Source of the DNA: Bacteroidaceae bacterium
GTDB taxonomy: Bacteria > Bacteroidota > Bacteroidia > Bacteroidales > Bacteroidaceae
Direction: 5' to 3'
NCBI GenBank assembly: GCA_017560945.1
Contig: JAFZDY010000028.1
Location: 1-49,181, forward strand
Length of the DNA: 49,181 bases
The notes under the pieces are model-generated. The model was not told the DNA's origin, searched no databases, and worked only from the letters and a program-made list of their open reading frames with translations. The translations under genes were made by a program, and so were the position numbers. Every line of letters begins with the position of its first letter. Positions within the stretch are counted from its first letter, which is position 1. Shown in pieces: positions 1 through 49,181 of the stretch.

Positions 1-15
1 CCCCCCCCCCCCCCC
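1..15. repeat. Poly-C run at window edge
   Basis: Fifteen consecutive C residues open the window. It could be a contig-end or sequencing artefact, or a real homopolymer tract like the C9 run at 19852-19860. The sequence on its left is not visible, so this cannot be decided here. Confidence 0.5.
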
Positions 16-199
16 AGGGCAAGTCGTTGATTATCAAAGCTGATTAGATCTATTACTAAAGTTGTTTTAGATGCTATATTTTGAAGGTTGGGCATGTGTG
101 ATTGCTGATATAAAAAGAATAAAACGCTGGTGATATGACAATATATTTTATCAATAATTTGAAGATTTGGAAAATAATGTGTTCCTTTGTGGTGAATAA

Positions 200-2080
200 A
201 TGAAGCTGTTGAAAGCAATGAAGAAACATGTAATCGCATGGATAAGCCTCATACTAATGGTATTTGTGGGGTGCAGTGATAATCGGAATGAACAGCTGTT
301 GACCCGAGCGGAAGCGTATATGGAGACGCGGGCTGACAGCGCACGATGGCTGTTGCAGCAAGTGGATTCTGTGTTGACCGATGAACAGCAGGCACGATAT
401 GCCTTGTTGTGGACACAGGCCATGCACAAGTGTCATATACCTTTAGAGGATGATTCGCTTATCAATGTGGCGGTGGACTATTACAGTCGAACGAGGGAAA
501 GCCATCGGTTGGCAAAGTCTTTGCTATACAAAGGGTTGGTGCATAAGCAACATGGCGAAGTAGAATTGGCTACAAAGGCATTTGTGGGCAGTGAACAGGC
601 ATTTGAAGGGGTGGAGGATGACCAATACAAGGCTTTGTTGTTCGGACATTATGCTTCGCTGATGAAATCTCAAAATTTGTTGGATGAAGCATTAAGATAT
701 TTTAAACGAACATATTCTTATGAGTTGAAGACTGATTCTGTACATTACATTGTTTCATCGTGTAGTGATATTGCAGCTATTTATGAGTTAATGGGGCAAA
801 AGGATAGTGCGCAAGTTTACTATGTAAGGGGCTTGTCATATACTGGGGTTGATAATCGGAACTTGCTTCATAATTATGCTCTTCATCTTATGAAAAGAGG
901 GATGTATGCTGATGCTGAAAATATGTTGAAGGAGAGTGAAACGCAAATTTCAGAATCGGTCCACATATATAATGTATACTCTTCCTTAGCTACCCTTTAT
1001 TATGAGACAAAGGAATATGAAAAAGCTAAAAATTACGGTGAAAGAATGTTGGAAAGTACGGACAGTATGATGCAATGCACTGGCTATCTGCATCTGTACA
1101 GGGCATACAAACAATTGGGTGACATGAAGACGGCCGTGCATTATCACGACCTTTACCGCCAATACGACAGCGACATCACCCTGCGCAAGAAAACGGCAAA
1201 AGTGGCAGAAATCCCACATAAGATGAAAGCCCTCCGATTGGAGACGGAAACCCGCACGGCGCACCGTTGGCAATGGGGGTGGGGAATAGGAGCGGCTGTT
1301 GTCTTGTGCGTAGCCGTTTGGACGGTGAGATTCCTGAAAAGGAAGCATGGCAGGCAACTGACGGAGAAGGATTCATTGTTGGACGAGAAGGAACGGATGC
1401 TGGCCCTGAAACAGTCGCTTGTGAAGGAGATAGAACAGAAATTGTATGACCTGAGGATTGAACTGGGTCGTATGAAGGGGGTACTGGCCAATCAGTCGAA
1501 GACCGTGGCCAACTTGAAGGAGGACAGGAGGAAGGACAGAGCTGCCTACAATGAATCGGTGAAGGAGTTCAAGAAGAGCCTGAGAGAAAGAGATGAGGAA
1601 TACAGGAGCGAACAGAAGGCGGTGAAGGCACAGGTCAGTGAATTGACCAAGCGGCTGAACCAATCGGAAAAGGAGCAGAACCGATGGGGAAATGAAGTGA
1701 AGGAGTTGGTGGTGCAGATGGAACAGTACGAACTGTGGCAACGTTTCCTGCTCGATGGAGAAAATGTGCGCTGTGTGTTGCTGATTCTGGAGTTGAAGAG
1801 TGGACGCCACAATCCGCGTTACTCCATCAAACGGGCTGATTATGCCGAATTGCTGAAGCAACTGGCCGAGTATGTCCATCCCGGCATCCGACAGCGGATA
1901 GAGACCGACGAGACGTTGAAGGACAAACAGGAATTGGCCTGTCTGCTTGCTCTTGGTCTCGACAGTATGGAGATGTTGCGCATGGCGACTAATTTGAAAC
2001 CCAACAGTGTGAGGACATATTGCACGCAGGTGAGAACTGCATTAAGTGATATTTTGCAGAACAAAGTGGAGCGCGTGTGA
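200..2080 (+). CDS. TPR lipoprotein with membrane segment, coiled coil and HTH-like tail (putative membrane-bound regulator)
   Basis: A 626-residue protein. It opens with a basic-hydrophobic signal ending in a lipobox-like VFVGC (Cys about residue 25), so a lipid anchor is likely. The start could be ATG 200 or ATG 218 (MKKHVIAW). Residues about 35-340 are helical repeats of TPR type. A single membrane segment lies at about 356-378 (WGIGAAVVLCVAVW), followed by a basic stop-transfer patch and a long, charged coiled coil to about 515. The last 40 residues (LKPNSVRTYCTQVRTAL) resemble the second half of a LuxR-like helix-turn-helix. Bacteroidetes carry many such TPR-membrane-coiled coil-HTH proteins, thought to be signal-responsive regulators. 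Target genes cannot be inferred. A TTCCTTTG at 183-190 may be a degenerate -7 box. Confidence 0.75.
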   Translation: MKLLKAMKKHVIAWISLILMVFVGCSDNRNEQLLTRAEAYMETRADSARWLLQQVDSVLTDEQQARYALLWTQAMHKCHIPLEDDSLINVAVDYYSRTRESHRLAKSLLYKGLVHKQHGEVELATKAFVGSEQAFEGVEDDQYKALLFGHYASLMKSQNLLDEALRYFKRTYSYELKTDSVHYIVSSCSDIAAIYELMGQKDSAQVYYVRGLSYTGVDNRNLLHNYALHLMKRGMYADAENMLKESETQISESVHIYNVYSSLATLYYETKEYEKAKNYGERMLESTDSMMQCTGYLHLYRAYKQLGDMKTAVHYHDLYRQYDSDITLRKKTAKVAEIPHKMKALRLETETRTAHRWQWGWGIGAAVVLCVAVWTVRFLKRKHGRQLTEKDSLLDEKERMLALKQSLVKEIEQKLYDLRIELGRMKGVLANQSKTVANLKEDRRKDRAAYNESVKEFKKSLRERDEEYRSEQKAVKAQVSELTKRLNQSEKEQNRWGNEVKELVVQMEQYELWQRFLLDGENVRCVLLILELKSGRHNPRYSIKRADYAELLKQLAEYVHPGIRQRIETDETLKDKQELACLLALGLDSMEMLRMATNLKPNSVRTYCTQVRTALSDILQNKVERV

Positions 2081-2122
2081 AAGCTATGAAGGCGTGAAGG
2101 GAGGATTGGAAAATTGTTTTTT

Positions 2123-2336
2123 ACTATGGCTGTTGGCTATAGTTCAGAAGAATGCATTCTTTTTCCCGAAAGATTGCACTCTTCTGAACTGTTAATTCCA
2201 TTCGCGAACCGTGTTTGTTCCGTTCGCAAGCGGAGTTAACTCGGTTCGGGTGAATACTATATAGTGTAAGGGTGTAACGAATATAGTATTGAGGCAAAAG
2301 CTGTATAGTTTTAGACTATGGCTGTTTAATATACGT
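2123..2336. repeat. 22-base-periodic degenerate palindromic array A
   Basis: About nine units of exactly 22 bases can be laid out from 2123. They fall into groups sharing a word: 2145 and 2167 (AGAATGCATTCT-like), 2189, 2211 and 2233 (GTTAATTCCRTTCGC-like), and 2255, 2277 and 2299 (ATATAGT at unit positions 5-11 in all three). Units are often palindromic, and neighbouring units pair with each other, for example 2141-2156 with 2175-2190. Similar words recur in arrays at 13802 and 17328. Confidence 0.7.
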
Positions 2337-2398
2337 GAAAGATAAGGATGTTAAGCGTTGAAGATTTGAATCTTTCTGGCTTAACATCCTTATCTTTC
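2337..2398. terminator. Long inverted repeat, likely terminator of the glsA-glsB transcript
   Basis: A perfect 20-bp inverted repeat (2337-2356 with 2379-2398, 22-base loop) lies between the convergent genes. It sits just beyond the fossil glsB end at 2421, which suggests it terminated the ancestral glsB transcript. No strong T-tract follows on either strand. Confidence 0.6.
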
Positions 2399-2420
2399 GG
2401 GTGTATCGTATATAGTATGC

Positions 2421-2489
2421 TTATAGTTCTAACTTCAGTTTATCGGTTCCATGCTTGAACTCCAATATCTCGGGATGTTGCTTTGCGGC
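2421..2489 (-). pseudogene. Fossil duplicate of the glsB 3' end
   Basis: Read on the minus strand from 2489, this encodes AAKQHPEILEFKHGTDKLKL and ends EL-stop at 2421. The intact glsB upstream ends FAKQHPEVLEFKHGAGGILK I-stop. Eleven of the first 13 residues match, but the remnant is out of frame with glsB and lies after its stop. The simplest reading is that a second glsB allele replaced most of the gene by recombination and left the original tail behind. Confidence 0.75.
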
Positions 2490-2502
2490 AGATGGGGGAC
2501 TA

Positions 2503-3483
2503 TTATATTTTCAGAATTCCCCCTGCTCCATGTTTAAATTCTAATACTTCAGGATGTTGCTTGGCAAAGGAGTCCATATGACGGATTCTCTTTTCTTCCA
2601 ATATTTCGTCGACGGCAATCAATATTCCTGTTTCTTCTACATTCCCGAATTCGTAATTGATGCCTGTGCCAAATACACGCATAGTGGGAGATAAACTCAT
2701 GTACGCATTTACCAATGGGGGAATGTTACATCCCAAGTTGCGTACTTCACGATTTAGAATGCGATAGTCCTGTTTGAATTCACTCTCAGTGAAGATCGCC
2801 TCTAATTCTTTGGGATCAGTCTCCAACAAAAGAGGTTCTGTGGGAACCACCAATTTGTCTTTGTCTCCGAAATGCTTGTTTAGGAAATAGAGAATCATGT
2901 CACGTCCGAGTCTGTTGAACGAGGGGTACATGGTCATTTTCCCAAAGAAATATTTTACGTCTGGCTTCAATACGGTGAGTGCACCTAATCCGTCCCACAA
3001 GTTGTCTAAGGCAAAAATTCCTTTAGCATCTGAACGGGTAGATTGGTATTCCAATGTTACAAACGAACGCCCCAATTCAATCGTCTGAGGAAGAAATTCA
3101 GTAAGGAATTGCTGTGAGAAATTGAACATGTGTGCTGTGGCTAATATAGGATGTCCATGCTCGTCCATGCGTACATCAGTTCCCAATATGTAACGATATC
3201 CACCGATAATCTCTTCTGACTCGGGATTCCATACAATCAATTGGCGATAGGGATTCTCCATGGTATCGTATTCGTCGATATCCATAGAAAGACCTGTACC
3301 TCCACCACCTGCGCGGAAAGCTATTTCGCGCAGACGTCCGATTTCTTTCATTACGTTTGGCGCATTGTGTGCTGTGACGATGTAAATATCGTTGTTGCTC
3401 TTGTTTGTGCGACGTAATTTTTTGTCTTCTGTCAGTTCCGATTTTAAAATCTCTTTACTGATTGGGGCAATTATTTCTTCCAT
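2503..3483 (-). CDS. glsB: GNAT-type N-acyltransferase, glycine lipid synthesis (GlsB-like)
   Basis: A 326-residue protein of the OlsB/hemolysin-like GNAT acyltransferase family. In Bacteroides thetaiotaomicron the corresponding enzyme, GlsB, transfers a 3-hydroxy fatty acyl chain to the amino group of glycine, the first step to glycine lipids. Visible features are the Gly-rich RAGGGGTGLSMD segment (about residues 58-69), then EYDT, IIGGYRYILG and the conserved ELGRSFV block. The start ATG at 3483 overlaps the stop of the upstream acyltransferase gene by one base (TAATG), so the two are translationally coupled. The C-terminus (HGAGGILKI) differs from the fossil tail found just downstream, which suggests the 3' end was replaced. 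It is a cytoplasmic or membrane-peripheral enzyme. Confidence 0.85.
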   Translation of the reverse strand: MEEIIAPISKEILKSELTEDKKLRRTNKSNNDIYIVTAHNAPNVMKEIGRLREIAFRAGGGGTGLSMDIDEYDTMENPYRQLIVWNPESEEIIGGYRYILGTDVRMDEHGHPILATAHMFNFSQQFLTEFLPQTIELGRSFVTLEYQSTRSDAKGIFALDNLWDGLGALTVLKPDVKYFFGKMTMYPSFNRLGRDMILYFLNKHFGDKDKLVVPTEPLLLETDPKELEAIFTESEFKQDYRILNREVRNLGCNIPPLVNAYMSLSPTMRVFGTGINYEFGNVEETGILIAVDEILEEKRIRHMDSFAKQHPEVLEFKHGAGGILKI

Positions 3484-4382
3484 TATTTATTGTTAGAATT
3501 TTCCTTTAATTTGTAAACTGTCTCTTTTACATCCTCTGCCCATTCGGTTGGGGATTTAGACTTGTCGAATGTTTGCCATGGGATAGGCTTTCCTATGGTA
3601 ATGCGGAATGTTTCATGACGATTCTTGAACATCTCATCAGCAAGATAGAGCATAGCAATGTTTAGTTTGATGCCCAATCTTTTACACCAGTTGGCCAATG
3701 AGTAAAAGAAGTCAGAGTTGCGGCCTTCAAAGTGGATGGGGACAATGTCTCGTTGTGTTTGTACACTTTTTATAATAAACGTCTTTTTCCAATCTAAGTC
3801 TCGAATGACACCATCCGAACCTCGACGTGAACAAAGTCCTGCAGGAAACATGATAATGTGATCGTCCGAGCGGAATGCTGCTTCTACCATTTTGGGAAAA
3901 TCACGAGATTGTGAACCTGTTTTATTGATAGGGACAAAGAGAGGGGCAAGGCCATAAAGGTTCATCAATAGATCGTTTACTAAGTATTTGATCTTTCCTT
4001 CGTACTTCTTGCCTAAAATGTATCCGATTGAGATACCGTCTAAACCTCCTAATGGGTGGTTGCTCACAAATGTATAAAGTCGCCCATCGGTCGGAAGGTT
4101 TTCCAATCCTTCCACCTCCAACTTGGTGTCGAGGTACTCAAGTGTAGATTCTAAGAATGGTACACCGCGTTTTTCCTTTACACTGAGCAAGTACTCATTG
4201 ATCTCGTCTTGATGAACAATCTTCTTTAGGTACGAGACCAAAAACTTTGGCACATATTTCGCTTTTTTACCAGCCTTTGATGCCAAAATCTTATCTATGT
4301 CGATGAGGAAAAATGAGTCTTCAGCCATAGGTCTATTGTTAATAATGGGCAAAAATAATGTTTCTTTTTTATTTTTGGACAT
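3483..4382 (-). CDS. glsA: Lysophospholipid-type O-acyltransferase (GlsA-like)
   Basis: A 299-residue PlsC/LPLAT-family acyltransferase. The catalytic block reads NHPLGGLDG (His about 109, Asp about 115), so the His and Asp are separated by five residues rather than the usual four; this variant is typical of the hemolysin-like subgroup. Substrate-binding blocks MFPAGLCSRRG and IVPIHFEGRNS follow. In Bacteroides, GlsA adds the second acyl chain to the hydroxy fatty acid of N-acylglycine. It is the first gene of a two-gene minus-strand operon, with a TAATG overlap into glsB. The downstream partner and order support the assignment; alone it could be a phospholipid acyltransferase. Confidence 0.8.
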   Translation of the reverse strand: MSKNKKETLFLPIINNRPMAEDSFFLIDIDKILASKAGKKAKYVPKFLVSYLKKIVHQDEINEYLLSVKEKRGVPFLESTLEYLDTKLEVEGLENLPTDGRLYTFVSNHPLGGLDGISIGYILGKKYEGKIKYLVNDLLMNLYGLAPLFVPINKTGSQSRDFPKMVEAAFRSDDHIIMFPAGLCSRRGSDGVIRDLDWKKTFIIKSVQTQRDIVPIHFEGRNSDFFYSLANWCKRLGIKLNIAMLYLADEMFKNRHETFRITIGKPIPWQTFDKSKSPTEWAEDVKETVYKLKENSNNK

Positions 4383-4454
4383 TATTTTCCGAAAAAAAGG
4401 ACATTTATTGCCCTTTTAGGACAATTTAAACGTCCAATGAATAGTGATTGTAGG

Positions 4455-5138
4455 TCATTTTCGTCCAAAATCGGCAGGAACTTCTCCCCATCGAGAGGTA
4501 TCCCATTTTAGGATAGGAGTGGTGTATTTATTCTCCTTTAACCACTTTTCTGCACGTTCTATCAGTTGGTATAGCTCTTCTGTGCGAGGTGTCCTTTCCA
4601 GTTTAGTCTTGCATTTTTTTTGTTTAACCCAAAGAATCGCGTTACGGCTATCGGAATAGATGGGCATATTTACTCCCTTTTGTTTCATTAGGGCCAATGC
4701 GTGGACGATGGCAAGGAATTCTCCGATGTTGTTTGTGCCATGTACAGGACCAAAGTGGAAAACCACTTGACCTGTGCGTAAATATACGCCTCTATACTCC
4801 ATAGGACCAGGGTTCCCACTACAAGCTGCATCTACTGCCAGAGACTCGGCTTGCACTTCCAAAGGAAGGGGTAGTACTGTGTCTGTGCGGTCGGTAGGTG
4901 GTGTCACCACTTGAGAGCCATTCATTGCGACCTTTGAATTGTCCCCTGCATTCTTCTTCGCACGCGTTATATATATATAAGGTGAGGAATTATAAGCCTC
5001 CTCTGCCTCCTCGCGGGTGGAAAAAGACTTGTATATGGCTCCTTCGAAACCATTGATTTGTTGCTTGCAAGCATCCCAATCGGTATAAATCCCAGGCTCC
5101 ACCCCGTGCCACACGACATAGTATTTGTTCTTGGCCAT
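4455..5138 (-). CDS. rnhA: Ribonuclease HI with viroplasmin-type N-terminal domain
   Basis: A 227-residue enzyme that cuts the RNA strand of RNA-DNA hybrids. The N-terminal 50 residues (KYYVVWHGVEPGIYTDWDAC) form the caulimovirus viroplasmin/RNase H1 hybrid-binding fold, common in Bacteroidetes. A variable linker leads to the RNase H domain: VDAACSGNPGP (first Asp), NNIGEFLAI (Glu), IYSDSRNAI (Asp) and a final Asp near the end (VPADFGRK). These provide the acidic metal-binding residues. I chose the start at 5138 (MAKNKYY) rather than an in-frame ATG seven codons earlier because the domain begins immediately after it. Confidence 0.9.
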   Translation of the reverse strand: MAKNKYYVVWHGVEPGIYTDWDACKQQINGFEGAIYKSFSTREEAEEAYNSSPYIYITRAKKNAGDNSKVAMNGSQVVTPPTDRTDTVLPLPLEVQAESLAVDAACSGNPGPMEYRGVYLRTGQVVFHFGPVHGTNNIGEFLAIVHALALMKQKGVNMPIYSDSRNAILWVKQKKCKTKLERTPRTEELYQLIERAEKWLKENKYTTPILKWDTSRWGEVPADFGRK

Positions 5139-5218
5139 AGGTATATATAATAGACCCAATCCCGACCTTTCTTAAAGGGAGTGGAGTAGAGTGTATAGTC
5201 AATGAAGAAGTTGACTTT

Positions 5219-5257
5219 CTACTCCCCTCCCTTTTGGAGGGGTAGGGGGAGGGTCTG
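5219..5257. repeat. GC-skewed palindromic repeat (CTACTCCCCTCC...GGAGGG), copy 1
   Basis: A CTACTCCCCTCC arm, a short spacer, then GGAGGGG and GGGGGAGGGTC. Two further copies lie at 43372-43412 (opposite orientation) and 43472-43510, the latter inside a coding region. Here it sits between argS and rnhA. Confidence 0.75.
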
Positions 5258-5267
5258 TTTGTTTACA

Positions 5268-7085
5268 TTACATGCGTTCGGGGACTTCGATGCCCAACAA
5301 TCCCATGCCAAGACGCACAATCTTGGCTACATTGTGTGAGAGGGCAAGACGGAAGGTCTTGAGTGCCTCGTTCTCTTCGCGCAAGATGCTGAAGTCGTGA
5401 TAGAATTGGTTGTACTCCTTTACGAGCTCGTAGCAATAGTTGGCAATGCCAGAGGGGCTATAGGTAGTACCTGCTTCCTTTACTACGGCGGCAAAGTCGG
5501 CCAACATTTGGATGAGACCCTCTTCCTTTTCGCTCAAGGCAAAACCTGTAGGCAAAGTGGTGGGGATTTCAATTCCAGCCTCCTTGGCCTTACGAAGTAC
5601 CGATTGGATACGTGCATAAGTGTATTGGATGAAGGGGCCTGTGTTACCATTGAAGTCGATAGATTCCTTCGGATTGAAAGTCATGTTTTTACGAGCATCC
5701 ACCTTGAGGATGAAATACTTGAGCGCTCCCAATCCTACGATGCGAGCGATGTTGTCGGCTTCTTCTTGGGTAAGTCCGTCCAACTTGCCAAGTTCTTGAC
5801 TTGTCTCCTTGGCAGTGTTTATCATTTCTGCCATCAAGTCATCTGCATCCACTACTGTTCCTTCGCGGCTTTTCATCTTACCTTCGGGCAACTCCACCAT
5901 GCCGTATGAGAAGTGTACGAGGCCCTTACCCCACTCGAATCCGAGTTTGTCGAGCAGGATGGAGAGTACTTGGAAGTGATAGTTCTGCTCATTACCCACC
6001 ACATAGATCATCTTGTCGATGGGGAAGTCGGCAAAGCGAAGTTTGGCAGTACCTATGTCTTGGGTCATATAAACTGAAGTGCCATCGGCGCGAAGCAAAA
6101 GTTTGTGGTCGAGTCCTTCGCCAGTGAGGTCTGCCCACACGGATCCGTCCTCCTTACGATAGAAGAATTTTTTCTCCAATCCTTCCATAACTTTTTCCTT
6201 ACCTTCCAAATATGTATCCGACTCATAGTAGATTTTGTCGAAGGTAACACCCATCATCTTGTAGGTCTCATCGAATCCTGCGTATACCCAGTCGTTCATC
6301 TTCTTCCAGAGGGCACGTACTTCGGGATCGTTGGCTTCCCATTTTACCAACATCTCGCGAGCCTCCTTCATCAGAGGACTTTCTGCTTCAGCTTTGGCCT
6401 TGGCTTCTTCCTCGCTCATACCTTGGGCGGTGTACTGAGCCATCAGCTCCTTCACTTCGGCTTTGTAGTGTTTGTCAAAGGCTACGTAGTAGTCACCAAT
6501 CAGGTGGTCACCCTTCTTGCCCGATGACTCGGGAGTTTCGCCTTCGCCATACTTGAGCCAAGCCAACATGCTCTTACAGATATGAATACCACGGTCGTTC
6601 ACGATGTTGGTCTTCACCACGCGGTTACCATTGGCCGCTACGATGTTGGCCAATGCGTTACCCAACAAGTTGTTACGTACGTGTCCGAGATGGAGGGGCT
6701 TGTTGGTGTTGGGTGATGAATATTCAATCATTACCAAGGGAGAGGTCTCGGTAGCAGCGGTCAATCCATATGTTTCCGATGTATGTATTTCATTCAGAAG
6801 GTCAATCCAACAATCTGAAGAGATGGTAAGATTGAGGAATCCCTTGATTACATTAAAAGCGGCTACCGCCGAACAGTTGGCTTGTAGATACTCACCTATT
6901 TCGGTGGCAGTCTGCTCAGGACCTTTGCGCGACATTTTCAAGAAGGGGAATACTACAAGGGTGAGGTGCCCCTCAAACTCTTTCTTCGTTTTCTGCAACT
7001 GTACCTGTGCGGCCGTTGCATCTTGTCCGTAAAGACTCTTGATTCCGTCAATTACGGAAGAAACAATCTTTTCTTCGATAGTCAT
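5268..7085 (-). CDS. argS: Arginyl-tRNA synthetase
   Basis: A 605-residue class I synthetase that charges tRNA-Arg. The N-terminal additional domain is at about 1-110. The Rossmann fold follows, with HIGH-type motif HLGH at about 132-135 (NKPLHLGHVRNN). The KMSK equivalent is EGKMKSREGT. The C-terminal anticodon-binding domain ends LLGIEVPERM, as in most ArgS proteins. Length is normal. A TTTG/TAnnTTTG promoter at 7136-7167 lies inside the terminator of the upstream HU gene (see findings). Downstream is a GC-skewed palindromic repeat, so rnhA is probably transcribed separately or by read-through. Confidence 0.97.
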   Translation of the reverse strand: MTIEEKIVSSVIDGIKSLYGQDATAAQVQLQKTKKEFEGHLTLVVFPFLKMSRKGPEQTATEIGEYLQANCSAVAAFNVIKGFLNLTISSDCWIDLLNEIHTSETYGLTAATETSPLVMIEYSSPNTNKPLHLGHVRNNLLGNALANIVAANGNRVVKTNIVNDRGIHICKSMLAWLKYGEGETPESSGKKGDHLIGDYYVAFDKHYKAEVKELMAQYTAQGMSEEEAKAKAEAESPLMKEAREMLVKWEANDPEVRALWKKMNDWVYAGFDETYKMMGVTFDKIYYESDTYLEGKEKVMEGLEKKFFYRKEDGSVWADLTGEGLDHKLLLRADGTSVYMTQDIGTAKLRFADFPIDKMIYVVGNEQNYHFQVLSILLDKLGFEWGKGLVHFSYGMVELPEGKMKSREGTVVDADDLMAEMINTAKETSQELGKLDGLTQEEADNIARIVGLGALKYFILKVDARKNMTFNPKESIDFNGNTGPFIQYTYARIQSVLRKAKEAGIEIPTTLPTGFALSEKEEGLIQMLADFAAVVKEAGTTYSPSGIANYCYELVKEYNQFYHDFSILREENEALKTFRLALSHNVAKIVRLGMGLLGIEVPERM

Positions 7086-7135
7086 TTCTTTATATCTATT
7101 TTTGTTCGTTTATTGCTAAGTTTGTAAATGAGTTA

Positions 7136-7167
7136 CAAAAGTACTGAAAAAAAAAGAGATGCACAAA
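7136..7167 (-). promoter_or_regulatory. argS promoter
   Basis: On the minus strand, TTTG (7164-7167), 20 bases, then TACTTTTG (7136-7143). The TTTG falls in the loop of the HU terminator hairpin. Confidence 0.65.
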
Positions 7168-7184
7168 CTATGCATCTCTTTTTT
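7151..7184 (-). terminator. HU gene terminator
   Basis: A hairpin with 13-bp arms (AAAAAGAGATGCA, 7151-7163, with 7171-7183), followed on the minus strand by a run of T. It lies 24 bases past the HU stop. Confidence 0.85.
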
Positions 7185-7207
7185 AACCTTATAAGGCAAA
7201 TCTCTTC

Positions 7208-7480
7208 TTATAATACTGCTTCAGCCAATTCTGCACCGGGCTTGAATTTAGCAACCTTCTTGGCAGCGATAGTGATAGTTTCCTTAGTAGCGGGGTTGAT
7301 ACCAGTTCTTTCACCTCTTTCAGAAACCATGAAAGTTCCGAAACCTACAAGGGCAACCTTGTCACCTTCCTTCAATGCTTCAGTGATAGAAGCTACAACA
7401 GCATCAATGGCTTTTTTTGAATCTGCTTTGCTCAAGCCTGACTTTTCGGCTACGGCGTTGATAAGTTCTGCTTTGTTCAT
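7208..7480 (-). CDS. HU-family DNA-binding protein
   Basis: A 90-residue nucleoid protein of normal HU length. N-terminal helices read MNKAELINAVAEKSGLSKAD. The core is VALVGFGTFMVSERGERTG, and the DNA-binding arm carries the INPATKETITIAAKKVAKFKPG signature. It binds DNA as a dimer and bends it. It is monocistronic: a near-perfect promoter lies at 7541-7571 and a strong terminator at 7151-7184. Bacteroidales carry several HU paralogues, so I give no gene symbol. Confidence 0.95.
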   Translation of the reverse strand: MNKAELINAVAEKSGLSKADSKKAIDAVVASITEALKEGDKVALVGFGTFMVSERGERTGINPATKETITIAAKKVAKFKPGAELAEAVL

Positions 7481-7540
7481 AATGTTAGAAATAAATGATT
7501 AATGATATGTAATTCAAAAACTTTCGTGTGAAATGATGCA

Positions 7541-7571
7541 CAAATATAGAGGAAGAAAATTACATTCCAAA
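7541..7571 (-). promoter_or_regulatory. HU promoter
   Basis: On the minus strand, TTTG (7568-7571), 19 bases, then TATATTTG (7541-7548): a full match to the Bacteroidetes consensus. Confidence 0.8.
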
Positions 7572-7877
7572 CTTTTTTCTTGAAAAAATGAAAAATATAT
7601 GAAAAAAAGTTCAGAAATATGTTGTTTAGCATGTTTTTACACTCTTTTTGCTTGTCTTAATTGTACAAAACCAATGGAAATAATATAGTGACGAGAAATG
7701 TGGATGGGGTGAATATGTGCTTAGTAATGAGGAAACTCTAACTGATAATATAGTTTTCAATAGCTTAGTATAAGGCCTCCTTGGGTTAGAGGAAAGGGAC
7801 GTCCTTTTCTTACAAAATGATAACTTGAAAGATGAAAAAAATATAAGAGAATCGCGTTTTCGTGTGTTATACTGATA

Positions 7878-7893
7878 TAAATTTGTACATTTG
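7878..7893 (+). promoter_or_regulatory. Tandem -7 boxes for rhomboid operon
   Basis: TAAATTTG (7878-7885) is followed directly by TACATTTG (7886-7893), 35 bases before the ATG at 7928. No good TTTG is seen at the -33 position. Confidence 0.6.
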
Positions 7894-7927
7894 CATCTTA
7901 ATTCAAAACAAACAAAGGATATACATT

Positions 7928-8608
7928 ATGAACAACATGCCTACGGTTACCAAGAACCTGCTCATTATCAATGTGCTGGTATTCGTTGCCAGTTATGTGC
8001 TTCGAGGATATGGAGTGGACTTGAACAATATGTTTGGGTTGCACTTCTTTATGGCGTCTGATTTCAAGATATACCAATTCTTTACCTATCTCTTTCTGCA
8101 TGGCGGATTCGAACATCTCTTTTTCAATATGTTTGCTGTGTGGATGTTTGGTCGCATACTTGAGAATGTATGGGGACCTCGACGTTACCTTTTCTACTAC
8201 ATTGTGTGTGGAGTGGGAGCAGGACTTTGCCAGGAATTGATTCAGTTCCTTGATTATGTGATAGAACTGGCTCCATATAGCCGTGTAGATATGGGTGGAG
8301 GTTTCATTATATCGATGGAAGAATACCTGAATTATATGAATACCGTAGGCGCATCTGGTGCCGTGTATGGTATTTTGCTGGCATTCGGAATGTTGTTCCC
8401 AAATGAACAAATGTTTATTTTCCCTTTACCTATGCCCATCAAGGCGAAATATTTTGTGATTGGCTATGCAGCCATCGAATTGGTTTTGGGTATTTCTGGC
8501 CGTGGAGATAACATTGCTCACTTTGCACACTTGGGAGGAATGTTGTTTGGTTTCCTATTGATTATGTACTGGAAAAAGAAGAGAAATCATGGGCAATATT
8601 ATTACTGA
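7928..8608 (+). CDS. Rhomboid-family intramembrane serine protease (first of pair)
   Basis: A 226-residue, six-helix rhomboid. The catalytic Ser is in GASGAVYG (about residue 143) and the catalytic His in AHLGGMLFG (about 201). The conserved HGGFEHLFFNM loop and the FLHGG entry are present. The protease would cut transmembrane segments of substrates in the inner membrane; its substrates are unknown. I chose ATG 7928 (MNNMPTVTKN) because the -7 boxes end at 7893. The gene overlaps the next rhomboid gene by 20 bases, which suggests translational coupling. A hydrophilic insert after helix 3 (about 115-138) lengthens the region before the active Ser. Confidence 0.92.
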   Translation: MNNMPTVTKNLLIINVLVFVASYVLRGYGVDLNNMFGLHFFMASDFKIYQFFTYLFLHGGFEHLFFNMFAVWMFGRILENVWGPRRYLFYYIVCGVGAGLCQELIQFLDYVIELAPYSRVDMGGGFIISMEEYLNYMNTVGASGAVYGILLAFGMLFPNEQMFIFPLPMPIKAKYFVIGYAAIELVLGISGRGDNIAHFAHLGGMLFGFLLIMYWKKKRNHGQYYY

Positions 8609-9470
8609 TTTGCGACAACGCTTTCGTACAGGAAGCATCAGTCTTCAACTTATATATATAAATATAGGTATATACCTGTTGCTGACGTTGGTGTCGGTAT
8701 TCCTCCGATTGTTCAATATACAAGGCGATTGGGTGATTCGTTGGTTGGAAATGCCTTCTGATGTGACCCGCTTGTTCATACAACCATGGTCGATCATTAC
8801 CTATATGTTCCTTCATGCCGATGTTCTTCACCTTCTGTTCAATATGCTTTGGCTCTATTGGTTTGGCCAGTTATTCCTATACAATTACTCTTCCAAGCAT
8901 CTTCGTGGATTGTATCTGTTAGGAGGTATTGCCGGAGCCTTGCTTTACCTGCTTTTCTACAATATCTTTCCATATTTTCATGGGGTTTCAGGGATGATGG
9001 TAGGCGCATCAGCTTCGGTATTAGCCATCGTGGTGGCAACGGCCGTCAGTATGCCTGATTATCAATTGAGACTCTTGTTGTTTGGACCGGTTCGTCTGAA
9101 ATATGTGGCTCTGGTAGTGGTGCTTACAGACCTGTTGTTTATTACCTCTTCCAATGCCGGAGGACACATAGCTCATTTGGGAGGAGCCTTGGCCGGATGG
9201 TTGTTTGCTCGCGGAATACATAGCGGGAAATACGACGCGACGGCATGGATAAATAAAATTTTGGATACCATTGTAGGATGGTTTCATCGTCCGTCCAAAC
9301 CTCGTATGAAGGTGCATGTGGGTAAGCGTGCGAAGGACTATGACTTCAATGCACGAAAGAAGGCACAAGACGATGAGATTGACCGTATCTTGGACAAAGT
9401 GCGTCAATCGGGATACGATGGGCTTTCAGCCGAGGAAAAGAGAAAATTGTTTGATGCAAGCCGTAGGTAA
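8589..9470 (+). CDS. Rhomboid-family protease with C-terminal cytoplasmic tail (second of pair)
   Basis: A 293-residue rhomboid paralogue. Six membrane segments lie within about 20-210. The loop motif is LHADVLHLLFNMLWLYWFG, the active Ser is in GASASVLA (about 141) and the catalytic His in AHLGGALAG. A soluble tail of about 75 residues (from about 218) follows, rich in basic and acidic residues and ending DGLSAEEKRKLFDASRR. This tail type is common in the second rhomboid of Bacteroidales pairs. The ATG at 8589 lies inside the first rhomboid gene. The next gene begins three bases after the stop, so all three form one operon. Confidence 0.92.
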   Translation: MGNIITDLRQRFRTGSISLQLIYINIGIYLLLTLVSVFLRLFNIQGDWVIRWLEMPSDVTRLFIQPWSIITYMFLHADVLHLLFNMLWLYWFGQLFLYNYSSKHLRGLYLLGGIAGALLYLLFYNIFPYFHGVSGMMVGASASVLAIVVATAVSMPDYQLRLLLFGPVRLKYVALVVVLTDLLFITSSNAGGHIAHLGGALAGWLFARGIHSGKYDATAWINKILDTIVGWFHRPSKPRMKVHVGKRAKDYDFNARKKAQDDEIDRILDKVRQSGYDGLSAEEKRKLFDASRR

Positions 9471-9473
9471 CGT

Positions 9474-10571
9474 ATGATATTGAGAACTATTGGCCGTTTC
9501 TTTGGTCGCATAATATTAGCACTCAATGGGGTTGTGGCTTTGCTGATGTTACTTTGCGCATTCAGTTCTTACCTCCAACCCGAGACCTTTCCTGTGCTCT
9601 CATGTGCAGGGTTGGCTTTCCCTATATTTTTGTTGCTCAATGTCCTTTTTCTCCTCTTTTGGTTCTTTTTTTATCGTCGTTATCTCCTTTTGCCTCTATT
9701 GGCAATGGTTATTTGTTTCCCGCAAATACGTTCTTATATCCCCATCAATTTATCTGCGACACAAATACCGAACGATGCCATCAAGGTGTTGTCCTATAAC
9801 GTAATGTCATACGATGGGCATAAACCTCATTCGTCGAACAATCCCAATGCTATAGTGCAATATCTGCAAAATGCGAATGCCGACATTATATGTCTGCAAG
9901 AGGCAAGTTTCAATAATTCAGATTCGAAGAAGTTCTTGTCAGAGAAGGTCTTTCGCAAGGCAATGTCGGAATATACCTATTTTCGCCATTTTGTGGCTAA
10001 GGGGAATGCGTGGGTTTGTCTGTCTCGTTTTCCCATCCTTTCTGCTCGAATGATAGATTACGAAAGTGCAGGAAATGGCTCGGTTGCTTACGAATTGAAA
10101 GTGGGAGCCGACACCCTGTTGTTGATAAACAATCATCTGGAGTCTAACAAACTGACGTTAGACGATCGTGCAGCTTACCGTGAATTGATTGTCAATCCGC
10201 AGGAGGAAAAACTGGCTTCGACATCAAAGCTATTGATAAGAAAAGTGGCTGACGCGGTAGCTATCCGCGCTGCCCAAGCCGATAAAGTGGCCGAATATAT
10301 CCGTGAATCTGGGAAGAAATATGTGGTAGTGTGTGGCGATTTCAATGATTCGCCATTGTCTTACACACATCGTGTAATAGGAGAGGGAATGAAGGACGCA
10401 TTCGTGGAAAGTGGAAACGGATTGGGCGTGTCGTATCATCGGAATGGTTTTTATTTTCGCATTGATCATATCTTGGCGAGTGAGAGTTTTGAACTCTTCA
10501 ATTGTAAGGTCGATAAGTCTATCGAAGCTTCCGACCATTACCCCATTTGGTGCTATATTAAGAAAAAATAA
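9474..10571 (+). CDS. Membrane-anchored endonuclease/exonuclease/phosphatase (EEP) family protein
   Basis: A 365-residue protein. Two or three hydrophobic segments lie within residues 1-90, followed by an EEP (DNase I-like) domain outside the membrane. Motifs in order are VLSYNVMSYDG (Asn), DIICLQEA (catalytic metal Glu), NNHLESNK (His), CGDFNDSPLS (Asp/Asn), DHILAS and a final SDHYPIWCYI (Asp-His). The full active-site set is present. The family covers nucleases, phosphodiesterases and lipid phosphatases, and the substrate cannot be chosen from sequence. It starts three bases after the second rhomboid gene, so it is part of that operon. Confidence 0.88.
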   Translation: MILRTIGRFFGRIILALNGVVALLMLLCAFSSYLQPETFPVLSCAGLAFPIFLLLNVLFLLFWFFFYRRYLLLPLLAMVICFPQIRSYIPINLSATQIPNDAIKVLSYNVMSYDGHKPHSSNNPNAIVQYLQNANADIICLQEASFNNSDSKKFLSEKVFRKAMSEYTYFRHFVAKGNAWVCLSRFPILSARMIDYESAGNGSVAYELKVGADTLLLINNHLESNKLTLDDRAAYRELIVNPQEEKLASTSKLLIRKVADAVAIRAAQADKVAEYIRESGKKYVVVCGDFNDSPLSYTHRVIGEGMKDAFVESGNGLGVSYHRNGFYFRIDHILASESFELFNCKVDKSIEASDHYPIWCYIKKK

Positions 10572-10668
10572 GGGTATTTTAGTGGCCTGAAATGTATATA
10601 AATACCTTTTTTTTCAACAAAAAAACAAATATTAGGTGAGAAAGCATCTCTTAATGTAAAAAAAAGGC

Positions 10669-10676
10669 TATATTTG
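10669..10676 (+). promoter_or_regulatory. secDF promoter (-7 box)
   Basis: TATATTTG followed by GCACC, 69 bases before the secDF ATG. A clear TTTG at -33 is lacking. Confidence 0.6.
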
Positions 10677-10744
10677 CACCCTTGTTGCTGAATAGCATCC
10701 ATTGAAAATTAAATAAATAACTAAAAATCATAAATTAAAACAAA

Positions 10745-13717
10745 ATGCAGAACAAAGGATTTGTAAAAATTTTTGCAGCGTTGCTCACACTTGTATGTGT
10801 GTTCTACCTGTCATTCTCCTTTGTGACTCGCCACCACATGAACAAGGCGGCTGAGTATTCACAAGGTGAAAGCCAATACCTCGATTCAATGAAGAACGAG
10901 AAAGTATGGTTGGGCGCTTATACGCTGCAGCAGTGTCGTGAGATGGAAATCGGTTTGGGTCTTGACCTGAAGGGTGGTATGAACGTAATCCTGGAAGTTT
11001 CAGTTCCTGATGTAGTAAAGGCTTTGGCTGATCACAAGAGCGACGAGACTTTCAACAAGGCTGTAAACGAGGCTGCTCGTATGCAGGCAAGTAGTCAGGA
11101 CGATTTCATTACTCTCTTTGTTGAGGAATACAAGAAGTTGGCTCCTGAAAGTTCATTGGCAGAATTGTTCGCCACTCAGCAATTGAAGGACAAGGTAAAC
11201 ACCAAGAGTACTGATGCTGAGGTTATCAAGGTTCTCCGTGAGGAAGTTAAGGCTGCCGTTGACAACTCATTCAACGTGTTGCGTACTCGTATCGACCGTT
11301 TCGGTGTGGCTCAGCCCAACATCCAGAATTTGGAAGGTACTATGGGACGCATCATGGTAGAGTTGCCTGGTGTGAAGGAACCCGAACGTGTTCGTAACCT
11401 TCTTCAAGGTTCGGCTAACCTCGAGTTCTGGGAAACTTACAAGGCTTCTGAAATCATCTCTTACATGAACGCTGCTGACAACAAGTTGCGTACATTGTTG
11501 GCTGACAAGGCTGCTTTGGAAGGTGAAACAGAAGAGACTGCTGAGGCTGAGGAAGTTAAGGAACTGGACGTAACCGCTGCATTGACTGGTGAAACATCTG
11601 CTGCTCAGAACGCACAGAGCATCGAACAGTTGAAGAAGGAGCACCCCTTGGCTGCCATCCTTCAGCTCGTTTCTTACGATTCTCCTATCGTAGGTTATGC
11701 TCACTACAAGGATACAGCAGAGGTTAACCGCTTGTTGGCTATGCCCGAAGTGAAGAATATCTTGCCTCGTGACCTCCGTTTGAAGTGGGGTGTAAAGGCT
11801 TCAGATATGGATCAGACTGGTCAGTTGTTTGAACTCTATGCTATCAAGTCTACTGAGCGCAATGGTCGTGCTCCTATGGAAGGTGACGTGATTGTAGAGG
11901 CTGCTGATACATACGACAGACTTGGTAAGCCTTGTGTTAGTATGGCTATGAATACTGATGGTTCTCGTCGTTGGGCTGTGTTGACCAAGAATAACGTAGG
12001 TCGTGCTATCGCTATCGTATTGGATGGTTATGTATATAGCGCTCCTAACGTATCAAATGAAATCACTGGTGGACGTTCTGAAATCACTGGTAACTTTACT
12101 CCCGAGTTGACCAAGGACTTGGCTAACGTATTGAAGTCTGGTAAGATGCCTGCTCCTGCTCGCATCGTTCAGGAGGACATCGTTGGTCCTTCACTCGGTC
12201 AGGAATCTATCAACCAAGGTATATGGTCATTCATCGTAGCATTTGTAATCTTGATGATTTACATGTGCGCTATGTACGGTGTAGTTCCCGGTATGGTTGC
12301 CAATGGTGCTTTGATTGTGAACCTCTTCTTCACTCTCGGTATCTTGACTTCATTCCAGGCTGCTTTGACAATGTCTGGTATCGCCGGTATGGTACTTTCA
12401 TTGGGTATGGCTGTGGATGCTAACGTACTTATATATGAACGCGCGAAGGAAGAGTTGCGTGCTGGTAAGAATGTACGTGCTGCTCTTGCCGACGGTTACA
12501 AGAATGCATTCTCTGCAATCTTCGACTCTAACTTGACTTCTATCATCACTGGTATCATCTTGTTCAACTTCGGTACAGGTCCTATCCGTGGTTTTGCTAC
12601 CACATTGATCATCGGTATCCTCTGCTCATTCTTCACTGCAGTGTTCTTGACACGCATCGTGTACGAGTGGCGTATGGGTAAGGACAAGTGGTTGAACCTC
12701 ACTTTCTCTACTGGTATCTCTAAGAACTTGATGCAGGGCACTAAGTTCAACTTCATGGGAGCTGCCAAGAAGTCATTTGCAATCTTCGGTACATTTGCTG
12801 TAATTGCTCTTGTTTCTTTGGGTGTTCGTGGTTTGAGCCAGAGCATCGACTTCACTGGTGGACGTAACTTCGTAGTTCAGTTCGAACAGCAGGTTTCTCC
12901 TGAAACTGTTCGCGGATTGCTCTCTGAGAAGATTACTGATGCTAACGTAAGCGCTATCGCTTTGGGTACTGACGGACGTACCATTCGTATCACTACTAAC
13001 TATCGCATCGAGGAAAATACTCCGACTATCGACTCTGAAATCGAATCATTCATCTATGACGCTTTGAAGTCTGGTAACTTGTTGGGCGAGGGTACAACTC
13101 TCGAAATCTTCATCGACCGCGATAACCGTACAGGTGGTTCTATCATCAGTTCACAGAAGGTTGGTCCTTCTATTGCTGACGACATCAAGACATCTGCCGT
13201 ATGGTCTGTTATCTTGGCTTTGATAGCTATCTTCGTTTACATCTTGATCCGTTTCCGCAACGTGGCTTACTCTGTAGGTTCTGTAACTGCTTTGGCCGTT
13301 GACGTATTGCTCATCTTTGGTATGTACTCATTGTGCTACGGATGGTTGCCTATGTCTTTGGAAATCGACCAGACTTTCATCGGTGCTATCTTGACCGCTA
13401 TCGGTTACTCTATCAACGATAAGGTGGTTATCTTCGACCGTGTACGTGAGTTCTTTGGTCTCTATCCGAAGCGTAATAAGTTCCAGTTGTTCAACGAATC
13501 ATTGAACACTACATTGGCTCGTACCATCAATACTTCATTCAGTACATTGATCGTGTTGCTCTGTATCTTCATCCTCGGTGGTGATAGCATCCGCAGCTTC
13601 GCATTCGCAATGATTCTCGGTGTTGTATTCGGTACTCTCTCTTCTCTCTTCATTGCTGCTCCTATCGCTTATCGCGTAATGAGCCGTAAGGAAAGAGGTG
13701 GTGACGTAGAAGCATAA
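10745..13717 (+). CDS. secDF: Protein translocase subunit SecDF (fused)
   Basis: A 990-residue fusion of SecD and SecF, which use the proton gradient to pull preproteins through SecYEG. SecD part: first membrane helix (about 8-28), GLGLDLKGGMNVILEV, a periplasmic P1 domain with a Glu/Ala-rich insert around 255-275, then five helices with GMAVDANVLIYERAKEEL (about residues 560-577). SecF part from about 675: VRGLSQSIDFTGGRNF, then helices with IGYSINDKVVIFDRVREF. The fused arrangement is usual in Bacteroidetes. The gene has its own promoter and a strong terminator at 13734-13769. Codon use is highly biased (GGT, CGT, AAG), as for a highly expressed gene. Confidence 0.96.
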   Translation: MQNKGFVKIFAALLTLVCVFYLSFSFVTRHHMNKAAEYSQGESQYLDSMKNEKVWLGAYTLQQCREMEIGLGLDLKGGMNVILEVSVPDVVKALADHKSDETFNKAVNEAARMQASSQDDFITLFVEEYKKLAPESSLAELFATQQLKDKVNTKSTDAEVIKVLREEVKAAVDNSFNVLRTRIDRFGVAQPNIQNLEGTMGRIMVELPGVKEPERVRNLLQGSANLEFWETYKASEIISYMNAADNKLRTLLADKAALEGETEETAEAEEVKELDVTAALTGETSAAQNAQSIEQLKKEHPLAAILQLVSYDSPIVGYAHYKDTAEVNRLLAMPEVKNILPRDLRLKWGVKASDMDQTGQLFELYAIKSTERNGRAPMEGDVIVEAADTYDRLGKPCVSMAMNTDGSRRWAVLTKNNVGRAIAIVLDGYVYSAPNVSNEITGGRSEITGNFTPELTKDLANVLKSGKMPAPARIVQEDIVGPSLGQESINQGIWSFIVAFVILMIYMCAMYGVVPGMVANGALIVNLFFTLGILTSFQAALTMSGIAGMVLSLGMAVDANVLIYERAKEELRAGKNVRAALADGYKNAFSAIFDSNLTSIITGIILFNFGTGPIRGFATTLIIGILCSFFTAVFLTRIVYEWRMGKDKWLNLTFSTGISKNLMQGTKFNFMGAAKKSFAIFGTFAVIALVSLGVRGLSQSIDFTGGRNFVVQFEQQVSPETVRGLLSEKITDANVSAIALGTDGRTIRITTNYRIEENTPTIDSEIESFIYDALKSGNLLGEGTTLEIFIDRDNRTGGSIISSQKVGPSIADDIKTSAVWSVILALIAIFVYILIRFRNVAYSVGSVTALAVDVLLIFGMYSLCYGWLPMSLEIDQTFIGAILTAIGYSINDKVVIFDRVREFFGLYPKRNKFQLFNESLNTTLARTINTSFSTLIVLLCIFILGGDSIRSFAFAMILGVVFGTLSSLFIAAPIAYRVMSRKERGGDVEA

Positions 13718-13733
13718 TCTCACTATTGATATT

Positions 13734-13769
13734 AAAAGGCTCGCGCTCGATGGAGCGTGAGCCTTTTTT
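13734..13769 (+). terminator. secDF terminator
   Basis: A 15-bp stem (AAAAGGCTCGCGCTC, 13734-13748, one G-U pair), four-base loop, and seven T after the second arm. Confidence 0.9.
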
Positions 13770-13801
13770 ATTGACAATACGAAAGAATTCAATCTTCCAG
13801 T

Positions 13802-13948
13802 CAGAAGAATGCCATTCTTTTGTACATAAGATTACTAATCTTCAAAGCCGAAGGTGCAGAGTTTTATAGTCAACTTGTGGACTTTCATAGTCAAGCTATG
13901 GAGTTTTAAAGTCCAGACGTAGAGTTTCATACTCAATCATGTGGCTCT
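13802..13948. repeat. 21-base-periodic degenerate palindromic array B
   Basis: Seven consecutive 21-base units can be laid out from 13802, directly upstream of the porin gene. Four units end in GACTTT, GAGTTT or a close variant and start TATAGTC, CATAGTC, AAAGTCC or CATACTC (13859-13943). The first two units contain the palindromes AAGAATGCCATTCTT and AAGATTACTAATCTT. The AGAATGC/ATTCT word is shared with array A at 2146. Confidence 0.7.
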
Positions 13949-13985
13949 TTCTTTTTGAATAACAGACATAACAATAAATACAGAT

Positions 13986-15023
13986 ATGAAGAAAATTTTT
14001 TCTATGGCCCTGTTGGCCATGATGTGTGGAGTTGGTCAGGTGGCCAAGGCTCAACTCCCTAAGTTGGATGATACCCCTATTACTGCTAAGTTTGGTGGTT
14101 ATGTGGTAGGAGACTATTCTTATTACACCAATGAGGACGTGAATAAGACAGCAGGTTTCAACCTTCGTTATGCTCGTGTCTATGTGAATGGCACTGTGGC
14201 AAAAGATTTCAAGTATCGCCTTCAGGCAGAGATGGCCGGTGCACCTGGTGTAGATAAAGGTCCCCGTGTGATTGATGCCTATACCGAGTGGGTGAAATAT
14301 CCGTGGCTCAATGTCCGTTTCGGACAGATGAAGCGTGTCTTCACATTTGAGAACCCCTATAATCCCTGGACAGTAGGATTCGGTTCCAATGCACAAGTTA
14401 TCAGTAAATTGGCAGGTATGAATGACCGTTGTGGCGAACATGCAAGCGGTGGTCGTGATTTGGGCCTCGTATTCCAAGGTGACGTGTTGCCTTTTGGACA
14501 GGATGAACATCGCCTTTTGCATTATCAGGTAGGTGTTTATAACGGACAAGGAATCAATCACAAGGATGCCAATAGCAGCAAAGACCTCATTGGTGGTCTT
14601 TGGTTCAGTCCCTTCAAGGAGTTGCAGATTGGTGCTTTCGGATGGGCAGGTGAATATACCGGTAACAATATGACCGTCGACCGTAACCGTATGGCTTATG
14701 GCGTGAAGTACGAAGCCGATTGGACCGTACGTGCTGAATATATTACTTCAAAAGGTAAGAGCGTTAGCAACACCAATCTGGGTGACGAAGCAGATGGTTG
14801 GTATGCCGCTGTAGGTGCCCCTGTAGGCGATCAGCTTAAAATCTATGGTAAGTGGGATGTATATCGCAATGAGAAGACCTCTGAAACCCAGAAGAGCATC
14901 TATGGCTTGAGTCTTAACTACTGGCTCGACAAGAACCTTCTATTCCAGGCAGGTTACAATTACATCGACGACTGTGGTGTTGACTACAGCCAGTTGCAGA
15001 TGCAGGTATATGTAAGATTCTAA
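13986..15023 (+). CDS. Outer-membrane porin (OprP/phosphate-selective porin type)
   Basis: A 345-residue outer-membrane beta-barrel. The signal peptide (about residues 1-23, ending VAKAQ) is followed by alternating amphipathic strands. FGGYVVGDYSYY, NLRYARVYVNGTVAKDFKYR and WLNVRFGQMKRVFTFENP are typical of the porin O/P family. It ends LQMQVYVRF, with a terminal Phe suited to BAM assembly. Family members form trimeric channels; the substrate here is unknown. The gene is flanked on both sides by 21-22-base-periodic arrays, and I find no consensus -7 box upstream, so array B may contain or replace the promoter. Confidence 0.85.
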   Translation: MKKIFSMALLAMMCGVGQVAKAQLPKLDDTPITAKFGGYVVGDYSYYTNEDVNKTAGFNLRYARVYVNGTVAKDFKYRLQAEMAGAPGVDKGPRVIDAYTEWVKYPWLNVRFGQMKRVFTFENPYNPWTVGFGSNAQVISKLAGMNDRCGEHASGGRDLGLVFQGDVLPFGQDEHRLLHYQVGVYNGQGINHKDANSSKDLIGGLWFSPFKELQIGAFGWAGEYTGNNMTVDRNRMAYGVKYEADWTVRAEYITSKGKSVSNTNLGDEADGWYAAVGAPVGDQLKIYGKWDVYRNEKTSETQKSIYGLSLNYWLDKNLLFQAGYNYIDDCGVDYSQLQMQVYVRF

Positions 15024-15108
15024 AGTATCTTACGTTCAAAGATAAAGTATCTTATATATAAAGCCCATTTATCTTAAGATACTTTGTCTTTGAAACTAAG
15101 TTTATAAA
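15021..15108. repeat. 22-base-periodic array C downstream of porin
   Basis: Units start at 15021, 15043 and 15065, each with ATCTTA at unit positions 7-12; the first two share TAAAGTATCTTA. A weaker fourth unit follows. Units also pair: 15036-15053 with 15076-15093 (17 of 18 bases). Confidence 0.65.
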
Positions 15109-15109
15109 A

Positions 15110-15153
15110 AGGCGCGGATCCATCGCAATGCACATTGTGATAGATCCGCGCCT
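15110..15153 (-). terminator. gyrB terminator (convergent with porin)
   Basis: A 44-base hairpin that is nearly all stem: AGGCGCGGATC pairs with GATCCGCGCCT, and the inner ATCGCAATG with CATTGTGAT. On the minus strand it is followed by five T. Confidence 0.85.
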
Positions 15154-15177
15154 AATTTTCTATTTGTGTTTTGGCTT

Positions 15178-17313
<2,136 letters not shown>

Positions 17314-17327
17314 TCACTGTTCTATAC

Positions 17328-17393
17328 AATTAACTCCGTTCGCGAACCTAGTTAATACGGTAGACGAACGGAGTTAATTGTATTGGGGATGGA
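17328..17393. repeat. 22-base-periodic array D
   Basis: Three 22-base units start at 17328, 17350 and 17372, each with A(A/G)TTAA at the start; the first two have GAAC at positions 17-20. The outer units also pair, forming a stem of about 18 bp (CAATTAACTCCGTTCG with CGAACGGAGTTAATTG). The TTAACTCCGTTCGCGAAC word closely matches array A at 2191-2240. Two perfect small palindromes lie beside it (17288-17302 and 17305-17319). Confidence 0.65.
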
Positions 17394-17404
17394 ATTTGCA
17401 ATAT

Positions 17405-19768
17405 TTACTCCATACTTTGCAATAAACTTTCCAGATAGTCAAGGTTACGGGCATCAACCTTGATGTCTAACAAATTTCCTTCGCGGTCGAATAGCTTGTA
17501 GGTAGGGAAAGCATTGATGCCGAGGTAGCTCTCGATGGCACTCTGCTGTTCGCGAGGAAGGTTGTAGTGGGTGACATTGTCGCCACTCACGTTGTACTCC
17601 TTGATGACGTTCTCCCATGATTCCATCGGACTGTTGTTGGCAAGATAGAGAAACTCGATGTCGTAGTCCTTCAGTCGGGCATACTCTTCCGTGGAGTGAG
17701 AGAGAGCCTCCTTACAAGGGCCGCACCATGTACCCCACACGTCGAGCAGTACGAACTTACCTTTGAAGGGTTCGATGATTTTCTTCAGCAGTTCCTCGCC
17801 TTCCGAGATGCCGGCCAGATGATCCGACGACTTGAGCACCAATTTATTAAACTCGCGGTTTTCGATGGCCAGATAGTAGTTGTTTCTTTTTTCTACCATC
17901 TCAATACCATACGGATGGTTGACCAATGCCTTCAGTGTGTCCATTGCTTCAGGGAGTAACAAGGTACGTGTGTTGTCAATATGATCATTAACCATCTGCG
18001 AGAGAATCAGATCCTTGATGAATGGATCGGCCTGTAGCGAATCAAGTCTATGAAGATTTGTCTTCATCCTTTCAATTAGGAACTTTCCACTTCTTAATCT
18101 GCTGGTTCGTGGGCTGTTCAGGATTTTTGTTACGCTGTCCAGAAATTCGGCATTGATGGAATTTAACTCATCTGCTATGCGTTGTTTCTCTTCTGTAGTC
18201 GGTGCAGCATTAATGCGTTCCGTGGCTTCATTGTACCACTCTTTATAACGGTTAAGCAATGCCAATTCCTCGTCGTTCGAGGCTATTTCATCCAAATGGT
18301 CCAGAATATTCCATGACAACCTTATTACGCGTCCTTCCATGTCGTTGATGTAGTCTTTCAGAAAACTTCTGAGGTCGCGGTGCAGCGTATAGGGGTGCTC
18401 CATTTTTGTCCAGAACGTATCGTAAGCATAGCAGCGGGCATTTTCCGGTAATTGACCATTGGGTGTTCCGAAGCGTGCCTGGCCGAAGTCTCGTGCCTGC
18501 ATCATCAATGTGTGACCTTTCTTGAATTTGTTGAAACGGGTCGATAGTGTGGGATGAGCCAGACAGAGCTCGTCGATATAGGCAAACTGTGCCTTGATGA
18601 GGCTATCTACAGAGGCTATGTATGGGTCAAGATTATCAACACGTTTCTCCAATCTTACAGATTTCCAATCGAGCGGATATTTGAACAACTCGTTCTGCAA
18701 GCGGCAGTCATCACCCATGAAGTAGCGGCGCCCCTCCTTGAAATCGTACAGCAGGAAGTATGTCTTGCTAGGTTCGAACATGGTGCGGATGAAGCAACGG
18801 CTCCAATCGATAAGGACTTCCGAACTGTTCAATACAGGAATCTTTGCTGTGAATCGTCCCTGTTCGTCCAAGTCAGCATAGACAGATTCCTCTTCGTCCG
18901 TAAAGAAGTTATTGATTGCAAATTCGAGAGTCTTTTCCTGCTTGTATTGCTCGGGCATATCCTTGATCCAACCAACTACGGTCACTGTGTCCACCTTGTA
19001 GCCAGTGTTGACGAAGTCCGTGCGTGTGTCCTTGGTCGGGTAGTCGGGCATGAATCGGCTGGTAATCATTGAATAGAGAGCCTTTTCTGTGCCAATCTGT
19101 ATGGTGCGTATGCCCTTCTTGTTTTTACCGACCACCACCTTAAGCTCTTTGTTGCCATCGCTCAGAGTCATCTCCGCTTCGCCCGTCTTGGGATTCACGT
19201 CGCATTGCTTGTAGCTCCAGAATTTGCAGTCGTAGATAGCACAATCCTCCAAGAAGGCAATCGTCCAGTCGCCCTGCCCGTTGCGCCAATACGACGGGAA
19301 CAGTTGCTTCCATCGCTCCTCCACAGGCTTGATACCTTTGATTTGGTAGGCACGTTCGCCGTCGCCCTCAATGAAGTCGAACGACTTGGTGTCTTGGGGC
19401 AATGGTTGGAAGTGGAACGCTATGTCGCGCTTCCCCTCCTTGTCTGTCTGTACATACGTGTCAAGTTCTATGCCGTCCGCTGAAACAAGGGCATAGCGTT
19501 GGCCTCCGGCTTTCAAATAGGTATCCCCGACGAACTGGAAACGGTAGTCGGGGTAATCCGAACGCAAATGAACGGTGATATACACCACGGTTTCGTCTTT
19601 CTTCAATTCCACCTTTGTCACGTCAAGGGAACTCTTGAAAAATCCGTCACCATAGTTGCTTCCGTACTCTGTTGTGGGTTCTTCCCACACTATGTCTTTC
19701 TTTTTGGCCTGTCCTGTCGTCAGTACAGCAAAAAGAATCACAACTGCAAGGAATGTTCTTTTCTGCAT
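17405..19768 (-). CDS. Secreted TlpA-like thioredoxin-domain protein
   Basis: A 787-residue exported protein. Signal peptide about 1-21 (TFLAVVILFAVLTTGQA). The first 650 residues have no motif I recognise: an N-terminal beta-rich domain (to about 350), then a mostly helical region. The C-terminal thioredoxin domain (about 650-787) has the active-site WCGPC at about 681-685 (LLDVWGTWCGPCKEAL) and the cis-Pro loop NAFPTYKLFD. Bacteroidetes carry many such long TlpA/ResA-type proteins in the periplasm, where they reduce disulphides; the partner is unknown. Its -7 box at 19819-19826 has a nine-base homopolymer just upstream of the -33 position. Confidence 0.8.
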   Translation of the reverse strand: MQKRTFLAVVILFAVLTTGQAKKKDIVWEEPTTEYGSNYGDGFFKSSLDVTKVELKKDETVVYITVHLRSDYPDYRFQFVGDTYLKAGGQRYALVSADGIELDTYVQTDKEGKRDIAFHFQPLPQDTKSFDFIEGDGERAYQIKGIKPVEERWKQLFPSYWRNGQGDWTIAFLEDCAIYDCKFWSYKQCDVNPKTGEAEMTLSDGNKELKVVVGKNKKGIRTIQIGTEKALYSMITSRFMPDYPTKDTRTDFVNTGYKVDTVTVVGWIKDMPEQYKQEKTLEFAINNFFTDEEESVYADLDEQGRFTAKIPVLNSSEVLIDWSRCFIRTMFEPSKTYFLLYDFKEGRRYFMGDDCRLQNELFKYPLDWKSVRLEKRVDNLDPYIASVDSLIKAQFAYIDELCLAHPTLSTRFNKFKKGHTLMMQARDFGQARFGTPNGQLPENARCYAYDTFWTKMEHPYTLHRDLRSFLKDYINDMEGRVIRLSWNILDHLDEIASNDEELALLNRYKEWYNEATERINAAPTTEEKQRIADELNSINAEFLDSVTKILNSPRTSRLRSGKFLIERMKTNLHRLDSLQADPFIKDLILSQMVNDHIDNTRTLLLPEAMDTLKALVNHPYGIEMVEKRNNYYLAIENREFNKLVLKSSDHLAGISEGEELLKKIIEPFKGKFVLLDVWGTWCGPCKEALSHSTEEYARLKDYDIEFLYLANNSPMESWENVIKEYNVSGDNVTHYNLPREQQSAIESYLGINAFPTYKLFDREGNLLDIKVDARNLDYLESLLQSME

Positions 19769-19818
19769 ATTCTTTTGTCTTTATAGAATCTTTTGTCCTT
19801 TAATAAGTTTCTGGATTG

Positions 19819-19826
19819 CAAAGGTA
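19819..19826 (-). promoter_or_regulatory. -7 box for the thioredoxin-domain gene
   Basis: TACCTTTG on the minus strand, about 50 bases before the ATG. No TTTG is seen at -33; instead a G9 tract (minus strand, 19852-19860) lies just upstream of that position. Confidence 0.6.
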
Positions 19827-19851
19827 TACAATATATCCCACTTAATAACTA

Positions 19852-19860
19852 CCCCCCCCC
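19852..19860. repeat. C9 homopolymer tract in promoter region
   Basis: Nine C (G on the coding strand of the downstream gene), about 26-34 bases upstream of the -7 box. Long homopolymers in this position are candidates for slipped-strand length variation. Confidence 0.6.
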
Positions 19861-19934
19861 ATTTTAATATATATTAACATTAGGCGAGCGAGTAGTAATT
19901 GTTCAGCGTTAAAGCATGTGCTCTATTTGGAAAA

Positions 19935-20014
19935 AGTACACAGAGACAAAGAGATGAGATATTTGCCTTTGGAAAAGAGGAAAAACTCTGTGTGTCTCCG
20001 TGTCTCTGTGTACT
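19935..20014. terminator. Imperfect inverted repeat downstream of xylanase gene
   Basis: Arms AGTACACAGAGACAAAGAG (19935-19953) and CTCCGTGTCTCTGTGTACT (19996-20014) match at 16 of 19 positions around a 42-base loop. It follows the xylanase stop (20047, minus) and could terminate its transcript. The sequence style is that of a dispersed intergenic repeat. Confidence 0.5.
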
Positions 20015-20046
20015 AATTAAATAATTTCGCAGAATGGTTGCTGATA

Positions 20047-22377
20047 TTATTTCACTACTTTCTTTCCGTTTACGATGTAGATGCCTGCAGGCAGGTCGGC
20101 GAGGTTGGTGTGCTCGGGCAAACGTACGCCTGTGATGGTGTAGATGCCGCTGAATTTGTGTACTTTGTCGGCGACTGTTTCATCGCAGGGTACATCCTCA
20201 ATGCTAGCTATGTTTACGCCACCAAGACCTTCTGCAATACCTGCATAGGCATGTTTGCGGTAATAGTCGAGTGTCCAGATGCCTACAGGGGTGTCCGCAC
20301 GCCATCCGCTGTTACTGGGCGCGTCGGTCGGACACCAGAAGCAGATGCCTGCCTGTTGAGCGGGAGGAACGATTTCCAGGTACTTCTTCACAATCCATTC
20401 GTAGAAGTCAGCCATCTTGTGGTGCATTGCTTCGGTCATATTGGCGGTCGATACACTGTTGCCGTTGGCGTCGTTGTATCCCATGTCCAATTCGCTGACG
20501 CGCACGAGTTTGCCTGTGTTTGCCATGAGCTTGAACATGTTCACGATGGCGTTCTCCTTACTCTTCTGGGTAGAGGCGTTTGCGTAGTACGAGATGTGCA
20601 TCTGAGTACCTATTCCGTCCACGTAGGTGACGCCGTCAGCTTCCCACTTCTTAATCCAGTTGATGAGCGATTTTAATTTCTTGTTGCCGTCCCAGTCGCT
20701 CTCGAGGTTGTAGTCGTTGATAAAGAGCTTGATGTCTTCGGGGCCGTATTTGCGTGCCGAGCGGATGGCGCTACGTACATATTCGAGGTCGCCCATGTGG
20801 TCTTGCCAGAAGAAGTCGTTCGAGCCGTTGGCATGCTGAAGGGTGTAGTTTCCGCTACCGTCGTCGCCACCGCCAGAGATAGCTTCGTTTACCACATCCC
20901 ACGATTTCACTTTGCCGTCGCAAGCCTCCATCATGCCTTTGATCCATTTGTCCATGGCCCACACGAGGGTATCACGCTTCTGTTGGGCAGAGAGGGGAGT
21001 GCTTTGGGGAAGTTGGATGTAGAAGGCCTCCTCCTTGATGGTGGGTGCTACAGTGCTTCCGCCCAACTTTCTCATCTTGAAGGTGCTCAGGTCGGTGCCG
21101 TCGAAGTTGCCGTTCTTCATCTTTTCCACACCATTTACCTTGAAACTTACGTTGTCGAAATAGTAGGTGTTGGCGTCTGCCAATTCGCTGAGGTTGAAGG
21201 CAATGGATTGACCTGCAGCAGCCAATGTGCCACTCACTTTTACGGTCTTCCACTCGGTGGTAAATTGGATGTCGCCAATGGCCTGATAATCTACGTAACT
21301 GCCTGGTGAATTATGAATTTGGGTGGATGCCTTTGCGCTCTTGTCGGCACGCACGTCGGCGCTGAATTCATATTTGGCTCCTTTGGCAAAGGTGCTGGGG
21401 CTGACAATCCAGAATTGGTTGTCCCATACGTCCGCTGACTTGGCAGCGGCTTCTACGCTGATATAGCGGCGAGGCTCTTTCACTATCATAGCGCCTACTG
21501 ATTCTTCTACCTTGATGCTCTTGATGTAGAGGTCGCCCACGAAGTCGCCGCATTGCAACAATAGGAAGCTGCCGGCTATGGCGTTCTTGTATGTCAGTAC
21601 AATGTCCTTCCATTCGGTCGAGAAGGTGGTGTTTACATTTACACCGCTACCCCAGTCACCCAGTTTGGTGTAGAGGTTTCCTTTGCTGCTACCCTTTGCG
21701 GTGATGGTTAGTTTGTATGTTTTTCCCTTTTCTGTGGGGATGCCGTCCAAGGCTATGAACTGTACCTCCCACGAGTTGTTTTTCTTGGTGGTTTTCAGAT
21801 GTAGTCCGTCGGTTGACGAGTAGTCGATGCTGAATCCGTACTGTGCCTTGTCAGCTGTCCATCCTACACTCTGCTGGGTGCGGAAGTCCTTTGACTTCAA
21901 TTCTACATATACCAGTGTGTCGGGGTTCTCAAAAGGTTCTGCAGGAATGTCCTTTATCAGGCTGTTGAGCCATGTGGTAGGTTGTTGTGAGTGCCAGGCG
22001 AGTGTGTGACCATACACGGCGAGTCCTGCTTTGGTGGCAGCATTCACGTAGTTCTTCACCTGGGTAAAGTTCATGCTACCGTCGTTGCCTACGCAGCTTG
22101 ACATCTTCATGGCGTTGCCGGCAACGGTCTCGGTGAAGTTGTCGTTGGTGAATCCCTTTACGGTAGAGTTGTTCAGGTAGTCGTTTACCGTAGTACCGAT
22201 ACCTAATTTAAAGTTGGGGTACTTCTCGTGGTCGATGTAGTCTTTCAGTGGAGCATAATCCTTCAAGTAGCCGTAGTTGGCTTCGTCGTTGGGATTTCCC
22301 ATTTCGTACTTATTTTGTGCAAAGGTGGTGATTGCCACCAATAAGATCATTGCGGAAAGAATGCTTCTCTTGTGCAT
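20047..22377 (-). CDS. GH10 endo-1,4-beta-xylanase with inserted carbohydrate-binding modules
   Basis: A 776-residue secreted xylanase cutting beta-1,4-xylan backbones. Signal peptide about 1-20. The GH10 barrel starts at about 25-140 (LGIGTTVND, YGHTLAWHSQQP), is interrupted by about 300 residues of two beta-sandwich modules of CBM4/9-22 type (SWEVQF..., YYFDNVSFKVNG), and resumes at about 450. The acid/base Glu is in WDVVNEAISG (about 498) and the nucleophile Glu in RVSELDMGYN (about 629). The inserted-module layout is known from Prevotella and Bacteroides xylanases. The last 35 residues (IYTITGVRLPEH...GIYIVNGKK) look like a type IX secretion C-terminal domain. Start at 22377 (MHKRSIL) because the -7 box lies at 22411-22418. 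Confidence 0.93.
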   Translation of the reverse strand: MHKRSILSAMILLVAITTFAQNKYEMGNPNDEANYGYLKDYAPLKDYIDHEKYPNFKLGIGTTVNDYLNNSTVKGFTNDNFTETVAGNAMKMSSCVGNDGSMNFTQVKNYVNAATKAGLAVYGHTLAWHSQQPTTWLNSLIKDIPAEPFENPDTLVYVELKSKDFRTQQSVGWTADKAQYGFSIDYSSTDGLHLKTTKKNNSWEVQFIALDGIPTEKGKTYKLTITAKGSSKGNLYTKLGDWGSGVNVNTTFSTEWKDIVLTYKNAIAGSFLLLQCGDFVGDLYIKSIKVEESVGAMIVKEPRRYISVEAAAKSADVWDNQFWIVSPSTFAKGAKYEFSADVRADKSAKASTQIHNSPGSYVDYQAIGDIQFTTEWKTVKVSGTLAAAGQSIAFNLSELADANTYYFDNVSFKVNGVEKMKNGNFDGTDLSTFKMRKLGGSTVAPTIKEEAFYIQLPQSTPLSAQQKRDTLVWAMDKWIKGMMEACDGKVKSWDVVNEAISGGGDDGSGNYTLQHANGSNDFFWQDHMGDLEYVRSAIRSARKYGPEDIKLFINDYNLESDWDGNKKLKSLINWIKKWEADGVTYVDGIGTQMHISYYANASTQKSKENAIVNMFKLMANTGKLVRVSELDMGYNDANGNSVSTANMTEAMHHKMADFYEWIVKKYLEIVPPAQQAGICFWCPTDAPSNSGWRADTPVGIWTLDYYRKHAYAGIAEGLGGVNIASIEDVPCDETVADKVHKFSGIYTITGVRLPEHTNLADLPAGIYIVNGKKVVK

Positions 22378-22410
22378 GGTTGTAAGTTTTATTTTTAGTA
22401 TATTACGCAG

Positions 22411-22418
22411 CAAAGGTA
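22411..22418 (-). promoter_or_regulatory. Xylanase gene promoter (-7 box)
   Basis: TACCTTTG on the minus strand, 33 bases before the ATG at 22377. It overlaps an upstream in-frame ATG (22413), which argues against that longer start. Confidence 0.6.
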
Positions 22419-22531
22419 ATTCTTTTTTGTGAAAAATAAGGGTTTAAGTTGCTGTTTTCTGAAAACATGGGTTAGAAAAGTGGGTAATGCTAACGGCAGA
22501 CCGCGTAGATGGGTGAAGGTTATGGCCTATC

Positions 22532-23869
22532 TCATTCAATGTCCAAGATTATGCGTCGGTAGCTTGTCAAGGCGGGAGTACCGTCATCTGTGACACGGAG
22601 AATCAGGTGGATGGTGCATCCGTCAGCATCGGTTGGGATTCTCAGTTTCAGTTTGCTTCCGGTCTCAATGAAGGTTAGCTTCCCCTTGTAGTTTCCCGCT
22701 TCCTGATAGTGGAGCCATTGGTACGAGAGTTGGTCGTTGTCGGGGTCTGATGATCGGCTTGCATCTATCTCTACGAGTTTTCCCGCTTTGGTTTTTTTGT
22801 AGATGGCTTTTGTGGATTTGTCTTTTCCGATGACGGCACGGGGGTGATGGTTGGCTGATCCATATTCACTGGTGACGCTCCATCTCATGCGAGCTTCAAA
22901 ATCATTGAATATCTCCTGTTGCCACATGCGAATAGCGTCGGCTCCCTCCGGTGTGCTTCCTGTCATCAGGTACGGGTCGTATTTTGTCTCATCCAATCCG
23001 CTTCTGGGGACCCAATCCATAGAGCGGATACCCTCTTTCCTTTCCAAGTCGAAGCGTCCGCCCCATCCGCCCCAATTAAGGTGCTCTGGGGTGTTCAACC
23101 CGTTGTCCGCCAAGTAAAGGAACGAAGGACTGTCTCCCTCCGTAGCCCATTTCCTGTCGGGATATTCTTTCCCAAGTGGCCCTACGGATTGTATATGTTC
23201 GCGTGTCCACTCGTCGTCCGGTGCCCATCCATAGACGGCCTTGTTTCGGATGTAGATGAGTTCGGGAAATTGAGTGACCATCCATGCTCCGGCGTCATCC
23301 TGTCCTAGAATGTCGTAAACGCGAATTTTACTGATGAACTTTTCAACCTCTTCCGCCGAACGTGTGTGTTGCACTTTCCACAGGGCTTGTGCCAATGTGT
23401 TCATGCCTGACCAAGCAGCTATCCATATGGGGCGAGGATCGTCTTTGTCCACTACCTGTATAATCCATTCTGAACCAGGAGAGTCTTTCCCTTCACCGAC
23501 GCCGGACATGGCTGCTTCCTTCTGCCCGTGCATTACTAATTTCCGCAATGTCTGGATGTCAGGATAACGGTCGCTGTGGACAAGCAAGTTGGGAAGGACT
23601 TGCTCATAGGCGTCAAGCGCCTTTTCCGTGACCGTCACTTCGTTCCCTTTGTTGAAACTGACCCACGCGTGTTGGTAAATGAATCCTTCTAAGTCGATAC
23701 AGTCAAGCATTGTCAGCAGGTGTATCAATGATTGCTGGTCATCGGGGTCGCTTCCGCCGATATCTGTTGTCACGATAGTTCGTACTCGGTCGCTTTTCAC
23801 GGGCAAAGTTGTGAAAAGGAGGATTGAAAACAGTAGAAACGATTTCCAGAGATGCATTTTTCTCATCAT
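22532..23869 (-). CDS. Sde182/DUF1593 nucleoside-hydrolase-like secreted protein
   Basis: A 445-residue exported protein. Signal peptide about 1-26 (FLLFSILLFTTLPVKS). The N-terminal domain starts RVRTIVTTDIGGSDPDDQQS, an Asp-rich block like the calcium site of nucleoside hydrolases, and continues WIAAWSGMNTLAQAL and YDILGQDDAGAW. From about residue 355 a beta-sandwich domain follows (VEIDASRSSDPDNDQLSYQW). This is the Sde182-type family (formerly DUF1593), first noted in plant-polysaccharide degraders; its reaction is not established. The gene lies upstream of the xylanase gene on the same strand, 155 bases apart, and divergent from an AraC regulator, so it probably acts in glycan use. Confidence 0.8.
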   Translation of the reverse strand: MMRKMHLWKSFLLFSILLFTTLPVKSDRVRTIVTTDIGGSDPDDQQSLIHLLTMLDCIDLEGFIYQHAWVSFNKGNEVTVTEKALDAYEQVLPNLLVHSDRYPDIQTLRKLVMHGQKEAAMSGVGEGKDSPGSEWIIQVVDKDDPRPIWIAAWSGMNTLAQALWKVQHTRSAEEVEKFISKIRVYDILGQDDAGAWMVTQFPELIYIRNKAVYGWAPDDEWTREHIQSVGPLGKEYPDRKWATEGDSPSFLYLADNGLNTPEHLNWGGWGGRFDLERKEGIRSMDWVPRSGLDETKYDPYLMTGSTPEGADAIRMWQQEIFNDFEARMRWSVTSEYGSANHHPRAVIGKDKSTKAIYKKTKAGKLVEIDASRSSDPDNDQLSYQWLHYQEAGNYKGKLTFIETGSKLKLRIPTDADGCTIHLILRVTDDGTPALTSYRRIILDIE

Positions 23870-23906
23870 TTTTTGGTATTTTGTTGGTTAATAGAATAAT
23901 TTTGTG

Positions 23907-23914
23907 CAAATTTA
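23907..23914 (-). promoter_or_regulatory. -7 box for the Sde182-like gene
   Basis: TAAATTTG on the minus strand, 37 bases before the ATG, in the 87-base divergent gap shared with the AraC gene. Confidence 0.5.
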
Positions 23915-23956
23915 CCCCCGTTTTCAGTATTAATATGCCTGTTTCTTTGGTAAAAT

Positions 23957-24805
23957 ATGCGAAATCCCGAGATTTTGAAGACATTCAATGCGCGTCGTTC
24001 AGAGTTTGAACCTTATGGTCTTACGTGTGAATTGTGGCAAACGGATATAATGCCTCGATTTGATTGTCACAATGAAATAGAGTTGAACTATTTTCCCGTT
24101 GGTGGAGTCACTTATTTCCTTCGTGACCACCGTGTGACCATTCCTCCCCGATGTCTTGCCCTCTTTTGGGGGCTGATACCTCATCAGATTGTACATTTCA
24201 GCGAACCTTCGTCGTACTATGTTTGTACCATTCCTTTGTCCATGTTCCTCGGTTGGGGGTTGCCCGATAACTTTATTTCCCGTGTACTCAAGGGAGAGTT
24301 ATTGGTCGACGAAGAGCATGAGCGTTTTGCCGATTATGATCACTTGTTGATGGAGAATTGGCATTCGGATTGCCTTTCTTCCGACCCCAACAAACTCACG
24401 GTGCAGTTGGAGATGCAGAGCCGTCTGCTGCGAATGTCCGCCCACACGGTGACAGGGTTGAAAACCATATCATCCGTGCCTGTAGGCGAGGCTGTCCAGA
24501 TAGAGCGGATGGCCTTGTTTATAGCACAAAATTATTCACGCTCCATCAGGTTGTCAGACATAGGGAAGTATGTGGGATTGCATCCCGACTATGCGAACGC
24601 TCTATTTAAGAAAGCGTTCGGGCACACCCTGAATGCTCATTTGATAATGGAGCGCATTACACAAGCCCGATGCCTGTTGTTGACTACGGATATTCCTATA
24701 GTACAGGTTGCCTATGATTGCGGCTTCAATTCTATCAGTAGCTTTAATAGTGCATTCTTGAAGTTCAACGGTTGTACTCCGCGTGACTATCGGAAGCGCT
24801 TTTGA
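23957..24805 (+). CDS. AraC-family transcriptional regulator
   Basis: A 282-residue regulator. The N-terminal cupin-like sensing domain (about 1-150; HNEIELNYFPVGGVTYFLRD, FWGLIPHQIV) precedes a C-terminal double helix-turn-helix (about 185-282). The first HTH is RLSDIGKYVGLHPDYANALF, and the second is IVQVAYDCGFNSISSFNSAF followed by FLKFNGCTPRDYRKRF, a full AraC signature. It is divergent from the Sde182-like gene with an 87-base gap, so that gene and perhaps the xylanase gene are likely targets. The ligand is unknown; glycan-derived sugars are plausible. ATG 23957 fits the family's N-terminus. Confidence 0.9.
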   Translation: MRNPEILKTFNARRSEFEPYGLTCELWQTDIMPRFDCHNEIELNYFPVGGVTYFLRDHRVTIPPRCLALFWGLIPHQIVHFSEPSSYYVCTIPLSMFLGWGLPDNFISRVLKGELLVDEEHERFADYDHLLMENWHSDCLSSDPNKLTVQLEMQSRLLRMSAHTVTGLKTISSVPVGEAVQIERMALFIAQNYSRSIRLSDIGKYVGLHPDYANALFKKAFGHTLNAHLIMERITQARCLLLTTDIPIVQVAYDCGFNSISSFNSAFLKFNGCTPRDYRKRF

Positions 24806-24847
24806 GGGGGTGAATCTAACGTGTAGTGTATATACATACAAAAATAT

Positions 24848-24876
24848 AGGCCACACCTTCATGGAAGGTATGGCCT
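24848..24876. terminator. Bidirectional terminator, araC-type gene / rpsT
   Basis: Stem AGGCCACACCTT with AAGGTATGGCCT (one G-U pair), five-base loop, T-rich on both sides. It lies between convergent genes. Confidence 0.8.
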
Positions 24877-24914
24877 TTCTTGAACCACTTCTGTGGGATT
24901 CTTTCAACTTACTA

Positions 24915-25169
24915 TTAAGCGAGCTTGCTGATGTGAGCAGACAACTTAGACTTCAAGTTTGCAGCCTTGTTCTTGTGGATAAGGTTTGTCTTTGCCAACT
25001 TGTCCAACATCTTCTGTACTTTGGGATACAATGCTACAGCTTCTGCCTTGTCGTGAGTAGCACGCAACTTGCGAACAGCGTTACGCATTGTCTTGCCGTA
25101 GTATCTGTTGTGGAGTCTTCTCTTCTCCTCTTGTCTGATTCTCTTGATTGATGATTTATGATTTGCCAT
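24915..25169 (-). CDS. rpsT: 30S ribosomal protein S20
   Basis: An 84-residue basic helical protein of normal length that binds 16S rRNA in the small subunit. It starts [22 protein letters not shown] and ends [10 protein letters not shown], typical of S20. A tRNA-Glu gene lies 50 bases upstream on the same strand. One full promoter (25343-25373) precedes both, so they are probably co-transcribed. Confidence 0.96.
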
Positions 25170-25218
25170 CTCGACTAATCTCTTAAAATTTTATTCCTTA
25201 AAAAATCTTATTACTTAG

Positions 25219-25290
25219 TAGCCCGTAGGAGAGTCGAACTCCTCTTTAGAGAATGAAAATCTCTCGTCCTAACCGATAGACGAACGGGCC
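25219..25290 (-). tRNA. tRNA-Glu (TTC)
   Basis: A cloverleaf of 72 bases on the minus strand. The acceptor GGCCCGT pairs with ACGGGCT (first pair G-U), and the anticodon stem is GAGAGA around TTTTCAT, giving anticodon TTC. The T-loop TTCGACT is present. CCA is not encoded. Confidence 0.95.
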
Positions 25291-25342
25291 ATCCTTGAAC
25301 CACTTTCGCGGTGCTCATGAGCTTTATTTCTCATTTGCGGTG

Positions 25343-25373
25343 CAAAGGTACGGCGTTTTTCTGAATCCACAAA
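25343..25373 (-). promoter_or_regulatory. Promoter of tRNA-Glu and rpsT
   Basis: On the minus strand, TTTG (25370-25373), 19 bases, then TACCTTTG (25343-25350). Confidence 0.8.
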
Positions 25374-25532
25374 ACTTTTCAGAAACTTTTTTGCGATATT
25401 TTTTGTGGTATTTTTGTGTTATAGTATTTATATGTTTGATATATAGTGTTTTATAGGTTTTATTAATTTTTCTCTCCAGACGAAGATTTTAAGTATAATC
25501 TTCCTTTTCTTGCATTTTTACGATAAAACTTG

Positions 25533-25540
25533 TAGTTTTG
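25533..25540 (+). promoter_or_regulatory. recO promoter (-7 box)
   Basis: TAGTTTTG, 28 bases before the recO ATG at 25569. Confidence 0.55.
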
Positions 25541-25568
25541 CCGAAAATAAAATCTCGCCAATATAGTT

Positions 25569-26297
25569 ATGCAGGAAAAGGTTGCCGCGGTCGTGCTTCA
25601 TAGTGTCAGGTACAACGATTCTTCGTACATTGTAAATGTGTATACCGAATCCGTTGGACGCTCGTCCTATATATTAAAAGTATCGCGCGCGCGTAACGCC
25701 AGTGTTCGTCACTCTCTTTTTCATCCCCTTGCCCTGCTCGAGTTGGAGACCGAGGGGAAAAATACCGCCCAACTTCGTCGTATCACCGAAACTCGCCTGC
25801 TTTATCCTCTTCACTCTCTGCCGATGGATCCCTGCAAGTCGGCCATCGCCCTTTTTCTTGGCGAATTTCTTCACCATGCGCTTCGCGAGGAGGAGGTCAA
25901 TCGTCCGCTCTTTGCCTACCTCGTTCACTCCATCCGTTGGCTCGACGAGTGCGAGGGCTATGCAGTGGCCAATTTTCACCTGGTGTTTCTCATGCGTCTG
26001 CTCCGCTTCTTAGGAATCTATCCCAATGTGGACGACTACACCCACGGTGACTATTTCGACCTGCTTGGTGCCTGCTTCTGTGCCCGTCCTCCCCAACATG
26101 GTCATTATCTTCGCCCCAACGAAGCAGAGTTCATCCCTCGCCTCATGCGCATGAACTTTGCCACCATGCACCTTTTTTCTTTCAACCGTCAGCAACGTGT
26201 CCGTTGCCTGGAGGTGCTCAACGACTATTATCGTCTTCACATTCCCTCCTTCCCTCAAGTACGTTCATTAGAGGTGCTGAAGGAATTGTTTGATTAA
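25569..26297 (+). CDS. recO: DNA repair protein RecO
   Basis: A 242-residue recombination mediator that helps load RecA onto single-stranded DNA with RecR. The N-terminal OB fold reads AVVLHSVRYNDSSYIVNVYTESVGRSSYILKV. The helical C-terminal part has the FLGEFLHHAL and LVFLMRLLRFLGIYP blocks. Length is normal for Bacteroidetes, where the zinc-binding cysteines are often missing, as here. The order rpsT - tRNA-Glu - recO is common in Bacteroidales. The gene has its own -7 box. Confidence 0.92.
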   Translation: MQEKVAAVVLHSVRYNDSSYIVNVYTESVGRSSYILKVSRARNASVRHSLFHPLALLELETEGKNTAQLRRITETRLLYPLHSLPMDPCKSAIALFLGEFLHHALREEEVNRPLFAYLVHSIRWLDECEGYAVANFHLVFLMRLLRFLGIYPNVDDYTHGDYFDLLGACFCARPPQHGHYLRPNEAEFIPRLMRMNFATMHLFSFNRQQRVRCLEVLNDYYRLHIPSFPQVRSLEVLKELFD

Positions 26298-26549
26298 GAG
26301 AACTTAATGAATAAATGTTCATGTACCTTGTCATTCATTATTCACGAATGATACAGACCTATTATACCCTATCAGGTATAAAATTGAATATCTCCCAGAT
26401 TTTATAGGAAATGTAAACTGATTTAGGGCAGAAAAACAAGACGTGTAAACCTTTTCAGGGAGGATTCAGCAAAAGCATCTATTTTTTTAGTGAATGAAAC
26501 AGAATACCGTCTACTGAAATCAGGAAAAGACAAAAAATCTCAACTCTAA

Positions 26550-26700
26550 TAAATTGTATCTTAAGCCTCATCAGATAACGCTTAAGCGTAATTTGACAAC
26601 GCTTAAGAGAAAAGTTGGTAACGCTTAAGTGCTTTTATGTTTACGCTTAAGCGTTACCGAACTAACGCTTAAGTGATTTTTTTGTATACTTAACCGCTTG
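26550..26700. repeat. 21-22-base-periodic CTTAAG array E
   Basis: Six CTTAAG hexamers and one CTTAA variant have centres at about 26562, 26583, 26604, 26626, 26648, 26670 and 26690, so steps are 21, 21, 22, 22, 22 and about 20. The best copies read AACGCTTAAGCGT, a near-perfect palindrome; flanks between copies are not conserved. Confidence 0.8.
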
Positions 26701-27177
26701 ATAATCAGCTACTACAAAAACGCGTTATTGATATTTATGGGAGCATTAGCCTGTTCATACACCAAAGTTATATATAAACATATTTCAGAAAGTATTACTA
26801 AAAAACTTTACATTCCTATTTATGTCAATAGAGGGAACATACAGTTCCATAGTCCATCACTTAATCCTTAAACTCTAATTTTATATCTTCCATGCTAAAC
26901 CCATTTATTGTATCGCATCACAGATACTCGGAATATCTGCATTGCAAATGCTGATAGACTGAGTATATGTTTTTCAATATTTTATCAAAAAAATATAGAA
27001 ACCATCTGTCTTACAAAATAATTTAGTAATTTTGTCAGCGGTTAATATGGTAATTATTGTTTGTAAACACATATGATTGAGCACGGTAAAACTTTGATGT
27101 CTTTTCTGAATAAAAAGTTTGAAACAATTACATTCGCTAGAACCGTATTATATTTATATTGATTATTTGGAATCGAT

Positions 27178-27185
27178 TACATTTG
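27178..27185 (+). promoter_or_regulatory. Candidate -7 box of FG-GAP gene
   Basis: TACATTTG, 31 bases before the ATG at 27217. A second candidate TAATTTTG lies at 27027-27034. Neither has a TTTG at the right distance. Confidence 0.45.
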
Positions 27186-27216
27186 AACGTAAAATTCTTA
27201 AGAAAAAACTAAAGCT

Positions 27217-30200
27217 ATGAAGAAATTGTTGGTTTTATGTTGTCTTCTAAGTCCATGCGCTCTTCTTAACGCAGAAGATGCCAATTCAGAAATGATGAGC
27301 AGTACTTTATTTTGGGGTGAAAATAAAGTAGAAACTTTTGAAGAGTGGCTTAAAGAAAATTGGGGAATTAGTTCTAAAGAGGATTATTTGGAGACAGTTC
27401 TAGGATCTGTTTATGCCTCTGTAGAGGAAATGGTGCAAAATAAATTGAAAAAAGATATTGGTTATACTACCAAAGAAGATTACTTGCAAGGAAATTTGGG
27501 CTATGCTACAAAAAAGGAATTTGTAGAGAACGACGGAGATCCATATGAATGGGAGGAGATGGAAACTGAGTGGGAGAACTTATATGCGGATATGTACGAA
27601 GTTTGTTCGATTGAATACAATAAGGCCTTACTATTTTGGGATGATCTCCAATATAGATATGAATCATATATAGACATAATGTATGCATCAAAGGGGCAGT
27701 TTGCCAAATCAATAATGGATTTTTATGATGTAGATGGCGATAAGATATTGGAATGGAAAAATAACCTCTCTATATACAAGATAAATCTTGAGGATCACAT
27801 TGCATACGAATATGCAAAGTATCCTCAGAATATAAATGAAGGAACTTGGACAAATCTAAATAATGATGGATTGATAGATATCCATGGTAGTAAATATACA
27901 TTTATTGGGATACCCGCTGGATACAAGGAAGTAAACTCCTTGACAAGTTCGATAGAGAATAATTTCAGTCGTCAGATGTGTTTTGATTATGACAACGATG
28001 GGTTCCCAAATATATTAAACAGCAGTTCTCGTAGAGAAATTTCTACAATATATGACAATGAAGAGCCACTGATGACCTCCGTATGGATTAAGACACCCGA
28101 CGAAAGAGACCAAATTATAGAATATAGGAATAATTCTGGTATTGTCTCACAGTCAGCTAGCGTAGCTTTGAGTTTTAATAATGTTGTGTCATCCACGACT
28201 TCTAGTGAGACAATCTATCCTCATCTCTCATCGTACAATATAGACGTTAATGGAGATGGAATCGAGGATTATATTGATTGCTCTCAAGGTGTCTATATAC
28301 AAGGAATGGGTGACGGTAATGGTATTTACAACGATTTGGGTGGAGCCGTTCAAGTAGTAGACCTTGATAATGATGGGAATACGGAGCTGATTGCTTGGGA
28401 TAATAAAAGTCAAAGTATTTTGGCTTATTTTCTGCAAAAAAATGGAATCATAGAGAGTAAAAAAATATTTTCGGGAGCTATTGGAAATATTCTTGCTTCT
28501 CATGACTTTGACAAAGATGGAGATATAGACATCTTACTTACTTTTGACTATTGTACAAAAATAGATTACGGAAACGATCCTGGGGGCAGTTTTTTAGTAT
28601 TGGTTGAGAATCTGGGAAATAGAAAATTCAAGAATCATGAGTATTTTTATCCTAATTATCTTCACTTTTTCTATGCGGTGGATTTTGATTCTGATGGGAA
28701 TTACGAGGTTTTGGCTGTAGAAGACAAACGCAAACAAGATTCTAATGGAATAACGGAAGATAAGTTACCCTATCTGTTTCTTGAGATAGAGAAAACAAAG
28801 GTAAGTGAAACTCCTATCTATCTTAATTCTGACATTAAGACTGAAAAAAAAACATCCACAGGCAATTGTGCGAATGTTATGATGGCCGATTTGGATAATA
28901 GCGGTATCATGACTTTGATTAGCCAAGAAGGAAGTAGATGGGTAGCCACATCTCTTTCATCCGTTGTTAATGAGAAACCCAAGAAACCGGAGCCTCCATT
29001 CTGGACTTATGACTCATCTACTGAAAATCTAAAGATAAACTGGTTGCCAACAACTGATAAGGAATCTTCTTCTGCAGATCTTACCTATGCTTTGCGTATC
29101 GGAACATTACCAGGGGCTTGTGATATTCTCTATGTGCATGCTCATGAGGATGGGACTCGCAAAAATATGCGAGGAGGTAACCAAGGACACTCTTTATTCC
29201 GTATGCTTAATACACAGACGTGGACAGAGGGAAAGTATTATATTTCTGTGCAAGCTGTGGATCCAAATAATCGAGGTTCTGAGTTTAGCGATGAAGTAAT
29301 TTTTGAGAAGAAAAGTCCTGTAGCTACGTTTTCTATTAATTGCCCTTCTCCGTTCGGTGTCGGAGATACATGTATTGTAGTACTTCATCCCAATGTAAAT
29401 GTATCCAAAATAAATTGGAATTTGGATGATGCGATAATAGTGCAAAAGAATGCAGACGAACGAACATTGAAACTTGTATTTGATCAACATGGTGAGAAAA
29501 CCATATCATTAAATACTGTTGGTGTTAATGGCGAAATTTTCAAGAGTTTTTCACAAAGTATATCAGTACAATCGTTTAAAACCTCTGTACTGTTCTCAAG
29601 TGGAAAATCATCGTTCGCTTTAGATATGGATGAAGATGGTTGTATGGAATATTATTTCCGTGTAGGTAACTATGATGACAATCGCACTTTTTATACCTAC
29701 TCTGCAGATGGCAGTTCTTCGACTATAAACAAACTTTTCACACGTAATAGTTATGTTCAGAAGATAGGTATATCTGCTCATACTTTTGATGTTAATAACG
29801 ATGGAATGTGTGATATTTTTGCTCGCTATGACGAATTCGGTAATACAGGATTCTTTTCTATTGTGAATGAAAGTGACAAGAATATGAGTATAAACACAGA
29901 CTTGGTATCTGTTGGAGATACTGAACCCAAGTTTATTGATTTTGATAATGATGGATGGATGGACTGTTTTTACAAAGATGTATATTCTTTCGAATTAAAA
30001 CTAAAGAAAAACTCTGGGAATTATGCCTCATTTGAGGAAACGTCACATAATATTGATAAAAAAGCTGACATATGGAACTTTCGGGACTACACAAATGATG
30101 GATTGGTAGACATCTTAATGAAACATTTTGACTACACATCAAGGAATTACAGTTTCATTGTTTACGAGAATCAAGGAGATTTTACATTCCAACCAACAGA

Positions 30201-32517
30201 TACAGTTTTAACTTGTCCAGAAGTCTCTTTTAAAATCATTGAGGATTTTAACAATGACGAAAATTTGGATGTATTATATTCAGAATACGGCAAGTATTAT
30301 ATTTATTGGAATGATGGAACTATACAATTCTTGGAGGAGGTAACTGAGGTAGATTTGGATTTGTTTGATTACAATAACGACGGTTTCATTGATATACAGG
30401 TGAGACAAGGAAAATTTAATAACGAATGGGGAGCATTGATGTTTAATGCAGATTGTAGTTACCAAATAGCCGACTTCGTTGGCAAACATGTTTCTGAAAA
30501 TATTTCCACTACTGAACCATATCTTCTTCCCAATGGAGAAGTGGCATTTGAACGTTACAAACTATACAATGTTAACACCTCTCCGACTGCACCTACTAAT
30601 CTCGCAGCAGGACGTACAAGTAAAGGTGTAATTTTAACGTGGAATCATGGTAATGATAGGGAAACCCCACAAACACGTTTACGTTACAATCTAAGTGTGA
30701 AACGTAAGGGGCAGTCGGGTGAGGGTGCTTATTTAATTTCTCCCTGTAATAGCACCAAGAATGGAGTGCATGTACCAAGTAACAAGCCTTTAATCCATGG
30801 GAACAAGTTTGTTATCCCCATTGCTTCTATACCTGTTGGCGAATACGAAGTACAGGTGCAGACTATTGATTTACAGATGCAAGAGTCGGAATTCTCCGAA
30901 GTCTTAAATCTAATTGTGACGGAAAATGTAAATATAGAAAGCCCAGCAACTACAGCAGTGGGGGTAAAAACAGAGATAACTATTGCATCTAATGTTGAGG
31001 CAACAATAAATTGGGATGGTGGAATAGTTACTTCTCAAGAAGGGAATATATATACCTTAGAATGGAGTAGTGAGGGATACAAAACGATTGTAGTTGGCGA
31101 TAGTAAACAAACCATTTATGTTCATCCACGTCCGAAACTTGAGTGGAATTTACCAACCCATATACTACTCGGAGCCAAGATAAAAGTAAATGTTAAAGAA
31201 TTGGCAAATAGTAAGAAAATATATATTGGAGATAGTCCTACCAATTTAATCCCTATAGAAAAAAGCCAATATGCTAATATTGACGTGCTGAATGACTCCA
31301 CTATTCAATTTGTATTCAACAAGGAAGGAATATACAATCTTCTATATAACTTGACAACACCATACGATAATTATGTAAGTGTGTGTGAAGAAGTAGAAGT
31401 TGAAAAAGATGCCACTCCAAAGATTTTAGGTGTTACTGCTAATAGTGGTCATTACCAATTGACATGGAATGTTCCCTTAGAATTCTCTAGTCAATATGAG
31501 ATTATTGGGGTTAATGTATACAAGGAAACGAATAAAAGCAATGAGTATAAATTATTAAAACAGATAAAAGCAAATGATGGAGTCTATCTTGAAAGTGGTG
31601 AGTACTCTTATATTGATATATCCTCTAATCCAAATGTACAATCGGCTCGTTATTCATTGAGTTATCTTCTTGCCAACGGAGAATCAGCTATGGGTACACC
31701 ACATCAGGGTATGCACGTAATGATTAATCGCGGAGTGGGTACATCTTGGAATCTTGCATGGACGAAATATGAGGGATGCGAAGTGCAGACTTATCGAATT
31801 TTGAGAGGTACATCAGCCGAGAATTTGGAAGTCATAGATGAAGTCTCTGGAAATATGAGTTCGTATAGTGATATCAACCCAATTACAGGTACACTTTATT
31901 ATGCAGTAGAGATTGTACAATCAAGTACAAAGGAACAATCAACTCGCTCAATAGATAGTGAAATTACATCACGTTCTAATGTGGTATCTACGGAGGTAGC
32001 AGGAACCGTGGTTTTTGTAAAAAGCCTTGAACTCAATGGCGGGACAATCATAGCTAGTGAGAAGAATTATTTAGATCTTTTTGCATATGTCTATCCCAAT
32101 AATGCGACTTATCAAGGAATTAATTGGGTTGTAATGAGTGGTGATGAGTTGGCTACCGTTGATCGCTATGGCCGATTAAGAGCTACAGGCAAGGGTGACG
32201 GCGAAGTGATAGTTCGTGCATATGCTCTTGATGGTTCAGGTATTTATGCTGAGACTATGGTGAAAATAGATGGATTTGTTGTGGCTAATGTGGAAGATGT
32301 GCTTCAAGGACAAGATTCCATTGTGAGAGTTACTCAATATGGCAATTTGCTTAATATCTTTGCTCCCGTGGAAACTCCAATTGCTGTTTACAATATTTCA
32401 GGAACTCTATTGTATAGTGATATGATGAGAGAGAATAGTTTGCAATATCGTCTTGTAGAAAAAGGCATCTATCTTTTACGGGTTGGAAATTATGTTTATA
32501 AATTTGTTTACTTTTGA
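27217..32517 (+). CDS. Giant secreted FG-GAP/fibronectin protein with type IX sorting domain
   Basis: A 1766-residue exported protein. Signal peptide about 1-19. Residues 35-105 contain three similar segments (KEDYLETVLG, KEDYLQGNLG, KKEF). A block of Asp-rich FG-GAP/VCBS motifs runs about 167-570 (DVNGDGIED, DLDNDGNTE, DFDKDGDID), then an Fn3-like (about 586-700) and a PKD-like domain. A second FG-GAP block at about 798-1090 (DVNNDGMCD, DFDNDGWMD, DYNNDGFID) is again followed by Fn3- and PKD-like domains, so the module is duplicated. Two more Fn3-like domains, a Big_2-type domain (about 1598-1688) and a C-terminal sorting domain (IAVYNISGTLLYS...GIYLLRV) follow. The loops probably bind calcium. 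It is likely an adhesin or glycan-binding surface protein. AT-rich codon use differs from neighbours. Confidence 0.82.
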   Translation: MKKLLVLCCLLSPCALLNAEDANSEMMSSTLFWGENKVETFEEWLKENWGISSKEDYLETVLGSVYASVEEMVQNKLKKDIGYTTKEDYLQGNLGYATKKEFVENDGDPYEWEEMETEWENLYADMYEVCSIEYNKALLFWDDLQYRYESYIDIMYASKGQFAKSIMDFYDVDGDKILEWKNNLSIYKINLEDHIAYEYAKYPQNINEGTWTNLNNDGLIDIHGSKYTFIGIPAGYKEVNSLTSSIENNFSRQMCFDYDNDGFPNILNSSSRREISTIYDNEEPLMTSVWIKTPDERDQIIEYRNNSGIVSQSASVALSFNNVVSSTTSSETIYPHLSSYNIDVNGDGIEDYIDCSQGVYIQGMGDGNGIYNDLGGAVQVVDLDNDGNTELIAWDNKSQSILAYFLQKNGIIESKKIFSGAIGNILASHDFDKDGDIDILLTFDYCTKIDYGNDPGGSFLVLVENLGNRKFKNHEYFYPNYLHFFYAVDFDSDGNYEVLAVEDKRKQDSNGITEDKLPYLFLEIEKTKVSETPIYLNSDIKTEKKTSTGNCANVMMADLDNSGIMTLISQEGSRWVATSLSSVVNEKPKKPEPPFWTYDSSTENLKINWLPTTDKESSSADLTYALRIGTLPGACDILYVHAHEDGTRKNMRGGNQGHSLFRMLNTQTWTEGKYYISVQAVDPNNRGSEFSDEVIFEKKSPVATFSINCPSPFGVGDTCIVVLHPNVNVSKINWNLDDAIIVQKNADERTLKLVFDQHGEKTISLNTVGVNGEIFKSFSQSISVQSFKTSVLFSSGKSSFALDMDEDGCMEYYFRVGNYDDNRTFYTYSADGSSSTINKLFTRNSYVQKIGISAHTFDVNNDGMCDIFARYDEFGNTGFFSIVNESDKNMSINTDLVSVGDTEPKFIDFDNDGWMDCFYKDVYSFELKLKKNSGNYASFEETSHNIDKKADIWNFRDYTNDGLVDILMKHFDYTSRNYSFIVYENQGDFTFQPTDTVLTCPEVSFKIIEDFNNDENLDVLYSEYGKYYIYWNDGTIQFLEEVTEVDLDLFDYNNDGFIDIQVRQGKFNNEWGALMFNADCSYQIADFVGKHVSENISTTEPYLLPNGEVAFERYKLYNVNTSPTAPTNLAAGRTSKGVILTWNHGNDRETPQTRLRYNLSVKRKGQSGEGAYLISPCNSTKNGVHVPSNKPLIHGNKFVIPIASIPVGEYEVQVQTIDLQMQESEFSEVLNLIVTENVNIESPATTAVGVKTEITIASNVEATINWDGGIVTSQEGNIYTLEWSSEGYKTIVVGDSKQTIYVHPRPKLEWNLPTHILLGAKIKVNVKELANSKKIYIGDSPTNLIPIEKSQYANIDVLNDSTIQFVFNKEGIYNLLYNLTTPYDNYVSVCEEVEVEKDATPKILGVTANSGHYQLTWNVPLEFSSQYEIIGVNVYKETNKSNEYKLLKQIKANDGVYLESGEYSYIDISSNPNVQSARYSLSYLLANGESAMGTPHQGMHVMINRGVGTSWNLAWTKYEGCEVQTYRILRGTSAENLEVIDEVSGNMSSYSDINPITGTLYYAVEIVQSSTKEQSTRSIDSEITSRSNVVSTEVAGTVVFVKSLELNGGTIIASEKNYLDLFAYVYPNNATYQGINWVVMSGDELATVDRYGRLRATGKGDGEVIVRAYALDGSGIYAETMVKIDGFVVANVEDVLQGQDSIVRVTQYGNLLNIFAPVETPIAVYNISGTLLYSDMMRENSLQYRLVEKGIYLLRVGNYVYKFVYF

Positions 32518-32555
32518 TAAATTTTAATAGGCGGTGAAGTTTCTTCCCTATTAGA

Positions 32556-32589
32556 GATGAGCAGAGAGGAAGCATCCTCTCTGCTCATC
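32556..32589. terminator. Perfect hairpin downstream of FG-GAP gene
   Basis: A 15-bp perfect stem (GATGAGCAGAGAGGA with its complement) and a four-base loop, 39 bases after the stop. There is no T-tract. Confidence 0.65.
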
Positions 32590-32684
32590 AAATCTGTCTC
32601 TATTGATTGAATCCACAAATCATTCATTGTGTTCAGTATGACAAAGATAGTTGACTGAATTATTGTTTTTCCAATATTTAATTG

Positions 32685-32692
32685 TACCTTTG
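32685..32692 (+). promoter_or_regulatory. tnaA promoter (-7 box)
   Basis: TACCTTTG followed by CAC, 39 bases before the tnaA ATG. I see no TnaC-like leader peptide, so control differs from that of E. coli. Confidence 0.65.
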
Positions 32693-32731
32693 CACAAAAT
32701 TTTGAATTACATAAAAACACATTAAATCATT

Positions 32732-34111
32732 ATGGAAATACCTTTTGCAGAATCTTGGAAAATCAAGATGGTAGAACCCATCAAGAAGAGCACACGCGAA
32801 GAGCGTGAGCAGTGGATTAAGGATGCTAACTACAACCTTTTCCAATTGAAATCGGATCAAGTATATATCGATTGCTTGACAGACTCTGGTACCGGTGCTA
32901 TGAGCGACCGTCAGTGGGCTGCTATGATGACTGGTGACGAGGCGTATGCAGGTTCGGCTTCGTTCTTCCAATTGAAGGAGACTATCACACGTTTGACAGG
33001 TTTTGAATATGTGATTCCTACTCACCAGGGACGTGCAGCTGAGAATGTATTGTTCAGCCACTTGGTGAAGAATGGCGACATCGTGCCCGGAAACTCACAC
33101 TTTGATACTACCAAGGGACACATCGAAAGTCGTAAGGCTACAGCCCTCGACTGCACTGTGGACGAGGCAAAGGATACTCAGTTGGAGATCCCCTTCAAGG
33201 GTAATGTAGACCCCAAGAAGTTGGAAAAGGCTTTGGCTGAACACGCTGACAAGATTCCTTTCATCATCATCACTATCACCAACAATACTGCTGGTGGACA
33301 GCCCGTTTCTATGCAGAACTTGCGCGAGGTACGTGCCTTGGCTGACAAGTATGGCAAGCGCGTGATTTATGACTCTGCTCGCTTTGTGGAGAATGCATAC
33401 TTCATCAAGACTCGTGAAGAGGGATATGCTGACAAGACCATCAAGGAAATCGTGAAGGAAATCTACTCTTTGGCTGATGGTATGACCATGAGTGCCAAGA
33501 AGGACGGTATCGTGAACATGGGTGGATTCATCGCTACCAAGCACGAAGACTGGTACGAGGGTGCCAAGCGTTTCTGTATCCCCTTCGAGGGCTACCTTAC
33601 TTATGGTGGTATGAACGGACGCGATATGGCTGCTTTGGCTGTAGGTCTGGATGAAAACACTGAGTTGGACAACATTGAAACACGTGTTCGTCAGGTACAG
33701 TACTTGGCAGCTAAGTTGGACGAGTACGGTATTCCTTACCAGCGCCCTGTAGGTGGACACGCTTTGTTCGTGGACGCTGACATGGTACTCTCTAACGTAC
33801 CCAAGGAAGAGTTCCCTGCTCAGACATTGGCTATCGAACTTTACCTGGAGGCAGGTGTGCGTGGTTGCGAAATCGGTTACATCTTGGCCGACCGCGATCC
33901 TGTGACTCGCGAAAACCGCTTCGGTGGTCTTGACTTGTTGCGCCTCTGCATTGCACGTCGTGTATATACCAACAACCACATGGATGTGATTGCGGCTGCA
34001 TTGAAGAATGTATATGACCGTCGTGACAGCATCAAGCACGGTGTGAAGATTGTATGGGAGACAGAACTCATGCGTCACTTCACTGTGAAGTTGGCTCGCA
34101 TTGAGGAGTAA
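32732..34111 (+). CDS. tnaA: Tryptophanase
   Basis: A 459-residue PLP enzyme splitting tryptophan into indole, pyruvate and ammonia. It belongs to the tryptophanase/tyrosine phenol-lyase family. Blocks are YIDCLTDSGTGAMSD, GDEAYAGS, PTHQGRAAENV, FDTTKGH and ITNNTAGGQPVSM, then the PLP-binding MSAKKDG (the second Lys, about 257). The FDTTKGH and DSARFVENAYF segments, and overall similarity to Bacteroides tryptophanases as I remember them, favour tryptophanase over tyrosine phenol-lyase. Length is normal. It has its own promoter and a terminator at 34136-34224, so it is a single-gene unit. Codon use is strongly biased, as in highly expressed genes. Confidence 0.9.
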   Translation: MEIPFAESWKIKMVEPIKKSTREEREQWIKDANYNLFQLKSDQVYIDCLTDSGTGAMSDRQWAAMMTGDEAYAGSASFFQLKETITRLTGFEYVIPTHQGRAAENVLFSHLVKNGDIVPGNSHFDTTKGHIESRKATALDCTVDEAKDTQLEIPFKGNVDPKKLEKALAEHADKIPFIIITITNNTAGGQPVSMQNLREVRALADKYGKRVIYDSARFVENAYFIKTREEGYADKTIKEIVKEIYSLADGMTMSAKKDGIVNMGGFIATKHEDWYEGAKRFCIPFEGYLTYGGMNGRDMAALAVGLDENTELDNIETRVRQVQYLAAKLDEYGIPYQRPVGGHALFVDADMVLSNVPKEEFPAQTLAIELYLEAGVRGCEIGYILADRDPVTRENRFGGLDLLRLCIARRVYTNNHMDVIAAALKNVYDRRDSIKHGVKIVWETELMRHFTVKLARIEE

Positions 34112-34135
34112 TTACGTAAAAGATTACTATATTTT

Positions 34136-34224
34136 AGGCGCGGATTACGCGGATTACACGGATAAATTATACTCTTTCAGTATATTAAACCGTGTTAGTC
34201 CGTGAAATCCGTGCCTATTTTTTT
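34136..34224 (+). terminator. tnaA terminator formed by a dispersed inverted repeat
   Basis: Arms AGGCGCGGATTACGCGGATT (34136 on) and CCGTGTTAGTCCGTGAAATC (34190 on) pair imperfectly over about 25 bases, followed by seven T (34218-34224). The GGATTACNCGGATTACACGG wording is that of a widely dispersed bacterial intergenic repeat. Confidence 0.65.
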
Positions 34225-34376
34225 AGCTATCGCCATCGCGCGAAACCCGACCTTAGATCTTAAAAATGAACAATTCGCTATGCAAGTTTGTTGATAGAGA
34301 AAATTGGATGGAAAGAAGGGCGACACTTCTTCCCTCCAATAAACGTATAATTTTTCAAAAAAACACTTGAATAGCT

Positions 34377-35027
34377 ATGAATTTAAATTTATGGGACGCA
34401 CTGATGAAAAACGACTTTGTATTCGATCGTGAATCTTACTTGACGCTGCGTCAATCGTGTTATCACCTATTACAACAGAATGTGCCCGAACTATTGGAGT
34501 TGAGAGACGAAGAAGTGGTGGACTTTTTTCACCGTACAGGAGAGTCGGTGGCTGAGTACTACGATGCCGGGGCTCGTTTCGATAGTGTGGATTATCTTTG
34601 TCAATTGGAGAGTTTGGAAAACAATACGTCAGAGCAACGTAAACTGGTATATCTGCACGCGATACACTGTACTTTTGAACAGCGGATGGTGATGTGGTTT
34701 GTGGCTATGATGGGTGTGTATGTGTCCCGGTGTGACGAAGACGATGATTTCTGGGAACCTTATGGATTGAGTGGCCGTTATCTGAATATGGATGAGGGCT
34801 TTCGGCAGGTTGTTGAGGAGAACTGCATCGCCCCGCTTAGCGATGTGTCGCTGTGTCATTTTGATCGTCGGATGGCTGCTTCCCTCAGTGCTCTCTATTC
34901 ATTGGCTGTCACTTTGATAGGTGCCGATGAGTTTGGACTGCATCTGCACAATTTCTTTCATTACATCCGTCAGAATGATAAATTGGAGATGATCGCGTGG
35001 GTGTACGGTCACTCCAGAAGGCCTTGA
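34377..35027 (+). CDS. Hypothetical protein, 216 residues
   Basis: I do not recognise this protein. It has no signal peptide and no long hydrophobic segment except VMWFVAMMGVYVS (about 102-114), so it is probably cytoplasmic. It is largely helical by composition and acidic, with clusters such as CDEDDDFWEP and ELRDEEVVDFF. It lies between tryptophanase and the C10 protease gene with its own upstream gap of 265 bases, so no operon partner is evident. The reading frame is intact and uses normal codons for the region. Confidence 0.7.
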   Translation: MNLNLWDALMKNDFVFDRESYLTLRQSCYHLLQQNVPELLELRDEEVVDFFHRTGESVAEYYDAGARFDSVDYLCQLESLENNTSEQRKLVYLHAIHCTFEQRMVMWFVAMMGVYVSRCDEDDDFWEPYGLSGRYLNMDEGFRQVVEENCIAPLSDVSLCHFDRRMAASLSALYSLAVTLIGADEFGLHLHNFFHYIRQNDKLEMIAWVYGHSRRP

Positions 35028-35119
35028 AAGTTAAAAAATATCCATCTATTGATGGCTAATAGAGAAATTATTCGTTCCTTTGTAGCAATTTGTCGAAATT
35101 AAGGAATAAAGAATTTGCT

Positions 35120-38100
35120 ATGAAGAGAATAATATTGACAGTCCTGTTAGGCGTGGTGGCGTCTGTGGTGGCCATGGCCGGTGTGCTGACCGAGGAACAG
35201 ACCCGCGATATTGCACGAATTTTCCGTAAGGGTGGAGCGCGAAGTTTGGTAGAACCCTCGTTGGTATATGCGGGTGAATATGGAGAAAATGGTACCCGCA
35301 GTGGCGCTGCTCCCGCTTTTTATGTGTACAATTATGGATTCGATGATGGATTTGTAATCGTGTCGGCCGAGGATACGGCATTGCCTATTTTGGCTTTCTC
35401 GGACAAAGGACAGTTTACGATAGATGAACGAATGCCAGTACAGGTGGCATCGTGGTTAGAGGGGTATTGTGAGTATATCCAGGAAGTGCGTTCGGGAGCA
35501 AGATATGTAGAGCCTGCCCCTGACTTGGGTGTCGATATAACAGTCGCTGTACAACCCTTGCTGAAATCGAGATGGGATCAGGTAGAGCCTTATAACAACC
35601 TTTGTCCTCCCTATAACAATGTGGAGAATTGTGCTACTGGATGTGCTGCTACGGCTATTGCGCAGATTATGCGATACCACGAGTGGCCCAAAACGGGTGA
35701 GGGAAGTGTAACGTTTGATGGTAAGATTATCGACTTCTCGCAGAGCCAATATGACTGGGAGAATATGCTTGATACTTATGATTATGGTGTAACCTATCCC
35801 GAAGAGCAGTGTAACGCTGTGGCAAAGCTGATGTATGACGTGGGTGCTTCGGCTGAAATGATGTATGGCTATGAAAGTGCTGCCCAGAATGCATATATCT
35901 ATCGTTCGCTATATACCTATTTTAAATATAGCAAGCAGATGCAGTACCTGGTGCGTAACAGCATGACTACCGCAGAGTGGAAGAACCGTATCCGTAAGGA
36001 GTTGGACGAGGGTCGTCCTGTGTACTACGGTGGATTTTCCGAGGATATGACCATGGGACACGCTTTTGTGTGCGATGGTATCGATGAGACAAACAACTAT
36101 TTCCATTTCAACTGGGGATGGAGTGGCCATTGCAATGGATTCTATTTCCTGAATGCTCTGAATCCCTCGGTATTGGGAGTGGGTGGAGGAGCCGGAAACT
36201 TCAATGCTGACCACGTAGCCATTGTGGGAATACAACCTGCGGTGGAGGGTGAGGCTGATAACTTGACCCGTTCGGTACTGTTGATGCGCAAAGGCTTTTA
36301 TACCAACACAAGCCGGACTACATTGGGAAAGAATTTCTATGCTCAGATTTCCAATATATGGAACATGGGACCCGAAGCGGTGAATACGATACTGACCGTG
36401 GGTATGTACGACGAGAATGGCGATTTCGTGTGTCCTGTTGGCGGCTTGAATGATTTCTCTCTGGCTGCTTTCTATGGAAAATCAATTTCTGCTCCCATTT
36501 CCATCCCTAAGGGAACGGCTTCAGGTAAATATGAGTTGCGTGTAGTGTATGGGGCGGATGGGGTGAACTGGACAAATGTCCCCTTCTATCACGACTGTTA
36601 CCAGTATGCCATATCTGTGACAGTGGAGGGTGAAACGGTCATTGTGCAATCAATGTCCCAGTCGGACGTGAAGATTCAAGCAACACTTCAGCAGCCTGTT
36701 CCGGCAACCCTTCTGCCCGGAAAATTGAACCGTGTGAAGATTGATTTTGTAAATGTCGGTTCGTGGAACTATACCGGACGTATAGGTTGCAGACTATTGC
36801 AATTACCCAAGGCTGTGAATGGACCACAGTTTGTTGAACCTGATGTAGATACGCTGGTGGTGTCGCAAACCGAGGGTGTCGAACTGATTTATAGTGAGGA
36901 TGCCAAGAGTCTGGATGTGGAAATTCGTTTGAATACTCCCGCCGATTATTTGTTGCAGACCTACTATATCGATCCTTTGTCGTACAGAGAGGTGTTGGCT
37001 GGAGAGTGGCCTCTTTCATTGGCTGAGCCTGAGGAGGTGTTTGAGCGCCGAGTAGTGATAGAACAGTTGGAGAGTAGGGGCGATGCTCGCACTCTGCAAC
37101 AGTTGTCCGAGGCTTATTCTGATAATCTGATAGGTCTTACTGTGGCAGATTCAGAGTTGCCCGAATACGTGGCTATGTTAAATTTTCCAACAGGTACATC
37201 GGCATTGATGAACCGTGTGCGTAATTCGAACTTTAAATCGGTAGCAGATGGTGAATCTTATTTGCAAAAATGGTTGGATATCCCCGCCTTTGCAACAATG
37301 AGTGCCAAGGCCAACTATACATCGCAATCCAAGGACTCCGTGAAGGTGACTTTGACAACTCGCTTCGCCTATTCAGGAGAGAATATGAATATGCGTTTGG
37401 CAGTGGTGACCGTGGACCGCAATACAGTAGAAGGTGGCGGATTGGAATGGACCTATACTGACAGAGTCACTGGCTATTATCCGGCAGAGGTTTCAGAAGG
37501 AATCCCCTCTACAGTGGTGGTAAATGAGATCTATTCATCGACTCTGACCATTAAACCTGAGTATAACCAGAACTTGATCCTAGTTGGCTTGTTGATTGAC
37601 GGAGAGACGGGTGAAATATGCAATGCAGTAAGATTGGGTCAGGAGGAGATTGCTCCTTGTGATGGAACTGTTTCACCTGTGAATGTGTATATGGAACGAA
37701 CTACGGCCACCATGAATGCTGGGCTGAAGGTGTTGCTGGAGGCCAGTGTCTATCCTGCAATCGCTCCTCAGCAAATCGTGTGGACAAGCAGTAAACCCGA
37801 GGTGGCAGAGTTTGTTGTAAATGGTCTTTTAAGAACATTGACGGCTGGTACAACCGTTGTTCGTGCGACTTCGGCGGAGAATGCTGAGGTGTATGCCGAA
37901 ATGGAGATAACCGTGATGGAGGCCGATTATACGCAAGTTCAGCAGGTTGAGGCCGGTTATTTGCATTACTTGGTAGATTTCGATGCTTGTCCGGAGAAAC
38001 TGATACTCGGTGGAGAACTTAATGGTACAGATATTGCGCTGTTGCGTTACTTGAGTGGAGGTGACAATATCCTTGATGATAGCGGACTGGGAATTACGTT

Positions 38101-39070
38101 GGCTTGCCCTCTCTATTCATTGGATATTAGTCAGTGTCGCATTATTGAGGGAGGAACACCCTATAGGATGAATTATGTGACCGAGAACGATGTGGTAGGT
38201 AAGGAAATGTTCAAGTGGTGCCTCTATTTGAAAGAGATTAAGTTGCCCAATACCATCACTGCCATAGGAGATAATGCATTCTTTGAGTGTGGACGTGGTG
38301 ACCTGAAGACTTTGGAGATTCCTGCTTCAGTAGAGCGTATTGGTTACGCATTCTTCTACGGTTGTACGGGAATAGAGTCCTTTACGGTAGCTGAGGGAAA
38401 TACGGCATTCAAGGCTGTGGATGGTGTGCTGTACAATTATGCCGGTACTGAGTTGGTGGCATATCCGGCAAATAAAGAGATGCGTGAATATCAAGCAATA
38501 GAGACGTTGAACAAGATTTTACCGTATGCGCTCAGTCAAGCAAAGAACCTGGAAACCTTTACGAGCAATTTGCGCCTGTCGTCCATCGGGTACGGTGCTT
38601 TCTATAATGCTAAGAAACTGAAATCGGTAAGTCTGAGCAATCGACTGAATTTCGTAGGTGAGTATGCATTTGCCGGATGTACTGCATTGATGGAAATCAG
38701 TTGTAAGAGAGCTACACCAGCAGAGTGTGCATTCAATGCATTCGAAGGTGTGTCCGAGAATTGTATATTGACTCTGTCTGATAATTTCGATGAAGAGTAT
38801 TTTACAGCCCCAGGTTGGGATTATTTCAATAATGTGAGAACTTCGATCGAAGACATTCGCGTGGAAGAGGATGGTAAGGTATATACTGCCGAGGGATGTA
38901 TCCTGTTGAGCGGCATTGAACCCAGAGTTTCGGTGGCTGTGTACAGTCCTGCCGGAATATTGGTAACTCGTGCCGTGACCACTGAAGGAGAAACTCGTGT
39001 ATCGGTACCCGCTTCAGGTCTTTATATTGTTAGTTTGCCCGGATTTAACACGAAAATAGTTGTCAAGTAA
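35120..39070 (+). CDS. C10-family (streptopain-like) cysteine protease fused to Ig-like, BspA-type LRR and type IX sorting domains
   Basis: A 1316-residue secreted protease. Signal peptide about 1-21 (MKRIILTVLLGVVASVVAMA). A propeptide resembling the Spi_2 inhibitor fold follows (about 22-130; FVIVSAEDTALPILAFSD). The C10 catalytic domain has CATGCAATAIAQIM with Cys about 175 and MGHAFVCDG with His about 314, then FHFNWGWSG. Long beta-rich regions precede a Big_2-like domain (about 850-930; VWTSSKPEVAEF) and BspA-type leucine-rich repeats (about 1035-1200; LKEIKLPNTITAIGDNAF, IPASVERIGYAFF). The end (VAVYSPAGILV...GLYIVSLPG) is a type IX sorting domain. C10 enzymes cleave host and surface proteins. 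I chose ATG 35120 over 35090 because the signal peptide begins there. Confidence 0.88.
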   Translation: MKRIILTVLLGVVASVVAMAGVLTEEQTRDIARIFRKGGARSLVEPSLVYAGEYGENGTRSGAAPAFYVYNYGFDDGFVIVSAEDTALPILAFSDKGQFTIDERMPVQVASWLEGYCEYIQEVRSGARYVEPAPDLGVDITVAVQPLLKSRWDQVEPYNNLCPPYNNVENCATGCAATAIAQIMRYHEWPKTGEGSVTFDGKIIDFSQSQYDWENMLDTYDYGVTYPEEQCNAVAKLMYDVGASAEMMYGYESAAQNAYIYRSLYTYFKYSKQMQYLVRNSMTTAEWKNRIRKELDEGRPVYYGGFSEDMTMGHAFVCDGIDETNNYFHFNWGWSGHCNGFYFLNALNPSVLGVGGGAGNFNADHVAIVGIQPAVEGEADNLTRSVLLMRKGFYTNTSRTTLGKNFYAQISNIWNMGPEAVNTILTVGMYDENGDFVCPVGGLNDFSLAAFYGKSISAPISIPKGTASGKYELRVVYGADGVNWTNVPFYHDCYQYAISVTVEGETVIVQSMSQSDVKIQATLQQPVPATLLPGKLNRVKIDFVNVGSWNYTGRIGCRLLQLPKAVNGPQFVEPDVDTLVVSQTEGVELIYSEDAKSLDVEIRLNTPADYLLQTYYIDPLSYREVLAGEWPLSLAEPEEVFERRVVIEQLESRGDARTLQQLSEAYSDNLIGLTVADSELPEYVAMLNFPTGTSALMNRVRNSNFKSVADGESYLQKWLDIPAFATMSAKANYTSQSKDSVKVTLTTRFAYSGENMNMRLAVVTVDRNTVEGGGLEWTYTDRVTGYYPAEVSEGIPSTVVVNEIYSSTLTIKPEYNQNLILVGLLIDGETGEICNAVRLGQEEIAPCDGTVSPVNVYMERTTATMNAGLKVLLEASVYPAIAPQQIVWTSSKPEVAEFVVNGLLRTLTAGTTVVRATSAENAEVYAEMEITVMEADYTQVQQVEAGYLHYLVDFDACPEKLILGGELNGTDIALLRYLSGGDNILDDSGLGITLACPLYSLDISQCRIIEGGTPYRMNYVTENDVVGKEMFKWCLYLKEIKLPNTITAIGDNAFFECGRGDLKTLEIPASVERIGYAFFYGCTGIESFTVAEGNTAFKAVDGVLYNYAGTELVAYPANKEMREYQAIETLNKILPYALSQAKNLETFTSNLRLSSIGYGAFYNAKKLKSVSLSNRLNFVGEYAFAGCTALMEISCKRATPAECAFNAFEGVSENCILTLSDNFDEEYFTAPGWDYFNNVRTSIEDIRVEEDGKVYTAEGCILLSGIEPRVSVAVYSPAGILVTRAVTTEGETRVSVPASGLYIVSLPGFNTKIVVK

Positions 39071-39089
39071 TAGAATTTATCTATCTTTG
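39059..39089 (+). promoter_or_regulatory. Promoter of DUF4595-like lipoprotein gene
   Basis: GTTG (39059-39062; one mismatch to TTTG), 19 bases, then TATCTTTG (39082-39089). The first element overlaps the end of the protease gene. Confidence 0.6.
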
Positions 39090-39118
39090 TCCCTCGAATC
39101 AATAAAAAGAATAGAAAG

Positions 39119-39919
39119 ATGAAAAGATTGGAGAAATATGTGGCACTCTGCCTGTTGGCTGCTCTTCCGGTGGTGAGTGCTTGTTCCGATAGTGAAGAAC
39201 CGAAGAAACCTTCGACTGAGATTGTTCAGGTAGATATCTATAAATCCGACGTAGACGCTTTTCAGTTGAAAGATCAGTACAAGATTACATACGATGGAAA
39301 GAACCGTATCAGCAGTGTTCATGCCAAGTTTAACTCTCAGGAAATAGCCTATACCTATGGAGAGAAAAGTATCTCATATCGTTGGGAAGGAACTAACTCC
39401 TCCACTGGAGTGTTTGTGAATTATTTTGAAGCCGAACTTCGTAACGGACGCGTACAGGTGGGTTCGGTAGATAACAAGGAAGGCGTGGATGCTGTTACCA
39501 AAATTTATAATTATAGTTATCATTACACATCTCAGGGGTATATACAGGATGCTACGTATGGCGCTTCTCAGTTGTTCAACTATGAGTGGAGTAATACAGG
39601 TCTTGTTGTGAAGGGCCGTCCTTCGGTATACGATGCGCAGTACAGTTATTCCGATGTGACCAATGACTATAGTTTGGACTTGAATGTATTGCCTTTGTTG
39701 GTGGATGCAAGAACTGATGTGCAATTGGCTATGAATATGTATGCACAGTTGGCAGGCGTATTAGGCACTCGTAGTTCTTATTTCTTGCAGGATGCCGACT
39801 ATGAATACGATTATCTGTTTGATGCAGAAGGTCGATTAGTGCAGATTGTGCAGACACCCTCCAGCCTTAAACCAGAGAGACAGGATACCTACTGGTTTAT
39901 GATTCACTACGCGGATTAA
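39119..39919 (+). CDS. Lipoprotein, DUF4595-like
   Basis: A 266-residue lipoprotein with a lipobox near residues 19-22 (PVVSAC; Cys about 22) and the acidic SDSEEPKK after it, suggesting export to the outer membrane. The rest is regular beta structure of repeated YxYxY/W strands (NRISSVHAKF, IAYTYGEKSISYRW, YEYDYLFDAEGRLVQI), with the YD.xGRL/I motif seen in DUF4595 lipoproteins of Bacteroidetes. The function is unknown. It lies 49 bases after the protease gene but has its own promoter and terminator. Confidence 0.72.
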   Translation: MKRLEKYVALCLLAALPVVSACSDSEEPKKPSTEIVQVDIYKSDVDAFQLKDQYKITYDGKNRISSVHAKFNSQEIAYTYGEKSISYRWEGTNSSTGVFVNYFEAELRNGRVQVGSVDNKEGVDAVTKIYNYSYHYTSQGYIQDATYGASQLFNYEWSNTGLVVKGRPSVYDAQYSYSDVTNDYSLDLNVLPLLVDARTDVQLAMNMYAQLAGVLGTRSSYFLQDADYEYDYLFDAEGRLVQIVQTPSSLKPERQDTYWFMIHYAD

Positions 39920-39945
39920 GGGACTTTTGGTAAAACGAGATAGGG

Positions 39946-39975
39946 AGGATATATTACAGTTTTGTAGTATGTCCT
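39946..39975 (+). terminator. Terminator of the lipoprotein gene
   Basis: Stem AGGATATATTACA with TGTAGTATGTCCT (two G-U pairs), four-base loop, then a T-rich stretch. Confidence 0.7.
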
Positions 39976-40124
39976 TCTTCTTTATATATATAATAGGTGT
40001 AATATAACCTTGTTGATGCACTTCACTCTTGTTTTTGCTTAATGTGAGATAAAAATGAATAATGTTGTATTTCAATATGTTACGTATTTGTGCTAAAAAT
40101 AATGCAAAAAAACTTGCAGAAAAG

Positions 40125-40156
40125 TTTGCTCACCTCGTAGAAAACCTCTACCTTTG
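40125..40156 (+). promoter_or_regulatory. tRNA-Val promoter
   Basis: TTTG (40125-40128), 20 bases, then TACCTTTG (40149-40156), 32 bases before the first tRNA. Confidence 0.8.
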
Positions 40157-40187
40157 CATCGCTTTTGAAAAGAAAGGGCACTCCTTC

Positions 40188-40262
40188 GGGCGTTTAGCTC
40201 AGCTGGTTCAGAGCATCTGCCTTACAAGCAGAGGGTCGGCGGTTCGAATCCGTCAACGCCCA
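40188..40262 (+). tRNA. tRNA-Val (TAC), copy 1
   Basis: 75 bases. Acceptor GGGCGTT pairs with AACGCCC, anticodon loop CTTACAA gives TAC, and the T-arm is GGCGGTTCGAATCCGTC. CCA is not encoded. It is identical to the second copy, with a 122-base step. Confidence 0.96.
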
Positions 40263-40309
40263 CAAAACGAAAACCAGCTCTTTCGATTCAACAAAGCAAA
40301 GTTCCTTTC

Positions 40310-40384
40310 GGGCGTTTAGCTCAGCTGGTTCAGAGCATCTGCCTTACAAGCAGAGGGTCGGCGGTTCGAATCCGTCAACGCCCA
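40310..40384 (+). tRNA. tRNA-Val (TAC), copy 2
   Basis: Identical in all 75 bases to the copy at 40188, 47 bases downstream of it. Both share the upstream promoter, and the hairpin after this copy ends the unit. Confidence 0.96.
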
Positions 40385-40393
40385 CAAAAAGAG

Positions 40394-40425
40394 AAGCACT
40401 GCATGTTGAATGTAGTGCTTTTTTT
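40394..40425 (+). terminator. tRNA-Val terminator
   Basis: Stem AAGCACTGCAT with ATGTAGTGCTT (one G-U pair), five-base loop, then seven or more T. Confidence 0.85.
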
Positions 40426-40475
40426 GTTTCAACAGTTTTTTTTGAATAGAAAATTTATACAACGATAAAAGAACA

Positions 40476-41837
40476 ATGGCAGCAAAACCTGGAATACCTA
40501 AAGGTACACGTGACTTTTCGCCCGTAGAGATGGCGAAGCGCAACTATATATTCAATACCATCCGCGATGTGTATGCGCTCTATGGCTTTCAGCAGATTGA
40601 GACTCCGTCCATGGAGAACCTCTCTACGCTGATGGGTAAGTATGGTGAAGAGGGTGACAAACTCCTCTTCAAGATTCAGAATTCGGGTGACTATTTCAAG
40701 GGACTTACCGACGAAGAGTTGCTGAGTCGCAATGCCGCTAAGTTGGCATCGAAGTTCTGCGAGAAGGGGCTTCGCTATGACCTCACCGTACCCTTTGCCC
40801 GCTATGTGGTGATGCATCGCGAGGAGTTGGCATTGCCTTTCAAGCGTTATCAGATACAGCCCGTATGGCGTGCCGACCGTCCGCAGAAGGGACGTTACCG
40901 TGAGTTCTATCAGTGCGATGCCGATGTGGTTGGTAGCGATTCGTTGCTCAACGAGGTGGAGCTGATGCAGATTGTCGATACTGTATTCACACGCTTTGGT
41001 ATCCGTGTGTGCATCAAGATCAATAACCGCAAGATATTGAGTGGTATTGCCGAAATTATTGGTGAGGCAGACAAGATTGTGGACATCACCGTGGCCATCG
41101 ACAAGCTGGACAAGATTGGACTTGAAAATGTGAATGCCGAATTGGCTTCAAAGGGCATCAGTCAAGAGGCTATCGACAAGTTGCAACCCATCATCCTGCT
41201 CAGTGGTACCAATGCCGAGAAGTTGGCTACACTGAAGGAGGTTCTCGCTGCCAGCGAAATAGGTTTGAAGGGTGTAGAGGAGAGCGAATTCATCCTGAAT
41301 ACCTTGGAAACTCTCGGATTGAAGAACGAGGTGGAACTTGACTTGACTCTTGCACGCGGACTTAATTACTATACGGGCGCCATCTTTGAAGTAAAGGCGC
41401 TGGATGTGCAGATTGGTAGTATCACCGGTGGTGGACGCTACGATAACCTGACAGGAATCTTCGGTATGCCCGGTATCTCAGGTGTAGGAATCTCGTTTGG
41501 TGCAGACCGCATCTTTGACGTGCTCAACCAGCTTGACCTCTATCCGAAAGAGGCGGTAACAGGTACTCGCGTACTCTTTGTGAACTTCGGTGCAGCCGAG
41601 ATGGCATATTGCTTGCCGTTGCTCGCCCGCTTGCGTGCGGCTGGTGTCTCTGCCGAGATATTCCCCGATTGCACCAAGATGAAGAAGCAGATGGCATACG
41701 CCAATGCCAAGGCTGTTCCCTTTGTAGCCATTGTTGGTGAGAACGAGATGAACGAAGGCAAGGTGATGCTGAAGAATATGACTACCGGTGAACAAGCCTT
41801 GTTGACAGTAGACGAATTGGTACAGACATTGGGATAA
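40476..41837 (+). CDS. hisS: Histidyl-tRNA synthetase
   Basis: A 453-residue class II synthetase that charges tRNA-His. It starts [20 protein letters not shown] (motif 1 region). Motif 2 is [20 protein letters not shown], the histidine-binding block is [15 protein letters not shown], and motif 3 is [13 protein letters not shown]. The C-terminal anticodon domain (VLFVNFG..., [10 protein letters not shown]) completes it. Length is normal. It follows the tRNA-Val terminator and has a hairpin at 41858-41900 after its stop. Confidence 0.97.
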
Positions 41838-41857
41838 ATATCCTACAAATAACCTAT

Positions 41858-41900
41858 AATCCCCGCAACTCTTTCCCATAGGATTGAATTTGCGGGGATT
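41858..41900 (+). terminator. hisS terminator hairpin
   Basis: Perfect 11-bp stem (AATCCCCGCAA with TTGCGGGGATT) and a 21-base loop. Only a short T run follows. Confidence 0.7.
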
Positions 41901-41964
41901 TCTATTGAAACAGTTCATGGAGGTGTTACTTCCTGTTTGCAACTCGGTTGTATTTGTTTTGTCC

Positions 41965-41972
41965 TACCTTTG
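41965..41972 (+). promoter_or_regulatory. Promoter (-7 box) of metal-efflux operon
   Basis: TACCTTTG followed by GCG, 33 bases before the adaptor ATG. No TTTG lies at the right distance, which is compatible with activator-dependent control. Confidence 0.6.
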
Positions 41973-42005
41973 CGTAGTTTTTTTGAAAATTAAGAAAATT
42001 AGATA

Positions 42006-43367
42006 ATGAAGCATTTTTTCACTTTGATGGGTGCCTGCTGTACGGCACTGTGTATGATGACGGCTTGTGGTGGCCATCATCACGATGATCACAATCACGA
42101 AGGACATAACCACGAGGCTCATGTCGGACATGATCATTCGCACGAGGCTGTTCATAATCACGACGAACACAATCATCACGATGGTCACAATCACGAGGCT
42201 CATACAGGGCACACACATACTGCTACTGTGCACAATCACGATGAACATAATCGCTCGCACGAGGGACATGACCATTCGCACGAGGGGCATAGTCACTCAC
42301 ACGAGGGTACACACGACCACTCACACGAAGATGGTCATGCAGCAGGTGAGATTGTGATTGCTCCCGAGCAGGCACGAGCAGCCGGCATTGTAGCCGAGGT
42401 CATTCAGCCCAAGGCTTTCCGTCAGGTGATACCCGTCAGCGGAGAGATTCTCCCTGCACAAGGCGAGGAACAGACGGTGGTGGCCAATGTGGCAGGAGTC
42501 GTTCGTTTCAATCGTCCGTTGGTAGATGGTGTACAGGTAGGGAAGGGTAGTGCGTTGCTTACCATCTCTTCAAACAATATGGCCGATGGAAATCCTGTTG
42601 AACGTGCGCGTATCGCTTACGAGGCTGCCCGTCAGGAGTACGAGCGTGCATCCAAGTTGCTGGATAGCAAGATAGTGTCCGAGAAGGAATTTGTCCGTAT
42701 CAAGGAGGCCTACGACAATGCCCGCTTGACTTATGAGGCACTGAAGGCCGATCGTCCCGATGACGGAGGCGTGAAGGTGGAGGCTCCCACGGCAGGTTAT
42801 CTTAAGAACTGTTTGGTGAAAGAGGGTGACTATGTCAGTGTAGGACAACCGCTGTTGACCATCACTCGTGACAATCGTCTCTATCTGCGTGCCGATGTGC
42901 CCGAGCGTCACTATGCTGCGTTGCGTCACATTGGTTCTGCCAACTTCCGTACCTCTTACAACGACAAGGTGTATGCGTTGGACGAGTTGAACGGTCGTTT
43001 GCTCTCTTATGGTCGCACAGCAGGAGAGCAGAGTTTCTATATGCCCATGACCTTCGAGATGGATGGACGCGAGGAACTTATCCCCGGTTCGTTTGTCGAG
43101 GTATGGTTGCTTTCCGACGAGATGCCCGATGTACTCAGCGTACCCCACTCAGCCCTCACCGAGGAGCAGGGAATCTATTTTGCCTATGTACAATTGGATG
43201 ATGAGTGTTACGAGCGTCGCGAGGTACATCTCGGTGTCGACAACGGTCGCGAGGTGCAGTTGCTCCACGGTATCCATGCCGGTGAGCGCGTGGTGATGCA
43301 GGGTGCTTATCATGTGCGATTGGCGTCGGTGAGCAAGGCCATTCCCGGACATTCACATGAACATTAA
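42006..43367 (+). CDS. RND efflux periplasmic adaptor with His-rich N-terminal extension (CzcB/CusB type)
   Basis: A 453-residue membrane-fusion protein of a heavy-metal efflux system. Lipobox MMTAC puts the lipidated Cys at residue 21. It is followed by about 92 residues containing about 35 His (HDHSHE, HNHDEH repeats), a likely metal-binding tail. The adaptor proper starts at about 115 (EIVIAPEQARAAGI): lipoyl/barrel half QTVVANVAGVVRFNRPLVDG, helical hairpin (about 195-240), second lipoyl half VKVEAPTAGYLKNCLVKEGD, then barrel. It bridges the inner-membrane pump and the TolC-like channel and may hand over metal. The DNA of the His tail (42075-42340) is itself repetitive. The order adaptor, pump, channel forms one operon. 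The metal is unknown (Co/Zn/Cd or Cu/Ag/Ni). Confidence 0.9.
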   Translation: MKHFFTLMGACCTALCMMTACGGHHHDDHNHEGHNHEAHVGHDHSHEAVHNHDEHNHHDGHNHEAHTGHTHTATVHNHDEHNRSHEGHDHSHEGHSHSHEGTHDHSHEDGHAAGEIVIAPEQARAAGIVAEVIQPKAFRQVIPVSGEILPAQGEEQTVVANVAGVVRFNRPLVDGVQVGKGSALLTISSNNMADGNPVERARIAYEAARQEYERASKLLDSKIVSEKEFVRIKEAYDNARLTYEALKADRPDDGGVKVEAPTAGYLKNCLVKEGDYVSVGQPLLTITRDNRLYLRADVPERHYAALRHIGSANFRTSYNDKVYALDELNGRLLSYGRTAGEQSFYMPMTFEMDGREELIPGSFVEVWLLSDEMPDVLSVPHSALTEEQGIYFAYVQLDDECYERREVHLGVDNGREVQLLHGIHAGERVVMQGAYHVRLASVSKAIPGHSHEH

Positions 43368-43371
43368 GAGA

Positions 43372-43412
43372 ACCCTCTCCCAATCCATCCTTTGAGGGGA
43401 AATTGGGAGTAG
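43372..43412. repeat. GC-skewed palindromic repeat, copy 2 (inverted)
   Basis: Read on the minus strand it starts CTACTCCC and ends GGGAGAGGGT, matching the copies at 5219 and 43472. It occupies the gap between the adaptor and pump genes. Confidence 0.65.
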
Positions 43413-43452
43413 TATAATCAGTAATAGTATATAAGTTGCAGATAATAAGGAA

Positions 43453-46400
43453 ATGAATCATAATGAACAATCTACTCCCCTCCATACAGAGAGGGGCAGG
43501 GGGGAGGGTCCGCTGTCCAGGATTCTACATTTTTCCCTTCACAATCGTCTACTGATATTGGTAGCCAGCATGCTGGTGTTGGTGGGTGGCCTCTATACCG
43601 CCTATCATACCGAAGTGGATGTTTTCCCCGACTTGAATGCTCCCACCGTGGTGGTGATGACCGAAGCCGGTGGTATGGCTGCCGAGGAGGTGGAGCAATT
43701 GGTGACATTCCCCATTGAGACGGCTGTCAACGGTGCCACTTATGTGCGTCGTGTGCGTTCGTCATCCACCAATAGCTTTTCCATTGTATGGGTAGAGTTT
43801 GACTGGGGTACCGACATCTATTTGGCTCGTCAGATTGTGTCCGAAAAACTCTCCATCGTAGCCGAAGAATTGCCAGATAATGTGAACAAACCCACGTTGG
43901 GACCTCAGTCGTCCATCTTGGGCGAACTGATGATTATCGGTCTGACTGCCGACAGCACCTCCATGCTCGATCTGCGTACACTGGCCGATTGGACCATTCG
44001 TCCCCGCCTGCTCTCTACCGGTGGAGTGGCTCAGGTGGCTGTGTTGGGAGGTGATGTAAAAGAGTATCAGATACTGATTGATCCTGCCCGTATGCGTCAC
44101 TATGGGGTGTCGATAGACGAGGTGTTGGCAGCTACACGCGGAATGAACGTGAATACCAATGGCGGTGTGATGTACGAACACAGCAACGAGTACATTGTGC
44201 GAGGTATGATCTCAACCACTCGTGTGGACGATATAGGCAGAGCCGTGGTAAAACGCATGGGTACAGTGCCTGTTACCTTGTCCGATATTGCGGAAGTACG
44301 CATCGGAGCACAGGAGCCCAAGATTGGTTGTGCATCGGTGGAGGGCAAGCCTGCCGTACTCATTACCGTCACCAAGCAACCTCAGACAGGTACGTTGGAA
44401 CTGACCGAACGCATCGACCGTTCGTTGGAGGAGATGAAGGCCACCTTGCCCGCCGATGTAAAGGTAAGTACAGACATCTTCCGTCAGTCTCGCTTCATCG
44501 AGAGTAGCATTGGCAATGTCAAGAACTCGTTGTGGGAAGGAGCCCTATTCGTGGTCATCATCCTGGCCCTGTTCCTGGCCAATGTACGTACGACTGTCAT
44601 TTCATTGGTAACACTCCCCTTGGCCTTACTCTGTTCCGTATTGGCACTCCATTTCATGGGACTTACCATCAATACCATGAGTTTGGGCGGTATGGCCATT
44701 GCCATCGGTTCGTTGGTGGACGATGCCATTGTGGATGTGGAGAATGTGTGGAAGCGACTGAGGAGCAACCGTAACCTGCCGTTGGAGGAACGTAGTTCAG
44801 TACGCGAAGTGGTGTACGAGGCCAGTCGCGAAGTACGTATGCCTATCCTCAACTCCACACTGATAATCATTGTCAGTTTCATTCCCCTCTTTTTCTTGAC
44901 AGGCATGGAGGGACGTATGCTCGTTCCCCTTGGAATAGCCTTCATCGTAGCATTGTGTGCCTCTACATTGGTAGCCCTGACATTGACTCCAGTGCTTTGT
45001 AGTTATCTGTTGGGCGGCAATCACGATAAGGAAGAACAGTTGCGCGAGAGTCCCCTCGCCCGATGGGTGAAGCACTACTATCATACGATGCTTGTATGGA
45101 CATTGAAGCATGGTAAAGCCTTCCTGGCTACCGTGATTGTCCTGTTTGTGGTGACCTTGGGACTCTTCTCCACACTGGGTCGCAGTTTCTTGCCCTCGTT
45201 CAACGAAGGCTCGTTCACCATCAACGTCAGTTCGTTGCCCGGCATCTCGTTGGAGGAGAGTGACCGCATCGGACGACGTGCCGAGGAACTCCTCCTGACC
45301 ATTCCCGAGATAGAGACCGTAGCCCGCAAGACCGGACGTGCCGAGTTGGACGAGCATGCCCTGGGTGTAAATACCTCCGAGATAGAGTCCCCCTTCACGT
45401 TGAAGGATCGTTCGCGCAGGGAAGTTATGGCCGAGGTGCGCGAGAAGTTGGGTACATTGGTAGGTGCCAATATCGAGATTGGTCAGCCCATCAGTCACCG
45501 TATCGATGCCATGCTGAGTGGAACCAAGGCCAGTATCGCCATTAAGTTGTTTGGTACCGACCTGAATCGTATGTTCACCTTGGGTAACCAGATAAAGGAG
45601 GCTGTGCAGGATGTGGAAGGTATTGCCGACCTGAATGTAGAGCAACAGATTGAACGTCCCGAACTGAAGATTGTTCCCCGTCGCGAGATGTTGGCTCGTT
45701 ATGGTATCACTCTGCCCGAGTTTGCCGAGTTTGTGAGCGTGAACATGGGAGGCGAAGTGGTGTCACAGGTCTACGAGGAAGGAAAGAACTTCGACTTGGT
45801 GGTGCGTACATCTGCCGATCGTCGCGACCGCATGGAGGACGTACGTTCCCTAATGATCGATACCCCCGAGGGACGTGTGCCCCTCAGTTATGTAGCCGAT
45901 GTAGTCTCTGCCATGGGGCCCAACAGCATCAGTCGCGAGAATGTGAAGCGCAAGGTGGTCATCTCTGCCAATACCAGCGGACGCGACCTGCGCAGTGTGG
46001 TCAACGACATACAGGCACGTGTGGAGGCAGAGATTGAGTTACCCGAAGGCTATCACATCGAATACGGTGGTCAGTTCGAGAGCGAACAGGCAGCATCCCG
46101 CACCCTGTTGTTAGCCTCGCTGATGAGTATTGTCATCATATATCTCCTTATCTATATGGAGTTCAAGGATGCTCGCGAGAGCGGTATCATCCTGTTGAAC
46201 TTGCCGTTGGCCCTCATAGGTGGAGTATTTGCCCTGCTCATTACCTCGGGTGAGGTGAGCATCCCTGCCATCATCGGATTCATTTCACTCTTCGGTATCG
46301 CCACCCGAAACGGCATGCTGCTTATCTCCAATTACAACCGTCTGCGCAGCCTGGGTATGGGTGTGTACGAAAGTGTGGTGGAGGGCTCGCTCGACCGTTT

Positions 46401-46599
46401 GAATCCCATCCTTATGACAGCCCTTTCATCTGCATTGGCCATGATACCCTTGGCTATCAACGGCGACCTGCCAGGCAACGAGATACAGAGCCCCATGGCA
46501 AAGGTCATATTGGGAGGATTGCTCAGTTCGACCTTCCTGAACGGTTTCATTATCCCGATTGTTTACTTGATGATGAATAAGGGTAAAAGTGACAAGTAA
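43453..46599 (+). CDS. Heavy-metal efflux RND pump (CzcA/CusA family)
   Basis: A 1048-residue inner-membrane proton antiporter. First membrane helix about 30-50 (LLILVASMLVLVGGLYTAY), then porter domain motifs (FPDLNAPTVVVMTEAGG, EEVEQLVTFPIE). The TM4 proton-relay region is AIAIGSLVDDAIVDVENVW with the expected acidic residues. A second repeat follows (SFLPSFNEGSFTINV) with the C-terminal helices (FGIATRNGMLLISNYNRL). Length and order fit the HME-RND group. The substrate metal is not deducible. The first 22 residues (TPLHTERGRGEGPL) are encoded by a GC-skewed palindromic repeat that also occurs outside genes. No better start exists before the first helix, so this extension is probably real. 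Confidence 0.92.
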   Translation: MNHNEQSTPLHTERGRGEGPLSRILHFSLHNRLLILVASMLVLVGGLYTAYHTEVDVFPDLNAPTVVVMTEAGGMAAEEVEQLVTFPIETAVNGATYVRRVRSSSTNSFSIVWVEFDWGTDIYLARQIVSEKLSIVAEELPDNVNKPTLGPQSSILGELMIIGLTADSTSMLDLRTLADWTIRPRLLSTGGVAQVAVLGGDVKEYQILIDPARMRHYGVSIDEVLAATRGMNVNTNGGVMYEHSNEYIVRGMISTTRVDDIGRAVVKRMGTVPVTLSDIAEVRIGAQEPKIGCASVEGKPAVLITVTKQPQTGTLELTERIDRSLEEMKATLPADVKVSTDIFRQSRFIESSIGNVKNSLWEGALFVVIILALFLANVRTTVISLVTLPLALLCSVLALHFMGLTINTMSLGGMAIAIGSLVDDAIVDVENVWKRLRSNRNLPLEERSSVREVVYEASREVRMPILNSTLIIIVSFIPLFFLTGMEGRMLVPLGIAFIVALCASTLVALTLTPVLCSYLLGGNHDKEEQLRESPLARWVKHYYHTMLVWTLKHGKAFLATVIVLFVVTLGLFSTLGRSFLPSFNEGSFTINVSSLPGISLEESDRIGRRAEELLLTIPEIETVARKTGRAELDEHALGVNTSEIESPFTLKDRSRREVMAEVREKLGTLVGANIEIGQPISHRIDAMLSGTKASIAIKLFGTDLNRMFTLGNQIKEAVQDVEGIADLNVEQQIERPELKIVPRREMLARYGITLPEFAEFVSVNMGGEVVSQVYEEGKNFDLVVRTSADRRDRMEDVRSLMIDTPEGRVPLSYVADVVSAMGPNSISRENVKRKVVISANTSGRDLRSVVNDIQARVEAEIELPEGYHIEYGGQFESEQAASRTLLLASLMSIVIIYLLIYMEFKDARESGIILLNLPLALIGGVFALLITSGEVSIPAIIGFISLFGIATRNGMLLISNYNRLRSLGMGVYESVVEGSLDRLNPILMTALSSALAMIPLAINGDLPGNEIQSPMAKVILGGLLSSTFLNGFIIPIVYLMMNKGKSDK
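43472..43510. repeat. GC-skewed palindromic repeat, copy 3 (inside the pump gene)
   Basis: CTACTCCCCTCC, a spacer, then GAGGGGCAGGGGGGAGGGTC, closely matching the intergenic copy at 5219-5257. It encodes residues about 7-20 of the pump. Confidence 0.75.
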
Positions 46600-46674
46600 C
46601 GAGCAAATGAATAGAAGTCACTGGTTACTAATGAATAGTGACTGGTAAATGAGAAATTAAAGAATAAAAAGTTA

Positions 46675-46712
46675 ATCTTGAACCTTGATTGTTGAACTTT
46701 GAACTTTGAACA
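46675..46712. repeat. Heptad repeat (TTGAACC/TTGAACT), copy before tolC-like gene
   Basis: Five or so tandem seven-base units of TTGAACY type end two bases before the ATG at 46714. Related arrays are at 47930-47956 and 48395-48519. Confidence 0.7.
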
Positions 46713-46713
46713 A

Positions 46714-47913
46714 ATGAATATAAAGAAACTCTTTCTCTTTTCCCTCCTTCTCCTTCTCAATGGTGCAGGAACACTAACCATGGCTCAGACAGCCGATCCC
46801 ATTACCCCTATATTGGGTCAGATAGAGCAGAACAACCTCCGTCTGCAGGCTGCTCGCGAATTGTTGAAGGCCGAAGTACAGGAGGCAAAAGCCGAGAACA
46901 ACTTGTCCAATCCCGAGGTGAACTATGCCCACCTATACAACAGTGACCGTAGCGGTCAGCAGCAGAGCGAACTCACCGTGGTGCAAGGCTTCGACTTTCC
47001 CACCACCTACGTGGCACGCAGTCAGGCAGTCCGCCTGCAAGCCGATGCCAGCGAGTGTGCCTACATGGCCGAGCGTCGCGATGTATTGTTGGAGGCAAAG
47101 TTGCTTTGCCTGGAATTGATAGGTCTCAACAGAGAGGCACATCTTTTGGGAGTACTGCAACAGCATGCCGACAGCCTGGCACACCTGTGCGAAAGTCGTT
47201 TGGAGGCAGGCGACGCCACCTCGTTGGAGGTGAATCGTGCCAAACTCGATCTGATGACCATCCGCACCGAATTGGCCGACAATGCCTCGGCACATCGTGC
47301 AGCCCTGCAGAAGCTGTTGGCCATGAATGGCAACGTATATATCGAGGATATGGTGGCCGATGCCTATCCTCTCGTCTCAGTACCAGCTGACTACGAGCTC
47401 TTGCGCGACGAGGTATTGCCCCTTAATAAGGAGTTGCAGCAAGCCGATGCCACCATCAAGGTAGCTCAGAAGGAGGTATCAGTGAACAAGCAAGGCTGGC
47501 TTCCTCAGTTACAAGTAGGATACAGGCGCAACACTGCCCCCACCGAGGAGTTCAATGGATTTGTGGTGGGAGGTTCTATTCCCCTGTTCGAGAATAGTGG
47601 CAAGGTAAAGGCCGCTCGTGCTCGTGCCCTGCGTACCGAACTGTTGCGCGACGATGCCGAGATGAGTGTCGAAGCCGCCCTGCAAGCCCTGTACAACGAA
47701 GCCCACTCATTGAAATCCGCCATGGATGCATACGACCTTCCCCTGATGGCCCACACGTTTGACCTTTTAGGACAAGCCTTGGCTGGAGGTCAACTCTCGT
47801 GGCACGAATACTTTGTAGAGATGGAAGCCGTCGTACGTCGCGGACAAAGTTATCTACAACTCGAAAATCGCTATCACAAAGTCATTGCCCAAATCTATGC
47901 CGATTCCCTTTAA
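46714..47913 (+). CDS. TolC-family outer-membrane efflux channel
   Basis: A 399-residue outer-membrane factor. Signal peptide about 1-25 (LFLFSLLLLLNGAGTLTMAQ). Two OEP-type repeats of long heptad helices follow (RLQAARELLKAEVQEAKAEN, about 40-60; KELQQADATIKVAQKEVSVN, about 240-260), with strands such as NPEVNYAHLYNSD and WLPQLQVGYRRN. It is the third gene of the metal-efflux operon, 114 bases after the pump gene, giving an exit duct across the outer membrane. I prefer ATG 46714 to 46699 because the signal peptide starts there and the 46699 start would fall in heptad-repeat DNA. The terminator stem begins inside its last codons. Confidence 0.9.
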   Translation: MNIKKLFLFSLLLLLNGAGTLTMAQTADPITPILGQIEQNNLRLQAARELLKAEVQEAKAENNLSNPEVNYAHLYNSDRSGQQQSELTVVQGFDFPTTYVARSQAVRLQADASECAYMAERRDVLLEAKLLCLELIGLNREAHLLGVLQQHADSLAHLCESRLEAGDATSLEVNRAKLDLMTIRTELADNASAHRAALQKLLAMNGNVYIEDMVADAYPLVSVPADYELLRDEVLPLNKELQQADATIKVAQKEVSVNKQGWLPQLQVGYRRNTAPTEEFNGFVVGGSIPLFENSGKVKAARARALRTELLRDDAEMSVEAALQALYNEAHSLKSAMDAYDLPLMAHTFDLLGQALAGGQLSWHEYFVEMEAVVRRGQSYLQLENRYHKVIAQIYADSL

Positions 47914-47931
47914 TCGGCATAGATTCTTTTT
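47892..47931 (+). terminator. tolC-like gene terminator overlapping the stop codon
   Basis: Perfect 14-bp stem (AATCTATGCCGATT with its complement), six-base loop, then T5. The first arm is the last codons of the gene, and the stop TAA (47911-47913) lies at the loop/second-arm edge. Confidence 0.85.
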
Positions 47932-47956
47932 GAACCTTGAACTTTGAACTTTGCCT
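47930..47956. repeat. Heptad repeat, copy after tolC-like gene
   Basis: TTGAACC TTGAACT TTGAACT, followed by TTGCGTAGCTTGAT, which also follows the array at 48395-48460. Confidence 0.7.
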
Positions 47957-47983
47957 TGCGTAGCTTGATCTTAAAAACATAAA

Positions 47984-48011
47984 AAGCCCCGATGCACTTG
48001 CATCGAGGCTT
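47984..48011 (-). terminator. Terminator of the small membrane-protein operon
   Basis: 13-bp stem (AAGCCCCGATGCA with TGCATCGAGGCTT, one mismatch) and a two-base loop; on the minus strand it ends in T5. It lies 16 bases past the stop of the 32-residue gene. Confidence 0.85.
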
Positions 48012-48027
48012 AAGTGACACACCAATG

Positions 48028-48126
48028 TTATCTGGTGTGGATTTCCTTTTTTTCTTCCAAGTAGAAATATATGCCACCAACTACAGCGATAAGTGACACA
48101 AAACCGAACATAATTAATGCTCCCAT
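48028..48126 (-). CDS. Small membrane protein, 32 residues
   Basis: A short frame on the minus strand: ATG at 48126, stop TAA at 48028-48030. It reads MGALIMFGFVSLIAVVGGIY, then FYLEEKKEIHTR. One membrane helix (about 3-22) is followed by a charged cytoplasmic tail. The ATG lies two bases after the stop of the 62-residue membrane-protein gene, and a good terminator follows 16 bases after its own stop, so it is very likely a real gene of the same operon. The function is unknown. The size and layout resemble small subunits or modulators of membrane complexes, but nothing in the sequence names a partner. Confidence 0.75.
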   Translation of the reverse strand: MGALIMFGFVSLIAVVGGIYFYLEEKKEIHTR

Positions 48127-48128
48127 AT

Positions 48129-48317
48129 TTACCGTCCTTTCTTTTCTTTATCCCGAACAAGCCAAAGCCCAATACCGAGAGTTAATGATATAGACACTAT
48201 GCCACCAGCATAAATTATCCATTTTTGTTCTATCTCACCGAAAATAGAAGTCAAGATAACTGCCGTCGTTATATACTTGGCTATATCCATCAACCATTTT
48301 CCAAATTCTTTCCTCAT
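48129..48317 (-). CDS. Small membrane protein, DUF6722-like
   Basis: A 62-residue protein. It starts MRKEFGKWLMDIAKYITTAV, with an amphipathic/hydrophobic first helix (about 13-28), a short polar turn (GEIEQK), a second membrane helix (about 33-54; IIYAGGIVSISLTLGIGLWL) and a basic end (VRDKEKKGR). I recall similar two-helix proteins in Bacteroides under DUF6722; the function is unknown. A full consensus promoter lies at 48322-48352, so the -7 box ends only five bases before the ATG and the mRNA would be leaderless or nearly so. A downstream in-frame ATG (48290) would give a normal leader but loses the conserved-looking start. Confidence 0.8.
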   Translation of the reverse strand: MRKEFGKWLMDIAKYITTAVILTSIFGEIEQKWIIYAGGIVSISLTLGIGLWLVRDKEKKGR

Positions 48318-48321
48318 GATG

Positions 48322-48352
48322 CAAAGATAGTCATTATTTCACTTACCACAAA
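48322..48352 (-). promoter_or_regulatory. Promoter of the small membrane-protein operon
   Basis: On the minus strand, TTTG (48349-48352), 19 bases, then TATCTTTG (48322-48329). It lies almost against the ATG at 48317. Confidence 0.75.
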
Positions 48353-48394
48353 CAAATCTTTCATTTTTTTGTTCCAGAAAAAGTACCTAAGCTA

Positions 48395-48519
48395 TTGACC
48401 TTGAATTTTGAACTTTGAACCTTGAACTTTGAACCTTGAACTTTGAACCTTGAACTTTGACTTGCGTAGCTTGATGAGCGATAGCGAACTAATCTTGAAC
48501 TTTGAACCTTGAACTTTGA
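48395..48519. repeat. Heptad repeat array (TTGAACC/TTGAACT)
   Basis: About nine tandem seven-base units, alternating CTTGAAC and TTTGAAC (14-base period), at 48395-48460, then three or four more at 48494-48519 after a 33-base interruption. Confidence 0.8.
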
Positions 48520-48663
48520 ATCTTAAATTCATATACCAAACTATTGGCATTGCTGAGCAGATAGACCATCAGAAGTTCTGTCTCTACTCGCTCATAACAC
48601 ACCCCACAGCCATTGAAGGAAGGCTTGAATTTTTGTTTTCATAAATATAAAATTGCGTTTTAT

Positions 48664-48695
48664 TTTGCTTGACTAAGATAAAAAGACTACATTTG
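48664..48695 (+). promoter_or_regulatory. Promoter of BspA-like gene
   Basis: TTTG (48664-48667), 20 bases, then TACATTTG (48688-48695), 42 bases before the ATG. Confidence 0.8.
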
Positions 48696-48737
48696 CGCCT
48701 AAGAAAACAAAATTAAAAACAATTAAACTACACAATT

Positions 48738-49181
48738 ATGAAGAAACATCTACTTCTTCTCTTCGCGGGCCTGCTACCCATGTTGGTCAGTGCACAAACC
48801 AAAGTGCAGATTGATGGCATTTGGTATAATCTTATTTCAAAAGCCAAGCAGGCCGAGATGACATGGGGTGAAAATTATTCGGGTTCCATCACCATCCCTG
48901 CCACAGTGTCATACGATGGCGTGGAGTATAGCGTAACGAGTATTGGAGAGTCTGCTTTCCGTTTTTGCAGTAGCCTCACCTCCATCACCATCCCCGAGGG
49001 TGTGACGAGCATTGAGCTCTATGCTTTCGATGGTTGCACCAGCCTCACCTCCATCACCATCCCCAAGAGCGTGACGAAAATTGGAGAGTATGCATTCAAT
49101 GATTGCAGCAGCCTCGCCTCTATTACCATTCCCGAGGGCGTGACGAGCATTGGATACAAGGCTTTCAGTGGTTGCACTAAC
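48738..49181 (+). CDS. BspA-like leucine-rich-repeat surface protein (partial, cut by window end)
   Basis: The first 148 residues of a secreted protein. Signal peptide about 1-19 ([16 protein letters not shown]). An N-terminal strand region ([20 protein letters not shown]) leads into BspA-type (LRR_5, Treponema pallidum type) repeats of 23 residues: [12 protein letters not shown]..., then [40 protein letters not shown] and [15 protein letters not shown]. Such proteins act as adhesins or bind host and bacterial proteins at the surface. The near-identical DNA repeats favour recombination between units. The 3' end lies beyond the window. Confidence 0.92.

Follow-up and report, generated by a model that had tools for sequence, protein, structure and literature searches.

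The stretch of DNA analysed here (the window; 49,181 nucleotides from a Bacteroidaceae bacterium) carries ladders of short palindromes between its genes. Arrays A, B, D and E, and more weakly array C, repeat a palindrome of 13-16 nt plus a spacer (commonly 14+8) with a step of 21-23. Array C occupies the convergent gap between a porin gene and gyrB, and array D the gap upstream of gyrB. Genes were called simply as the longest ORFs (at least 60 or at least 110 aa), a procedure that admits some spurious short "genes" and misses some intergenic regions. The features are as follows.

2137..2426, no strand assigned: array A; AAGAATGCATTCTT (2148-2161) and AAGATTGCACTCTT (2170-2183), 22 apart
2191-2249, no strand assigned: inner element of array A, GTTAA..TTCGCGAA type
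2329-2406, no strand assigned: long hairpin of array A, inner AAGATTTGAATCTT at 2361-2374
13783..13842, no strand assigned: array B, first part; three AAG..CTT palindromes, 8-nt spacers, steps 22 and 23
13859..13937, + strand: array B, second part; four TTTCATAGTCAAGCTATGGA-type units, step 21
15021..15100, no strand assigned: array C (weak); AAGTATCTTA twice, 22 apart (15023 to 15045), and an inverted third copy
17324..17383, no strand assigned: array D; TTAACTCCG..TTCGCGAA..GTTAAT..CGGAGTTAA element
26560..26673, no strand assigned: array E; six CTTAAG cores, steps 21, 21, 22, 22, 22
26674..26861, + strand: conserved linker of a dispersed composite element; TGATAATCA, ATATATAGACAC, ACTAAAAAACTTTACA; passes into the beginning of a second lattice, GTTCCATAGTCCATC

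In array A the steps run from 2148 to 2170 (22) and from 2191 to 2235 (44); in array B they run 13783, 13805, 13828 (22, 23) in the first part and 13865, 13886, 13907, 13928 (21 each) in the second. The step varies between 21, 22 and 23 with palindrome length, and helical phasing is therefore inexact. Relations inside arrays are both direct and inverted. Many matches to the element stop at window position ~26861; in several copies the array E element runs into the second lattice, whose word is like that of the second part of array B. Elsewhere in the window, arrays of the heptamer TTGAACT (48401-48460) give lags of 7, 14 and 21; these were masked in the lag counts below and unmasked in the survey behind our by-eye count of words.

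An earlier note on this DNA saw five arrays with the same step and reused words as one system. What it noticed is borne out, with some corrections, and extends further than it stated. The step is present in A, B, D and E, array C having only a weak two-copy repeat with the inverted third copy; the unity lies in geometry and not in a single word list, as A, B and D share words and C and E have their own. The word thought common to A and B is there (AGAAGAATGCATTCTT at 2146, AGAAGAATGCCATTCTT at 13803), as is that thought common to A and D (GTTAATTCCATTCGCGAACC from 2191, TTAACTCCGTTCGCGAACC from 17330), while the TATAG/CTATG words held to link A and B are too short to carry meaning alone. Allowing up to two mismatches, AGAAGAATGCNATTCTT has 13 forward and 7 reverse matches in its own genome (the word is palindromic, so some sites are counted twice), against 0 and 2 for the reversed-pattern control. 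At the same tolerance TTAACTCCGTTCGCGAAC has 6+5 matches in the genome and is present in 8 of 15 genomes of the genus; its reversed control gave one match in each of two genomes.

The expectation that the words occur only between genes survives as a tendency and fails as a strict rule, since words also lie inside predicted ORFs. The intergenic share of bases for these counts is 10.5%. Of the 20 AGAAGAATGCNATTCTT matches, 13 were examined: eight are intergenic, one is in a long ORF and four are divided between two short ORF predictions, of 60 and 102 aa, that are perhaps spurious. The looser words AAGAATNNNATTCTT (up to one mismatch) and TTAACTCCGTTCG (up to two) fall in intergenic space 9 and 10 times, and in predicted ORFs 10 and 3 times, respectively.

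The step was quantified in a survey of 430 kb (18%) of the genome, comprising 204 intergenic regions. A lag of 22 was found in 20 of these regions, compared to a mean of 0.79 for other lags and 0.44 in Markov copies. By eye, this 18% holds about a dozen distinct words repeated at a step of 21-23; grouping by blastn placed 70 regions in one component, because a composite locus holds several words at once and heptamers tie others together, and it therefore neither proves nor disproves the count. Lag 22 recurs in G009 (7 of 128 regions; other lags 0.14) and in five other genera (5 of 36; other lags 0.12). It was not seen in G010 (0 of 41) or G012 (0 of 18), and order-level stretches gave 1 of 129 with no peak. 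Carried by other words, the ladder geometry is found again in some genomes of the genus and in further genera of the Bacteroidaceae, and fades beyond them. Phocaeicola vulgatus ATCC 8482, a commensal laboratory strain, has a ladder at nt 8102-8197 of L150.

Distances between palindrome centres in G009 fall at 11 (8 pairs), 22 (12), 33 (3) and 44 (8), against a control mean of 0.21 per lag; in the window's own genome (G000) they fall at 22/23 (18) and 44/46 (12), against 0.9. No such peak is present in G008, G010 or the five-genus set. Among 150 places listed of 175, the offsets between TTAACTCCGTTCGCGAAC neighbors are quantised, all 69 of 69 being 22k or 8+22k, and where AAGAATGCNATTCTT is followed by AAG the spacer is 8 in 11 of 11 matches (7-9 allowed; control 0). 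Loss of the spacing elsewhere, which the earlier note named as telling against its reading, is not what we find: spacing is kept and the arrays are concentrated between genes, even if the words are not confined there.

Comparison of orthologous and sister arrays shows that units are gained and lost whole. At array D (gyrB), G005 has one additional 22-nt unit. Array B lies upstream of the same porin gene in seven genomes, where reading by eye shows that the palindrome and about 8 are kept and the words change; the gap holds a ladder with other words in G012, G005, G006, G014, G002 and G007, in the last two close upstream of a start codon. In place of array C, G006 has another 14+8 ladder, TGAACATATGTTCA + TTGGCCGA. 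Downstream of the same gene, G014 and G005 retain the array A hairpin; the array A insert of G000 sits between AACAGCCATAGT copies, and a similar motif already stands in tandem in G014. Comparison of the array A region in G000, G014 and G005 revealed no clean empty site, the array D flanks in other genomes are too little syntenic for such a comparison, and the orthologous loci read for A, B and D showed no conserved leader or tail flanks.

At least two families, CTTAAG (array E) and TTAACTCC, are dispersed to many loci. The CTTAAG family occurs in 7 of 61 genomes, all seven within the genus, as an element with a conserved leader and tail. In 13 aligned copies of this one family, from 20 fetched, the five CTTAAG cores are more conserved than their surroundings (0.992, compared to 0.809 for spacers and 0.825 for the linker); all 30 core columns reach a conservation of at least 0.9, against about 79 of 154 others (p = 4e-8). 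Copy C13 is without whole units and stays in register; copy C47, among the 13, has two cores broken; and of the seven copies left out, three show CTTTAG or CTAAAG, a degenerate core, at a rung position. The TTAACTCC family differs from CTTAAG in that conservation of its TTCGCGAA dyads is lower in the middle (mostly 68-90%). Its 48-mer shows no excess of covariation (721 of 800 paired, shuffle 719) in a test of low power, the 40 copies having been picked by up to two mismatches in both arms. A phage or plasmid origin found no support: array E has no match in plasmid and phage records, nor do two words, searched exactly, in IMG/VR. Whole-unit differences, the quantised offsets of TTAACTCCGTTCGCGAAC and the alignment of CTTAAG copies together give good support to the earlier suggestion of a non-autonomous repeat growing by 21-22 bases at a time.

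Arrays are commonest between convergent genes (22 of 106 regions, compared to 37 of 337 codirectional and 15 of 133 divergent; p = 0.01), and for this reason operators, also suggested at the outset, are unsupported as a general reading. A nucleoid-organising element, likewise suggested there, is conceivable. If several dimeric regulators each had gene-specific operators, with cooperative sites by chance two turns apart, this would explain perfect palindromes, 22-bp spacing and the retention of array B upstream of one porin gene; however, a promoter is not expected in the convergent gaps where many arrays lie, and like words are scattered across many loci. We consider this very unlikely. Array positions in codirectional gaps, from upstream stop to downstream start, number 3, 13, 16, 5 and 0, a histogram that is partly geometry (an array centre cannot sit near a gap end) and from which nothing is drawn.

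The arrays have hairpin potential, with a mean fold z of -2.04 over 74 arrays, and it is conceivable that they act in transcripts as tandem hairpins (3' ends, terminators or sponges). Enrichment in convergent gaps and the position of array B before a start codon in two genomes agree with this, and palindromic candidate RNAs, some Bacteroidetes-only and most predicted to be terminators, have been reported (PMC8040213). Yet of 37 codirectional arrays the sense strand is the more stable RNA in 15 and the less stable in 22, G-T mismatches (37) do not outnumber A-C (60), divergent gaps hold arrays too, and an Rfam search of the window returned three tRNAs and no other RNA family. Selection on sense-strand RNA is thus unsupported by energy or by mismatch counts, and we give RNA elements little credence. 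At the center of even dyads the innermost pair is complementary in 45% of cases in arrays and 27% elsewhere, a modest difference that favors the dimeric-protein reading below; for odd dyads it is absent at the innermost pair (0.25 and 0.24), which counts against that reading, though the next pair gives 0.47 and 0.29.

It is also possible that nothing binds these sequences. Replication slippage would duplicate hairpin-prone sequence, template switching would make palindromes, and the 22-nt step would be a mutational habit of the lineage. Such neutral minisatellites would sit well with the exactness of unit gain and loss, the rapid turnover of words at orthologous loci, the mixture of direct and inverted relations and the fold z. 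In diverged copies, however, conservation of the CTTAAG cores far exceeds that of spacers and linker, and one step serves many different words, for which we know of no slippage mechanism. We regard neutrality as somewhat unlikely.

The reading we favor, tentatively and well short of confidence, is that the arrays comprise several non-autonomous palindromic families, REP/BIME- or BrickBuilt-like, set as intergenic mosaics on a 22 (21-23) bp ladder whose units are gained and lost and whose ruler is probably imposed by a dimeric DNA-binding protein. The families may spread by machinery acting in trans, although no autonomous partner element was found, and unit number may be altered by recombination or replication slippage between rungs. 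Each palindrome would bind a protein dimer while double-stranded, and rungs two helical turns apart would present the same DNA face and could be bound together; a common ruler would follow from these two properties. Array A provides counter-evidence: its inverted symmetry spans the whole array (38-nt arms, 82%), which local dimer sites do not explain. A more far-reaching proposal, which we judge unlikely, is a chromosomal system of the Bacteroidaceae in which a family of dimeric, perhaps filament-forming, proteins reads 11/22-bp dyads at many intergenic loci, the recognised words turning over fast between species. Lrp/AsnC proteins and recombinases with lox-like sites are conceivable readers of such dyads. 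If true, this would be a word-flexible, geometry-first binding landscape with no counterpart among known operators, REPs or centromeres.

Should one ruler govern different repeats in a dominant gut lineage, a shared protein or replication process would be enforcing it, and this would open a new way to study how chromosomes are organised, or how repeats move, in Bacteroidaceae. The ladders are a natural variant set, with step constant and words varied, for testing what reads them. In the open-licence literature (titles and abstract starts) we found no description of 22-bp ladders of this kind in Bacteroidaceae; REP-type repeats and REP transposases are already reported at the phylum level (PMC3733652, PMC6006769).

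Among known systems, CRISPR arrays are likewise regular repeats with short palindromes, but here the repeats are degenerate and the spacers 8-nt; with no Rfam CRISPR match in the window, this candidate was rejected. REP/BIME elements and REPINs share with the ladders short extragenic palindromes, many copies and mosaic clusters (PMC3733652, PMC6006769, PMC2817692, PMC3116915); what differs from REP/BIME is a 21-23 unit step held across different words. Mobilisation by the lineage's own REP-associated tyrosine transposase would be in keeping with mosaic intergenic palindromes in many copies, enriched in convergent gaps, and a Bacteroidetes-rich TnpA-REP subclass is described whose flanking structures are "atypical" and recur at other places in the genome (PMC6006769). 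A search for Y1_Tnp gave one good match in ladder-bearing G008 and weak partial ones in G003, G005, G012, G014 and G023; G000 (81.8% complete) has none, nor do the ladder carriers G009, G017, G019 and G022 (each 99% complete). Moreover, 12 of 14 order-level genomes searched have one to six matches, yet the sampled order-level stretches (from partly different genomes) show no lag-22 peak. CGTC repeats are reported in Bacteroidetes (PMC3733652); neither a GTAG nor a CGTC foot was seen by eye in the aligned rows of CTTAAG (13 copies) and TTAACTCC (40 copies). REP/BIME mobilisation of this type is, in our estimation, improbable.

The remaining comparison is with BrickBuilt of Porphyromonas gingivalis, described as a minisatellite/MITE with TIRs like those of IS5; strain W83 also has 22- and 41-nt tandem repeats (PMC4596501). 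Three forms of the BrickBuilt/ISPg/MITE TIR (GAGACC..TTGCA, IS5-family; up to two mismatches) were absent from 20 CTTAAG loci save for one isolated weak match. As described, BrickBuilt belongs to the same order, Bacteroidales, and likewise consists of intergenic, stem-loop-forming tandem imperfect units (23-nt); it is a dispersed element with a leader and tail, there non-repetitive and here seen in the CTTAAG family only; and its unit number varies, there between strains and here between relatives and sister copies (PMC4596501). It differs in having a single word, present in one species plus P. gulae, and units without spacers (PMC4596501); here one genome carries many words, the geometry is a palindrome plus 8 nt, and the lag is seen in several genera of another family.

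The window spans the full length of contig C27, one of 57 in a 2.35 Mb genome assembly that is 81.8% complete. Among the best named matches of the gyrB product (15178-17289) are its counterparts in Bacteroides sp. An322, Phocaeicola vulgatus and Mediterranea massiliensis, at 82-83% identity, and this places the source in the Bacteroidaceae. The earlier note had described five arrays with a common 21-22-base step and reused words, which looked like one system; on re-reading the window, its words and coordinates were correct. C is the weakest of the five.

2137..2426, array A
13783..13937, array B, in the secDF/porin gap
15021..15100, array C
17324..17383, array D
26560..26673, array E

Such arrays form ladders, in which short palindromes (rungs) and spacers alternate. 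A further 381 kb of the same genome was examined for self-match at fixed distances (lags). Intergenic self-match at lag 22 lies 10.5 sd above the all-lag mean (lag 21, 5.8; lag 44, 3.5), while genic self-match is dominated by the codon period. With short periods masked, 20 of 204 regions show lag 22, 9 show lag 44, 6 lag 21 and 3 lag 23, against a mean of 0.79 for lags outside 20-23 and 42-45 and of 0.44 in Markov copies. Banded self-alignment scores of at least 14 were found in 32 of 203 regions, compared with 2 in Markov copies, a count made unmasked and so inclusive of heptamer arrays. Of the 576 gaps in three data sets, 74 have lag 21-23 or 44 and 7 have control lags (25-27, 52); genes with lag 22 alone number 16 over 1.37 Mb.

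Lags 5-9 are likewise raised in intergenic DNA, and the height of lag 7 (9.0 sd) fits separate TTGAACT heptamer repeats. Arrays of TTGAACT/TTGAACC with period 7/14, distinct from the 22-nt ladders, lie at 48401-48524 and recur intergenically on three other contigs (C1, C24, C36). The contig ends in a 69-nt tandem repeat of 3.6 copies (48931-49176), probably coding, which we take to be, probably, part of a leucine-rich surface protein. Two tRNA-Val(TAC) genes of equal covariance score stand in tandem at 40188-40385. A run of 15 C opens the contig (1-15) and a further C-run lies near 19853; these are possibly phase-variable or assembly stops.

By eye, many words share the one step in the arrays of this genome: CTTAAG, AGTACTGCAGTACT, AAGAATGCCATTCTT, GTTAACTCCGTTCGCGAA, TTTCATAGTCAAGCTATGGA, CTGCCAAGGCTTTGGCAG, GTGTAGTGCCGCACTACAC, ACCAAACTATAGAGCTTTG, AAGTAAGTACTACTT, GATGGCCATC and TTTCTCAGGTAGGGGAG; one array (C36:41111) is non-palindromic. 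Grouping by blastn left the words unseparated, with 70 regions in one component, because composite loci hold several words and heptamers link others. The usual unit is a 14-nt palindrome plus an 8-nt spacer, though 13+8 = 21 and 15+8 = 23 are also found. Where AAGAATGCNATTCTT is followed by AAG, with spacers of 7-9 permitted, the spacer is 8 in all 11 matches from five genomes. A search for palindrome centres, independent of direct repeats, found them, in the source genome, 22/23 apart in 18 pairs and 44/46 apart in 12 (control 0.9 per lag); in the related genome G009 they are 11, 22, 33 and 44 apart in 8, 12, 3 and 8 pairs (control 0.21). No spacing peak appeared in G008, G010 or a set from five other genera.

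Two families are dispersed. The CTTAAG family occurs in 7 of 61 genomes, every one in the genus (7 of 15); CTTAAG pair patterns match 37+32 times in the source genome, where the control matched 0 times; three other genomes each gave a single control match. Array E is part of a composite of at least 300 bp: a CTTAAG ladder, a linker of about 165 nt and, in several copies, a second ladder whose word resembles that of array B. Many matches stop near 26861. Beside array E, the segment 26440-26533 recurs in nine genus genomes, the source included. Its copies repeatedly sit no more than 150 nt from the end of a contig, and it looks like an insertion sequence end. In 13 aligned CTTAAG copies (10 from the source genome, 3 from G012) consensus rungs are 21, 22, 22 and 22 apart, and conservation is 0.992 in cores, 0.889 in arms, 0.809 in spacers and 0.825 in the linker (p = 4e-8). 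Seven further copies were left out owing to partial match, and three of these hold one degenerate rung each. For families other than CTTAAG, a sequence-agnostic mutational process is possible. The TTAACTCCGTTCGCGAAC family occupies 175 places in 8 of 15 genus genomes; among the 150 of these that were listed, all 69 neighbour offsets below 150 nt equal 22k on the same strand or 8+22k on opposite strands. Its 48-nt form occurs in both orientations (23 vs 17 of 40).

Ladder repeats gain and lose whole units and disperse. One CTTAAG copy (C13) has lost whole units with register kept, and the two-rung element upstream of gyrB, shared with G012, carries one exact additional 22-nt unit in G005. The array B gap holds a ladder in six close relatives (porin amino-acid identity 72-88%) with differing words and unit numbers; eight other genus genomes, read up to 330 nt upstream of the porin gene, show no ladder there and mostly have different neighbours. 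The array A hairpin AAGATAAGGATGTTAAGC...GCTTAACATCCTTATCTT shows paired changes in G014 and G005; the array C gap of G006 holds a quite different 14+8 ladder; and downstream of recO a TTTACCACGCGTGGTAAA ladder stands in G012 where array E stands here. The porin/gyrB gap also contains a hairpin, AGGCGCGGATC..GATCCGCGCCT (15110-15153; 21-nt arms, 90% complementary). G006 and G012 have variants of it in the same gap, and it may belong to a family of bidirectional terminators. An inverted repeat of CACAGAGACA / TGTCTCTGTG words at 19926-20020 resembles that of the G012 porin/gyrB gap.

Among relatives, lag 22 occurs in 7 of 128 regions of G009 (99% complete; other lags 0.14), whose words include AAACAATATTGTTT and CCTAAGTATTATACTTAGG and sometimes switch within one array at constant step, in 3 of 19 of G008, and in 5 of 36 of five other Bacteroidaceae genera, with different words (AACTAACGTTAGTT, CGACCTAGGTCG, TTATCACGCGTGATAA); sampled stretches of G010 (0/41) and G012 (0/18) gave none. 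The G008 ladders (L067 2579-2722, L068 17196-17335, L069 7767-7884) alternate CATATG with GCTCGCGAGC-like dyads, and no match to CTTAAG-pair or TTAACTCC patterns was found in that genome. Around gyrB in named loci, grouped by record titles and identity (3 of 80 in no group), the regions with lag 22, part of the matches not being ladder-like on reading, number 9 of 225 in Bacteroidaceae and Prevotella-type records (each other lag at most 4), 6 of 158 in other Bacteroidales (lag 11 higher, 7), 2 of 163 in other Bacteroidota and 1 of 96 in other phyla. The remaining families of the order, sampled in 21 stretches, gave 1 of 129. The trait is thus clearest within the Bacteroidaceae and fades beyond.

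Action as RNA is unlikely, because 15 of 37 codirectional arrays have the more stable strand on the sense side and 22 the less stable one (p = 0.08), and G-T mismatches (37) are fewer than A-C (60). Even palindromes are complementary right to the centre more often inside arrays (0.45) than elsewhere (0.27); in odd ones the innermost pair shows no such excess (0.25 vs 0.24), but the next pair does (0.47 vs 0.29). We lean towards sites recognised in duplex DNA. Ladders lie in 22 of 106 convergent, 37 of 337 codirectional and 15 of 133 divergent gaps (convergent vs rest, p = 0.01), a tolerant placement that is not promoter-bound. Together with the unit changes and dispersal above, the strand, mismatch, dyad-centre and placement results favour non-autonomous repeats whose rungs would be putative dimer sites two helical turns apart; neutral minisatellites are the main rival model.

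The nearest known kinds are BrickBuilt (PMC4596501) and REP/BIME. Neither aligned family shows, by eye, a REP-type GTAG/CGTC foot, and a Y1 transposase match is absent from five ladder carriers (the source genome G000 and G009, G017, G019 and G022) and present once in ladder-bearing G008. BrickBuilt comes from the same order and resembles the ladders in unit size and in its leader/tail design, but its TIRs are not shared; REP/BIME resemble them in placement and mosaic nature. On this comparison the ladders are a variant of known repeats, with a ruler common to different words.
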